NCBI GenBank assembly: GCA_004335835.1
Contig: RWJK01001622.1
Coordinates: 1-64,000 of the forward strand
From: Scenedesmus sp. ARA3
Taxonomy: Eukaryota > Chlorophyta > Chlorophyceae > Sphaeropleales > Scenedesmaceae
Direction: 5' to 3'
DNA length: 64,000 nucleotides
The notes under the pieces are model-generated. The model had not been told where the DNA came from. It did not search any database and saw nothing but the letters and a program-made list of their open reading frames with translations. The stretch's first letter is position 1. Each line of letters starts with the position of its first letter. Of this stretch, positions 1 through 64,000 are shown one piece after another. The translations under genes were made by a program, and so were the position numbers.

Positions 1-1238
1 ATCAGAATTCGTAAGCATGATGTCATTGAGGTGGTGGGCCGCGGCTGCAAACAGGGCGGTGCTCCACATGGAGTGCAGGGCGGTAGATGAGGCTTGCACA
101 TTGCGGAGATGTGTGCCATTCTATCAGGCTGTTGAATGCGAAAGCACAACAGTGCATGGCTGTATGCGTGTGTGGTACTGCCTGCCCTGGGTTGCATCAT
201 GCAGCTATGATAGCTGCTGGAGTACTGCTGCTGGAGTGTTGATGCGGCACATTGCAGCTGTAAAATGACGAATTCTATACAAAGCCAGGATACCGAAGTA
301 CGCTGGTCATGCACAGCTGGGCACCTTCAAGCAATGCTGAGCCAGAAGACCCCCGCCAAAGTCCTCCTGCTGTGTTTGGCCTGTGCAGAAGCTGTTACAA
401 GCCTGCAGGTATTAGACGCAAGCCTGGGTATCACCAAGCTATGTTGTAACATTTCAAGTTGTGTTGTCTTGGCAGTGACATGATGAGCAGCACTAGAGCT
501 TGAAGTTGCAGCAGCCATGATGGCCTGGGGAGCCGTCTAGCTATGTGAGTATGCATGATGTTGCATTGTGCTTGTGCTTGTAATGAATGCAACCGGCAGC
601 TTTCTTTATATATGAGCAGTAGCAGGTCCTTGAACGGTAGTGCTGGCAACTAGCCAGACGAGCAGCTGCTGGCATGCGGCTTGCTTGACTTGCTTTGGAT
701 GTTCGCAACGCCATGTTACGTTTTCTCTATCTGTCGCGAAAAAATGTCATTGTGAAGCATAACAAAGTTTCACCTGGTACGGGGCCCTCTGCTGCTAACA
801 GTGCCCAGTATGCTGCTGCCTGACATGCCTGTGGAATAAACAGCAGATCCACAGCTGAGCAACTTTCCTGGCAGCACTGCCAGTGTAGGCAGCAGGGGCT
901 AATCACACACATACATATTATATCAACAGCTTTGGCAGCTGGTGCACCGGCAGAGTCATGCCGCCAAGGTATCGCTGCCTGGTACCTTGTGGTCGGGACA
1001 GTGCTGGAGGCACTAAGCAGTGAAAGGTGAACGCATTCTGCAGAGCTCGCTTATAAGTCAAATCAAGGATTGCCAAATTACGTTTTGTTTAGCGGCATGC
1101 CTTGGACTACGGGTCCCTATGGAAAGTGCCACACACCACAAGTGACTAACACCCCACGGCACCACAATCCTGGCTCAGATACATTGCCAAGGCAGTTGCC
1201 CCGACCTTTACCTTTTCATTACAAGCAGCTGGGACAAG
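1..1238. other. Upstream intergenic DNA / 5' flank of the EF-G gene
   Basis: I recognise no gene here. Short open frames in all phases have no domain, no credible splice structure and no low-complexity bias typical of the local exons. A TGTAA at about 579-583 could be the poly(A) signal of a gene lying left of the window, and a TTATAAG at 1051-1057 lies 188 bp before the EF-G start. The segment 321-350 belongs to a short dispersed repeat also found near 17449 and 33436. Confidence 0.5.
1051..1057 (+). promoter_or_regulatory. Possible TATA-like element of the EF-G gene
   Basis: TTATAAG lies 188 bp upstream of the assigned ATG at 1239. Spacing and orientation suit a core promoter with a 5' UTR of about 150 bases, but the transcription start is unknown and the match is short. 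Confidence 0.25.
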
Positions 1239-4200
1239 ATGGCTGCGTCTTTCTCCCGTTGCGGTCAGCAGAAGGCGCTCGGCAGCAGCACTGCCCAGGA
1301 GCGCAGGGTCTTCGCCCCTGCTTGCTCCGCAGTGTCTGCACCAGCAGCAGCCTCAGTCAATGTGAACGCTGCACCCGTGTTCGCCAATGCAGCGCCAGTG
1401 GTGAGCACCCACAAGTGTCGCACTTAATGGCTGGCCGGCGTGAGCTTGTGCTGACGGATCTTCCCATGTGCCACAGGCCGCTCGTGGTGTCGCTGTGCCT
1501 CGCGCACCAGTTTCTTCCCGGCTGCAGAGGAATGTGACCTGCGCAGCTGGCAAGGACGCTACTGCTGGTAAGCCAGCAGCAGCTGTGGTCCATGTTGGGT
1601 GGTGCCTAGCCTGCTAAGTGCTGAACAGCTGAATTGCGCTGCTTCTCGCAGAGGGACGCGAGCAGGACCTGAGCAGATACCGTAACATCGGTATCATGGC
1701 CCACATTGACGCTGGCAAGGTGCGTGGCGCAGCAGCAGCTGGCTCACTCGCTGGCTGGCAGCAGCAGTGTGTGGCGGGAGCAGTGGGCTTGCAGTGCTGC
1801 ATGCTAAGCACCTTAAGCGCATGTGTACAGCAATGCTAGCAAGGATATTGTTATGCACAGTTTGTAGGCAGCGGGATTGGTGGCGCCCTGTGTGCCAGGC
1901 ACGCCTGGATGATGGTCAGGCAGACAGCCACAGGCACAGTAAGGGATTCAGCGCCCAGCAATAGGCCCAGCAATAAGCAGGATATGCTGTGCCAGGCAGC
2001 AAAGTTCGTCAAAGCAAGTTTACCGCAGACAACACTCATCTGCATGTTTCAGCATTGACTATAAAAGGAAACAGCAGCGGTGTGCATACAGAGCGCTGTG
2101 CTGAGCAGTCGCGCTGCACGTGTTTTCCTGCCAGAGCTGTTGTGTGCACAGCAGTGGTGTACCTGGCAGCTCGCCCCACTTGCAGGATTGTGATTACAAA
2201 CACCACTATAGTTGTTTGCTGCATACTGCAACAGCAGCGACCCCCGTACACATACACCACACACCACTTTGCTCGTTCCCCTTCCTGCATTCTTCCTACA
2301 CCCCCTCCTTATCCTCACCTCGCCACGCCCTTGCCACGCCGTTGCCACATCTCTCACATGTAAACATGTTACAGACCACCACCAGCGAGCGCATCCTGTA
2401 CTACACCGGCAAGTCCTACAAGATTGGTGAGGTGCACGAAGGCACTGCCACCATGGACTGGATGGTGCAGGAGCAGGAGCGCGGCATCACCATCACCTCT
2501 GCAGCCACCACCTGCCAGTGGAACGGGCACCGCATCAACGTCATCGACACCCCCGGGCACGTGGACTTCACCCTGGAGGTGCGCAGAGGTTGGATGTTAT
2601 GCGAAATGCGTGTCCTGCAAGTGCTGCTGCTGCTGCTGCTGTTGCTGCGTCGTGTTGCACTTATTGTCATTGACAGACCCGGGCACGTGGACTTCACCCC
2701 TGGGGTTGCGCTTATTGGTCAAGTCAAGAAAAATCAGTATGCTGGTATTGCCCTGCAAGCAGCTGCTGTGTAGAGTCGCGGCATGCTGTCCGAAGCCACG
2801 GCACGTGGGCTTTCCTTGGAGTTCTGTCACCGCAGCTTTGAGTCAGCTGATGTGGCACGTTGCGCGTGTTGTCCTGCAAGCTGCTGCTGCCGACTGGCTC
2901 CCCTGCATGCACGTCATCAACATCGCAGGGATCATGAACTTGACCCTTACATCTAACGTGAAACGCCCTGCTTTTGTTTCACAGGTGGAGCGTGCGCTGC
3001 GCGTGCTGGACGGCGCTGTGGCTGTGTTCGATGCCGTGTCTGGTGTGGAGCCGCAGTCCGAGACTGTGTGGCGCCAGGCTGACAAGTACAACGTGCCCCG
3101 CGTCTGCTTTGTGAACAAGATGGACCGCCTGGGCGCCAACTTCTTCCGCACCAGGTGCGCAGCTGTCTAAATGTGTGGGGTGGTTGAGCCTGGCAGATGT
3201 GGGTGTGCAGAGCTGCGATGCTGGGCAGCGAGCATTGACGTTGTTGTAAAGGGAGAGTTTACATCCTGGCCCACTGCTTAGATGTTGTGGATCGCGTGCT
3301 GCAGTGGACACATATGGCGTTAGCTTGCATAGCGTCAGCAGCTGTGTGTTTAAACATCAGCAGATGCCGAAACGGCCAGCAGCATGTGTAGCAGTCCCCG
3401 CAAGTTTCAGTCTGACATGGTCCTCACTGCTGCTGCTGCTGCTGCTGCCATCTCCATCATGTGCAGGGACATGGTGATCAGCAACCTGGGCGCCAAGCCG
3501 CTGGTGCTGCAGGTGCCCATCGGCTCAGAGGACGCCTTCAAGGTGCGGCGCTGCTGCTGCTGCTGCTGTGATGCTGTGATGCTCTACATAGCTGCATGGC
3601 GGCAGCACTGGCGGTATCAATACCGGGCGATAGGTGTCTGCTGCGCAGCTGGCAGCAGTGGCCACATCAAGAGGGGTCAGGAGCCGCAGCATCAGCAGCA
3701 GCTGCTACTCTCCTGCAAGGCAGGAGCCATCAGTGGCAGGAGCTATCAGTGGCAGCTCTGTGAAATATTTGGCAAGCCAGCTGTTGCTTCAATCTGCCAG
3801 TACTGCTGCAGCTGCTCCCTGGGCACGTCTCCTCCGCCTCACCCTCTGTCGCTGCTGCTTGTCATTCTGCCACTTGTGTTACTAACAGGGCATGGTTGAC
3901 CTGGTCAAGATGAAGGCGCTGGTGTGGTCTGGCGAGGAGCTGGGTGCCAAGTTTGATGAGGTGGACATCCCCGCTGACATGGTTGACCAGGCCAACGAGT
4001 ACAGGGAGAAGCTCATTGACTCCGTGGTGGAGCTGGATGATGCGGTGAGTGGCTGCTGCTGCTGCTGCAATGGCTGTGTTTTGTTTGTGATACGTTTGTC
4101 TGGGTTTGAGAGGGGTATTTAAAATAGAACGGAATGGATGATGCGGTGAGCTGTCTGTGCTGTTTCTCTGTTTCAGGCGTATGGCCATTGTGATAAGGAG

Positions 4201-5178
4201 GTGGACATTCCAGCTGCTCTCGTTGAACTGGCCAATGAGCCAAGGCGAAACGAGTTGATGGACGCCGTGGTGGAGCTTGATGATGCTGTGTGCCTGCTGC
4301 TGCTGCTGCTGCTGCTGCTGGTTTTGTGTGGTTGCAGTATGTCTCTCACAGCGAGGCTGGGCCAAACATGTTCTGCTGACTCTGCCCCTGCAGCCAATGC
4401 AGCGAATGTTTCCTGGGAGCAGTCATTAATATGCTGTGTGCAATGAAATCGAACAACAGGAGTACCCAGCAGTGTTGCACAACACTGTCTTGCTGCTTGC
4501 AGGTGCTGGAGGTTTGCTTGTAGGTCACCATGCGCGACAACGACGCCGTTCCTGCAGCATATATGAACTCACTAGTATGTCGTCTGTATATGTGCAGGTG
4601 CTGGTAGCCTACTTTGATGGCACCATGCCTGACGACGACACCATCAAGCAAACTGGAACTCAAAGGCAGTGTTATAACATCGTTTGAAATGCTGAGACCA
4701 TGCAGGTGCTGGAGGCCTACTTCCGGGGCACCATGCCCGACAACGACACAATCAAGCGCCTCATCCGCAACGGCACCATCGTACCAACATAGTCACAACC
4801 CAACTCATATGTTACTCTTTGTGTTACTTTGTTACATGTGCGTAGGTGCTGGAGGCTTACTTCGAGGGCACCATGCCCGACAACGACACCATCAAGCGCC
4901 TGATCCGCAAGGGCACCATCGACCGCGTGTTCGTGCCCATGGTGTGCGGCACTGCCTTCAAGAACAAGGGCGTGCAGCCGCTGCTGGATGCTGTGGTGGA
5001 CTACCTGCCCAGCCCCCTGGACATCCCTGACGTGGACGGCGTGGCGGTACGTTATAACAGTTTAACATCCATATATAACAATAATGAAGCCAGCGCTGAT
5101 GATTGAATTTCTGGCCAGTGCTAATGATTGAAATTCCCCTTTGCGGTGGCCTTCAAGAATGTGACCAAACACTTGCAT

Positions 5179-5218
<40 letters not shown>

Positions 5219-8200
5219 TTTTACAATCCTCAGGTCGACGATGCCGAGCAGGCGCTGACCCGCCCTGCCTCAGATGACGCACCCTTCTCTGCGCTGGCCT
5301 TCAAGATCGCCACCGATCCCTTTGTGGGCACGCTCACCTTCTGTCGCATCTACTCGGGCAAGCTGGAGGCGGGCACCTATGCGCTGAATGCCAACAAGGG
5401 CAAGAAGGAGCGCATCGGGCGCCTGATGATGATGCACGCCAACAACAGGTGCGTGTGAGGACATGGGTGTTTGGGTGCTGTTTGTACCGGTGAGAGTTGA
5501 GTCAAGTAGGGCAAGAAGGAGCGCATCGGGCGCCTGATGATGATGCACGCCGACAACAGGTGCGCGCAGGAACAAAACAGTTGGAATGCGCCAGCTGCAG
5601 CTTTGTTCCGTCTGGCCAGGAGGGCATGCCTGCTGCCCTGCTGGCTTTGTGGCAACAAGGCTCTCATCAGGACTGTGCATGTGTTTTTCCCCATGAGTGT
5701 GACCCCTTTTAGCAACCTCACTGTGTTACTTCCTCGCATTTGCAGGGAGGACATCAAGGTCGCGTATGCTGGTGACATTGTTGCCATTGGTGGCCTGAAG
5801 GAGGTCATCACCGGAGAGACGCTGTGTGATGAGAAGAACCCCATCATCCTGGAGCGCATGGACTTCCCCGACCCCGTGATCAAGATTGCCATCGAGCCCA
5901 AGAGCAAGGTGTGTTACAGTATATGTCACATGATGTGTTGCTTTGTGATGTCACAGTAACCTGCACAATTCATTCCTGTGCTCATTTTAGGGTTGCCCAG
6001 CATCTCCTTTTTCTGTAGCGGCGTCCTCCTGGGCCTTCTTTCAGCAGTTCTATAGCAACTTTGCACTGTGAACTTTCGCCTGCTTGGTGTGAACTTCACA
6101 GGGTGACCTGGAGAAGATGGGCATGGGCCTGAACAAGCTGGCCCAGGAGGACCCCTCATTCGGCTACAGCCGTGACGAGGAGACCGGCCAGACTGTGATC
6201 GAGGGCATGGGCGAGCTGCACCTGGAGATCATCGTGGACCGCCTGCGCCGCGAGTTCAAGGTGAGAAGATGGGCGTGAAGTTTCTGGTGTGGTGTGAAAT
6301 CGCCGGTGTGAATTTGGAAGGGGAGACCGGCCAGATTGTGATTGAGGGCATGGGCGAGCTGCACCTGGAGATCATCGTGGACTGCCTGCGCCGCGAGTTC
6401 AAGGTGAGAAGATTGATGTGATGTTTCTGAGGTGAACTCTGGCAGTGTTTGCTACGTGTGGTTGCTCACGGTCTTGGCTCACTGTCTTTGGCTCACGGTC
6501 TTCCTCTCGCCTTCTGGAGGCTCGCGGACTGCAACGCTGCTGTGGTGCCTGGTGCATCCTGCTGCAGGGTGTCAGCAGCATCCTGGGGTCACGTTCCGAT
6601 CTGCGTTGGCACATATTGTACAGTCGCCGCGCATTGCAGGGACTGACAGGAGTGCTGCTGCTGCTGCTGCCGTAGGTGGAGTGCGACGTGGGCGCCCCCC
6701 AGGTCAACTACCGTGAGTCCATCTCCCGCCCCAACGACATCCGCTACGTGCACAAGAAGCAGTCTGGCGGCTCCGGCCAGTTTGCTGACGTGGCCATCAA
6801 GTTCGAGCCAGGAGAGCCAGGCACCGGCTTCGTGTTCCGCTCTGAGATCAAGGGTGGCGCAGGTAAGGCACTGTTGTGGCGTTGTTGCAGCGTGGCCTGT
6901 AGAGCAGCAGCAAGGTCCTCATATAGGCAACGTGCAAGAGGTCTGCTGCTGCCACACCCGCCTGCAAGTGTTGTGTAGCCTGCAAGGCTGTGGGGCTGTT
7001 CAACATGGTACAAAACCATGCATTGGCTTGCGTGCACTCTTACTTTTGCGTCCTGCAGTGCCCAAGGAGTACACCCCCGGTGTGCTCAAGGGCGTGGAGG
7101 AGTCGATGGGCAGCATGCCACCTTTATGTCATCTATCCACTTCATAACTGTTACATATTCTTGCCGTTTTGTGTCACCCGCAGTGCCCAAGGAGTACATC
7201 CCTGGTGTGCTGAAGGGCCTGGAGGAGTCCATGGGCAGCGGCCAGCTGGCAGGCTTCCCAGTGGTGGACGTGACAGCCACACTCATCGATGGCAGCTACC
7301 ACGAGGTGGACTCCTCCGCACTGGCCTTCCAAATCGCTGCCCGTGGCGCCTTCAGGGAGGCGATGAGCAAGTGCGGCGCGCGCCTGCTGGAGCCCGTGAT
7401 GAAGGTGGGTTTCAGCAGGGGGTTTTCTGGGGTTTTGAAGTGTGGTTTAGGGTCCAGCAGGAAGGGCATCATGTCATGCGGCAGAGCGGCTGCTGGATGG
7501 GCAGTTGCATGTGATCGAACATGCAGCCAAGTTCCCTCAGTCAACTTCTTGCCTTGAGCCGTGCAATCTGCTGTAAGCCCTCGGCAGCCTCGCGTACCGC
7601 CACCTGCGCGCCACCAAGGGTGTGAACAAATTAAACCCTTTCAAATGCACTGCAGGTGGAGGTGATCACCCCTGAGGACCACATGGGTGACGTTATCGGC
7701 GACCTCAACAGCCGCCGCGGCATGGTCAACAAGTTTGAGGACAAGCCCGGAGGCATGAAGCTGGTGCAGGTGAGGATGCGGCACATTCACAACCATTAAA
7801 CCATAGCGTCGTGCCAACTACGAACCCTAATCTGGCGCTAATCATGAACCCTAGCAGCACGGAGGCATGAAGCTGGTGCAGGTGCGGATGCGGCACATCC
7901 ACATTCAAACCATTGTAATGTGCGGACCATGAACCCTAGTCTGGTGCTAATCATGAACCCTAGCAGCACGGAGGCATGAAGCTGGTGCAAGTGCGGATGC
8001 GGCACATTCACATTTAAACCATTGGATGTGCGAACCATGAACCCTAGTCTGGTGCTAATCATGAACCCTAGCAGCCCGGAGGCATGAAGCTGGTGCAGGT
8101 GCGGCACACTGATGGGAGCAGTGTGTCAACCCCTTCATGTTGATGTTCATCTTCATGATGTGTTCATGTCTGACAGCTGGTGCGGGTCAGCAGCTCTGCT

Positions 8201-8769
8201 AGCAGCATGTCAACCTTTCCTTGCGTTTGTTCATGCTCAAGTTCATACCTTGCATTTTGCTGTAAGCCTTGCTCTCAGCGCTGCGTGCTGCGGGCTTCTT
8301 AGGCAGGCCTACGTGCCCCTGGCGGAGATGTTGACCTACGTGTCGACGCTGCTGCACATCTTGCACTCCTCGAGTCGCACTGCCGCATGCCCTTTTACTC
8401 ACTGCTGCATGCTCCCACAACTTGCAATGTGCAGGCGTACGTGCCCCTGGCTGAGATGTTCAGCTACGTGTCCACGCTGCGCGGCATGACCAAGGGCCGC
8501 GCCAACTACAGCATGTGCCTGGAGCGCTACGAGGTGGTGCCACCCAACATCCAGGTGTGTGATTTGAACTGTGTTGTTATTGTGTTATAACATGTGTTAC
8601 AACCATGACATGTTGCAAGATGTGATGGTAAAATGGCGGTGAGACTTGCCGTGTTCATCAACATTGTTGCTGGGTCTTCCTGCAACCTGCTGACTTGAAC
8701 TGCTGCTGCTGCTGCTGCTTGCTCTCCTTGCAGACTGAGATCGTGGCCAAGCAGAAGGTGGCTGCATAA
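1239..8769 (+). CDS. cpEF-G: Plastid translation elongation factor G (nuclear gene, 16 exons)
   Basis: GTPase that drives ribosomal translocation in the chloroplast. Exons: 1239-1400, 1477-1567, 1652-1719, 2375-2578, 2985-3154, 3467-3542, 3889-4044, 4846-5046, 5234-5448, 5746-5908, 6102-6260, 6676-6862, 7184-7404, 7656-7769, 8435-8554, 8734-8769. Phases close exactly to 780 aa, the usual length for plant plastid EF-G. Residues 1 to about 84 are Ala/Ser/Arg-rich and fit a transit peptide. Visible GTPase motifs: AHIDAGKTTTSER (G1, about 101-113, interrupted by intron 3), RGITIT (about 143), DTPGHVDF (about 165) and NKMD (about 219). Domains II to V follow, including the conserved [12 protein letters not shown] segment, and the protein ends KQKVAA. 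The sequence matches the cyanobacterial/plastid type rather than mitochondrial EF-G. At least eight junctions carry tandem partial copies of the neighbouring exon inside the intron (separate entries). The ATG at 1239 was chosen because it opens the transit peptide and splices in phase to exon 2. Confidence 0.96.
2666..2824 (+). repeat. Intronic copies of the EF-G exon 4 end (G3 motif)
   Basis: 2666-2711 repeats the end of exon 4 that encodes DTPGHVDF plus its donor region, with an inserted C that breaks the frame and no GT donor at the original place. A more decayed copy lies near 2800-2824. Both are in intron 4. Confidence 0.85.
4201..4287 (+). repeat. Intronic copy of the EF-G exon 7 end
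   Basis: The segment reads [13 protein letters not shown] and then ends VVELDDA followed by a GT, matching the exon 7 end ([13 protein letters not shown] to VVELDDA) at 3965-4044. It is open throughout. A very short copy of the last codons with a GTGAGC donor also lies at about 4135-4148. Confidence 0.88.
4503..4790 (+). repeat. Three intronic copies of the EF-G exon 8 start
   Basis: Copies begin after AG at 4503, 4598 and 4706; the functional exon begins at 4846 (spacings 95, 108, 140). The 4598 copy reads [17 protein letters not shown] and the 4706 copy reads [18 protein letters not shown], against [18 protein letters not shown] in the real exon. Similarity to the functional exon rises toward it: the 4503 copy is decayed and out of frame. 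Confidence 0.92.
5510..5559 (+). repeat. Intronic copy of the EF-G exon 9 end with donor
   Basis: Encodes [17 protein letters not shown] and is followed by GTGCGC, mirroring the exon 9 end (donor 5449); donor-to-donor spacing is 111 bp. A splice from this copy would stay in the same phase. Confidence 0.92.
6322..6403 (+). repeat. Intronic copy of the EF-G exon 11 end with donor
   Basis: Encodes [18 protein letters not shown] and ends in REFK before GTGAGA, copying the exon 11 end (donor 6261) with a spacing of 143 bp. Open throughout, with two substitutions I can see in this stretch (T to I and R to C). Confidence 0.93.
7059..7119 (+). repeat. Intronic copy of the EF-G exon 13 start with acceptor
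   Basis: After CAG at 7056-7058 it reads [19 protein letters not shown] once phase is taken into account, against [19 protein letters not shown] in the real exon starting at 7184 (spacing 125 bp). Confidence 0.93.
7850..8100 (+). repeat. Three intronic copies of the EF-G exon 14 end
   Basis: The exon end encoding GGMKLVQ plus about 85 bp of intron is repeated three more times. Donors are at 7770 (real), 7882, 7991 and 8099, a regular 108-112 bp period. The third copy has AA in place of AG before the GT. Confidence 0.93.
8307..8352 (+). repeat. Intronic copy of the EF-G exon 15 start
   Basis: After CAG it reads [15 protein letters not shown], against [15 protein letters not shown] in the functional exon at 8435 (spacing 128 bp). 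Confidence 0.92.
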
Positions 8770-9363
8770 GCAGCTGCAGCACTGTACAAGCAGCAGTGCG
8801 CTGCTTTGGGTGCATTGTAGCAGAGGCTTCAGCAGTGCAACTCCTGTGGTTGTGGCTGCTGGTTTGGGTGTGTGTGGTGTTCCTTTCTTGTAGGGCTTGG
8901 GCTGTGCTGGCGCAGGGGTGTCACCAGACAGCAGCGTCTGCTGCCGCTGGTGCTCTCGGTCGGGGTTCTCTTTCTTTGTTGACTGGCCAGTGCAGTCTTG
9001 TACAGGCCTTGCTGTGGCAGGAGAGTGTGTGCATACGTGGCTGTGGTTCCGTGCCTGCATGCTGGCAAGAGCTGCTGGGTATGCTGCTTGCCGTGCTATA
9101 GCGGTAATGATTACATGCACGTTCTAGCGGAGCGTACTGTGCGATTGGCGCAGAGAGCTTCTTGCTGGCAGCGTTGCAGCAGGTTGCAGGTGCAGCACAA
9201 AAAATTTACTGACTTGCGGTGGATCCTCAGCTGACACATATTCTTGGATGTCCGAAACGGCATATCTGATGCTGGGCCTATTTTTGTTGAGCGAGCAGGT
9301 GATTGAGATGTGAGCGATGTGCAATTGGAGTGCTGCTGTGTGCAGCGGCTTCGCGAGTTGTCT

Positions 9364-9368
9364 TGTAA
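9364..9368 (+). terminator. Candidate TGTAA poly(A) signal of the EF-G gene
   Basis: TGTAA is the usual poly(A) signal of chlorophycean algae. This one lies about 600 bp after the stop, a plausible 3' UTR length for such algae. The motif is short, so chance occurrence is likely. Confidence 0.3.
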
Positions 9369-9782
9369 CAAAGTAACACAGTTTGTCATCTCTTTGACGT
9401 GTGTGCCCGCCGCAACTGCAGCTCAATGTTTCACGAACCTGAAACTACTAGTTACTTCCCCTCTTCTAAACTAGTCTTGGAAACACAGAAAAGCGGAAGG
9501 GGGGCATTGGCTCCAGTTTGAGTTTCATGTGCAGCTCCTGCTGCACAACAGAAGGCCAGATCTTTGGTCTCAACAGATGCCTGTTGCTTGGGCCCGTGTA
9601 GGCACCCTCGGGCATCTTGCGCAACGCGAGCTGGCATATTCGACCCACATCTGCTTACAGTATGCTTTCCAGCAGCTTCGTACGCTTTGGCTCGTCCATC
9701 CTCTTACCTTCCTTGTTACGGGCCCAAAAAGTGACTTGCCTGGAAGTGGTACGCCCGCTGCAAGGCCTTGTCGCGCAAAGAC

Positions 9783-9790
9783 TATATAAT
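9783..9790 (+). promoter_or_regulatory. Possible TATA box of the lipoxygenase gene
   Basis: TATATAAT lies about 170 bp upstream of the LOX ATG at 9962 in otherwise mixed-composition sequence. Position and sequence fit a core promoter element; no other evidence. Confidence 0.35.
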
Positions 9791-9961
9791 ATTGTTACGC
9801 ATGTGCTGCGACGAGATCGGACACTGATCGTTTTGTCTCTGCGCACGTAACTTGCTTCCAATAGTCCGAGCAGCGGTGCAGCAGAGAGATCCACACGTGC
9901 TTCCTCCCAGCACGACTCGAAACAGTTGTACAGAATATTAGCTGTAAGTGTTAGCTGAGAG

Positions 9962-10919
9962 ATGCTGCGTAAGGCTACGTTTTCGCACAGTTCCAGGGTC
10001 TGTGCCCTTTCTCCTCCTTCGCGGGCCCAAAGCAGGCCTCTGCAGCGCACGGCTGTCTCTAGAGCATATTCAAACGGTACGTCATCTCAAGAGTGTTTCA
10101 GTACTCGTTCAAGAGCAGCACCAGCGTCACGTTGCTGCAGACCCACTGCTAAGGGTCACCAGCGAAAGGTTTGGTCCGAGCTGGACAGTAGCTGTCTCTC
10201 TCCGCCCCAAAACCCCTTTCTTTCCGCAAAACACTTACGACGATTACTTCCGGTTTGATGCGACACATGCTCAGGTGTTTCGAAGGGTCCTGCAGCAGGG
10301 GTGCCAGTCACCCTGCACAGCAGCAAGACCCACCCCAGGATGGCAACAGCAGCACGGGCCCTGAGCACCGCAACCACCACAGCCCCAGCAACACCCCCAG
10401 ACGACCGCGTGACTTGGGCCGTGGAAATCATCACACACATCCCAAAGTATGACGCCAGCGACATCGGGCTGCTGCTGACTGTCATCAGTACCAAGGGTGA
10501 AAGGCGGGAGGCGCCCCTCAAGTCCACGAAGCCGCCTGAGCAAGTTGAGCGAAAGGGTGCTGACTCAGGAGAGGAACTGCCAGGCCGCAGGGATAGCTTT
10601 GCCATCAAGCTGCCTGCTGGCTTTGAGCCGGCAGCCATCTGGGTGGAGGACAAGTGAGTGGCAGGGAGGACGGCATGCTAGCAGCAGCAGCAGCAGCTGC
10701 AGCCTGCTTTGCTTCATACTGCTTTCAGCCCTAGTCATGACAAGCTGTGTGCACAGCAGCAACAAACTACCACAAGCAGCAAAAGCAGCAGCAGCAGGGG
10801 TGCGTGGTGACAGGCGGCGCGCCTGACGCAATTCAGCCCCATGCAACAGCTGCTTGCGTGCTAGCAGGAGTGGCAGGTGCAACGCTCCTCTTTAGTGCAG
10901 GCGCACAGCCCACTCGTCC

Positions 10920-10955
<36 letters not shown>

Positions 10956-11061
10956 GTCACGCCACTGCAGGGATGACCTTGGAGACAAGATCTTCCAGCG
11001 CGATGGTGACCTGTCCCGCCTGTTCCTCAAAGTGGTCACCCTGAGCACCAACACTCATTTT

Positions 11062-11104
<43 letters not shown>

Positions 11105-14100
11105 GTCACGCCACTGCAGGGATGACCTTGGAGACAAGATCTTCCAGCGCGATGGTGACCTGTCCCGCCTGTTCCTCAAAGTGGTCACCCTGAGCACCAA
11201 CACTCATATTTTGCTGCTGCTGCTGCTGCTGCTGCATTATGCCACTGCAGGGATGACCTGGGAGACAAGATCTTCCAGCGCGATGGTGACCTGTCTCGCC
11301 TGTTCCTCAAAGTGGTCACCCTGAGGGCAGCCAGCAGCACCGTCACATTCATCGCCAACACCTACATCAGCACAGAGCAGGGCGAACGGCAGTTCATCCG
11401 CGACGATGCCTTCAGCAACCCGGAGCTTGCAAAGGAGAAAGTGCAGGAGGTGCTGATGAAGCTGATGGCGGAGGAGCTGCTGCTGCTGCGGGTGAGTTTG
11501 AACCCAAATTTAAATTCTAGATAGAAGTCTCAAGTTCAGGCCTGCAGCTTTGAAGAGGTAGGATCAGTGGCTTTTGCGTACTGCCGCAGGCTGACGGGCT
11601 GCAGCAGCTGCAGGTGCACCTGCAAGTGGACTTGCGTGTGGCACCGACTGTTACAGTGCGATCGTGAACGTGTGCGCAGCAGGTGTGATGCCTGGTGTGG
11701 CCAGCGGCTGCCTTACTGCGCATGCCAGTTTTGTCAATCGTGAAACATGATTACCCTAAGTATTTTTGCTCAAGAACCCATGGCTGGTGGGCTGCATCAC
11801 CTGGTGGTGAGTCCACCCGTGGTGTGTTTGGATCGAACCAGCTGCTGTTGCCGTGCATGATAGTGTCTGCGCTGCAACGTGTACACTGCAAGTGCTGTGT
11901 GGCGTGTGAGCCCCTTGCACCATTCAAAACCTGAAAGCCTCAACTCTCATCAACCCCTTGACCTCTACCGTGCAGGGCGAGGGTGCGAACCAGAATCAGG
12001 CGCTTGACCTGCCACGCAGCGACCCTGATCGCATCTACCGCTACGCAATCTATAACGACCTGGGCGGGGACGTGGCCAAGACGCCCAAGAACATCCGGCA
12101 GCCCCTGGGCGGCAGCGCTGAGTTTCCCTACCCCAGGTGAGCAGCAGCGAAGACGGTACGAGGTGTGCGCGATGGCAAAGCAGCCATGTACATACTTCCG
12201 GCCTCGATCACGCAGCGACGGCGCTATACTGCATGCCGTCCACAATGACCTGGGCGGGGACGTGGCCACACACCACGGCAACATCTGCCAGCCCCTGGGA
12301 GGCAGCACCAAGCTCCCTAGCCAAGGTGAGCAGCAGCAGCAGCAGCCCCAACAGCTGCAAACTGTTCGCCAAGCATGCGCGTGCCAGGCACACGACCTTG
12401 TCGCACCTGCAGCGGCCTACCCTAAGCAAGGTTGGGGCCTTGCATGCAGCAGAGTAGCTGCGGCAGTTGTGAGAATGTTGACGTGCCTGCGGCTGCTGCT
12501 GCCGCCGCCGCCGCAGGCGCCTGGATACCAACCGCAAGCCAGTAATCATTGACGGCTTGCCGTCAATCTATGAGCAGCCGCCCGCGACAGCTGACGCGGC
12601 ACTTGTTAACCCCGGCGTCTTCCGCAGTATTTTGGCAAGCATTGCGGAGAAGCTGCCCCCTGGCCTGCGGGCGCTGGTGCTGGGGCTGAACTCAGTTGCG
12701 CCTGTGAGCCTGGCGGCGACTCCCTGGACCCCGCAGGTGTGTGTGTGCATGGGATATCACCTTTGTTTGAGATTAGTAACGTGCAGTAGAGGTCGCAGCA
12801 TCCTGGCATGCATTGCGGAGAGGCTGCCGCCTGGCCTGAGGGCGTTGGTGCTGGGCCTGAACTCAGTTGCGCCTGTGAGCCTGGCAGCGACGCCCTGGAC
12901 GCCGCAGATGCGCTCAGGTTGAGAAAGGCTGTTACATTTGCGCTGCTGAAGTTGCGCCAGTGAACGTGCGCGTGGCGGGAGCTGCCCCCTGGGCGCCGCA
13001 GGTGCGCTTAGCTTTTCTCCTTGTTTGTCATAGTAGTAATGCGCTGCACTGCGTACATGATGTCCGTCCTTCGCCTGTTTTTCTTGTCTGGTTTACAAAC
13101 CTCAGGACGACAACTTTGACGTGGAGAAGACGCGCGGCATCATTGGCTGTGCAGTGATTGGCGTGCTGCCTTTACTTTTGTATGAAAAACAACTTCTGCT
13201 GCTGCTGCTGCTGCTGCTGTCAACAGGATGACAACTTCGATGTCGACAAGACGCGCGGCTTCATTGGCAACGCAGTGTCCGGCGTGCTGCCCGGCGCGCT
13301 TGTCTCGATCGACGCGGCTGTCGGACAGAAGATTCCGCCGCCGCTGCGCTGGCTGCTGCAGAAGCTGCGCGTGATCCCTGGGGATGAGTTTGACAGCGTG
13401 GAGGAGGTGCTCAGCCTGTATGACAGGGGCGCCCAAGGTGTGTATCGTTATGTTACATTGCGTTTGGGAGTGGGAACCCCAAACAGGAGAAAATATCACA
13501 AACTGCCGCGAGCTTGCATATAGGCGCGCTCCAAAAACACCTGCGGGAGCACACAACGACCCACAGGCGCTACTTCAACCACTGCGTCAAATTTCTTTCT
13601 TGCTTCTGCAGGCCCCTGGAATGTGTTTAGCTGCAAGCTGGAAGAGGCCGGGGCAGGCAGGCTGAGCGGCCCTGCTTGCCTTTATTTGAGTTTCTGTGCG
13701 TGCTTCTGCGTGCATTTGCGTGCATGTGCGCAGGCCCCTGGAGCGCGCTGAGCCGCAAGCTGGAGGAGGCGGAGGCAGGCAGGCTGAGCGGCCGCACCGG
13801 CAAGGCAACAGCAGACAAGGGGGGCGACGTGCTGGACATGCTGAAGTATGACATGCCACAGTAAGTGCCTGATATGAGGTGTTGTTTTCTGTTTGCAGCG
13901 GTGTGAGGCATCAGGCGAGGGAGGCAGCAGCGACTAGCAGGACCTGCTGAACAATGACATCCCACAGTGAGAGGCTACCACTGACGGTATTCAGCAGCAA
14001 CCGAGGCTGCCCTGCGTATACAGTATGACAGCACTATCAATGCACTGGCAGCAGCTGGCTGCAGATCAGATGCAGGGGTGGGAGGGTAGGGCTGTAGCGC

Positions 14101-15101
14101 TGCTCATTTGCAATGATTGAGCTTTGCTTTTGGTAGCTGCTCTGCTGTCAATGTGTCGCAAACAACATGTCAAGGCATATGGTGCTGTATTATTGCTGCA
14201 TCTTAACGTGCCACTGACCAATTTGCATCCACTCCTTGACCATGTTCTGCCGTGAAACTTCGCTGCAGCTGCAGCTCGCAGGACCGGCTAGACACCTGGC
14301 TTACCGATGAGGAGGTGGCCCATGAGGCTCGTCATGCACTGATGCGTGGTACTTCGGATTTGTCATCATTGCTTTCATTCCCCTTCCCTGCTTGTGCTGC
14401 CCCTAGGTCTTTGGTGAACCGGCTGGACACCTGGCCCACTGATGAAGAGATGGGCCGCATGTACCTGGCAGGGCAGAATCCTCTCACCATCGAGGTATGT
14501 TGTAACACGGTTCAAAACAGCACTGTGCCAGGGTTTGGGATTGAGGTTAAGTTAGAAACCCCCTGGTGAGGAGATAGGCCGCATGCACCTGGCGGGACAA
14601 AAAGCCCTCACCATTGAGGTATGCAGTGACAGGGTTTAAGGAGCAGTGTGCTAGGGTTTGGGATTGAGGTGCTAGGTTTGAACCCGCTGTTGAAGAGATG
14701 GGCCGCATGTACCTGGCAGGGCAGAACCCCCTCACTATCGAGGTATGTTGTAACAGGGTTCAAGACATAGTGTGCTAGGGCTTGGGGTTTGGGTTCATTT
14801 TTGAAACCCACTGATGAGAGATGGGCCGCATGTACCTGGCAGGACAGAACCCTCTCACCATTGATGTATGTTGGAACAGGGTTTGAGATTATGGTGTTGT
14901 GCTAGGCTTTAGAGATTCATCTCATCATCTGTATCCCACTGGCGAGGACTGGGCTGCATTTCATCGCTGACGCAGCAGATGTTGCATGTTTCTGGTAGCA
15001 CTACAGATGCTGTCCTTTGCGTTTCAAGTGCGGGGCCAGGCGGAGAGCTGCTGAGCCAAAGCCACATGAACCTGGAACAACCATTGACACTCAGCTGCTG
15101 G

Positions 15102-15132
<31 letters not shown>

Positions 15133-15442
15133 GCAGGTGCTTGACCCAGAGCGGCTGGCGCAGCTGCTGAAGGACAGTGCTGGCATCAGGGAGGCTGAGG
15201 AACGCATCAGGGGTGAGGCACACCTGCTGCTGCTGCTGCTGCGGTCAGTAGCTGTTCATGTCAATCATTCTGTCTGCTTGATGTTATTTGTTGCTGCCAG
15301 CTTGCTGCATTGACCGTCTGCTGTCTGGCACCAAGTGCTTTCCTTGCAAACAAGTGACAAGTGGGTGCCGACACCTGTTTGCAACACAGCATGACGGCCA
15401 CAGTGATGACGCTGGTGTGCATTTTGCTCACCGGCTGTGGCA

Positions 15443-15475
<33 letters not shown>

Positions 15476-16462
15476 AGAGCGCCACCTGGGGGGCAAGAGC
15501 TTGGAGGAGTGGGCAGCAGCAGGCGAGGAGGCCGGGGCGCAGCCTAGGCTGTTCATCGTGGACTACTGGGCGGTGTTTGGCTTGCTGGACACTCTGGAGG
15601 CAGCCAATGCAGGCTCCAACCGGGTGATGCATGCAGGCCGCTGCGTGCTGTTCAGGTGACTTTGGTATGGATGCCGGAGAGCACAGCTGTGCTGCTCCTG
15701 CCACTTGGTGTGCTGGCTTTCACCGGGGGATGCATGCTAAGCCTGCGTGCTGTTTAGGTGCGGCTGCTGCTGTCTTCCATTGTTGTACAGGTGTCATGAG
15801 ACTGGTCCCGCCTAACAGCCGGCATTGGAGGGCAGAGATCAGCTTGTAGAGTGCTTTGCACATGCTGCTGCTGCAGGCGCACCAGCTCGGAAGCACTGGT
15901 AGGCCAGCTGGTGGCTGTCATCATTGAGCTGGCTGATTGCTGCTGCTGCTGCTGCTGCTGCAGCCGCTTTGATGGCCACCTGGTGCCTGTCATCATCGAG
16001 CTGGCCAACAGCAGCAAGGCAGCCCCCGTGACTTACACACCTGCTGCTGCTGCTGCTGCTACTGCAGGCGCTCTGACGGCCACCTGGTGCCTGTCATCAT
16101 TGAGCTGGCTCACAGCAGCAAGGCAGCCCCAGTGACTTACACAGCCAGCGACCCGGCAGCAGTGTGGCAGGTGTGCTGTTGAAGCAGGACTGTGTGTGTG
16201 TCCTGCAGCATATCAGCTGTGTAGGCCTGTCTGCACACTTGCATGCCAGTTGCAATGCTGCATTGCATCTGACAGCAATACAGCTTAGCACATGGATGTT
16301 TGTTTGGTAGCTGCCGGCCAGTGAGACCATGATGCCGCTTTAGCCAAGTGAATGGCAGGAACCATGGTTGTGTGTAGCTCGTTGGACAATTAAACATCAT
16401 CTGCCATCACAGCTTTGCAGCAGCACATCCCTGGCATCCAGTCCGTGCACAAAAGTAACAAC

Positions 16463-16503
<41 letters not shown>

Positions 16504-16566
16504 AGGTGGCCAAGCTCATCTTCCAGTCTGTGGACAGCGGCTGGCACCAGCTGGTCAGCCACTGAC

Positions 16567-16613
<47 letters not shown>

Positions 16614-19600
16614 TGCTGCTGCCAAACCCCGCAGGTGGCCAAGCTCATCTTCCAGTCTGTGGACAGCGGTTGGCACCAGCTGGTTAGCCACTGGCTGCGC
16701 ACACACGCCTGCACGGAGCCATTCCTCATTGCCACGCGCCGCCAGCTGCCAGCGGCACACCCGGTGAGTTGTTTACAATGTAAATGTTACAACTGTTTCT
16801 GATTAGTTGTCTGGGTGCAAGCATGTAAGCGTTATAGCGATTTAAACAAAGCGAGACGGCGAGCGTGGAGCCGCGCCTTACCACCAAATGCCACCAGCTA
16901 CCCGCGGCACACCCGGTGCGTGCATTGCAGCAGTGCTTGGCCACTGGTATGTGACAACTGCATATCGCCCTGTTCATGCATGCGCTGCAAGGTGTTCTGG
17001 CCGCTGATACACCTTGCCCTGGCATCACCTGCCCTGCTCATGCTTGCAATGCTGTTTGCACTTGTTTGGCTGCAGATGTTTGGCTGCTCTTGTTTGGCTG
17101 CCCTGCTCATGTTTGCCACGCTGTTGGCCCTTGTTTGGCTGCAGATGTTCCGGCTGCTGATGCCCCACTTCCGCTGTCCCCCCATCCTCTGCTCCTCCTG
17201 TTGCCTCGGGTTGCTGTGTTTTACATGCACTGCAACGTTCCGGCTGCTGAGACAGTGGTCCAACCCTGCTGACATATTGTCCTTGCCATGCTGTTTGCCC
17301 TTGTTCGGCTGCAGATGTTCCGGCTGCTGATGCCCCACTTCCGCTACACGCTGCCCATCAACGCGGCAGCACGCGGGTCCCTGATCAACGCAGGAGGTGC
17401 GCAGTGTTGTCAACGACAGTTTTAAGCATGGTAACAGCACAACCGTTCACCTGCAAGCAATGCTGGTCCAGAAGCCCCAGCGACGCATATGTTGCACAAG
17501 CTTGCAAGCTTACCAATTGGCAAGTTGCGTCTGCAGATGGTTGAGTTGGGGTACCCAATGCTAGCCGACTTCAATGCATGCAGTGCTGTTCTTTCAGATA
17601 CAGCCTGCTGTCGGCTGCGGTTTGCAGGCCCATGTACGCATCACGTGGTCCGCAGGAAGGGCAATAACTTGGAGTGGCTGCTAGTCAGTTACGCCTGCAA
17701 CGGGGATGTCTTCTTAGTGGCTGTTTGTATACATTGCAATCTTTCCTGCAGGTGTGATTGAGACCAACTTCTCCCTGGGCCCCTTCAGCATGCAGTGGCC
17801 TGTGTCAACACATGCTGCAGGTGCTTCGGCTTCTGCTTATAATCACATCCTGTTATGCTGCTGGCTGTGCTGTCCCGCAGGTGTGATCGAGACCAACTTC
17901 TCACCCGGCCCCTTCAGCATGCAGCTGAGCTCCATTGTGTACGGCATGACCTGGCGCTTCAAGGAGGAGGGGCTCACCGCTGACCTGGCAAAGAGGTGCG
18001 GCGCTACGATGTGTTACTAACATGTTATAACAATTATTCAAAACTGTTTGGAGCTGCATTGGTGTAGAAGTGATGCATGGGAGCAGATACAAGTGGCAGG
18101 CTGCCAAGCTGGCATTTTGTACATTGACATAGGGTTGACATCGTGTATATGGTCATCTTGATGTGCTGCCAACCTTTTGTGCTTGGCCGGCAGAGTTTCT
18201 TGGCGAGTGATCCCCACAACGATTTTTCTGCTGATCTTGTTTGCCTGCAGGGGCTTCCTAAACAGCAAGAGTGCGCTGCGAGTGGCTGACTGACTACCCC
18301 TGCGCACAAAATGGGCTGCTGCTGTGTTGCGAACATGTTACACCTTGACGTGGCATCTTCACAATAACAGGGTCTTAAATACAATCTGCTGCCGCCATTG
18401 CTTGCCTGCAGGGGCCTCCCTTGACAGCAAGGGAGGGCTGCGCATCAAGGACTACCCCACACATGTTGGCAACGGTTTGTTTTTCATATGTCGCTTGTTG
18501 CCGGCCTTGTTTGCCTGCAGGGGCTTCCTTGACGGCAAGGGAGGGCTGCGCATCAAGGACTACCCCTACGCGGAGCGCGGTTATCAAACAGGTTGCCGCC
18601 TGACATGGCATCTTGACAATAACAGAGTCTCACATGCAATCTGCTGTCCCCACTGCTTGCCTGCAGGGGCTTCCTTGACACCAAGGGCGGGCTGCGCATC
18701 AAGGACTACCCCACACATGTTTGCAACAGTTTGCTTTTAAAACGTCGTCTGTTACCAGCCTTGTTTGCCTGCAGGGGGTTCCTTGACGGCAAGGGTGAGC
18801 TGCGCATCAAGGACTACCCCTACGCAGAGCTCACTTATCAAACAGGTTGCACCCTAACATGGCATCTTGACATTAACAGGGTCGCACATACAATCTGCTG
18901 TCGCCACTGCTTGCCTGCAGGGGCTTCCTTGACAGCAAAGGAGGGTTGCGCATCAAGGACTACCCCTACGCAGAGGATGGGCTGCTGCTGTGGGGAGCTC
19001 TGAAGGAGTACTTTGAAGCGTACGTGGAGCTGTACTACAAAACAGACGAGGCAGTGCAGAACGACACATGGCTGCAGGCCTGGTGAGTGAGAAGGAACGA
19101 CCCCAACTTTTGGATCATGGTTGTCAAAGTGGTGTCAACGTACGTGGTGCTTTATCACGCTGATGATGACGCTGCACAAACCGATAGCAAGGGAAATTAA
19201 CCAAGCCTAGCTGCCATATCCTTGACTTCAGGCAGTTGCGAAAGGTCCTGCAAGCCCAGCATAGCCCTAAAGTCATTGCTGACGACGGGATTCGACCCTG
19301 CAACCTCGTGCTGCAGGTGGAACGAGGTGAAGACGGAAGCACACAAAGATGCGAACGCGAGCGGCTGGGTTGACCTGGACAGCCGGTCAAACCTGGTGCT
19401 GGCGGCGTTGACCATCGCCTGGGTGGCGTCTGCGCACCACGCTGCGGTCAACTTCGGTCAATATGACTACAGCGGCTGGATGCCTAGCCACTCGCCACTG
19501 TGCAGGAGGCCTGCACCAGCCCAGGGCAGCGAGGCGTGGCAGGTGAGCAGCTGGTTGACTATTTAAAATCACAAAATAACATATAGAGCAACATGTGGCT

Positions 19601-20277
19601 AAGCCATTGCCAAGTGGAACTGCCCTGCAAGTGAACTCTCGTACTGCTGTGATGCGCTGCCATAAACACCCGCCTGCTGCTTGCTCTGCTGCTACTGCAG
19701 AAGCTGGCTTCTAAGGGCGTCAGCAGCAGCGAGATGTTCACCTACATCGCACCGCCCGCCACTGCCACCAAGGTCATGAGCACGGTCAAGCTGCTGAGCG
19801 CTCACGCGCAGGACGAGCAGTACCTGTCCACAAACGCGCAGGACTGGCTTCCGTTGGTGAGTTTTGTGCCTTAAAGTAACAGGCAATGCTTGCCTGACAA
19901 CCACAGTAGCACACCACACTTGTTGATGATGATGTGAGGGGTGAGCAGTGACTACACAGCTATGCATAGGCATGTGACACCAGACCACAAGAGTGCCACG
20001 CATAAAACAGCACTCGTTCTCGGAGTCTGAGCAGCATTCCAACACGCGCGTGTTGTGCCTTCCTTTGCAGGAGTCTGACGCGCGCGTCGCGGCGATCTTC
20101 AAAGCATTCGTGGCACAGATCACAAAGGAGGTGGCACCAGAGATCGAGCGCCGCAACGCTGACCCTGCCAACATCAGCCGCAACCCGGCATCTCAGGGCA
20201 TGGCCTACAGGCTGCTGTACCCCTCTTCAGGCCCTGGCGTGACCATGCAGGGCGTGCCATATAGCATCAGCATCTGA
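9962..20277 (+). CDS. LOX: Lipoxygenase with PLAT domain, probably plastid-targeted (18 exons)
   Basis: Non-haem iron dioxygenase that oxygenates polyunsaturated fatty acids, the entry to oxylipin synthesis. Exons: 9962-10076, 10275-10653, 11251-11491, 11976-12136, 12517-12736, 13227-13437, 13734-13860, 14407-14494, 15137-15212, 15478-15655, 16068-16170, 16635-16763, 17315-17396, 17881-17995, 18921-19082, 19317-19542, 19701-19856, 20071-20277. These close in frame to 991 aa. The first 40 residues are Arg/Ser-rich and look like a transit peptide. A PLAT/LH2 domain occupies roughly 75-240, followed by YNDLGGD and the PYPRR motif. Iron ligands are all present by family alignment: His652 and His657 (SHWLRTH), His837 and Asn841 ([10 protein letters not shown]), and the C-terminal Ile991 of GVPYSISI. 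The [11 protein letters not shown] segment is typical of plant LOX. Regiospecificity (9- or 13-) cannot be read safely. More than a dozen junctions carry tandem partial exon copies. Confidence 0.95.
10921..11206 (+). repeat. Two intronic copies of LOX exon 3 start, each preceded by a CTG run
   Basis: Copies start at 10971 and 11120; the real exon starts at 11251 (spacings 149 and 131). Each copy reads [20 protein letters not shown] before diverging, and each is preceded by a (CTG)n tract and the same CACTGCAG acceptor. The two copies are nearly identical to each other over about 120 bp, so one duplication is recent. Confidence 0.94.
12232..12325 (+). repeat. Intronic copy of LOX exon 4 end
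   Basis: Repeats the NDLGGDVA to PLGGS coding segment of exon 4 and a GTGAGC donor at 12326 (real donor 12137, spacing 189 bp). Confidence 0.9.
12794..13001 (+). repeat. Two intronic copies of LOX exon 5 end
   Basis: 12794-12907 copies [20 protein letters not shown] and the following AATPWTPQ, but the donor GT has become AT. A shorter copy ends at 13001 with GTGCGC intact. The real donor is 12737. Confidence 0.9.
13106..13172 (+). repeat. Intronic copy of LOX exon 6 start
   Basis: After CTCAG it reads [20 protein letters not shown], against [20 protein letters not shown] at the functional exon 13227 (spacing 121 bp). Confidence 0.93.
13612..13673 (+). repeat. Intronic copy of LOX exon 7 start
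   Basis: Copies the [20 protein letters not shown] coding segment with several changes; spacing to the real exon start at 13734 is 122 bp. Confidence 0.9.
14281..14960 (+). repeat. Copies of LOX exon 8 on both sides of the functional exon
   Basis: One upstream copy (14281-14320) carries [11 protein letters not shown]. Downstream, the exon end encoding [15 protein letters not shown] and its GTATGT donor recurs with donors at 14495 (real), 14619, 14743 and 14866, a near-exact 124 bp period, plus a decayed copy near 14940. The 14866 copy has lost the final AG (GAT before GT). Confidence 0.93.
15725..15757 (+). repeat. Intronic copy of LOX exon 10 end
   Basis: Repeats the last codons of exon 10 (RCVLF region) and a GT donor at 15758; the real donor is 15656 (spacing 102 bp). 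A TAG replaces the terminal CAG. Confidence 0.8.
15877..16044 (+). repeat. Two intronic copies of LOX exon 11 start
   Basis: Copies begin at 15877 and 15964; the functional exon is at 16068 (spacings 87 and 104). The second copy reads [20 protein letters not shown] in phase, nearly identical to the real [20 protein letters not shown]. Confidence 0.93.
16506..16564 (+). repeat. Truncated intronic copy of LOX active-site exon 12
   Basis: Encodes [19 protein letters not shown] and then TGA, exactly at the first iron-ligand His. The functional exon starts at 16635 (spacing 129 bp). Inclusion would end the protein before the active site. Confidence 0.94.
16866..16915 (+). repeat. Intronic copy of LOX exon 12 end
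   Basis: Repeats the exon end coding EPF to AAHP in decayed form, followed by GTGCGT at 16916 (real donor 16764, spacing 152 bp). Confidence 0.75.
17040..17260 (+). repeat. Intronic copies of LOX exon 13 start
   Basis: Copies of the acceptor region and [10 protein letters not shown] start at 17076 and 17145, with a decayed one near 17234; the functional exon is at 17315. The upstream intron segment containing TTTGGCTGCAG is repeated with them. Confidence 0.88.
17752..17801 (+). repeat. Intronic copy of LOX exon 14 start
   Basis: Encodes [14 protein letters not shown], against [14 protein letters not shown] in the functional exon at 17881 (spacing 129 bp). Confidence 0.94.
18190..18920 (+). 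repeat. Five intronic copies of LOX exon 15 start in a 254-bp dimeric array
   Basis: Exon-like starts after CTGCAG occur at 18251, 18412, 18521, 18667 and 18775; the functional one is 18921. Spacings are 161, 109, 146, 108, 146. Alternate copies share their upstream intron sequence, so the higher-order unit is 254-255 bp. Coding parts read [17 protein letters not shown] with substitutions. Confidence 0.95.
19137..19180 (+). repeat. Decayed intronic copy of LOX exon 15 end
   Basis: Resembles the coding stretch for [13 protein letters not shown] (about 19020-19065) with several substitutions. Weaker than the other copies. Confidence 0.55.
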
Positions 20278-20765
20278 GCAGCTTGCAGCAGCATGCGAGC
20301 GGCTTGCAGGGACGTTCGTTTGCAGTGCTTTCCTGCAAGCATGCGCGTCAGTATCAGCATGTGAGCGGCTTGCAGGACATGCTTGGGATGTCCCTGCAGG
20401 CAGCTGCCTGTATGCAGCATGCACATCTGCTGGTTTTGGTGAATACTGTTGGCAAGGTTGGTGCGTTCAGGTACATGTGCTCCATAGCATCTGCATCTGA
20501 GCGGCTTGCAGGACATGCTTGGGACGTCCCTGCAGGCAGCTGCCTGTATGCAGCATGCACGTCTGCTGGCTTTGGTGAAGAATGTTGGCAAGGTTGGTGC
20601 GCGTATGTACATGTGCTCCACAGCGTCCGCATCTGAGCGGCTTGCAGGACATGCTTGGGTCCTCCCTGCAGGCAGCTACCTACATGCAGGGTGCACGTCT
20701 GCTGGTTTCGGGGAAGAATGTCGGCAAGGGTGTGTGAGAGCGCTGCAGTATCAGCATCTGAGCGG
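20256..20765 (+). repeat. Tandem repeats of the LOX stop-codon region in the 3' UTR
   Basis: Starting at the final Ser-Ile-Ser-Ile-stop codons, the core ATCAGCATCTGAGC recurs with variation at about 20350, 20490, 20628 and 20752. The last units are about 140 bp and include a shared GGACATGCTTGGG segment. The array continues the same duplication habit beyond the coding sequence. Confidence 0.9.
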
Positions 20766-23065
20766 CTTGCAGGAAAGCTGCTTCAAGCACGGACCTGCGT
20801 GCAGGCTTTTGCTCAAGCTGAGCAAAGCTGGTTGTTCAAAGGCAAGAGGGGAGCTGTTGGCTGTTGAGTCAATGAGAGGTGGTGCATGTTGTTCGCAGTA
20901 TCAAGTTGCACCATCTGGAGTCAGACGGGTGATCATGTTATTATCTGCAGCACATCTGGTTGTATCATGTGATCGTCACACGGGGTAAATGTTTCCAGTC
21001 TATACATCATATTCCTGGGCGGTTGTACAGACGCAAGTGCATGCGTCACGATGGATTATCATTCTGTGTCTTAGCAGCACAAGATCGTGCAGCACACAAG
21101 GCATGCTGTGGTGGGTTTGCTGCAAGTGTTTCAACGGTGGTGATCGCATGTGATGTTGTACCTTTAACTGGGAATGAAGTGCCCCTATGAGCCTCTCGTT
21201 GGCTCCTGACTGGGGTTCCCACTCCTCGTTGAGTGGAGCATGTAATGTAATGTAATGAAGTACATGGTGGTGTGAAGCAGACTATTGGATGCAGTTGTGA
21301 GCTATGCTTACAGTGCAGAGGTGTGCGGTGCTGCGCAGTTTGCTCTTCTTACAGGGGCGGTACAAAAGAAGCAATGGTGCAGGTTGTGGCTGTTTTTGTG
21401 TCTTATTGAGCAGAGCATGTTCCTTATCATGCGGCGCATGGGAGCTTGGCTAACCTTGAGGCAGTTCTGGGCGTTTCTGGGTGTGGGGTTTCAGGCATGA
21501 GGTGGGTGTGGTTGTGGCGCATGGCCATACAATGCAGCTGGGATTCTGGCCCTTAAAAGATGAAGGCAGCAGCTGTGATCAGCAACATGGTGCGGATCCA
21601 AGCTCAACAAGTGCCACTTGGCAGAGTGTGAGTAATATCTTACATTGTGTGAGCTGATATGTCATGACATCTGGGTGTTTCTGAAGATGACAGCCAGCAG
21701 AGAGTAATCGCTGCGCAGCAAACATGACGGTTGGGAAGGTCAGTGGTCGATCCTTCGGCTTTTACGGAGCAGAGCTCTGCAGTATCACACTTTGGGAATG
21801 CGAGCTGAAATGACGTATGTGTGTATGGTGTTGCGGCACACCTTTGGCGCATGCTGGGCCCAGCCGCACGGTGCTGCTGAAATGACAGTTGGCATTGAAG
21901 TTCTGCCTAGTGCATAACAATCAGCTTATTGACGCGAGTCAAGGTTGCTTCAGGCCAGCTACAGCTGTTGCTGGTGTCGATGCAAGCACATGTGGAGTTT
22001 TCTGTCCTCTGTGCCAACACAGCCACTACTCAGCTCAATTCAGCCCATGTGATCATATTGCATTGCTTGCTACTGCAGTACAATGGTGCAAAGTACAGTT
22101 CAACTGGTGCGGCTGCTTTTGGCTGATGCTGCGGCGATCTGAGCCTGTGTTTGTTTACGGATGTCACATGTGATGTCGAGGCGTGGCCTGGTGCAGCAAA
22201 TAGTTGCAACTGCGTGGAGACAGGATCATCCTGCGTGGAGACAGGATCATCCAAGTTGCAGTTGCGTAAACAGGCCTGCTTGGAGGCGCATATGGGCCAG
22301 AAGATGATGCATGCGAGCTCTTGCTGCTGCGGCTGGCAAGTGCTGTTGTGAATTGGCTGGTACAGTTGCGGCTGCCGTGTAAGCAGATGAGTTCTCTTGC
22401 AAGTCATGGGCCTGGTTCAACCAGTGACCCACGGTGTGTGCCGCCAGTGGTGGGTGCTCACTATGCGCAGCTGACTGCCAGCGGTGCCGCCGCGGCTGCT
22501 GACTCAGCGGTGCCACCGTGGCAGTGACTGCAGTGCAGTGACTGCAGTGCCACACACGGCACGCGGCATGCACTATCAAGCCAAGTCACTGATCTGTCTG
22601 TGAGGTGGACAGCTGCAGGGTGCAGCCAATGAGCTGGTGGTTCGAGGTAGCCACCTGCCAGGCCTACCCAGGCACAGTACTGTTCAATGAGCATGCATGC
22701 ATTGCTCAGTACTGGGCGCTGCAGCGAACGGCTGATAGACTTTGACGGCTGTCACCCGGGCTACAAAAAGTTGAAACGCGTTATCAAGAACACCACGCCA
22801 TCGCCCATTCTCTGCTCACGTGCAGTTACACCCCAGATTACGCTCGGAGAACCCTGAGTTGAAATTGACTTGAGCGACAGGTGGGCGCTGTATGGATTGA
22901 AACGCCGTTGCAAAGATTGATTTGTTTGAGATGAGTTCATCAAATTCACCGATGACCTGCTGTTGTTGACAACAGGGCAGAAACGCCCAAAAGCAATGTG
23001 GGCACAGCTCAACACCGAAATGGATTTGAAATTTGACAGTGCGTTCTAGCTATAGAATCTTCAAC
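20278..23065. other. LOX 3' flank and intergenic DNA
   Basis: Contains the 3' UTR repeat array, a retroelement 3' end at 21184-21253, and a 21-bp direct repeat at about 22210-22251. Several open frames up to 160 codons exist, but they overlap the repeats or show no recognisable protein. I see no gene. Confidence 0.5.
21184..21253 (+). mobile_element. 3' terminal fragment of a non-LTR retrotransposon-like element
   Basis: A 70-bp block nearly identical to 50661-50730, ending in tandem TGTAA/ATGTA units. Only the 3' end is present, as in 5'-truncated insertions. AATGAAGTGC before it and AATGAAGTAC after it could be a target-site duplication, though the tail itself ends in AATG. Confidence 0.6.
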
Positions 23066-26000
23066 ATGAATGGGATGCGGAACAGCTGGAACGCCTATCA
23101 CGACCAGGACGCTGCAAGCAGCAGTGATGAAGAGGCAAGGGCACGGCTGATGTTGATGCACTTGCACATCTGGAGGCATATAGACGGCGTGAATCTTGTC
23201 GTTAGCAGCGTGCATGGCTGCCTGCCTGGCTTGTACGGCAACAGCTGTTTGGGGAGCAACTGCTGGTGTACCTGCCTGTGTTGCTAACATTGCCATATGC
23301 TGTTCCGTGCCTGCAGCTGCCTGTCAAGGGCAAAACCACCTTCAAAGAACGCTCAGCAGCAGTTGGCAGGGAAGCTGCACTACAGAAGCAGCTGCAGGAG
23401 GCTGCTCGTGACCGCCAGGTGCAGCAGCTGCTGTGTCTAAAGATGCAAGCGGCAGCTGCTTGCCTACAGCATGCCAGTAAAGTGCATGAACAGAGTGCCA
23501 GTGACAAATACACTAGCGAGTGCAGTTGCAGTTGCAGCAGCAGCCCTGCTGTCGGTGCATTGCGCCTGGGTGATACCTGTTGCAGGCTACCTTGGTCTTG
23601 CGCGGATCAGGCGAATGGAATTGATCCTGTGTAGCATGCAGCTAATGCACACAGCAAGCCTACGAGCAGGCGTTGGCGTGTTAACGGTTGTGAAGCAATG
23701 GCATCATGTCTATTGCTAGCTATGTGCGGTGTGCCGGCACATGCACTGGTGGGTTCTCTGCTCACCAAGCGAAGCAGCATTACACACATCATTGTAGCGT
23801 GAATGGCCCACATCCTACTCAGTCCTGCAGACTTGTGTAAATATGCTTGCAGGACCTCGCCAAGAGATATGAGGCAAAGGATCAGAAGTGCAATGAGCTG
23901 CGTGACAAGCTCAAGGTCACTAAAGCAGCGCTGTCCAGCAAGGAGCGAGAGCTTGACATGGCTCAGCGGCTGCTGCAGAAGCTGGGACAGGAGAAGGGGC
24001 AGCTGAGGGTGCGTGTGCAACACTCCTTTGAACAGCAGCTGGCATAGAAAGCGGCCGCAGATGAGAAGCAGCTAGCATCATTTCCTGCCGGGTAGCACAG
24101 CCGGCGGTGCAGCAGGCGCACGTTGTGGCCCCAGCATGCTAACGGTTGGCAGCAGCAGATGCCAATACTGGTACCTTAGGGACCATTCACTAGGTGGGTG
24201 CAGATACCCACATTAGGAGTAAGCAGCATTCATGCCACCCGGTGACGCTTGGCTTGCTGAAGTTCACATCGCAGCCGCAGTCACACTTTGCCCACACCTG
24301 TGTACACCCAGATTTTGCTCGTTATGCAGGATGAGGTTGCTGAGAGCAAGGTGTACACGCGCAAGCTCGAAGCCCGCTTGGATGAGCTGAAGGGGCAAGC
24401 TGACCTCAGCAGCAAGCTGCAGGTGGCCAAGGGCAAGGTGCGGCATGCCTTGCAGTTGCAGCTGCTGTGCTTGCTGCTCAAGTCATTACTACGGCTACAA
24501 CATCTGCATGCAGGAGTTGCGAACCACTGTGTGCACACGGCAGACTGCGCAAGCTTTGCAGTGCAGCGGTTGCTGCAGATGTGTCACATGTCTTGCTTGC
24601 TGCACCTGGCCTCGTTGCTCGCTGTTGTTCAACATGCAGAATGACAGTATGATACTGTTGTTGTCCTGTGCGTTGCAGGCGCATGATCTGCAGCAGCAGC
24701 TTGTGTCAGCGACAGCTGAGCTGGAAGCTGCTGGGCAGGTGGTGCAGCAGCGGGACAAGGAAGTGGACCGTCTGAACAGGTGAGCTGCGGGTCTGCTGCA
24801 ACTGGCAGCAACAGATAGCAGAAGCAGCAGCAACAGCAACAGTGGCGTCATGGCAATTGGGCAAGCAGGGGTGCTGTGTTGATGTACGGCCGCTGTTGCA
24901 GCAGCTGCAGAGCCAAACCCCAGCCGGCATTGCAGCAACTACTCACCCACAACAACGCAGCGGCTGCTGGCTACACCGCAAGCGCGCCTTTTCTCGTATC
25001 TCGGCAATGCCAGCAGCAGTGGACGACTGTGTAGCACTTGACGGACTGAAACTTTGGTGTTGATTGCTGCTGAATGCTGATTCTGTGTTGTCCAGGGCGC
25101 TGGACATCCGCGCCTCTGAGCTCAGCCAGGAGGCTGGCGGCGCAGACATCCCTGCACAGCTGCTGCACTCGCTGGCAGGTGCGACGGCAGCATGATAAAG
25201 CGCTTTGCCGCAACCAACCAGCACAAAGCGCAAGGCTGTAAGTTGTAGAGGCGCAGCAGCTATGCTGTTGCATATGCAGCACCTGCTTCCGTCCCTGCGT
25301 CACACAACTTATGTAATGTCGTCTGGCTTTGCACACCCGCACAATCATCCAATGCTGCTGCTGCTGCTGCTGCTGCTGAACCTGGCTACAGAGAGCCGCG
25401 AGGAGTCCCTGGCGCTGGCAAAGCAGCTGGCAGCAGCCAAGTCAGACGTGCACAAGCTGCGTGCGTCTGCTGCGCGCCTGAACTCGCGCGTTGAGGCAGC
25501 CGAGCTGATGCGGGCTGACGCAGAGGTGGCCGCGGAGCAGCTGCGGCAGCGCCTGGAGCGCCTGGTGGGCAGCTCGCAGGAGGTGACCAAGCAGCGCTGC
25601 GACATGGCTCAAGTGAGTTGGAACAGCTGAGGTTGGGATGAAGCCAGCTGCGGTTGCGCACGTGCCGGAAATTGCAGTCGGTGTGCACTGCACACTCTGT
25701 CATGATCTGCACATATCTGGCGCTCAGTGAACGGTCGCTGCAGGCGTGCGCTATGTGCTGCTGCTCTGTCTATGACGTTGCCGAATGCACGATGTACAGC
25801 TCAGGCATGCAGCAGCTGCACCATGCTGATGCATGCGGCCCCTGCCTCCCTTATTGCAGCAGCATCACACACACACTAACCTGCTTCTGTGCCGTTCCTG
25901 CTGCTTCATCGCTGCTGTTGGTGCTGCTGTGCAGCTGCTGGTTGCTGCGCGCTCTGAGGCTGAGGGCTACAAGAGCGAGCGCGATGAGCTGGCGGAGGTG

Positions 26001-27163
26001 GTGCTGGAGATGCAGGAGGAATGTGAGGCGCTGAAAGCGGAGCGGGAGGAGAGCCGCACGTGAGTGCAGAGTCAGCAGGTGTTTGGCAGGAGCAGTGAAT
26101 GCTTGCAGAACTATGACAGCCAGCAGCGTGCACTGTCAGTGGTTGTGTGACTCTGCCTGCTGTGGATGTGTGTTGCAAGTACCGGTTGCTGCCTGTATGA
26201 GGAAAGCTGCTGATTCTGGTCAACCCATCTGTGAGCATAATAGGATAGTCTTAGTACGAGTCTGTGGCACTTGCATCATTGCTCCTGTGCTTAGCCTTCT
26301 TTGCCTGCGCTCTGCATTGCCCACATGCCACACCTGCGGCAGGCGTGGCCATGAAGCAGTGGCAGCTGCTGCTGATGAGGCAGTGCAGCACATTGCCAGC
26401 AGCCGTGCAGTAGCGGAGGAGCTGCGGGCACAGCAGGCGCAGCGCGAGGCTGAGCTCAGCCAGCACTGCAGCCACCTGCAGCGGCAAGCAGAGCAGATGC
26501 AGGACGCGCTGCAGCAGCAGCTTGAGGCGGCACAGCAGCAGGCAGCGGCAAGGCAGCAGCAGATTTTGGTGAGAGGCAGGGCTATGTGCGCAGAGACACT
26601 TAGATTGTTTCTTTCTTCTGGTTTACATGCTGCACGTCATGTGTGTGCGAACCACAGGGCCTGCACTAACAGCGTATGCAGCGGTGCCCGCTTGAAGGAT
26701 GCGGTCGTTGAGAAGTTGCGCCTGATGCAGTTGTCATATGCTGCCAGCAGACCTCCCTTTCTTTCATGACTGAAGCGGTGTGTCTGGTGTTGCTTGCGCA
26801 GGTGCTCGAGTCGCAGATGCAGACGCGGAGGCAGCGTGAGCTAGAGCTGGAGCGGCAGGTGGCAGCGCTGCAGGCACAGGCAGACAAGCTGGGTGGGGTA
26901 GCCAGCAGCGCGGAGGCTGCTGCATGTAGGACCGGCCACCTGCAGCAGCAGGTGCGTGCAGGGCGTTTTTGGGACAGCAAACCGCAGAGTGTCAGCCTGC
27001 AGCATCGACTTTTGGTTGAAGTTTCTTGCAGTGCAGTCAGTGGCTCACTGTGTGCTGCTGCAGGCAGGTGGTGCCAAAATCTCTTGCCAGACGCAGCAGC
27101 TGCTGATCAAGCGTCCAGCTGCCTGCCCTCGTGCGGTTGTAAGCATTGGCCCCTCACTCGCTG

Positions 27164-27221
<58 letters not shown>

Positions 27222-28457
27222 GGTGATCCGCCTGGAGGCCAGCCTGCGTGTGGCCGATGTTGAGCGGCAGCAGATGGAGCAGCGCCTGCAGCAGCTGGGC
27301 GATGACGCCGCGGCAGCGCAGCAGGAGGCTGCGCGGGAGATGGATGGGCTGCGCGTGCAGCTGGCAGCCAAGGAGGCTGCACACAGGTGCGACTGCAGCT
27401 GTCTGTCCTGTAGCTGTGTGCCTGCAGGTAGTGAGGCATCAGCTGCTGTTAAAACTCAGCTGAATGTTCAGATACAAGGTGTACTGTTGCTTCAGGCACC
27501 TGGGTTCAAGTTGTGCATACGTTGCGTGCTGCTGAGGACGCCGGTCACACAGCAAAGGTTGTTTGACCATGTGCCTCTCTGCACGACAGTTTCATTTGTC
27601 TGTGCTGTGCTGTGCTGTGCTGTGTGCTGCAGGTGTGCCATGGAGGACGTTGCTGAGCTGCAGAAGCAGCTGAAGCAGATTTCTGAGCAGCTGGACAAGA
27701 CTTCAAGCTCCAAGGTGGGCTGAAAAGGTGCAGCACAGTGCACAGCACGCACCCTACAACTCACAGCCACTCCGTGGTGCCGGAAGCCACACAGTGGTTG
27801 GGTGCTGCTTTCAGCAGTGTTGGTCGTCCACATTTGATGCTTGCAAGCTATCTGGCAACCTGCTGGCGCTGATAGGGCACTGCGTCACATATTTATGTTC
27901 CTGCCCTGCTGCCCTGCAGGCCCAGCTGCAGCACAACATGCTGCACCAGATCTCCAGCATCAAGGAGAGGCTGCAGCAGGCTGAGCTGCACAGCCAGCAG
28001 CAGCTGTCGCTATCAACCAGCCCTATCTTCCCTCAGCGCCACAGGAGCAGCAGCAGCAGCATCGGCCTGCGCAGCAGCAGCAAGGGCGCAGCAGGGCAGC
28101 CAAGCAGCCACGCGCATGAGGCACTGCAGCAGCCGCAGCACTGCCAGCTGAGCGTGGGAGACACCATTGCTGCAGCTGCACTGGATACTGCCCGGGGCAG
28201 GGCCAAAACTGGCGTTGCAGTGCGACGTAGCTTGGGCAGCCAGCTACGTAGTGTACCTGCCGCTACCTCTGCCAGCTCTGGTTCTGGCGCCGCACCAACA
28301 GGTGCTCAGCAGCAGCAGCAACAGCAGCACAGGCGTGCGCGGCACAGCATCGGCAGCATCGGTAGCACCGGCACGTCGCCTTGGACGCAACAGCCGCAGC
28401 CGTCGCTGCTGCTGGCACAGGCGCGGTCCGGCAGCACTGGCAGAGCCCTGGATCAGC

Positions 28458-28492
<35 letters not shown>

Positions 28493-31400
28493 GACATGCA
28501 CCATGCTGCTGGCAGGGCAGTGGAATACAATGCAGGCCCGTCAGCACAGGACTCTATACTAGGCTTGCAGAGGGAGCTGGCAGAGCTGCGCTACTCAGCC
28601 AGCGGGATCAATATGCAATCCACAGATGCTCATCAGCATGGAGCCAGGGGCACCCACAGGAGCCCTGCTCATACTGCTGCAGACGCAGCACATCGCTGCA
28701 GCAGCAGCAGCACCAGCGCTGGCGGCTACGGCGAGCCAGAGCGGCACGGATCTGGGGATCAGCATCAGGAGGTGGGCTATGGCGTGCGCAGTGCAGCTGC
28801 AGCGCAACTGGTGCCGCGGCAAGACGGCTACGCTGGCAGTGCAGGTAAAAGTGGCGGGGGTGGTGTTGTGTCAGGCAGCGCGAGCACGCGTTCTTCGAGG
28901 CAGCGCGAGGGCGGCATGCAGCAGAGTGCAGGTGGACTGGCTGATGAGCTAGGCAGGGAGGATGGCAGCATTGACTGGCACAGCATCCTGCGGGCAGCTG
29001 AGATCCCTGGTGGCCGCGCGGCTGCGACGCCTTTGCAGCAGCAGCAGCAGCAGCAGCAGCAGGCAGCGCGCGGCGCTGTTGCTGCTGCTGTTGCCGAGCG
29101 GGAGCGCAGCCGCAGCTGCAGCCCGCGCCCGCCGTCGGCGCTGCACTCGCCCATAGCAGCAGATGGGCGGGGAAGGCTGGCTGGCAGTGCCCCATGCAGC
29201 CCGACAGGGAGGCAGGGTGGCACTGTGGCTGCGATGGCCGCTGCATTTGAGGCAGCGATGGTGCCGACAGACGACGGTGCGCGCGAAGCAGGGTCACCAA
29301 TACATGGGAGCAGGGTGTCACATCACAAAGGAGACGTGCAACAGCAGCAGCAGCAGCAAGTGTGGCAGGAGGAGAGTGCTGCAGACAGGGCTGCTGTCGA
29401 TGCACGGCGCAGCATGAGTTCGCCAGCTGGTGTGGCAGAAGGCCGCAGCAAAGGCGCTGCATGCTGGCAAGGATTGAGCAGTGCCGGCAGCGAGCAGGAT
29501 GGCGCAGCAGCAGCTGCTGCTGCTGCCAGGGCCCTGCGCAGCAGCTGCAGCTGGCTGCAGCCGTCGGAGCCCTACTCACCATCTGTGCTGCCTGCACTGC
29601 CAAGGCAGGTGAAGTCCAGCCGCGTGGGCGTGGCGGCAGCAGGGTCAGGCGGCGGAAATAGCAGCGCAGGTGGCTCTGGTGCTGCTGCCGCAGCTGGCGG
29701 CAGCCACAGCCAAGGGGCAGAGTATGCAGATCCGTACTCGCTGCCTGTCTCTGCTGAGCACAGCGCTGTGTCACTGGGTGAGCAGTTCCATGGCAGCAGC
29801 GGGGGTGGGGTGGCGCCAGCTGCTGGCGCCAGCAGGTTGCGGGCAAGCATGAGCAACAGCTGGCGGCAGCAGCAGCAGCAGCAGCGCGGCTCATCAGGCG
29901 GCGGCTTGCCTGACCCCCAGCAGCGGCAGCAGCAGGCCAGCCGCTGCAGCAGCGTGCCCTCCACCACCCCCAAGCAGCAGCAGCAGCAGGCGCTGCTGGC
30001 AAGGTGTGGTGCAGCGCAGCAGGAGCGGCCTGCAAGAGAAGCAGGCGTGGTGGAGCCGTTAGATCTGAGCAGGCATGCCAGCAGCATCTTGCAGGAGGGG
30101 TGTGGGGCGTGGGAGGTCACGTTTAACTCAGACAGCCCAACAGCAGAGGAGGGCAGGGGCAGCCGACGCAACAGCAGCGGCAGCGAGCGGAGTGAGGCGC
30201 ATGCCGCTGCTGCTGCTGCTGCTGGTCAAGATGGGCAGGGCAGCCGGCGCAGCATGCAGGGCAGGGACGGGAGCGGCACATCCGCTGGCGGCAGTGCAAG
30301 CGATGCGCATGCGCTGCCCCCAAACGCTCGCAGCAGCACTGGCGGCCGCACCAGCAGTAGCCGCCGGCTTGAAGCGTCCAAGGCAGCCCTGCGAGACCTG
30401 TCGAGCCGCAGCAGGCACAACAGCAGCAGCAGCCAGGCTGACAGATTGCAGACCGAACCACATCAGCAGCAGCAGCAGTATGCTGCTGCAGGTCCAGAGG
30501 ACAGCGACAGTGACGATGCTGCTGGCTGCCGCCGCAGAAGCAGCAGCTGGCTTGGTGTCCGCCGCGACCCCGCTGCTGCTGCTGCTGATGCTGCTGCTGC
30601 CGCTGCTGCTGGGCCGTCGCTGCTGTCTCCGCCTTCCACACGCAAGGTGCATGCTGCGCCCGTGTCGCGCTCTGTGGGCATGCAGCCAATGCGCATGCAA
30701 GGGCTGGATGAAGCACGCGAGCCAGGTGTGTGGGATCTTGTCAGTGTGTGATGCGCCACACGGCACCAGTTGTTGCAGACTGTCATGAAAAGCCAACTAT
30801 CGGGCAACATGGCCACAGGTCGCGCGCATGCGGCATGTTGCAGGGTCTTGTTTCACCTCGTTGCAGCGAGCAATCACTGTGGTGCAGCAGGGTGAGGCGC
30901 GACCGACAGCATGGTGTGCTCAACCATGCACATCTTTGGGGCACGAACCCCTGTGCTGGCTGGTTGCATATCACGCCCAGCTGCCTTGTCCTTGCTGACC
31001 TGCTCATCGCTCTGCTCTGCTTGGCCTGCCGCAGATGACCACTCCTACGGCATGCACCCAGGCAGCTCAGCAGGCCGCTTGGCAGCACCACAGCAGCAGC
31101 AGCAGCAGCGGGAGCGGGAGCGCACTCGCAGCCAGTCTGGCGGGTCCAGCAAGCTACAGCATGACCCCAGCCTGTCTTCCTTCCTGTCTCAGCCACCAGC
31201 TGCTGCTGCTGCAGACAGCAGCGCAGATGGGCTGCATACATACGGCAGCACCAGCAGCAGGCAGGGCGCACTGCACAGCCCCACCAAGCTGCAGCAGCAG
31301 CAGCAGCAGCGGTCTGGCGAGCAGCAGGGCATCAGGAGCAGGGGCAGCTTCGAGTCTTGGCAGCAGCACGAGCAGCAGCAGCAGCAGCGGCGGCCGGCGT

Positions 31401-31513
31401 CTGTGATGAGCGATGGCGCAGGCAGCAGGTCTGCACTTGAGGAGCTTTTGGAGAAGCTGAATGAGGGGCAGCCCTCACTGCAGGACCTGGCACAGCTGGA
31501 GGGGCTGCTCTGA
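23066..31513 (+). CDS. Large coiled-coil protein with Ser/Gln/Ala-rich tail
   Basis: Exons: 23066-23188, 23317-23418, 23853-24008, 24330-24437, 24679-24779, 25096-25178, 25392-25612, 25935-26059, 26343-26568, 26802-26951, 27223-27386, 27633-27714, 27920-30725, 31035-31513, closing in frame to about 1641 aa. Residues about 42-575 are a nearly continuous heptad-rich coiled coil (Leu/Glu/Gln/Lys/Arg), typical of structural or centrosome/basal-body proteins. Residues about 576-1615 are low-complexity, encoded mostly by one 2.8-kb exon rich in CAG/AGC/GCA codons. The C terminus is a short amphipathic helix (LEELLEKLNEGQPSLQDLAQ). No catalytic domain is visible. The pattern of residues 76-127 faintly recalls ciliary coiled-coil proteins of the CCDC13 kind, which I could not test. 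The first exon and its donor are the least certain part, and a micro-exon near 27065 cannot be excluded. Unlike most neighbours, its internal junctions lack tandem exon copies. Confidence 0.72.
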
Positions 31514-31627
31514 GATCTGCTACAGTGCAACAGCTTTGCTGGACTGGCACAGCTGCAGGGGCTGCTGTGGGCACAGCAAACAACAGCTGTACAGGATGCG
31601 GCTTAGCTGGAGGGGTTGCTGTGAGCA
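31490..31627 (+). repeat. Copies of the coiled-coil gene's stop-codon region
   Basis: The segment coding AQLEGLL and stop (31491-31513) recurs at about 31549 and 31604, spacings of about 57 and 56 bp, within the 3' UTR. Confidence 0.8.
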
Positions 31628-34235
31628 CTGCTGTAACAGCTGTGCAGGTGCTGGCTGGTGGGAGAGGCATCTTGGGGCTGCATGGACGAGTGTTCAGCTC
31701 GTCTGCTGCAGGTGTGCTGCCCCCAGCACCTGTGTGTGATGCTGCGAGCGCGCCAGCTGGCATGAGCTGCAGCTGCTGGCCGCAGCTGCTGCGCGTGAGG
31801 TATATGATTATACCTCTAGGGGTGTGTAGGGTTTGTCGCTCTGTTGCTGTGCCTAGGACCTGTGTGGGGACCTGCAGTGCAGCTGCGCCTGCCATCGTGC
31901 GTGCAGCACGTTTGGGGCGAGCATAGATCTGGTACACGAGTGAGGACAACAGCTGCTCGGGGGTGCCATGACATGGTTCATGGATTTCATTGTAGGAGGC
32001 AGACAGAGGTTGCCTGTTCTGCATATGCATGTCTGGTGATACTTTTTATTGCAGTGCGTGCTGTGGTGTTCATCGAGCAGCCAACTGTGGCATGAACACA
32101 TTTGATGGTAGTGACTGGTTACGTGGCGGCCTTGGCACACCTGATCCATTACCCACAATGATTAAGCACCGCATTGTGCCAGAGGTGCTGGTTGATTGGA
32201 TCGGGGGCGCTTACTCAAGTACTGATTTGATATGGTTACTGTGGTGTTGCAATGTGTGCTTACTGGTTGAACAGCAAGAAGCACTGCATCAGCAGCAGCT
32301 GCTGCTGCTGCATGTGACTTTAAGAAATAGTATCAGCATCCATCAGGCACTGGAAGCATACCACAGCGCCCTGTCACGAGCAGGCACATTCATGTGCTGC
32401 GGTGTGGGCGGTACCAAGTGCTGCGAGCCTACAGGGGGCGGGGCGGGGTGGTGTGGGGGTCACAGTTGTCACATCAGTTGTCTGACATGCTTGTGTGCTC
32501 ACCCTGGCGTGCCAGGCTATGCCAGATGCAGGCACATTGCCTATGGTGACCTGCAATGCCTGCATGGGTGACGTTTAATTGCGCAGATGCGAGCCTTGCG
32601 TGCGTGCCAGCTGGCAGGCTGCAGCTGTTGCCACAATTAGTAAAAGGGCGAAATGCAGAACCACTGAGGCAGCAACGGGGTGCCTGGTCATGAACTGCCC
32701 CCAGCCTCAACACACATTGCTAGCCCTGATTTGTGGGCACTACTGTTGGGCCGCTGCCGCAGGTGGTGTTGTGCTCGTGTGAGGCTGTTGCAGCCCTAGA
32801 GGCACAAATGCATGCTTGGTTGGTGTAGTGTTTACATGTAAGACATGCTTGGGTGCACAAACGCGCAACGTGTTGAGTGTGGTGACTGTTGCGTCAGGGT
32901 GACAAGGGTGGTGTAGTGATGCAGTCCTGCCTGTTGGTTGCTGCCTTGGAAATGGAGCTGCAGGCCACTGCAGGCCGCTTGCGCCAGCGTACATGTAAAA
33001 TGACGAATTACATGTGTGGACTCGCCAAACAGGTTCTTACTGCAGGTGCAGGCAGCGCAAAAGCTTGCAGGCAGGCTGCCCGTGGCTGCAGCAGTAGCAT
33101 GCACGTTCCTGCAGGAGCTGAGTTTTTACTCAGGCCAACAGAAGCTAGGCTGCATGCTGTGCTGTTTTGGGACGCTGACTCAGTGACTCAGCTGAGCTGC
33201 AATGGAGGTGTGAAGTTGTGTTGTTCTGGCATGTGCTGTTACTGCCAATAACATGATCTGATCCGGGGTAAGATCATCCTGCAACAGTTACCTAGCTTAC
33301 CTGAGATGTGCAGTGCTGCCAGCACCAGCCAGGCTGGTAGCAGCCTGAGGCCTGCTGGGCTGTAAGAGGACAAAGTATGCGTGTACAGTATATGGCCTCT
33401 TGACTCCTGAAAACCAAGGTACATGCATAACAGCACACCTTCAAACAATGCTGGACCAGGAGACCGTCGCTCACAGTCTCCTGATGCTGCGAGTGCCACT
33501 GCAACTTGCACTGGGTTGAACCCAGTGGGCCACTCGGCTGCCAGCGGCTACAGGTTGTCGTGCGCATGCCGCACAGGGTGGCATGGGAACTGTTTTGTGC
33601 CAGTAGAATCGGCTAATTTGGAAGCCCTTCAACCACATTCCACCCACCGCAAGGTGCCAACGACAAGCTGCTGGGCAGGTGGGACACAGACTGTGAGAGG
33701 TGTTGGGGGGAGGACCCTCCTGGCAGAGCTGCTGCCCAAGTTGGCCTCAGAGGTAGGGGCATCCTGGCCACCCAGCTGTGTTCGTAACGCACTCAGGTAC
33801 GTGCGGTAAGAAATTGAGTCCTTTCGATGTTACGAACACGATTGCTATGGCTGTGGTTGAGCAATTTTAGCAGCCCATCTGGTGCAGCAAGCGTGCTACG
33901 AGATACGCATCTTTCAGTCCAATCGCACGCTCAAAGTTGCGAAAATGGCACGTTAGGATAATTCGATGCGTTGCGAAAGCATTGGTCGTGCTGCTCGGGT
34001 TGACAGACTGCGGTCCAGTCCTTGGCAGTCCTTGATCGGAGTTTACAACTCGGCACACACACCGCTACATGCCCAGTTCTCTCATCCACGCAAACAGGTA
34101 ACGCGTAAGGGCTGAATATAAACAGTGAACAGCGTACGGATGCAAGACAGCCCCGTGATCAGCTCGCGTTTGTGTTCACGCGGCGGGCCTTGACAGGCCT
34201 CGCTGCTGGAATTATAAACATCTGCTAACCTCAAA
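31514..34235. other. Intergenic DNA between the coiled-coil gene and Cys-rich gene A
   Basis: No gene recognised. A TGTAA at 31632-31636 could end the upstream transcript. A 180-codon frame at 32029-32571 has no domain and is Cys/Leu-rich only through CTG/TGC composition. 33436-33465 is a copy of the short dispersed repeat seen at 321 and 17449. TATAAAC-like sequences at about 34117 and 34211 precede the next gene. Confidence 0.5.
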
Positions 34236-37200
34236 ATGCTAGCATGGCGCTGGGCCGCTTACACTGCAGCGTTGCTCCTGCTGACCACCGTCAGCTCTGC
34301 AGAGGGCGCTGCCACCGCAGGCACAGATCGGAACAACTGCACAACTCTTCATAAAGCTTGCACTAGGTGCCAGACCGTCAGCGCCTACATAGGGGGCTCG
34401 CTCGTCACGAGGAAAGTATGCCGGGCGTGCAACACCCAGCAGGGCTGGACGCTGGCTGGACAGGGCAGCAGCATGACGTGCGGTGAGCGTTTGCGAAGTA
34501 TTTGGAGGATTCGGTGTCGGCAGTGTTCCAGCAGCAGCAGCAGCTTCGGTCGGGTAGGCAACAGCAGGGCATCACCCACCCCGGGGTGCCCTGTGGATGA
34601 TGTTGATGCAGCAGCAGTCAACAGCCATGTGCGACCTCACCAGCAGGCCTGGAAGCGTGTGTTATTCAATTATTTCCTCTGCATCAGTCTCCTAGTTTTG
34701 CATCACCACCAGCTGCAATCCATTGCGTCACATGCACACAGCGTTGCACTGCAGCACATGCAGGTGTCTTGCCACGCTGATTGACACATCACCTGCAAAC
34801 TCTTCAAATACTGCCCGCCGCTGCTTACAATCTTGTTTTTAAAACCTCCATTTCCCATCCTCACCCCTGCAGCTTGCAGCTCGGGCCGCTTTGCAAGCGA
34901 CGGCGCCTGCAGCATCTGCACCAAAGGAATGGTGTGCCTCGGCGGCAATGCACCCCCGAGCAGCTGCCCCACAGGCCTCGCGACAGTTATGACAGGCGCC
35001 CGTTCCTTTGAGCAATGCCTCACAACTGCCGGCTTCGGCCGGCTCGTGAATAAGACAGCAGCTGGGCAGCTGCTGGTGCAGGCGCAGCCGTGCCAGGCTG
35101 GCAGTTACAATGCGGGAGGTAACAGCAGCCCGTGCCAGCGTTGCGGGTCGGGCCTGACGACTGCAGGAGAGGGAGCCAAATTGGCCAGGGACTGCGGTGA
35201 GTCAACGTGTCAAAGTAGTGTGAAAGAGTGCACTGTTTGCTGCTTTGGGGGAGGCCAGAGGCAACAGGGCAGCGCGCAGCATGCGTTAGTAGCGTCTTGA
35301 GGGTTGGGCAGCTGCTTGTGCAGGCACAGCTCTGCCAGGCAGGTTATTGCAGTTATGAAGCGGGAGGTAACAGCAGCCCCTGCCAGCGCTGCGGATCGGG
35401 CCTGACCACTGCAGGAGAGGGAGCCAAGTCGGCCAGGGACTGCGGTGAGTTGGCAAAAGTAGTGTGAATGATGATGAAAGTGTGCACTGTTTGCTGCAAT
35501 TTTGGATGCCAGAGGGAACAGGGCAGCGTGCAGCATGCGCTAGCAGCGTCCTGAGGGTTGGGCAGCTGCAGCTGCAGGCGCAGCCGTGCCAGGCAGTTAT
35601 AACGCGGGCGGCAACAGCAGCCCCTGCCAGCGCTGCGGGTCGGGCCTGACCACTGCAGGAGAAGGAGCCAAGTCGGCCAGGGATCGCGGTGAGTTAACAA
35701 AAGTAGATGTTCGATGCCCAAGTTGAACGACAAACAGGTGTGCATTACATACCGTTGCGGTGGTGCTGCAACCCGCTGTTACTACACCTTCTGATCGCGG
35801 CCGCTGCTCCTGCTGCTGATGTCATCAACTGCTCTCCTGAACTGCAGTTGCCCCAGCCGGCTCCTACATGGGTGGCGGCTCTGGTCTGCGCTGCCCCCGC
35901 GGCACCTACACACCCGCCTTCAACGATGCACCGGCATGCACCCCCTGCCGCAATGGGCTCACCACTGCAAATGAAGGCAGCAGTGCATCGTCAGCATGCA
36001 GGCTTGCAAAGGCAGGGTTTTATGTAACGGAGGTTCAGCTGCCAAATAACATAGCTGGCGAGCAGCTGCCAGCGGAGGTGCCAGGAGTGCCGGAACCAAA
36101 CGGAGTACAGGCAGCAGCAGCAGCGGCAGCGGCAACGGCAGCAGCAGCGGCAGCAGGAGATGCAAACGGCACATACACTGAGTATGTGGCGGTGCCTTGT
36201 CCTGTTGGGACCTATCAGGACAAGGAGTCAGAAGCCAGCAGCTGCACGCCATGCCCCAATGGTCTGACAACTAGGGAGCCTGGGGCAGATGGTGTTGTGC
36301 TGTGTCTGGCACCGCCAGGCGTGCAGCTGCTGCCAGGGGCGGAAAATGTCAGCGACTGCCCTGTGGGCAGTTACAAGGAGGGCTGGAACCTGAACCCCTG
36401 CATCAGCGTGAGTGGCTGCTGCCGACTCAGCATTTGTAGCTGATTATGTGTTATTAACGTGCCATGATGGATGGAGCATGGTTCCCTGCGCAGTGTTTGA
36501 CTGCCTACCTGCATGACCGGTGTTGTGCGTTGAGTGGGGGCTTTTTGAAAGCAGTGGCCCTTACAACATATCTATCTCGCTCTGTGTGCTGCTGCTGCTG
36601 CTGCTGCTGCCTGCAGTGTGGCGAGGGCCTTCTGACAGAGTCCACAGGCGCAGTCGCACTGGATGCCTGCTTCGTGCCTGCCGGCTGGGGCATTGAAATT
36701 GACACAACCACCAAAGCCCGCAGTGCAGTGATGTGTGTTTCAAACACCTACGGCCAAAGCAGCGCCTCATATGACCTGCTCACTACTCGCTGCATCCCTT
36801 GCCCGGAAGGCACTGCAACAGCCGACATACAGAGTGGCGTAACTGCAACAGCCGGTTACACCAGCAGCCAGGCATGCATGCCCCTTCCGGGTTGGGGTTA
36901 CACAGCAGCAGGGGCAGTTGAGAAATGCATGGTGGGCAGCTGGAGTGCCGGCGGGCAGCAGCGGGTGTGCCGGGCGTGCGCGGCGATGTACACCACAGCA
37001 GCAGAGGGAGCTGTGTCGTCCAACGAATGCTGGGTGGAAGCCGGATGGTGAGTTGCTGTGCTGCATTTGAAGTAGGCTTGTATTTCAAGAAGCTGTTTGA
37101 TGCAATGCTCTGTGTTGTGTCATCCAGCGAGTGCTGGGTGGAAGGCGGCTGGTGAGCTGCTGTGCTGGTTCTCAGGTTTTGCTTGTTTTGGGCAAACTTG

Positions 37201-38170
37201 GTTGATGTGATGCTCCGAGCTGTGTCGTCAAGTGAGTGCTGGGTGGAAGCCGACTGGTGAGTTGCGCGGTTGCTACGTTGCCCATATGTTGTACTCATTG
37301 TGCATGTTGTGTTTGAACTACTGCTGTTGATGAAGGGGTTGCAATTAGCAACCAAGCTTTCAAGCGAAGTGTTGACGTGAAGCTGCTGCTTGCACTCGAG
37401 CAGCAGGTGCTGGCGTGCTCGCTGTGTCCTGTGTCATGCACTGTACGGCTGCTGTGTTCCGTTCTGAGCCAGTCCCTCACAACGTCTCTTGTGCTGTACT
37501 GCGCTGCACTCTGCTGCACTCTGCTGTGTTGCATCCTGCTGCCTGCAGGGCTGTGCAGGGCTCTCGGGGGCTGCCCCGGCCTTGCAGCATCTGTGTTGTG
37601 TAATCAGCTGTGTGTGACATACTGCCTTTTGCTGCCCTGTGCTGTGTTCTGCTGTTTGCAGGGCTGTGCAGGGCTCTCGGGGGCTGCCCCGGCCTTGCAG
37701 CCAAGGCCTGCCAAGGATATGCTGCCCATCAGTAACACTTGGCCTGTAAGTGACATGTTGCTTTGTGCTGCCCTGTGCTGTGTTCTGCTGCCTGCAGGGC
37801 TGTGCAGGGCTCTCGGGGGCTGCCCCAGCCTTGCAGCCAAGGCAGCTTCTCTGTTGGGGGATCATCAGGGGCCCCCGGCGGCTCCTGCACCACCTGCCTT
37901 GAGGGCTTCACCACACAGGAGCCTGCAGCAGAGAGCGCTGACGACTGCAACAGTGCGTGGACAGTGCTGCTTGTTGCTTGTCGGGTGTTTGCGTGCTTAC
38001 TTTGCTGTGACAGAGATATGGAGCAGGATATGTGTGTCAGGTGCAAGTGAAAGGCGGCTTGCTGTTTACTAGTGTGCATATTCCGGTACTGTTGACGCCG
38101 CTGCTGCAGTGCCATGCACTGCCTGTGCATTCCTGTAATACACGCGCGTCACTGCAAGCCATGCTAACTG

Positions 38171-38267
<97 letters not shown>

Positions 38268-38952
38268 TGACACTACTTCAGTCTGCAGCCCTGGCTATGG
38301 CGGCGCTCAGTGCCAGCCATGCGGCTATGGAACATACTCCTTTGGCGGCTCAACAGACGCTTGCAGGAATTGCGGAGCAGGCCAAACAAGCGCCCGTGGC
38401 GCCGATTCCAGCTCGCAGTGTGTGGTAGTGTGGCCGCAGGACAGGGATAGCTACACCACACACGTTCACATCAGTGATGAAAGCGTGTGGACGGATTCGG
38501 CAGCTGGCGATGCTACGGAGCAAGGTTGCAGGGCGCAGTGCGGGGCCGGCTGCATCATGTATCGTTACAATGCGGGTGATAACAAGTGTCAGGTGCTTCT
38601 GGAGCTGACAGCTGGCTCGCCAGGGTTTAGCAGCCGGGCTGCGGTAGGGCTTAAGGCCTTCTCCGGCGGCGCGGTTTTGGACTATGTGTTTTACTATATT
38701 CCTGCGAGCCTGGATCTGGGGGTGCAGATTAAGGATGTGGGAAAAGTAACAATGGCTGAATGCTTGAAAGCTTGCAGCAGGAGTGAGGCATGTGTGTTGG
38801 TGCGCGTGGCTGGTAATGCCAGCAGCAGCAGCAGCAGCAGCCTGGACAGCTGTGTGTTGCTGAGTGGGCAGCTTGATGCGGATTGGGCGACGTCATATCA
38901 GGTGACGCCTCAGCGGCTGCTGAGTGATGGCTTTGTTGTGGATACGCTGTGA
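34236..38952 (+). CDS. Secreted Cys-rich ephrin-receptor-like repeat protein A
   Basis: Exons: 34236-34482, 34873-35196, 35848-36407, 36617-37047, 37798-37952, 38282-38952; 795 aa. The N terminus MLAWRWAAYTAALLLLTTVS is a clear signal peptide. A short Cys motif follows, then about seven GCC2/GCC3 (ephrin-receptor-like, TNFR-like) units of the form CPxGTY, CxPC, GLTT, C (for example CPRGTYTPAFNDAPACTPC). The last exon begins CSPGYGGAQCQPC and contains two paired-Cys segments (GCRAQCGAGCIMYRY and AECLKACSRSEACV) that resemble PAN/Apple-like modules. No C-terminal membrane span or GPI signal is seen, so a secreted or cell-wall role is inferred; ligand and function are unknown. It is the tandem paralogue of the gene at 43206-49744. 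Junctions of exons 2, 4 and 5 carry tandem copies, and intron 5 contains a (CTG)n of about 32 units. Confidence 0.82.
35306..35688 (+). repeat. Two intronic copies of Cys-rich gene A exon 2 end
   Basis: Copies of the QPCQAG to GLTTAGEGAK coding segment with donors at 35445 and 35689 (real donor 35197; spacings 248 and 244). In the last copy the terminal Cys codon TGC is CGC. Copies code for a complete Cys-rich half-repeat. Confidence 0.95.
37118..37256 (+). repeat. Two intronic copies of Cys-rich gene A exon 4 end
   Basis: SSECWVEGGW-type and SECWVEADW-type ends with donors at 37152 and 37257 (real donor 37048; spacings 104 and 105 bp). Confidence 0.94.
37500..37797 (+). repeat. Two intronic copies of Cys-rich gene A exon 5 start
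   Basis: Copies of AVQGSRGLPQPCS begin at 37549 and 37662; the functional exon is at 37798 (spacings 113 and 136). Upstream intron sequence with GTGTTCTGCTG is repeated with them. Confidence 0.94.
38171..38268 (+). repeat. (CTG)n microsatellite of about 32 units
   Basis: An uninterrupted CTG/TGC/GCT run of about 98 bp in intron 5 of Cys-rich gene A, ending 13 bp before the acceptor AG of the last exon. Confidence 0.98.
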
Positions 38953-39010
38953 TGCAGTCACACTGGCCATGCACCCATACCTTGTGCATACGCTGTGATG
39001 CAGTCGCAAC
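38940..39010 (+). repeat. Copy of the Cys-rich gene A stop-codon region
   Basis: ATACGCTGTGATGCAGTC, which spans the final codons and TGA, recurs 46 bp downstream (38942 and 38988). Confidence 0.85.
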
Positions 39011-42000
39011 TGCATACACATACGGTGGCTCTTTTTTTGTGACAGACACACTGTTGCTGATAGATACACACTGTTGCTGGTAGAGGTTGCATTGGTGTCT
39101 ACAGTGAAACGCACACTGTTGCAGTGTGCAGCTGCATTGCGCCGTGCAGCTTTGCTTACTGCTGGGCACTTGGTTACAGCCACGGCTGCCGCCTTATATG
39201 GATTCCTTGCTTATGTTGGCTGCAGCTGCTGCAGCAGCTCGTGACAGGCGCTGCACAAGCATGTGCAGCCAGACCTGCAGCTGCAGTGGCTGCAAATGTG
39301 ACATGGTTTATGTCACATGGGCAGCGGGTGTCATCTCCCAGCAGGGTTACTCACACAACATACGATGCAATGTTTCATTTCATGCTCAAATATGGGGAGT
39401 TTGCTTGCAACTACAGCCCGTATGGCTGTGGCAGAGTGCATGTCAGCAAGTTGGTGCCGTTCTGTTGCGAAGTACAACGTTCAAAAACAGGCGCAAGCAC
39501 TTGCGTGCATTAGGAGCAGCACACACTGCTGCCGAGCTTCTGTCAAGCAGAACAGTGTGCAGGGTGCTGCTTGTGGGCTGCAGTACAGTACTGTGCTACA
39601 GCGGTTGACTTGCATGACCCGGGCTTGGTTGATGGTCTGCTGTGTTTGACCAACCTACCACCTGATGCATTCGTGGCAGGGGAAGGAGATTTGCTTCTGA
39701 CGCTGAGCTGCCATGGTTTGAGTTTTGACCCTTCTTTTTGGGATAGAGTTCACAGTTGCATTGCATCGTTGGGGCTGCATCTGCATCGTCTGCAGCTCAC
39801 TCTAGGCAAAGTGCATTGAGTTTTGCGCCCTGCATTTGAACTTGTGCACACATGTACTGCGGCATTGCACATGTACTGCTGATGCATTGAACGGGCCACA
39901 GCCGCTGCGTGTGCGGTGCTGTTGCTCCACGTGGCTGTCGCTTCTGTTCCGTCTGTTGCGTTTTGGAGGCTTGAGTGTGCTGCTCAGAACGCTGCTGGCA
40001 TGGCTGCCAGCTTTGGCATGGCAGCCAGCTAGGGTTTCATATAGCGGTGTCAGTTGATGGGTTGTTTTTGCCTGAGCCAGCACTCTCCTGTTTGAACGTT
40101 TGAAGATGCAGGCATGCGTGCTGCGTTGGGTTGATTGCTAACACTGCAGCGCAGCGGTCCATGGCAGCGATTCACTGCAGCGGTCCATGGTCTGGCTATT
40201 CAACAGTGGGCAATGAAAGTCGGCACAGCTTGGCATGCTGACTCCCTGCTAGCTTCAATGTGCCGGCAGGCAGCTGCTTTGGTGTTGTGTTGTTGAAGTG
40301 ATGCGGTGGATTTTGAGCAGCAGTGCCGGGAGAACAGCAGCCGCAGGATCACGCAGCAAAGGTGTTTGTCTTGATTGTGGTTGCCGTCCTTGTATGAGGG
40401 GGTCTTCAGAAAATGCGGTTGCATTGCATACTGGTGGTGGGAGGTGTAGACGGCAGTGCAAGGAATGGCTGTGTGTGGCTTGGAAAGCACAGCATCAGCT
40501 GCTGCTGTCAGCTGCTGACTGTCGCAGGCTTGCTTGGGACATTTTGCACGTTGTGCCTGAAGATTGAAAGCTGGTGGTGGTTACGAGTCACCCTATGAGA
40601 AGGGTGCAGGGGTTTGTGCCGCGCTGCAGAGGGTGTTACATGATGATGATGGGGGACTGCAGGTGTCATGTGTCAGATGGAATGAATGTTTGCAGCCAGT
40701 CAGCAGCTGCTGTGCTGTGCCGAGCTGCATACTGTGCACTGCTGCTGCATCCAAGGTGGCAGGTGATTGTCATCTTATGATCAAGGGTGCAGCTTCTTCC
40801 AGCGCTGGGCTGCGGAGCGTGCCTGCATGCACATGCATATGCACAGCATGGCAGCATTTAATGCACATGATGATGGGGAACTGCAGATGACGGAATGCTT
40901 GATGGAGTGCAGCAAAGGTGGCGGCTGCTGCTTTTTAGCTGCATGCTTACGTGGGTTTGAAGCTGTGTTGGCAGCTGTTGGTCGTGCATACGGTGAACTG
41001 CGGCAGAACTGAACTTATATGCAGGACTTGCACTTTCTGGTGTTACTTGACATTGACTGCAATTGACATGCAGCGCAGCAGTTGCTACTGCTGCTGCTCT
41101 GGTTGAGGCGCTGATGCAGAGTGAAGCACTGCTGCTGCCTGCAGAAAAACACAGCCGCAAAGCACGGTGATTTGAATCTGCTTGCGAGCTTGACCTGGTG
41201 TGAGGCTGGGTTTTGGGCTGTGAGGAGTCTGCAGGGTATTTGATTGAATGTTCAACAGTTGCTGCTGTGTGGATACCGGCCGAGCCCTACACCTCGCGTG
41301 CTGCTGTTGAAGCGTCCTTGCAGCCTTTAAGGTGTTCTTGACGTTGCTTTGTTGGTGCAGTGTGCACATTTTGACCAGCTAATGAAAGTGGGACACTGGC
41401 GTTGCTTGTCGCTGAACTGCGTTACAATCGTCCCCAACAGATGCCACTGTGTGGTGGCTTGATGTCAGGGCTGCTTTGCAGCTGCAAGCAGCTGCCTGCC
41501 AGAGGATAAAAAAGTTGTTTTGAAAAGAGCTGTGATAGCTTGAGTGGGCTGTTACAGCATGGACAGATGCCTTTTCACTTGCTGGCTGAGGTTGCTGGCA
41601 GTTTTGGATCTGGGCCGTTTGAGGACGGTGCGCAAGGGCTCTGTTGCTTTGTGTTGTGTCTCTCGCTGTGCGTTATGCACTTGGCAAGCTGATGTATGGT
41701 GTTGCATTGGCCGCAGAACGAAGCATAGCTGGAGTCCTTGCGGTGTGCTTGATCATGCATTCACTTGGCCATGCTTGGTTACGCCTGGGCATATATGTTG
41801 CTCATTGCCGCATTGCTGGCAGTTGACATTTGTTTCCATACAGCAGCATGCTGTGTTATAATGCGGAGCTGTGCCTGCTGCCAGGAAATACACATGGCTT
41901 GGTTTGCCAGGAGACCTGGGCATGTCCGGCTTTGCTGTTGCCTCACGCTGCTTCAATGCAATCAATTGCACTGGCGTTGTGCTTCTGGGGAGTTACGCAT

Positions 42001-43205
42001 TTCTCGCTCCTCCAGCTGAGTGTTTTTTCCGTCCAGCTGCATGTGTTATATGTGCGCCTGCTGGCCGAATGCCGGCCGGGTGAAGGTCACATCTACAGGA
42101 CTGCATATTCATCATCATGACATGAGTGCTGCCCGGCGGCATACTGCTGGCTCTGTCCTTCCCTTTTTGAAAGCCTTTCTCAGAGATTTGTCATCAGTAT
42201 ACAGCCACTTGCTGTCACCTAGCGGTGCAGCAGCGACTACTGATCTTTAACAATGCCAGCGTGTATCCTGCACCAGGAACTCAGGCCTGGGTGTGACCAA
42301 ACCTGCCCGGTTGAGGTGCGTGAAAGTTTAACTTCTGTTTGACGGCTTTGATACCGCTCAGCCCGCCACAATCAGCGACAGAATGACTTCCAAAATGTGA
42401 CCATTATGAACTTGGCCTGCACGCCAGCATGAAGCGGATGCATTAAATTCACACCTGCCTTGCTGCTGTAAAGCCAGCAGCAGCTCAGCTCGGCAGCCGA
42501 GCCACTGCTAGCCAGCAGTGCCCCTGCCAGCCAGCAGCCGCAGTGCTGAGCTGCTGTCACAGCTCGGTGCCTGATGCAGGGCAGCGTGCAGGGAAACCTA
42601 CCAACAGCACACGCACTGCATGTTACAGGGTCAATCAACCGCTATGATGAAAAGTCACTGTTCGGTGGTGCCGTCTCTGGCATCGCACGCAGGGCTAGGC
42701 CCCCATAGCAGCCGGCGAGAGGCTTATCACACATCACACCTTTGACCAGTCGCTGAATCACATTATCAGTCCCGCTTACTGGCAAGCGTTCATTATGCAA
42801 TATAGCACCACATATAAAATGATTTAACAGTGATAGCGGGCAGCTTTTGTATTCCAAGGAAACGTGAACTTCGCCGGAGGTTGCAGTACGCCAACCAAAC
42901 CACACCACTACCTCCCAGGGTACTGTTCTAGCACTAACCGTAGAACGCTGATCAACTTATTTTGTTTGAACATCTGGGATCTTGGTCGATTGACAGCTGC
43001 CTGTGCTGCAGCACTAGCACTGTTAAACTACCTGCCTGCCAGTCGGTCCTTTGTCAAGCCATACTGCGCACGAACTGACCGCATATCTTTTGATCTATGC
43101 CTGTGCTTTGATCAAGGTGACAGCAGCTCATCGTAGCTGCGATGGCGTGGAGATGAGGCCACGCTTGCCAGGCAGCGCAGCACGCTGCACGCCGCTAATA
43201 AAGCC
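38953..43205. other. 4.2-kb intergenic region between the two Cys-rich paralogues
   Basis: No intact gene. 40860-40930 encodes a segment resembling the C-terminal motif of the flanking genes (MTECLMECSKGGGCC against MAECLKACSRSEACV), and a related stretch sits near 40634-40700, so a decayed paralogue or dispersed exon copies are possible. CAGCGGTCCATGG is directly repeated at about 40151 and 40176. Confidence 0.45.
40767..41012 (+). pseudogene. Possible decayed fragment of a third Cys-rich paralogue
   Basis: The open frame contains DDGELQMTECLMECSKGGGC, which matches the spacing of Cys and of ECL/CS in the last exons of the neighbouring paralogues (DVGKVTMAECLKACSRSEAC). The similarity is short and the flanks do not align by eye, so this is tentative. 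Confidence 0.3.
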
Positions 43206-43820
43206 ATGAACAGCAATGTTACAAGATACGTGTTACATCTGCTGCTGCTACTGGCGCTGGCAGCTCCGGTCCACAGCAGCAGCAGCAAGCTGAGCACGAA
43301 TGGTGCTGGCAGCCCAGAGCTCTGCAGCCAGGTGCACCGAGCGTGCAACAGATGCGTTTACGCAAGGAAAACGAGAGACAGCAGCGCAGCCACGACTCTG
43401 GTTTGTTTGGGCTGCACTGGAGGCTATCGCCTGAAGAAAGCCTGGACACCAGCAGACACACCAACATGTGGTGAGCAAGTGCTTGTTGCTGGACCGTCAG
43501 TGTGCATGATGGCACGGATATCTCGTGCATGAGCAAAGCAGCAGATGCTTGATGCAAACAGAACACATTGTGCACATCTGTCACGTCGTGCAGCACCGCC
43601 AGCTGGCAGCTGCAGATCAGCATGGTACTGCCGATCCATGGGACACTTTGCCTGTTCCTGCTGTCAGTTTGAGCCTGTGCACTCGGTACCAACTTGCAAA
43701 ACCCAGCTGGTACAACATGTTTCACTTTTTCAGGACAACAACTGTCTTTGCGCCCTCTGTCATGGTGTGAAGCACCCTGCTGCCACCATCTCGATCAGGA
43801 ACAAACAGCAGCACTGCTTC

Positions 43821-43877
<57 letters not shown>

Positions 43878-43927
43878 NNNNNNNNNNNNNNNNNNNNNNN
43901 NNNNNNNNNNNNNNNNNNNNNNNNNNN

Positions 43928-43984
<57 letters not shown>

Positions 43985-44815
43985 ACAGAGTGCGCTGCCG
44001 GCAGGTTCTGGTCCCCCAGCGCACAGGACTGCATGTTCTGCCCCAAAGGACTGTACTGCTCTGGAGGTGACTTGCCAGCAGGAGAGTGCCCCGCAGGACT
44101 AGCCACCATATTGGTTGGTGCTAGGACGCTTGATCAGTGCTTCACAAAGCCAGGATATGGCAGGATCAGCTATAGGGGCGCTGATGGAAGGCTGGCAGTG
44201 GCGGCTAGTGTGTGTCCTCCGGGGAGGTATAACCAAGGTGGGTAGGTAATGGAGTTAGTCCAAGAGTGATGGACGGCAGCAGTGAAGTGTGGCGCTGCTA
44301 GCGCTATGGCAGTGCAGCAGGGTAGAGAGGGAGAGCAAGGCAGGAAATATGCAGCACTGGAAGGGTGCTTGAATCATGAACAGCACAAGAGCTGCTGCAT
44401 GGCAGCACAGCGATGTGACGACAGCCGCTCAAACATGGCAGTTGAAACAATGCTGGACAAAGGCAGCAGCAGCAGCAGCAGCAGCAGCAGCTATTGCGTT
44501 TTGGAAGGCAGCCAAGTGCAGTGCTGCACACAGTCCTCTGGCGCGTTCTGACACAGCTGCAGCAACTGACTTTTGCCGCTCCTGCACCGTGTTGTGTGCT
44601 GCAGGCGGCAACAGCATGGGCTGCAAGCAGTGCCCGCCAGGTGGGAGGCAGAAAGAGTTCTGCTGCTGATGATGCTACTGCACCTGTCACAGCGGCATGG
44701 CCGACAATGTTGTGCAAGCTCTGTGTGTAGCATGTGTCCAGCACAGCAGCTCTTGTGCGCGAATCAACACTTCAACACAAGTTGTGGTGGTGTGGCTAAA
44801 ACGTTGGAATCAACA

Positions 44816-44854
<39 letters not shown>

Positions 44855-47185
44855 AGGGCTGACCACTGTCCAGGCAGCATCCACGGCCTACTCGCAGTGC
44901 GGTGAGCGCAAGATGCACATGCTGTGCCAGCTGCTGCCAAGACCGAGCTAATTGCATGTTGCCAGCGAGCTGTGGCACCTCACTGCATTACAATTTGTCT
45001 TCTTTTAAACACCCTAGAGACTGTCTGCTGATCAGCCTGAGCCATGACAGAGCGTGACCTACACAATGCCAGCCCCTTTCGACGCCTTTTAGTACAGAAG
45101 CAGCACATGGGGCAGCTGTCAAGTCAGACATGTGACAGTGCCCAGCACCCAACGGCTGGCAGCAGTCGATGCACACACACGTAGAATCTTCAGGCAGGTG
45201 TGGCAAGCTGCTGTGGTTTGGATCAACTCCTGCATATGTATGTTCACCTGCCATCAACTGCCGCAGTGGCCCCACCCGGCTACTGTATGGGCAACAGTGC
45301 TGCCAAGAAGTGCCCCAGGGGCACCTACACGGACAGCTTCAACACGCTGAGCTTCTGGTGAGCTGCGATAACTTTTGCTGCTGCTGCTGCTGCTGCTGTT
45401 GGTGTGTCAACAGCCGGAAGTCGTGGTGAGTTCTGCTGTGCTGCAGCAGTTGCATATCTTTTCAAAACCAGGGGCACCTACACAGACACCTTCAAGATTC
45501 TGAGCTTCTGGTGGGCTGCTGGAACTTTGCTGCTGCTGCTGGTGGTTCAATAACCTGACAAGGTAGTGTCTTGGTCTGCAACAGACACAAAGGTGCTGTT
45601 GCAGAGCGTACCCTGGCAGCGGTGGCAGGCTGTGTAAAGCATTCGTCACTCAAGAATGCCATTGCATAAGCTACTTGCATCCATGCACGTTGCACATACA
45701 ATGTTTCACTGCTGCCTAACAGATCCGATTAGGCTGACAGTGGCTGCTGTTTTCTTTTCGTCACCTGCTACTGCTTGTGCTGCTGCTGCTATGCTGGATG
45801 TACAGCATTCCCTGCAAGGCTGGCCTCACAACACCAGATGAGGCCAGCACCAGCATTGGGGCATGCAAGCTGGCAACCCGCGGCTACCACCTCACTGTCA
45901 CACAGTCAAACAGAACAGCAGCACAGCAGACCGGCAATCTGGACACTTCTGCTGGTGGCAACAGCAGCACCAACTCATCAAATGGGCTGCAGAGTTCGAA
46001 GGATCCGTTCGTTGCGAGCATTGCAGCAGCGTTGTGTCCTCCGAACAGCTACCAAGATGGGGAGACAACACAGCAGCAGTGCACACCATGCCCGCATGGG
46101 TTACGCACAGAGCAGGTGAGGCCAGGCTTGTATGTTTGCCGCACTTTTTGCACATCTATCAGCTCCTCCCGCCCAAGGGGAGCATCTCTGCATGTCCAAC
46201 ATGGTAGGCCCACAGCAAGCAGGTGCATTGCTTGAGGCATTTTGAGCACGCACAGAGCAGGTGGGAGCAGGCTTGCAACTCACTCTGTTTACATGTCTGC
46301 CCCTCCTAGCCATACAAAAGAAGCAAGCTTGCATGTTTGTCACTGCATCACCGCAGCAAGAGGCTCATGGCTGTGCCCCTAGCTTTTCATATGGACAGCA
46401 GGCAGATGGTCAATTAAGCTGACCCACCCAGCGCAGAGACGACTGGGTGGTTGGCAAGGCTGCAAATGAACGTACAATCAGGGTTACGGCTGGCAGCAGC
46501 AGCAGCAGCAGCAAAAGCAGCAAAACTCTGCACAGTGTCTAAACACAGTCACATAACAGAGCATGATGTGCTATGCAGGCGGGGGCAGATGGTGTTGCGC
46601 TGTGCCTGGCGCCGCCTGGCATGCAGCTGCTGCCTGGTGATGGCAGCATCAGCGACTGCCCTGTGGGCAGCTACAAGGAGGGCTGGAACCTGAACCCCTG
46701 CATCAGCGTGAGTGACTGCTGCTGACTCAGCATTAGGAAGTTTAAGATGCATAGAAATTCCAAAAACTGATTTTCATGCTGAGGTGGCTGGAACCTGAAC
46801 CCCTGCATCAGCGTGAGTGGCTGCTGCTGACCTCAGCATTGGTTTACAATGCTGACCCCTTGCAATGCGGAACTCGCCATTTGCATGCTGCTCTTTAGCC
46901 TAAATGCTCGGAGCATGGCTGGAATCTGAATCGCTGCATCAGCGTGAGTGGCTGCCTTCCCGACTGCAGTAAACCACACCAGTTGAAGAGACAGTGTAAC
47001 GCAGTAAAGGTAGCAGCAGTTACGGCCAGCAGCAGTCCTCCTCAAGCAACTGCAACGTCATGACCTCCACGTCATACGGCTAGAGTACAAAAGGCAAGCT
47101 GACGTCTGAAGTTGGCGGATCATGACTCGTTTCTTACTACATAATTTCTCCCGCTCACCTGCCCACCAGCCTGCCTGCCTGTCCG

Positions 47186-47220
<35 letters not shown>

Positions 47221-47221
47221 G

Positions 47222-47253
<32 letters not shown>

Positions 47254-47959
47254 AATGCCTACCTGCCTGCCTGCCTGCCTGAATGCCTGCCTGCCTGCCT
47301 GCCTGCCTGCAGTGTGGCGACGGCTTGCTCACAGAGAGCGATGGGGCAGTCAGCGCAGATGCCTGCTATGTGCCCCCAGGCTTTGGCATCGTGCGTGCAG
47401 AAGGCAGTGGCACTATCGCTGCAGTGATGTGTGTGCAGGGCATGTTTGGCAGGTCAGCGCCCAACTACGACACACGATCTACAAGGTGAGCTTATGCCAT
47501 AGATACAGAGGTTACAATTGTCAGCTTATGCCACACAGGCGTGGTTGATGGGCCACATTGCTAGGGCGGTTGCAGGTACAACTAGCAGCAGCAGCAGCAG
47601 TAGCAGCAGCAATGGTAGCGTCTGTGACAACAGCTGCCGCAGTGGCACTATGCCATCATGCATGTGCAGAGCATATTTGGCAGGTCAGCGCCAAATCAAG
47701 ACAAACGATCCACGAGGTGAGCTCATGCCACGCAGACGTGGTTGATGGGCCACATTGCTAGGGCGGTTGCAGGAACAACTAGCAGCAGCAGGGGCAGCAT
47801 TGGTTGCGTCTGTGACAGCAGCTGCGGCAGTGGCACTATGCCAGCATGCATGTGCAGGGCATGTTTGGCAGGTCAGTGCCAAACACATGATTCACCAGGT
47901 GAGCTTGTGCCAAGCAGACGTGGTTGATAGGCCACATTGCTAGCGCAGCTGCAAGTACT

Positions 47960-48007
<48 letters not shown>

Positions 48008-49744
48008 GGTAGCGTCTGCGAAAGCATTTCACTTCTGTCCTCAGGCATCATGTTGCTGCTACTTTGCTGTACCATCATACCCTGTAGCATGATGTCACGG
48101 CTTGTTGTGCTTGCAGGTGCATGCCCTGCCCTGGCAACACTGCCACGGCTGGACTTTGTATGCATCTAAATGTTGCAACCGGCACTGCCTGAAGCTGCTG
48201 CCAGCCAGATTGCAACAGCAGCAGCAGCAGCTGCATTTGAGGCGAGTCCACGCAGCCAGCCGATAACCGCAGTGGCCCTGCTGTCACTCCGGTTCTCCCA
48301 ATGCTGTACATCACATGCTGCAATGGCTGTGCTTGCAGGTGCGTGCCCTGCCCCGGCAACACCGCCACAGCTGATGTCATCACCGGCATCCCCACAAGCA
48401 GCGGTTACACCGACATCTCAGATTGCCAGCCCCTTCCAGGCAAAGGATTCTTCCCTGATGGAGTGGTGCAGCCCTGTCCAGTTGGCTATTGGTCAGCCGG
48501 CTTGCAGCAGCGGACTTGCAAACCATGTCCTGCAGCGCACACAACACTTTCTGAGGGCTCAACTAGCCCAAAAGACTGTGTGGTACAGCCCGGGTGGGCA
48601 ATGGCAGGCAGTGGACTGCCGCAGCCATGTGCCAAAGGCTTTTATGGGCCAGGGGGGAATGCGGGTGATGCCAACGGCGTGTGCGTTGAGTGCCCTGCGG
48701 GCTGGACGACGGCTGAAAGCGCTGAGGACAGTGCCAGCGACTGCAGAGGTGCGGTGTAGTGCGGTATGGTGCTGTGCAGGGTGTGGGGATGCGTGTGTTC
48801 GCTCCAGGACTTGCAGCCGGCTGATAAAGCATCGTTGCATATGTGCTGAAAGTTTTTATACTTAAACAGGTTGTATATCAGCCATACTTGCGCTCATAAA
48901 TGACATCCAACTCCATTGCATCATACTCTCGTCAAGGACAGGCAACATTGCAACTGCGAGCACATGTTGCGCTCTGATGTTGTGCACTGACAAGGCTAAG
49001 TTGGTATTCCAACACTGCACCGTCTCTGCGGCTCTTGGCCACTCCTGCTCTGCAGTGTGCCTTCCCGGCTATGGTGGCCCCTCTTGCTCTCAGTGCAGCT
49101 ACGGCACATTTTCCTTTGGCGGCTCAACAACCCCTTGCCGCAGCTGTGACGCCGGCTCAACCAGCAAAAGAGGCGCAGAGAGTGCAACAGAATGCGTGTC
49201 AATATGGCCTGATGAGGAGTCTTCTAGAAATGTGCACATACCACTCAGCAATGAAGGGTTTTGGCAGAATGCGCCTGCTGGTGCAGCATCAATGCATGCT
49301 TGCAAGGCACAGTGCGGCCCGGGCTGCATTATGTTGAGGTATGGGAACGATGCACCTAAAGATGCCCCAACCTGCCAGGTTTTGATGGCCTTATCAAGTA
49401 GCAATGGGGGTGCTTGGTTTCAAAGCAAGGTTGCATCAGGGTTCAAGGCTTTTGGCGGGGGCGCGGTGCTGGATTATGCATTTTCGTATGTTCCAGAGGG
49501 GTTGGTTGTAGGGGAGCTTCAGGCAGAGTTAGGCAGAGTGAGTTTCGGCAAGTGTTTAGAGGCATGCAGCCAGAGTGACGACTGTGTTTTGGTCCGCATC
49601 AAGCGCAGCAGCAGCAGTAGCAGCAGTGTAGATGCATGTGGGTTGTATAAAGGTGTTGTTCTGGATGAAAGTTGGACCAGCTTATACAGGATTGCGCCAG
49701 AATCTCTTTTGGAAGATGGGGCAGTGGTGAACACCCTTCCTTGA
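43206..49744 (+). CDS. Secreted Cys-rich ephrin-receptor-like repeat protein B
   Basis: Exons: 43206-43470, 43989-44237, 44605-44640, 44857-44901, 45267-45357, 45806-46115, 46579-46707, 47313-47485, 48339-48748, 49056-49744; 798 aa in frame. Signal peptide MNSNVTRYVLHLLLLLALAA, then the same domain order as paralogue A: short Cys motif, GCC2/GCC3-type repeats (CPRGTYTDSF, CPVGYWSAGLQQRTCKPC and others), a CLPGYGGPSCSQC unit, and two PAN/Apple-like Cys pairs (KAQCGPGCIMLRY and LEACSQSDDC). Secretion and cell-wall or matrix function are inferred. It has four more introns than paralogue A: A's exon 2 equals B exons 2-4, A's exon 3 equals B exons 5-7, and A's exon 4 covers B exon 8 and part of 9. 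Intron 1 contains the (CTG)n interrupted by the 50-N gap, so its length is unknown; exon boundaries are unaffected. Confidence 0.8.
43821..43983 (+). repeat. (CTG)n expansion interrupted by an assembly gap
   Basis: CTG runs of about 19 units on each side of exactly 50 N (43878-43927). The round gap length is a placeholder, so the true repeat is of unknown, probably larger, size. It ends a few bases before the acceptor of Cys-rich gene B exon 2. Confidence 0.97.
45471..45510 (+). repeat. Intronic copy of Cys-rich gene B exon 5 end
   Basis: Encodes GTYTDTFKILSFW-type end, against GTYTDSFNTLSFW, with donor at 45511 (real donor 45358, spacing 153 bp). Confidence 0.92.
46784..46943 (+). repeat. 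Two intronic copies of Cys-rich gene B exon 7 end
   Basis: Copies of GWNLNPCIS with GTGAGT donors at 46813 and 46944 (real donor 46708; spacings 105 and 131). The second reads GWNLNRCIS. Paralogue A has no such copies at the equivalent junction (36408). Confidence 0.94.
47159..47312 (+). repeat. (CCTG)n tetranucleotide tract at an acceptor site
   Basis: About 150 bp of imperfect CCTG/CTGC units ending directly in the CTGCAG acceptor of Cys-rich gene B exon 8. The tract itself supplies the pyrimidine-rich 3' end of the intron. Confidence 0.95.
47550..48010 (+). repeat. Intronic copies of Cys-rich gene B exon 8 end
   Basis: The exon end coding VMCVQGMFGRSAPN, its donor and about 100 bp of intron recur with donors at 47717 and 47899 (real donor 47486), and a partial third intron copy continues to about 48010. 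Units include an AGC run of variable length. Confidence 0.93.
48117..48165 (+). repeat. Intronic copy of Cys-rich gene B exon 9 start
   Basis: After TTGCAG the copy encodes CMPCPGNTATAG-type sequence, against CVPCPGNTATAD at the functional exon 48339 (spacing 222 bp). Confidence 0.92.
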
Positions 49745-50916
49745 CGCTGGTACTGACAGTGTTGTATCGGTATATGTTCCCCGTGAGCAGACTAGCGGCC
49801 CACTGGGCTAGTGAGTGGGGTTGGGTTCAGTCCCAGAGGTGCATTATACTGTAGTTCAAGTTTGTGTAGTGGCACGCTGCTTACCTTGACAGGTGACCTG
49901 CAATGCGCATGGTTCGATCTTTGTGCCTTGAAGGGTGGACAGGTTGGCGCTGGTTGTCGCCAAAACGTATGTGATGTGTGCTGGAGCAGCTGCATAGGCT
50001 GCTCGTTGATCGCATGCATTGTACAGTGTGCATATCTTGCAAGCAAAAATACATTGCGGCTGATCTGTAGAAGTACAGCTGTACACGCTGAGCTACTGTC
50101 AATACAATTGCTTAGACTGAAACGTCGATACATGCTGTTATGCAGGCCGCAGCATGTGTGGTAATTGGATACTGGGTTTGGCCTGCTATGGGCATTAATA
50201 ACTTCAAGTCGGATTGTGGGTGCTGAGCAGCCACTGGGGTCTCAATGTGATAGCGCTCGTATGATTTACATTGCTTGCATTGATGCACTAGCAGCTGAGC
50301 CTGCAGCCTGGCTGCCACGGAGCTGCCATGGGTAACTTGCCTTTCTATGCATCAGTCCGCGAGCGATTTGCTATGTTGTTCGAACCCTTCGGGGACTCGT
50401 CACAAACATGGGCTACTATTGCTGGTTGCCACCCAGCAGGCGANGACATGATCACTTTTATGAAGCAGGCACCTGCTATGGTGGCCGCTTTTGTGCACTG
50501 CTGCTATCTGATGCGGTGTCACCCGGACACTGATCCTGAGGTCTTTCTGTCCTCTCAGGCTATTGCTCAAGCTATTGATGATGCTGATGAGTTTTTTTTC
50601 TGCGTTTTCGTCTGACGGTTTGGACGATGATGAGTTGTTCTTCGATGTTTCCTCCCCCTTTGAGCCTCTCGTTGGCTCCTGACTGGGGTTCCCACTCCTC
50701 GTTGAGTGGAGCATGTAATGTAATGTAATGTAATGGTAACAGACACACACCCATCAAATTCGTGACAAATGATGTGTGTGTTGAACAACGGGAACACAGC
50801 CCGTTCATCGTCATCAAATCGTACAGCTCCCACGATCAGCCACTAGAAGCATTCATCTGCACATACACAAAGTGTGTACACATTCTGGCTGCCTCGCGTG
50901 CTTCAGTTCCGGCTGG
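49745..50916. other. Convergent intergenic region with a retroelement fragment
   Basis: Lies between the 3' ends of Cys-rich gene B (+) and the TMEM237-like gene (-). Apart from the retroelement fragment at 50328-50730, no gene is seen. One ambiguous base occurs at 50444. Confidence 0.55.
50328..50730 (+). mobile_element. 3' end of a non-LTR retrotransposon with ORF remnant
   Basis: An open frame at 50328-50615 (YASVRERFAMLFEP, then CCYLMRCHPDTDPEVFL) resembles the C-terminal tail that follows reverse transcriptase in L1-like elements of algae. It is followed by the 70-bp 3' block shared with 21184-21253 and a tail of three TGTAA units. The assignment rests on this arrangement and on the repeat; the RT core itself is absent. 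Confidence 0.5.
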
Positions 50917-53900
50917 TCAGTTGCCAACGGGTGAGCCCGCAGCACCCCGCCCACCACTGCCAACCCCACCGCCCACCCGGCCTGCTTTGCTGTTGTGCTG
51001 CCTGCTGCCCTGCTCCACATGCAGCTGCCCACCAACACCCACCAGGCCTGCCCCATAGCCGCTGCTGCTGTCATCCAAGCTGCCATAGCTGCTGCGCTGC
51101 ACATACAAACTTCTTGCCCCTGCAGCTGAGCCAGCCACTGCGGCAGCATCCTCCATGCTGCGCCTGCCCTGCAGCCCTGCAGCAGCTGCACCGGCATCAT
51201 CTGCTGCCGCGAGAGAGCGGCTCACCGTTGTGTGCTGCATGCCATGGTGCCGGGCATCTGCTGCTGCAGCATCACTGGGCCTCGCTATAGTAGCAGCTGC
51301 GCCAGCTGCTGAAGCATTGCTGCGCAGCTCTGGCTCGCCGTCCTGCTGCTGCTGCTTGTGTGCTTCAAGCACCATCATCATCACAAAGGGATTACTCCTG
51401 CAGCACACACATACATACAGGCGCATCAGCCACGCCTTGATTCGCTGCAGACTCAAGCTGTCTTAGGCAGGCATGCACTGCAGTGCATTGTCATATTGCA
51501 GGTGCTTTGGAACAACATCACACTCTGAACTTGCATACATGTACATATGATCAACTTGAACTGGCAGTGGCTGCTGCACAGCCCACACCCGCCAGCCCAC
51601 CTGTAGCACACCACTGCCCAGGCCAGGCCGCAGCTCACGATGCGCAGCAGGTTCAGCACCTGCCACATGTTGACCTGCACAACAGCAGCAGCATAGCAGA
51701 TTATGTGACAGCAGCGCTTGGCAACGGGTAGCAGACTCATGAAGCAACAGGCGGATCTGTTAGCTCGCCACATGAATGCGGGCGCCCAGCGACACCACCC
51801 GGTGGCTGGGTACCCAGCGTGTATCACTGAATGCTGCAGCAAGCTGTGCGAAACAACACAACCTTCCAGCAGCCACAACACAGCGCAAGCCACATCCCAA
51901 CCTCAGCACAAATGTGCCGCCTCCTGCCCGTCTCCACTCATGCATAGGCGCATTACCCACCTTCTTTACAAAGGCCTGCTGCAGCGGCAGCGCCCAGTAG
52001 CCCACGTCTCGCCGCGCCTCAACGGGCTGCACCAAACATTGCTGAAGCACTGGGTGCTGCTGCAACCTTTGAGACCCAACATTTTGTGCATCATATGTGA
52101 TCACACGATTATGGGATCACAACCCACCTTCTTCACAAAGGCCTGCTGCAGCGGCAGCGCCCAGTAGCCCACGTCGCGCCGCGCCTCAAAGGTGAGCTGG
52201 TCGTCAATGGGCGTGGCCAGCAGGTTGGCAGCGTACGCCAGCAGGTACAGCGCCAGCACACTGCCATCCGCTACGCGCAGCCTGCAGCCACACAAAATAA
52301 CTGCTTTGTTATGATGCTTACATGCAAATGTTATCGATATGTCAATAACGGTTGTGCAGTTATAGGCATATGGTTGTTCCACCCTGTGAAGTGAAGCGGC
52401 CACATAGACCAGCAGGTACAACGCCAACACGCTGCCATCCGCCACGCGCAGCCTGCAGCCAAAAACATTGGGCATCTAGTCAAACGATTGCAGTTGTGCC
52501 ATGTTGTGGTCAGCAGGTTGGCTGCATAAGCCAGCAGGTACAGCGCCAGCACGCTGCCGTCCGCCACGCGCAGCCTGCAGCAGCAAACATTGGCATCTAG
52601 TCAAATGAATGCTGTTGTGCCATGTCTTGGCCAGCAGGTTGGCCGCATAAGCCAGCAGGTACAGCGCCAGCACGCTGCCATCCGCCACGCGCAGCCTGCA
52701 GCCACAGACGGCAACAATGGTCATGTAGTTATATGACGTTAAACCGTCATGCGCGCCGGCAGGTACAGCGCCAGCAAGCTGCCATCCACCACGCGCAGCC
52801 TGCATTCACAACAAAAGATGGGCGACTAGCTACATGCACGTACATAAGCAACCCTGTCATTGTTTGATAGCATGACACACAGGCATCATGTGGCAGTGTC
52901 TGCGCTGCTATGTCTCCTCCAGCCAAAAGCGCCAAAGAACCACTCCGCTCCACGCCGTGCCAGGCGCACCTGAGGAGGCTGGGCCTGAAGCCTCTCAGCT
53001 GGTTGTATGCAAGGCGGGATGCCGCCGACACCAGGGATACATAGTTGGCGTCAACCTGCTGTGTGTGCACGCCGTGCGGTACGAAAGACAACATCTGCCA
53101 GCTAACAACACCAAACAACCGCGAATCCAGGCGCACCTGAGGAAGCTAGGCCTGAAGCCTCCCAGCTGGTCGTAGGCAAGGCGGGACGACGCCGACACCA
53201 GCGACAGGCTGATCAGCGTGAAGAAAGCCCGGTTCACCATCTGGCAGCGAAGCAGGCCGGATCCAGCAGAAAATTTACAGCATCAGCCAATATCAAGGGC
53301 AAATGCATGACTAGATGCACATGCTGCAATGTCTGAGACATGACATGCTTGAGTAGCTATGAGCCAGCAAGTTGCTGGGCAGACAAGCACAGCTGCAAGT
53401 TCAATTGCAAGGTGAGGGGCAGTGCTTTTGCCAGCAGGCAGCATTGCAAGCATGAGGAGCTGCCCAGGCTTGCTGCCTCACCTGTGCGTGTGCCGAGTAG
53501 TATGCCAGGAAGCCGTCCCTGCCTGCTGTGATGTACTGCAGGTATGTCATGAACAGGCTCAGCAGCGCCAGCCCACCAGCAAGACCCTGCAGCACAAGCG
53601 AGCGTGTTGTGAGTACCTCTGTGCAGCCCGCATGCCTCCAGGGCCTGGTGTCACTGCACTTGCTCCCTCCTACGCTACCCACACCATGCGCTGCTGCGCT
53701 TGTGAGCCAGAAATAGCCTGAAATAACAAACGCACTCCCTCCCCAGTCCGGCGACATGGTCACAACACCAGCTGCAGCGCACCTGCATGAACACCCCCAG
53801 TGCTGCCATGGCGCTGCCCATGCTCTCATTTACCACTGGCGAAACCCCTTTCCCTGCTAGGCAAAATTTCTGTCCCAGCTGCAGCACACCTGCGCAAACA

Positions 53901-56091
53901 TGCCCAGTGCCGTCATGGCGCTGCGAATGCTCTCAGTGCCACATGGCCACCCTTCCCTGCCAGGCCATTTGCATATCTCAGCTGCTGCAGCACTTTTGAT
54001 CATACCTGCGCAAACATGCCCAGTGCTGCCATGGCGCTGCCCATGCTCTCAGTGCAATATGAGCCCCCTTCCCGCCAGGCCATCTGCCTATCCCAGCTGC
54101 TGCAGCACTTCTGATCATACCTGCGCAAACATGCCCAGTGCTGCCATGGCACTGCCCATGCTCTCATCACTGGCAAAGCCGTATCCCTGCTAGCCGATAT
54201 TCCCATCCCAGCTGCTGCAGCACTTTTGATCATACCTGCGCAAACATGCCCAGTGCCGCCATGGCGCTGCCCATGCTCTCAGTGCTACATGGCCCCCCTT
54301 CCCCGCCAGGCCATTTGCCTATCCCAGGTGCTTCTACACATCTGATCATACCTGCGTGAACATGCCCAGTGCTGCCATGACGCTGCTGCCCATGCTCTCA
54401 GTGCTACATGGCCCCCCTTATCCCGTCAGGCCATTCGCCCATCTCAGCTGCTGTAGCACATACAAACACACCTGCGCAAACATGCCCAGTGCTGCCATCG
54501 CGCTGCCCATGCTCTCAGTGAACTCGCCCAGGCTCGCCAGCAGGCTGGGCTCCTGCGCGGCGCCGCTCCAGCCGGCAGGCGCGGCGGCGGGCTTGCGCCT
54601 GCACATGGCAACACAATCGACACTGCACACTCAGAGTGTTGTACATAAATAGCTCGTTCGGACAACAGCCTTTGCACTCCGAACATGCAGTTGGTAGCGG
54701 TCACAACTATGCAATATGTAAGCTGCGCAATTGACATCATCATTGCTCGCACCTGAGCCAGGCCATGCAGCCGCTGCGTGGTGCCGCCAGCATGAAGAAC
54801 TCGCCCGTGTTCCAGTCCTCCAGGTAGTGGTGCGCCAGCCGCGTCGCGTCAGCGCCCTCGCCCACGCGGCACAGCTGGCCGGTGTCCTGCAAGCAGCCAG
54901 CACCAGTGCGGCAAGCAGCATGAGGTTGGGTGGTGGAGTTGGTGGGTCACAAGCAAGCTGCAGCCTTCTGATGTTGTGTGTGCTGCAGTTGTGGCTGATG
55001 AGAACCATGCTCCTGAGTCGCTTGCAGTTGTTAGGTGCACAGTGCATGCGGCTGATGTGCTGTTGGATGCATGCAAGGGCTTCAGCAGCAGTCAATGCCA
55101 ACTGTAAGCGTTCTATGCTACACTGCTGACATATGATCACAATGTATATCCTGGAATGCCACTCCATGCAAACTAGGGACGGAGTACTGAACGTTCAGCC
55201 CACCTGGTTGTAATAGTACTGCTGCTGTGACGCTGCGGCCTCCTGCTCGCCCACCACATGCTCTTGGTCATGGCCATTGTAGTCTATTACGCCATCATGC
55301 TGCGGCAGCGGATGCTGCAGGTACTCTGCTGCAGGCTGCACCTCAAACCGCAGTGTTTTGGTGGCCAGCAAGCTGCTGTGTTTCAAGGGGCTGCTGGGGA
55401 TGCTGCTTTGTGAAACTACCTTTGCCACTGCAGGACTGCTTGGTGCATGCGCCACGGTTGGTGGGTCTGCTGCTGCTGCTGCTGCCGCTGCTGCATCTTG
55501 CTGTTTGTGTGCTGCTGCACTTTCCACAGCTATGGGTGCATCTACTGGCGCTGTTGCTGCTTCCTGCAAGCTGGCAGGTTGCCGGGCGTCCCAGACTGGC
55601 TGTTGGGTGCTCGATGGGTCACTGCTGACAGCTAAAGGGTTGCTGAACACTGAGAACTGCTGCAGAGGCGCAGCCGGCTCCTTAGTGGTTTGCTGTCTGG
55701 ATAACTGTCCCTGCTGCTGCTGCTGCTGCTGACCTGCAGTTTGCTGCAGCTGCACTTGTGGCTGCTGCAGTGTTTGTTGCTGCTGCTGTTGCCGCTGCAT
55801 CAATGGTTGCTGAGACTGCACAGCTGTAGGCTGTTGCACGCGCGTGCGCAGTGGTGCCAGTTGGCCGGGCCGTGGAAAAGCTGCCGTATCGTTTTGTGAA
55901 GGATCACTGCTTCTGCGTCTTGATTGTTGTCTGGCCATGGCGATGGCATTTGCCAAACCCTGCTGCTGCTGTTGTTGCTGCTGTTGAGTGCTGCCTGTGC
56001 CAGCTGGCTCAGGTGCAGCTGCGGGTGCTGCTGCGGTGCCAGCATCAAAATCAGCGCCTCCTCCCCCCTGACTGGTTCTACGTCTGAACAT
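50917..56091 (-). CDS. TMEM237: TMEM237-like four-pass ciliary transition-zone protein
   Basis: Exons in transcript order: 56091-55204, 54886-54753, 54598-54472, 53586-53482, 53240-53137, 52281-52128, 51674-51601, 51397-50917; 688 aa in frame. Residues 1-296 are disordered and Gln/Ala-rich. Four hydrophobic spans follow at about 375-400, 419-440, 455-478 and 508-529. Their order, loops and motifs (LGMFAQGLAGGLALLSLF; LVSASSRLAYDQL; a third helix after DGSVLALYLLAYAANLL; VNMWQVLNLLRIVSCGLAW) match TMEM237, a membrane protein of the ciliary transition zone that in humans is linked to Joubert syndrome. The C-terminal 160 residues are Ala/Gly-rich and lineage-specific. It shares a 392-bp promoter region with the hydrolase gene. 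Exons 3, 5 and 6 have tandem junction copies. Identification is by remembered pattern, so moderate certainty. Confidence 0.75.
51957..52035 (-). repeat. Intronic copy of TMEM237-like exon 6 end
   Basis: On the minus strand it codes RRDVGYWALPLQQAFVKK with its GTGGGT donor, copying the real end at 52128 (spacing 170 bp). Confidence 0.93.
52330..52800 (-). repeat. Four intronic copies of TMEM237-like exon 6 start
   Basis: Minus-strand acceptor-side copies of RLRVADGSVLALYLLAYAAN start at 52452, 52574, 52695 and 52799; the functional start is 52281. Spacings are 171, 122, 121 and 104. Two copies extend to ANLL, like the functional exon. Confidence 0.95.
52970..53048 (-). repeat. Intronic copy of TMEM237-like exon 5 end
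   Basis: Codes LVSAASRLAYNQLRGFRPSL and a GTGCGC donor, against LVSASSRLAYDQLGGFRPSF in the real exon (donor spacing 167 bp). Confidence 0.94.
53783..54420 (-). repeat. Six intronic copies of TMEM237-like exon 3 end
   Basis: Minus-strand copies of ESMGSAMAALGMFAQ plus donor and intron. Boundaries at 54471 (real), 54351, 54235, 54120, 54005, 53889 and 53782 give periods of 120, 116, 115, 115, 116 and 107 bp. Most copies keep an open frame and a GT. Confidence 0.96.
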
Positions 56092-56483
56092 ATTCAGGGC
56101 TGGGTGTTGACAGCCAGTTCAAACTTCAAGTCAACTTTGTGAACCTTCAAGCATGTCAAGTGCTAAGCTACACCGACGTGAACACAAGCTCAACCTGAAA
56201 GATTACACACTAATAAACTAGGGAATAAACGTGTGTTTACGTGCGGCAAGCCAGCGTGCGACCACCTCCGGCCAGGCTCTTGCAGATGGCACAAGTCAAA
56301 GCATGCAAATGAGCAAATTTTAGCAACGAAAGAACACACAATCATTGATTGTGGCATACCGATGTCACGTGCGTGTTCCGAAGGGTCTTCGAGCAAGAGA
56401 AGGGTTTCAAGTGATGACAACACATGCGCAGAGCACGTTCAAGACGGCTGGCAGCATCGATGCCAGTAAGTTAGTCTGATCTC
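56092..56483. promoter_or_regulatory. Divergent promoter region (TMEM237-like / CGI-58-like)
   Basis: The 392 bp between two divergent start codons must contain both promoters and 5' UTRs. I see no clear TATA box; composition is less repetitive and more AT-rich than the surrounding introns. Confidence 0.5.
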
Positions 56484-59332
56484 ATGTTTTCTCACGCGTT
56501 TGCAAACAGAGGCGTGCCTCGCACTTTGTTCCACACAGCCAGTATCCGTTGCAGCAGCAGAGCAGCACCCTATCCACACAGTTCGCTCATTACAACATCA
56601 GCAGCGCCTCGTGCGATCATGAAAGACTCTGGGATAGCGGATGCGGCAGCAGAGCTGGTTACCTCCGCAGAGGCACCACAGCTGCCCTGGTGAGGACTTG
56701 TGATGTCAGGCCACTTGCTGCCAGCAGCAGGCCTGAGGGCTTCTGCTCAGAATATTGCTGCACTGACTGTTGCATCCTTTTAGAAGTCAAAACAACTGTT
56801 ACCTGATATGCTCAGCTTAACATTTTGTAAGCACCAGCAGCGTCACTGCACCAGGCTGCACCTTTGCTCTGATGCAGCAACACATGCCCAGGCATGCCGC
56901 GGCTGCATGCATGCTGATGCAACAGGTGGATGAAAGTAACACGCTGGCGGCCAACCAGCAAAGAGGAGGCTGTACATGCAGAAAGAGGCATCCTGAACCT
57001 CCTCAGGTAGCTTGCTGAGGTGCCAGCTGGTTGCACATGATCCATGCAGGTCCATTGAACTGTGTGAATCAGCATGTGCATGCATGGCGCTGTGCCATTG
57101 GCTGAACCTGCTATCTTTTATTGTTTGAGAGCATGCAGTGCGTCAGCTGTAGGTTTCATGAACAGGCTGCCACACAGCAGGTTTGATCAGCGTCAGTGTC
57201 AGCAGAGCAGCAACGCACTCTGAGGCCAGCTGCCTCCGCATGCAATGCGTGTATGTTCCAATGCCTTTGACTATTTCATGTTGTTCATGTCCACGCCGCT
57301 GTTATACGTCTCATTATTGTGACGCAGGAGCAAGTGGCAGGTGGAGGATGTGCCAGTGGGCCCCGGGCCCGAGCAGTACATGCACACGCTCACCAACAGC
57401 AGCAGCAGCGGCAACGAGCCGGTCAAAGGCCCTGCAATGGTGCTCATGCCTGGCTACGGAGCTGGATCAGGCTTCTTCTTCAGGTGCAGCAGCTTGCTAC
57501 TAGCACAGCAGCTGGAGCTCAGTACAGCAGCTGCCCTGACAAGCAAAGCATGGGTTTGCAGTGGGTTTGCAGTGCAGTGGAAGTACTGTGCCCTGCAGTG
57601 CAGAGGAGTGCAGTGCAGCTGCTGAGTCAGCACCATGCGGTGCACTGAGCGCACTCACCTTGACAGCCAGCAGCCGGTCATGCAGCTCAGCATCCCCGCC
57701 GTTGCAATGCAAAGTTCTGTTCAGGCGCATGCTTGCGCGTGCACAACTGACATGCTTCATGGAGAATCATCTCCACATGTTGCGCCACCAGTTATGTTGC
57801 TGTTGTGTTTGCACATATGTTTGTCTTGTCCTGCAGGAACCTTGACGGGCTGGCGCGCGTGTTCAACCTCTTTGCAGTTGACTGGCTAGGCACAGGCCTC
57901 TCAGGTGTGCAGACAGCAGCAGGTGCAGCAGCATCCTCTTCAGCGTGGTTGACAGCCTTTGCACGTATACGCTATGAGAGCAGCTGCTGTGCATCTGGTG
58001 CTCTGCATGTATCACCTTGCTGTGACCAATGCTAAGATCATATCGTGACAGCAAGTTGTTCCTTACTGTGCAGGCCGGCCGCCATTCACTGCGCAAGACA
58101 GGCCCGCCACTGAGGACTTCTTCCTGGAGAGCCTCAACACGTGGCGGAAGGAGCAGGGCTTGGACAGCTTCATCCTAGTGGGGCACAGCCTAGGTGAGCA
58201 ATTCCTGGTCAGACAATTTGTATGACTGTTTTTGTATGTTTGTTTCAAAGCGCTTCTTGAAGCAGGGCCAGCTGCCACTGGGCTCCGTCTTGTCAATGTT
58301 CTGACAGCTCAGCTTACCGTGTTATGCAGTGCAATGGCAATCAACATGCATCACCAATAGTGATCTCGCCTGCCTACAATCACGGCCGCACCTTTTTTTA
58401 AATTGCCCGACAGATGCATTGTGCGCCCGCTTGCTGCTGTTGTGATTGCTGTTGTGCTGTGCCGTGTGCAGGCGGCTACCTTGCAGCCAGCTATGCGCTG
58501 CGGCACCCGGAGCAGGTGCAGCACCTGGTGCTGGTGGGACCCGCAGGCATTGTGAGTGTACAAGTTGGTTTTTTTAATTAAGCAGTTGCCAGGCGCTGCA
58601 GTGTAGGGCTGCTCGCTAGCATGCGCCAATCACTCAGCATGTTGTACAGTCCTGCGGTCGGTCTGCCTGGCATCTATTCACATGCCACTGTCTAGTCAAT
58701 TGTCATGAACTGCAACCAGGGTTCTGCCTTGCTTGCTCACCTGTGTGCTTGCTGATAGCTCCACTGTGTAAGCTGACACCACCCACAGCACACCAAGCTG
58801 GAGTCAGGGCTGGGAGAGCTGCTTCGCGACTGACAGCTGGTCGCGGCGCAGCCATCTTTTCCAGCTGTCAAAGCGCTGAATCAAACATATGCCTGCCTGT
58901 ATGGCCCTATCTTCCGTGATATGCTGCTGCAGCCTACAAAACCAGAAGGCTGGGAGAGCCGCTTTGCTACTGACAGCTGGTCGCTTCGCAGCCAGCTGTT
59001 CAAGCTGGCAGCCCACGCCTGGGGCAGCGGCATCACCCCTTTCAGCCTGATCAGGGCGCTGGGGCCGTGGGGGCCAGGGCTGGTGGGGAAGTACGTGACC
59101 GGGCGCTTCAGCATGCACGGTGAGAGTAGTTGTCTCAGTAACTGCTTGGCTGTGATTTTTGCATGCCCAGGCGTGCCGCTTGAGCCTGCCCAGTTGTCTC
59201 GCTTCAGGAATCACTATTACGGAATATTGTAGCAGTATTGATAAACCTCCTTTGTGCTGCTGCATGCAGGCATGCCGCTTGAGCCTGCCAAGTTATTGAA
59301 TCTTGGGATTACCCTTACCACTTCCCTCCTCA

Positions 59333-59367
<35 letters not shown>

Positions 59368-60802
59368 GTGCAGGCATGCCGCTTGAGCCTGCTGAGTCAT
59401 CCACCTTCAGGGACTACTTCTACCATATCGCAGCAGCACGTGGCAGCGGGGAGTATGCACTGCGGCACATATTGGTGAGGCAGTGCTCTAAGCATTAGGC
59501 TGGCAGTGTGTTGCACGGCTGCACTTGCGTGCCAGCACACAGCCGGCACTGCTGCAGAACCAGCCGGTCCCGACTGCATCAGTGTGGGCAGAGTCCTTGC
59601 CATGCAGACTGTCCTGCTATTCTCTATCACTGATGTCTTCGCGCCTGCTGCGGTTGCTGCTGCTGCTCTGCTGGTCTGCTGCTGCAGGCCCCAGGCGCGT
59701 GGGCACATGCGCCGCTGCAGGAGCGGCTTGCGGAGCTCAAGGTGCCTGTCACTTTCATTTATGGCGAGCATGACTGGATGCAGCCAGCAGCAGGCCAGGC
59801 GCTGGCAGACAAGCTGGACCAGATACGGCCGCGCAAGGTGGGTGCAGGCTGACCAGCAGGCATCAGCAGAGAGTTCAAGTGATTAGGTTTTATTGTTAGT
59901 GTGTGGTGTTATGCGATGTGGCCGCAGCAGGCCAGGCGCTGGCAGACAAAGCGGATCAGCTACGCCCGGGCAAGGTGGGCTGTTGGCCAGTGAGCACGGC
60001 CGCTGTTGGGTTGGGCTTTGTCCCATTTGTGGCACCTGCTGCTGCATTTGCTGTTCTCATGGTCTGCAGGTTGCCTCACACCACCAAGTTGGGATTGTGC
60101 CAGACAGTGACCACTTTGTGCTCAAAGAGCAGCCGCAGGCCTTCCTTCTCAATGCCATGCTGCTGCGCAGCATCTGCGTGGGATCTGCTCCTGCATCTGC
60201 TTATTCCAGGGCATCTCACTCATGACACCCGCTGCTGCTGTACCTATGGCACTTGCATCCTAACCGCTTGCAGGTTGCCTCAGACCACCGAGTGGAAATT
60301 GTTCCGGACAGCGGCCACGTTGTGTTCCTAGAACAGCCCAGACACTCAATGCTATCCTGTTGTGGCACCTGCTGCTGCATCTGCTGCTTTCATGGTCTGC
60401 AGGTTGCCTTAAACCACCGAGTGGAAGTTGTTCCAGACAGCGGCCACTTGGTGTTCCTGTAGCAGCCGCAAGCTTTTGATTCAGTCCTTTTACGGCATCT
60501 GCTGCTGCGTCTGCTGCTTTCATGGTCTGCAGGTTGCCTCAGACCATCGAGTGGAAATCGTGCCAGACAGCGGCCACTTTGTGTTTCTAGAGCAGCCGCA
60601 GGCCTTCAATGCAGCGCTGCTACGCAGCATGGAGTCGTATTTGCCACACGGGCTAGCAGCAGAGGCAGCAGCACAGGAGGAGCAGGCGCTGCGGGTGAAG
60701 CAGGAGCAGCTGGTGCAGCAGATGCGGCAGCGGCAGCAGGAACGGCAGGCAGGGGAGCAGCAGAAAGAGCAGCAGCAGCAGCAGTTGGCTTCTGACACTT
60801 GA
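56484..60802 (+). CDS. CGI-58: CGI-58/ABHD5-family alpha/beta hydrolase
   Basis: Exons: 56484-56689, 57328-57483, 57837-57904, 58074-58193, 58472-58551, 58933-59119, 59374-59474, 59688-59837, 60533-60802; 445 aa in frame, close to the plant homologue's length. The family acts in neutral-lipid and phospholipid metabolism (lipase co-activator in animals; lipase and lysophosphatidate acyltransferase activities have been reported for the Arabidopsis protein). Motifs: PGYGAGSGFFF oxyanion region, DWLGTGLSG, nucleophile elbow GHSLGG with Ser182, GPWGPGLV, YGEHDWM with Asp335, and SGHFVF with His371, a full triad. The HX4D acyltransferase motif is HFVFLE here, with Glu376 in the Asp position. The first 45 residues may be an organelle-targeting peptide. 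The last 40 are a Gln/Glu-rich helix not typical of the family. Exons 6-9 have tandem junction copies. Confidence 0.9.
58806..58856 (+). repeat. Intronic copy of CGI-58-like exon 6 start region
   Basis: Repeats the coding stretch for WESRFATDSWSLRSQ with a frameshift and stop; spacing to the functional sequence is about 140 bp. Confidence 0.85.
59160..59320 (+). repeat. Two intronic copies of CGI-58-like exon 7 start
   Basis: Copies of MPLEPAE begin after CAG at 59171 (VPLEPAQ) and 59270 (MPLEPAK); the functional exon begins at 59374 (spacings 99 and 104). Confidence 0.93.
59926..59974 (+). repeat. Intronic copy of CGI-58-like exon 8 end
   Basis: Codes QALADKADQLRPGK, against QALADKLDQIRPRK, with a GTGGGC donor at 59975 (real donor 59838, spacing 137 bp). 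Confidence 0.94.
60030..60532 (+). repeat. Three intronic copies of CGI-58-like exon 9 start (catalytic His)
   Basis: Copies begin at 60070, 60274 and 60403; the functional exon begins at 60533 (spacings 204, 129, 130). The 60274 copy reads VASDHRVEIVPDSGHVVFLE, intact and in the same phase. The 60403 copy has a TAG after HLVFL. Upstream intron containing CATGGTCTGCAG is repeated too. Confidence 0.95.
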
Positions 60803-61195
60803 TAACATGGTTCGAGGCAGCGGCGTTGAGCTGCTGCGCCTGCAGTGGGGCTCTTGATAGCAGCATAAGCAGTTGCAGTTGGTGACAACATGGAGAGTGC
60901 CTGTTTGACAGCGTTTGCTGTTGTGCAATAGACTGACTCGTTTATATTATGTGATGTTAATTGCTGTCAAATAATCGTTGTATCTGCATGTTTTGTTCTT
61001 GCATTCACGGTAAAACCGCATTTGAGACGACATTGTGACACGCATCGCCGACAGGTGTGCTCCCGATGCCAGGTGGAGTTACCTGTCGTTCATGTTTCCT
61101 ATGAATAAAAACATCTGGTATTTGCGAAGCCGCTCGTGCCCCTGCTGTCAATTCAAACGCGCAGCTAAATACTTGCCGGCAGCAGCGCTGCTAGC
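60803..61195. other. Short intergenic region upstream of the beta-helix gene
   Basis: A 393-bp spacer between the hydrolase stop and the next ATG. It holds the 3' UTR of one gene and the promoter of the other; an AT-rich ATGAATAAAAAC lies at about 61099. No gene seen. Confidence 0.5.
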
Positions 61196-62924
61196 ATGGC
61201 GCGTACAGTCCTGCTGCAGACGGGTTCAGCAGCAGCAGCCTTATCACTACTGGCTTTCACTTGCCTGAGATTCGTTTTATCTGATCCGGAGCGTCCAACA
61301 GCCGAGTGCCAGATCGTGATCCTGGGCTATGGGGACAGCGGCAGCAATAGCAGCAGCAAGCATGGAATCCACTTTGCCAGCTTGAACTGCAGCAGCTCAG
61401 ATGGGCATCTGCCCGTTCACATCAACAAGATGCATATGTCCCGTTTCCAGGCATCCTTCCGTGGTGTGGCCATCGTCAGTAGCAGTGACTGCAAAGAGTA
61501 CGCTGGGGGTAACAGCGGGTTGCGGACCACTGCATTGCTGTACTTCTGCAGCAACCATACGCTGAGCCTGCTGCAGCCGTTGCTCCTGGGCATGCTGCTG
61601 GTGGATGCTAGCAGCAGACGCCACCTTGGCGACCCAGGTTTGCTACTGTTTGGAGGCAGCATCAGTGCCAGCATCATCCGGGGAATGTTCCTCAACAACA
61701 CAGCTGGCACAGCACTTGTTGTGCAGCAGCAGGCAAGCTTGCAGGTGCAAGACACGGCAGTGATCGGTCATACAGGGGCACAGGGTCTGGCTACCTATGC
61801 ATCTGAGGAGGCTGCCCTGAGAATAAGCAACAGCAGCTTCAGCGGCATGACAGCATGGGGGGCGATTCAAGCTGTGGATCAAACCAGCGTCACAATTGAT
61901 GGCAGCACCTTTGCATCCAACAGTTTCAATGCATGGGAAAACTCGACAGGCGGAGCATCGACCCTGTATGGAGACAGCACTGCAGTTGTGAGCGGGAGCA
62001 TTTTCAGTCGCAACACAGCAGGATCAGGCACGGCAATAACTGTGGCGGAAAATGCACAGGTACGTCCTGGGAGGCCCTGCACTTCTTCATATGTGTGTTC
62101 AGTGTGCGACCTCATTACAATCACGCTGCATAACATCACAATCATTCCTGTTCTGCCCAACTTTCAAGGCAGGCTTCGGCCAAGGGTTGTGGTGCGACTT
62201 CAATCGCAGCACAGAAAAACATGCCGCCGACCAACGCTGTGCTGCTGCAGGCAAACATCACCTCATGCGTGTTTGACCAGAACACCGCTCCTGTGGAAGG
62301 CGGCACTGTTGCGGCGACTCAAAGCAGCCAGGTGATGAAGTGCGGCCTGCGCAGCAGCTTGCACCTGCTGATGACATATGTGCTGTTGCACTGGGACGCA
62401 AAGCTTCCTTCAAATCCAAGCACTTTGAAGAGCGCTGTCAACTCTTTGTAAGGTTGTCTCTTTGTCAAGGTGTTCAAGTCAAAAGCAGGGCTGCTGGTGC
62501 TGCTCTGCAATGAACAACATGTTGCGTCATGTTGCAGTTTGACAAACTTCCTGCAAGCATCCTTGTCCTCTGCATGCACTGCCCTGCAGGTGGTTCTAGC
62601 GGGCTGCACTTTCAGCAGAAACCAAGGCGCATTTGGAGCAGCAGTGGCTCTGGATGCTGACGCCACTGCAAACATCAGCAACTGCACCTTCGCAGTCAAC
62701 AAAGTTACCGACTCTGGCGCAGCAATCTACGCAAGCGGCAGCAGCTCAGTCAATGTTACTTTGACCAAGCTGATCAACAACAGTGCGACAATGTCTGGTG
62801 CTGCGTTTGCACTGTACTCCAGTGCCACAGCCAGCATCAGCAACAGCCTGTGTGTTGGCAACAGCGCAAGGATGTACGGAGGCTGCCTTTTCACAGAGAG
62901 CTCTGCAGTGAGTGCACATGCTGA

Positions 62925-62963
<39 letters not shown>

Positions 62964-64000
62964 CAGCTGCTGCTGCGACATGCATCACTGAGCCTCTTGC
63001 TGGCGCTTGACTGAGCCCGTCACTTCACTTGTGGAGCCAGCTTGACAGTAAAGGCAACATTACACTTGTGCAGCTACAAGTACTTTCACGCTTGCTGTGC
63101 TGACGCAACCAATTTGTTCATTGGCTCGCCGTCATGCTTTGCTTATGGCCAGAGGCCGCTTTGTGGATGGCTCGTACTGTGGTTTACGGCATGCACCAAC
63201 TGCTGCCACTGCAGGCGCTGCACATAACTGACACAATTGTCGCTGGCAATTCGGCTGTTTCTAGCGGAGGCGGGCTGTCGCTTGGGGTCTTTGCTGGCGC
63301 GGTGAAGGTGAGCAGCATCTCCCATGCACTGCAACATGATGCTTGTTGCAGCTGCAGCACACATATAACAGCATACTGGACAGCAATGACACGCAACTAT
63401 ATGCTGTCGCTCTGTCTTTAAAGGGGCTTCCCCTTCCAACTAGATGGATCGCAGCCGCAGCCTATTGCCCGCCTGCTGATAAGCAGCTGAACACTGTGTG
63501 CCGACATGTGTGGGTGTTTGTTGCAACTTCAGCAAAGCCAAGCTGTGTGTGTCGCATTTCCTGCTGCTTTTACCCCTATGAGCAGCGTTGTAGGATAGGA
63601 ATGAGTCGTAGGATAGAGCTCTCAAGCCCACACCAGGTCTGTCCATGTCCTTAATGTATTCATGGAAGAGCAAATTGTTGGGCAGACTTGCCTGCTTCTG
63701 ATGCATAGGCCTTCAAAACTTGTTAGCTCCCATGTGAGCCTCACGCTGGCACCTAAATGGGGTTCCCACTCCTTATTTTGAATGGAGTATGTAACGCAAT
63801 GTTTTTGCGTTATGTGCACTACAGGTTCTTCTGGAGAGATGCTTCGTAGCAAACAACTCTGCCGACCAGTGAGTTATCTACAGCGCCAGGTCACCTGCAC
63901 TATTGGACCCGTCGCGGGCTTCCTGCGCCAGGCGGCACCCTCCTGGCATGCTTGTCTGCATTCAGCACTTCTGACCTGCATCTGGGCACGTAAACTGTGC
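61196..64000 (+). CDS. Secreted parallel beta-helix repeat protein (partial, 5' part)
   Basis: Exons seen: 61196-62059, 62251-62331, 62590-62907, 63215-63307 and 63825-63868; a further exon probably lies near 63352-63420 but its boundaries are unclear, and the gene runs off the window. The N terminus (MARTVLLQTGSAAAALSLLA) is a signal peptide or anchor. The rest is made of roughly 22-30-residue units with the pattern NSSFSGMTAWGAIQ, CVFDQNTAPVEGGTV, CTFSRNQGAFGAAV, NCTFAVNKVTDSGAAIY and IVAGNSAVSSGGGL. This is the signature of right-handed parallel beta-helix proteins, close in style to chlamydial Pmp-like repeats and pectin-lyase-fold adhesins. No catalytic residues are evident. An extracellular or cell-surface role is inferred. 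Many NxS/T sites are present. A retroelement 3' end lies in a late intron. Confidence 0.75.
63733..63801 (+). mobile_element. Diverged 3' end of the same non-LTR-like element, in an intron
   Basis: GTGAGCCTCACGCTGGCACC and the following GGGGTTCCCACTCC, then TGGAGTATGTAACGCAATG, correspond in order to the 70-bp block at 21184 and 50661 but with about a quarter of bases changed. It is an older copy, located about 24 bp upstream of the acceptor at 63824. Confidence 0.6.

Follow-up and report, generated by a model that had tools for sequence, protein, structure and literature searches.

The origin of intron length and of new splice sites is an old open question, and the 64,000-nucleotide stretch of Scenedesmus sp. 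ARA3 DNA analysed here (the window) raises it in a concrete form: why are the edges of exons, together with the adjoining intron, repeated inside the introns beside them? An earlier note on this DNA had described such copies at about 35 junctions in six genes on both strands, 1 to 6 extra times each, and had ascribed them to a genome-wide process at exon borders for which it knew of no mechanism.

Placement of the copies in the window and beyond

We compared the window with itself and sorted the matching pairs as lying within 3 kb of each other or farther apart. Of the pairs obtained, 76 were direct and close together, 7 were direct at a greater distance and none was inverted; they group into 35 local repeat clusters (Table 1). 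A predicted exon crosses the cluster border, with the splice edge inside, in 33 of the 35, so the edge copies are real, and the junctions, genes and strands counted before agree with these clusters, as does the range of copy number (6 at the TMEM237-like junction 54472). The exon maps of EF-G and lipoxygenase come from homology and those of the other genes from a self-trained model; exons wholly within a cluster were counted as copies in the cluster classes, per-gene counts, edge scan and intron counts. All 8 EF-G clusters span a predicted exon edge, and so do 11 of the 12 in lipoxygenase. The twelfth (20343-20774), which had been called intron-only, actually repeats the border at the stop codon, and the other window cluster outside the 33 (35063-35706) has whole small predicted exons inside. 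The gene model places an additional exon edge, at 15999, within the lipoxygenase array at 15902..16143, and in the EF-G cluster at 5397..5564 the matched stretch is identical at 56 of 57 positions, next to a spacer without visible similarity. Gene finders were misled by the copies, the first gene model scoring many of them as exons and being full of micro-exons, while a codon-bias exon scan was swamped by poly-Gln tracts; an Rfam search gave no match.

Table 1 Repeat clusters at coding-segment borders in the window
Gene	Exon or border	Copies	Position	Strand
EF-G	2375-2578	donor edge, 1 copy downstream	2540..2711	+
EF-G	3889-4044	donor edge, copy downstream, spacing 240	3958..4309	+
EF-G	4846-5046	acceptor edge, 3 copies upstream	4498..4921	+
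EF-G	5234-5448	donor edge, 1 copy	5397..5564	+
EF-G	6102-6260	donor edge, 1 copy	6179..6429	+
EF-G	7184-7404	acceptor edge, 1 copy upstream	7044..7239	+
EF-G	7656-7769	donor array, ~109 bp unit, 3 copies	7744..8104	+
EF-G	8435-8554	acceptor edge, 1 copy upstream	8303..8480	+
Lipoxygenase	11251-11491	acceptor array, 2 copies, CTG tracts within unit	10921..11325	+
Lipoxygenase	11976-12136	donor copy	12054..12337	+
Lipoxygenase	12517-12736	donor copy	12623..12910	+
Lipoxygenase	13227-13437	acceptor copy	13103..13291	+
Lipoxygenase	starting 13734	acceptor copy	13608..13793	+
Lipoxygenase	14407-14494	donor array, 124 bp unit, 3 copies	14435..14959	+
Lipoxygenase	16068-16170	acceptor array, 104 bp unit	15902..16143	+
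Lipoxygenase	16635-16763	acceptor copy; same-break copy in paralogue	16464..16693	+
Lipoxygenase	17315-17396	acceptor copies	17029..17345	+
Lipoxygenase	17881-17995	acceptor copy	17741..17924	+
Lipoxygenase	18921-19082	acceptor array, 5 copies, two intron types alternating	18236..18992	+
Lipoxygenase	stop codon 20275-20277	stop-codon border repeated downstream, ~136 bp unit	20343..20774	+
First Cys-rich		array enclosing small predicted exons, ~242 bp unit	35063..35706	+
First Cys-rich		donor array, 105 bp unit	37008..37265	+
First Cys-rich		acceptor array, 118 bp spacing	37504..37843	+
Second Cys-rich (Ephrin_rec_like)		donor copy	45315..45544	+
Second Cys-rich	donor edge 46707	2 copies	46681..46955	+
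Second Cys-rich		donor array	47403..47990	+
Second Cys-rich		acceptor copy	48106..48373	+
TMEM237-like	52128-52281	donor copy	51955..52192	-
TMEM237-like	52128-52281	acceptor array, 4 copies	52213..52816	-
TMEM237-like	53137-53240	donor copy	52960..53204	-
TMEM237-like	54472-54598	donor array, 6 copies	53768..54520	-
CGI-58-like (alpha/beta-hydrolase)		acceptor copy	58808..59010	+
CGI-58-like		acceptor copy	59255..59400	+
CGI-58-like		donor copy	59777..59979	+
CGI-58-like	60533-60748	acceptor array	60023..60630	+

Exon-edge copies are also present in about 190 kb drawn from other parts of the genome, which brings the sample to 254 kb with the window and bears out the proposal of a genome-wide process tied to exon borders. 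By the predicted exons, 69 of the 86 clusters in this sample span an exon edge, 3 are called intron-only and 2 have whole small predicted exons inside, whereas random placement with matched unit lengths gives an expected spanning share of 40%, which simulated neutral decay leaves at 40-41%. Measured against an ordinary minisatellite, whose unit is alike along its whole length, the match covers at least 0.9 of the unit in 31 of the 86 clusters, and many others match in the exon half alone; the clusters that reach this coverage include 24 spanning and 2 intron-only ones. Full-unit young pairs number only four, two of them spanning, one spanning-like by reading and one intronic. Near pairs over the 254 kb are direct in 168 cases and inverted in one, with a spacing mode of 100-140 bp, a second hump near 240 and none below 60. 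The units of the two exonic clusters (183 and 246) are both multiples of three; the 64 unambiguous edge-spanning units split 20:22:22 by their remainder on division by three.

An edge-centred scan, restricted like the intron counts to GT-AG introns of 60 to 2500 bp, found copies at 57 of 554 predicted coding-segment edges (about 10%). No match was obtained for the far exon edge sought in the same intron (0/317), for exon interiors sought in the adjacent intron (0/176) or, at equal score, for exon edges against an unrelated intron (0/1662), giving 0/2155 for the controls combined. In these tests copies lie only on the intron side beside their own edge, as had been noted, and they are far commoner at edges than at other genic positions, so the comparison that the earlier note had named as able to refute it does not do so. 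Its rejection of classic whole-exon duplication also stands, and mutually exclusive exons can be set aside with it: far edges and interiors are absent, and 44 of the 45 gaps in the copies break the frame. The same holds for introners: when stretches of three genes were searched against the assembly, with very common words skipped, the matches comprised nothing beyond the stretches themselves, a single paralogue of lipoxygenase and two short sequences resembling EF-G.

The description of the copies as pervasive holds in that many genes carry them, but their distribution is patchy. The share of affected junctions is uneven across genes (chi-square 94, df 39, p = 2e-6), with none of 50 affected in the gene model at 21.3-34.6 kb, and across 33 gene models it rises with GC3, a loose proxy of expression (rho 0.44, p = 0.01). 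Copies occur in 51 of 307 introns of gene models, and the introns that bear them are longer (median 484 versus 270 bp).

Sequence features of the two halves of the copies

Five clusters with two crossing exons were excluded from the copy statistics, and copies were dropped from the splice-site counts, half comparisons, substitution counts and correlations if their match ended over 2 bases away from the edge. Copies less than 78% alike were further excluded from the branch substitution counts, and those below 80% from the synonymous analysis of young copies. Judged by their sequence, the copies are not coding. Their gaps are not multiples of three in 44 of 45 cases, and changes assigned to a single copy are synonymous in 66 cases and non-synonymous in 80, as compared to 18 and 2 for changes on the exon branch. 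Copies at least 80% alike differ from their exon at about 9% of positions (465 of 5019 bases).

The two halves of the copies have not diverged alike. In arrays of at least two copies, exon halves resemble each other more closely than intron halves do in 55 of 58 exon-copy pairs and in 55 of 61 copy-copy pairs. The intron halves of many copies are still clearly related, and there are others in which they no longer align beside exon halves that are 90-98% alike. For 17 arrays, the correlation between exon and intron halves is r = 0.06-0.37, as against 0.51 between exon halves and 0.66 between intron halves, with a bootstrap interval of -0.07 to 0.58, which includes zero, in one comparison and of 0.02 to 0.78 in the other. 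Decay of a full tandem unit was rejected as the only reason for unrelated spacers: the spacers are mostly at background when set against random window stretches, and the young pairs are too alike in the exon half. In the 16 copies that are at least 90% alike and have unrelated introns, 75% of the differences are synonymous (45:15), as compared to 47% expected for neutral copies and 82% if both sides were coding, and such young copies keep a good donor consensus in different letters.

Of 44 acceptor copies, 43 retain the AG, against an expectation of 35.6 (p = 0.001), and 43 have the C before it, whereas donor copies keep the GT in 41 of 50 (40.2 expected), which is only as well as the exon half is kept.

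Copies in the lipoxygenase paralogues

The lipoxygenase gene has a paralogue, with dS of 0.44 over five exons and 0.56 over eight loosely mapped exons, and copies at exons 9, 11 and 14 are common to both genes. So are arrays at the border between the coding sequence and the 3' flank, which qualifies the earlier restriction to splice junctions: exon edges are strongly enriched, but the stop-codon border carries arrays too, and the process is therefore wider than splice sites.

At exon 11 both the break and the flank are common to the two paralogues, so the copies there are likely older than the paralogue split. The copy in the window nevertheless differs from its own exon at only 2 of 55 positions (23% expected under neutrality, p = 8e-5), and the copy in the paralogue at 7 of 55 (p = 0.04); the two exons are themselves separated by no more than 7 differences in the 55 positions, and at three sites that distinguish the exons one copy departs from its exon. 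At exon 14 the copies differ from their own exon at 6 and 4 of 55 positions in the window and at 5 of 55 in the paralogue. The two paralogues do not align convincingly over the flank of the exon-14 break, where breaks may thus have recurred. The copies at these two junctions are probably older than the split. Sites at which the copy follows the exon of its own gene number two at exon 11 and four at exon 14, and there are none at either exon in which the exons agree across genes and the copies agree among themselves instead. Gene-specific changes shared despite a probably older duplication, as in concerted evolution, are found at both exons, the shared break being convincing for exon 11 and less so for exon 14.

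Possible origin of the copies and related systems

The reading we favour, with a probability of roughly 45%, is that tandem duplications at coding edges pile up in introns and that recombination with the working exon likely preserves the similarity of their coding-derived halves. Tandem duplications, mostly of 80-150 bp and overlapping the edges of coding segments, would accumulate in introns after starting, perhaps, by break repair or replication slippage. With a duplication across a coding edge, the outermost donor, acceptor or stop codon would remain functional and the change would be tolerated; within an exon, a duplication would survive only in frame. The copies are predicted to leave the protein unchanged and to lengthen the intron. 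Held constant by selection, the exon would serve as a permanent template for the renewal of nearby copies, through gene conversion and unequal exchange, and the intron-derived halves would meanwhile drift. Copies renewed in this way would therefore stay visible and could seed further exchanges, and intron-only copies would fade without an exon anchor. If persistence alone were at work, spanning copies would have to outlive intron-only ones about 45-fold or more (arithmetic from the observed counts and the simulation). An excess of this size suggests that the birth of duplications also favours exons. Conversion does not account for the mostly synonymous differences of the young copies whose introns are unrelated, and the retention of the acceptor AG beyond expectation also weighs against this reading.

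A more far-reaching version, which we put forward tentatively and consider doubtful, would have introns diverge too quickly for pairing, so that recombination is effectively limited to coding blocks. Each coding edge would then be a homology cliff, at which failed exchanges create and endlessly renew the edge copies. If true, an exon-anchored engine would build introns with proteins untouched, and spare splice sites and stop-codon borders would be present in hundreds or thousands of genes.

The duplication machinery might itself target coding edges, e.g. if active genes break at exon-intron chromatin or R-loop borders, with copies that then merely decay. This would fit the edge excess, which exceeds what decay or detection gives, the narrow mode of unit size and the climb of the affected share with GC3. 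We regard it as unlikely, since plain decay does not explain exon halves that remain 90-98% alike beside non-aligning intron halves, or probably old copies that match their own exon, and the stop-codon arrays weigh against a targeting linked to splicing.

Strongly diverged homologues or past hybrids, with shared exons and different introns, could also have recombined and so have supplied a second edge with the intron of the other homologue. The mostly synonymous differences of the young copies with unrelated introns agree with such an origin, for which the synonymous excess still leaves room, and their donor consensus resembles that of two working alleles. This is nonetheless quite improbable: the assembly holds no second haplotype for the EF-G and TMEM237-like stretches searched, intron halves are clearly related in many copies, and the gaps break the frame. 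The lipoxygenase array with alternating intron types, together with the paralogue, leads us to prefer renewal by the exon, and the same two observations displaced an early idea, in which inserted exon edges gave rise to the copies with unrelated introns.

No better placed is selection on the copies as working splice elements, whether alternative or poison exons or regulatory decoy sites, for which we see about one chance in ten. The retained acceptor AG and its preceding C, the synonymous excess of young copies and the presence of exon 9, 11 and 14 copies in both paralogues are what it would predict, but it is at odds with the frame-breaking gaps, with donor sites kept no better than the exon half and with stop-codon arrays that have no splice site at all; in both paralogues, moreover, the exon-11 copies read on to a TGA that is in frame.

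Very improbable is a neutral origin, in which tandem duplications fall at random and are seen mainly at exon edges through easier detection of the conserved copy. Such duplications would be tolerated at exon edges, and the exon half would decay more slowly with one partner under selection, but a simulation of that model gives 40-41% spanning among detected pairs versus 69 of 72 observed, and, given the gene models, cluster placement, edge scan, intron counts and simulation refute it as the sole cause. An assembly artefact is scarcely credible: an assembly of 1567 contigs with many CTG tracts might contain collapsed or duplicated sequence, but the copies are about 9% off their exon, gapped and spread over many contigs, and a break is shared between the paralogues.

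In concerted evolution, through gene conversion and unequal exchange, copies within a locus become more alike than their history predicts. The likeness within loci here also exceeds history, but it is homogenised mainly in the exon-anchored half, while the other half drifts. Plant work by Puchta and colleagues reportedly traced small tandem duplications to the end joining of staggered breaks. Such duplications, described in PMC8355091, are direct, local and tandem like those seen here and are a plausible source of the first copies; the available portion of that paper introduces them among insertions below 100 bp and describes neither a tie to coding edges nor long-term homogenisation. Introners, which change introns genome-wide in diverse eukaryotes (PMC9860276, available part), are single elements copied into many genes, whereas the stretches tested here match paralogous genes only. 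In the Rogers/Hellsten model, as outlined in the accessible text of a review (PMC3443670) and of a study of Drosophila cases (PMC2891723), an exonic AGGT segment is duplicated to give a new intron. There too, tandemly duplicated exon sequence yields spare splice sites, but that unit is exonic and turns into intron, while the unit described here extends across a border already present, with its copy within an intron that already exists.

Most copies bear a splice site or a stop border, and the process could thus give alternative splicing and intron movement new material to draw on; likely exchange of an exon with its non-coding copies also leaves a visible trace here. Among the matches listed from the open-access literature, which mostly leaves subscription papers aside, none reports exon-edge arrays on a genome-wide scale. 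The view that no known mechanism gives this pattern has to be modified, as a single event of the kind is already in print: one tandem duplication across an intron-exon boundary, at an acceptor junction, of a potato gene (PMC4974935, in its available part). The unit there likewise consists of an intron tail and an exon start, in one event in one gene, and the new intron was shown to be spliced. Here, in contrast, copies are predicted from sequence, occur at donor as well as acceptor sides and reach six in number. In the literature consulted, junction-crossing duplication is described from one plant gene, and copies at about 10% of tested edges represent a wider scale. An 83-bp intronic duplication in the potato gene is mentioned in the same source.

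Repeat clusters and exon edges

The assembly that holds the window comprises 87.27 Mb in 1567 contigs; beyond the window we sampled about 170 kb chosen by place and seven flanks of about 3 kb (254 kb with the window). Exons were mapped by homology to E. coli EF-G, by reading of the sequence, by the match to solved lipoxygenases (8qdq, E 2.6e-104, for the lipoxygenase chain) and with a self-trained gene model, in which the EF-G exon chain translates intact. This model was seeded with the EF-G and lipoxygenase exons and recovers 32 of their 33 starts and 30 of their 33 ends, which is not an independent test since the same exons trained it. Pfam names for further window genes are Ephrin_rec_like, TMEM237 and alpha/beta hydrolase. 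Judged by gene content and style, the genome is likely that of a green alga. A run of N at about 43880-43926 of the window, flanked by TGC-repeat tracts, is an assembly gap at a microsatellite.

Copies of an exon edge and its adjoining intron are a real pattern, and not a local one. When the window is compared with itself, 76 direct repeat pairs lie within 3 kb of each other and 7 more are wider apart; no pair is inverted. A predicted exon edge is spanned by 33 of the 35 window clusters, in line with the roughly 35 affected junctions claimed in the earlier note; the figure is 8/8 for EF-G and 11/12 for lipoxygenase, whose twelfth cluster (20343-20774), first called intron-only, actually repeats the stop-codon border. 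The process was also claimed to act across the genome, and the pattern indeed recurs in the stretches sampled outside the window: over 254 kb, 69 of 86 clusters span an exon edge of the gene models. The other 17 comprise 3 called intron-only, 10 without a called gene, 2 exonic and 2 with whole small predicted exons. Eight of the 10 fall in one stretch that an earlier model run had given a gene, and at least 4 of these have splice-like borders by eye, although the tally of 69 excludes them. Near pairs are direct in 168 cases vs 1 inverted, with spacings that peak at 100-140 bp, show a second hump near 240 and never fall below 60.

Edge placement exceeds chance. When units of equal length are placed at random on the gene models, 52,587 span an edge and 78,056 are intron-only (40% spanning). 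In a simulation that adds neutral decay and keeps real exons conserved, the spanning share of detected pairs is 40-41%, compared with 69/72 observed. Clusters whose match covers 0.9 or more of the unit profit least from slow exon decay, and of these 24 span an edge vs 2 that are intron-only. An edge-centred scan found a copy in the edge's own intron for 31/275 donor and 26/279 acceptor edges, and no match in 176 exon interiors, 317 far edges or 1662 unrelated introns; at 57/554 edges against none in these controls, copies are commoner at junctions than at random genic positions, as had been proposed. In a fourth control, 33/442 intron-internal pieces matched the rest of their own intron, mostly because introns with edge copies supply matching pieces: 250/813 pieces matched in 51 introns having an edge copy vs 50/2718 in 256 introns without, the 50 being confined to 9 introns, one of them an array with whole small exons. 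Median intron length is 484 with edge copies vs 270 without.

Exon and intron halves of the copies

The copies are non-coding. Among 106 copies at 64 unambiguous junctions, 44 of 45 gaps relative to the exon have lengths not divisible by three. The exon branch carries 18 synonymous changes and 2 others, and single-copy changes are synonymous in 66 and not in 80, where about 45 and 100 are expected without constraint; this synonymous excess can stem partly from exon changes missed by older copies.

In arrays with at least two copies, exon identity exceeds intron identity in 55/58 exon-copy and 55/61 copy-copy pairs. Identity falls at the junction, from 0.91-0.92 over the first ten exon bases to 0.44-0.59 (ungapped) at intron positions 6-12, where unrelated introns give 0.25-0.33. 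The matched stretches of young pairs are up to 56/57 or 73/75 identical, with spacers lacking visible similarity, and one acceptor array has three exon edges without a difference in 41 bases, next to introns 60-76% alike (background about 55%). Neutral decay alone, starting from one original unit, would not produce such a contrast. The pattern is not universal: 29 of 89 classed copies still have an intron half that is 70% or more alike. In two sampled stretches, at L017 5971-6154 and L011 5679-6076, exon and copy differ by TCC/AGC serine codon switches, each being two changes in one codon with serine kept.

A diverged lipoxygenase paralogue on contig 692 (L031) has its own edge copies and a stop-codon array. 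Over five exons it is 85.6% identical to the window gene (dS 0.44; 0.56 over eight loosely mapped exons). Both genes have copies at the exon 9 donor (scores 45 and 42; threshold 44) and the exon 11 and 14 acceptors. Copies at the exon 10, 12 and 13 acceptors are window-only (the paralogue's exon 10 start is uncertain), as is a weak copy at the exon 11 donor (score 37; threshold 44), and that at the exon 14 donor is paralogue-only.

The exon 11 copies of both genes break at the same point, read into an in-frame TGA past the break and match in their upstream flank, so this copy should predate the paralogue split. A neutral copy of that age is expected to differ from its exon by about 23%, but the differences are 2/55 bases in the window (p 8e-5) and 7/55 in the paralogue (p 0.04); between the genes, the exons differ at 7 bases and the copies at 8. 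Of 55 exon 14 bases, 6 and 4 differ between copy and exon in the window and 5 in the paralogue, compared with 12 between the two exons. Each copy follows its own gene's exon at 2 exon 11 and 4 exon 14 sites, and no site in these exons shows the opposite, an agreement between copies that sets them apart from matching exons. At 3 sites of exon 11, one copy departs from its exon. Across 17 arrays, the correlation is 0.51 between exon halves, 0.66 between intron halves and 0.06-0.37 across the junction, zero being excluded by one of two bootstrap intervals for the lower cross-junction value. The exon likely renews its copies by recombination.

Birth of copies and differences between genes

Several findings do not accord with renewal. 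Sixteen copies at least 90% alike with unrelated introns carry 45 synonymous vs 15 other differences, where the synonymous share expected is 47% for neutral copies and 82% for two working exons. This excess would fit either the derivation of some copies from a diverged homologue or the use of some copies. AG is kept in 43/44 acceptor copies (35.6 expected, p 0.001) and GT in 41/50 donor copies (40.2 expected).

Were survival the only cause of edge placement, edge copies would need a life about 45-fold longer or more, by arithmetic from the random-placement and decay results; the birth of duplications is therefore probably biased towards edges as well, with four young full-unit pairs for comparison.

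Genes differ strongly in affected junctions (chi-square 94, df 39, p 2e-6), and four gene models of 28 to 50 junctions each are without any edge copy. GC3 correlates positively with the affected share (rho 0.44, p 0.01), as intron microsatellites perhaps do (rho 0.31, p 0.08). A 26-exon model at window 21319-34628, with Ser/Gln-rich and coiled-coil-like exons, has edge copies at 0/50 junctions and heavily affected neighbours. A CCTG array of 38 copies lies amid trinucleotide CTG tracts at window 47158-47310, and CTG tracts occur inside several acceptor-side units. Contig 829 has two short EF-G-like matches (158777-160850; 79 and 88% identical), and no repeat clusters in its sampled 30 kb.

Precedents, stop-codon borders and exonic repeats

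A single junction-crossing duplication is already known: in a potato gene, a tandem duplication spanning an intron-exon boundary is reported to have created a new intron (PMC4974935). Units are exonic in the AGGT model (PMC3443670) and likewise in its cases (PMC2891723), and end joining is described as a source of small tandem duplications (PMC8355091). No genome-wide case of exon-edge arrays was among the open-access matches listed, and what seems new is that such duplications are so numerous at coding edges and that their exon half is likely renewed.

Edge copies reach beyond splice sites. The paralogue repeats its last coding codons, stop codon and flank three times at 131 bp, and the window lipoxygenase has its stop-codon border in three further copies within an array. 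The affected places would have in common that duplication spares the message, provided that the outermost site is used. The 64 unambiguous edge-spanning units spread evenly by remainder after three (20:22:22); both exonic cluster units are divisible by three.

Exonic repeat clusters in two sampled stretches
Stretch	Position	Feature	Unit
C903 (joined stretch)	15274-15966	tandem repeat inside predicted exon	183 or 246 bp (the other in L020)
L020	2138-2449	tandem repeat inside predicted exon	183 or 246 bp (the other in C903)
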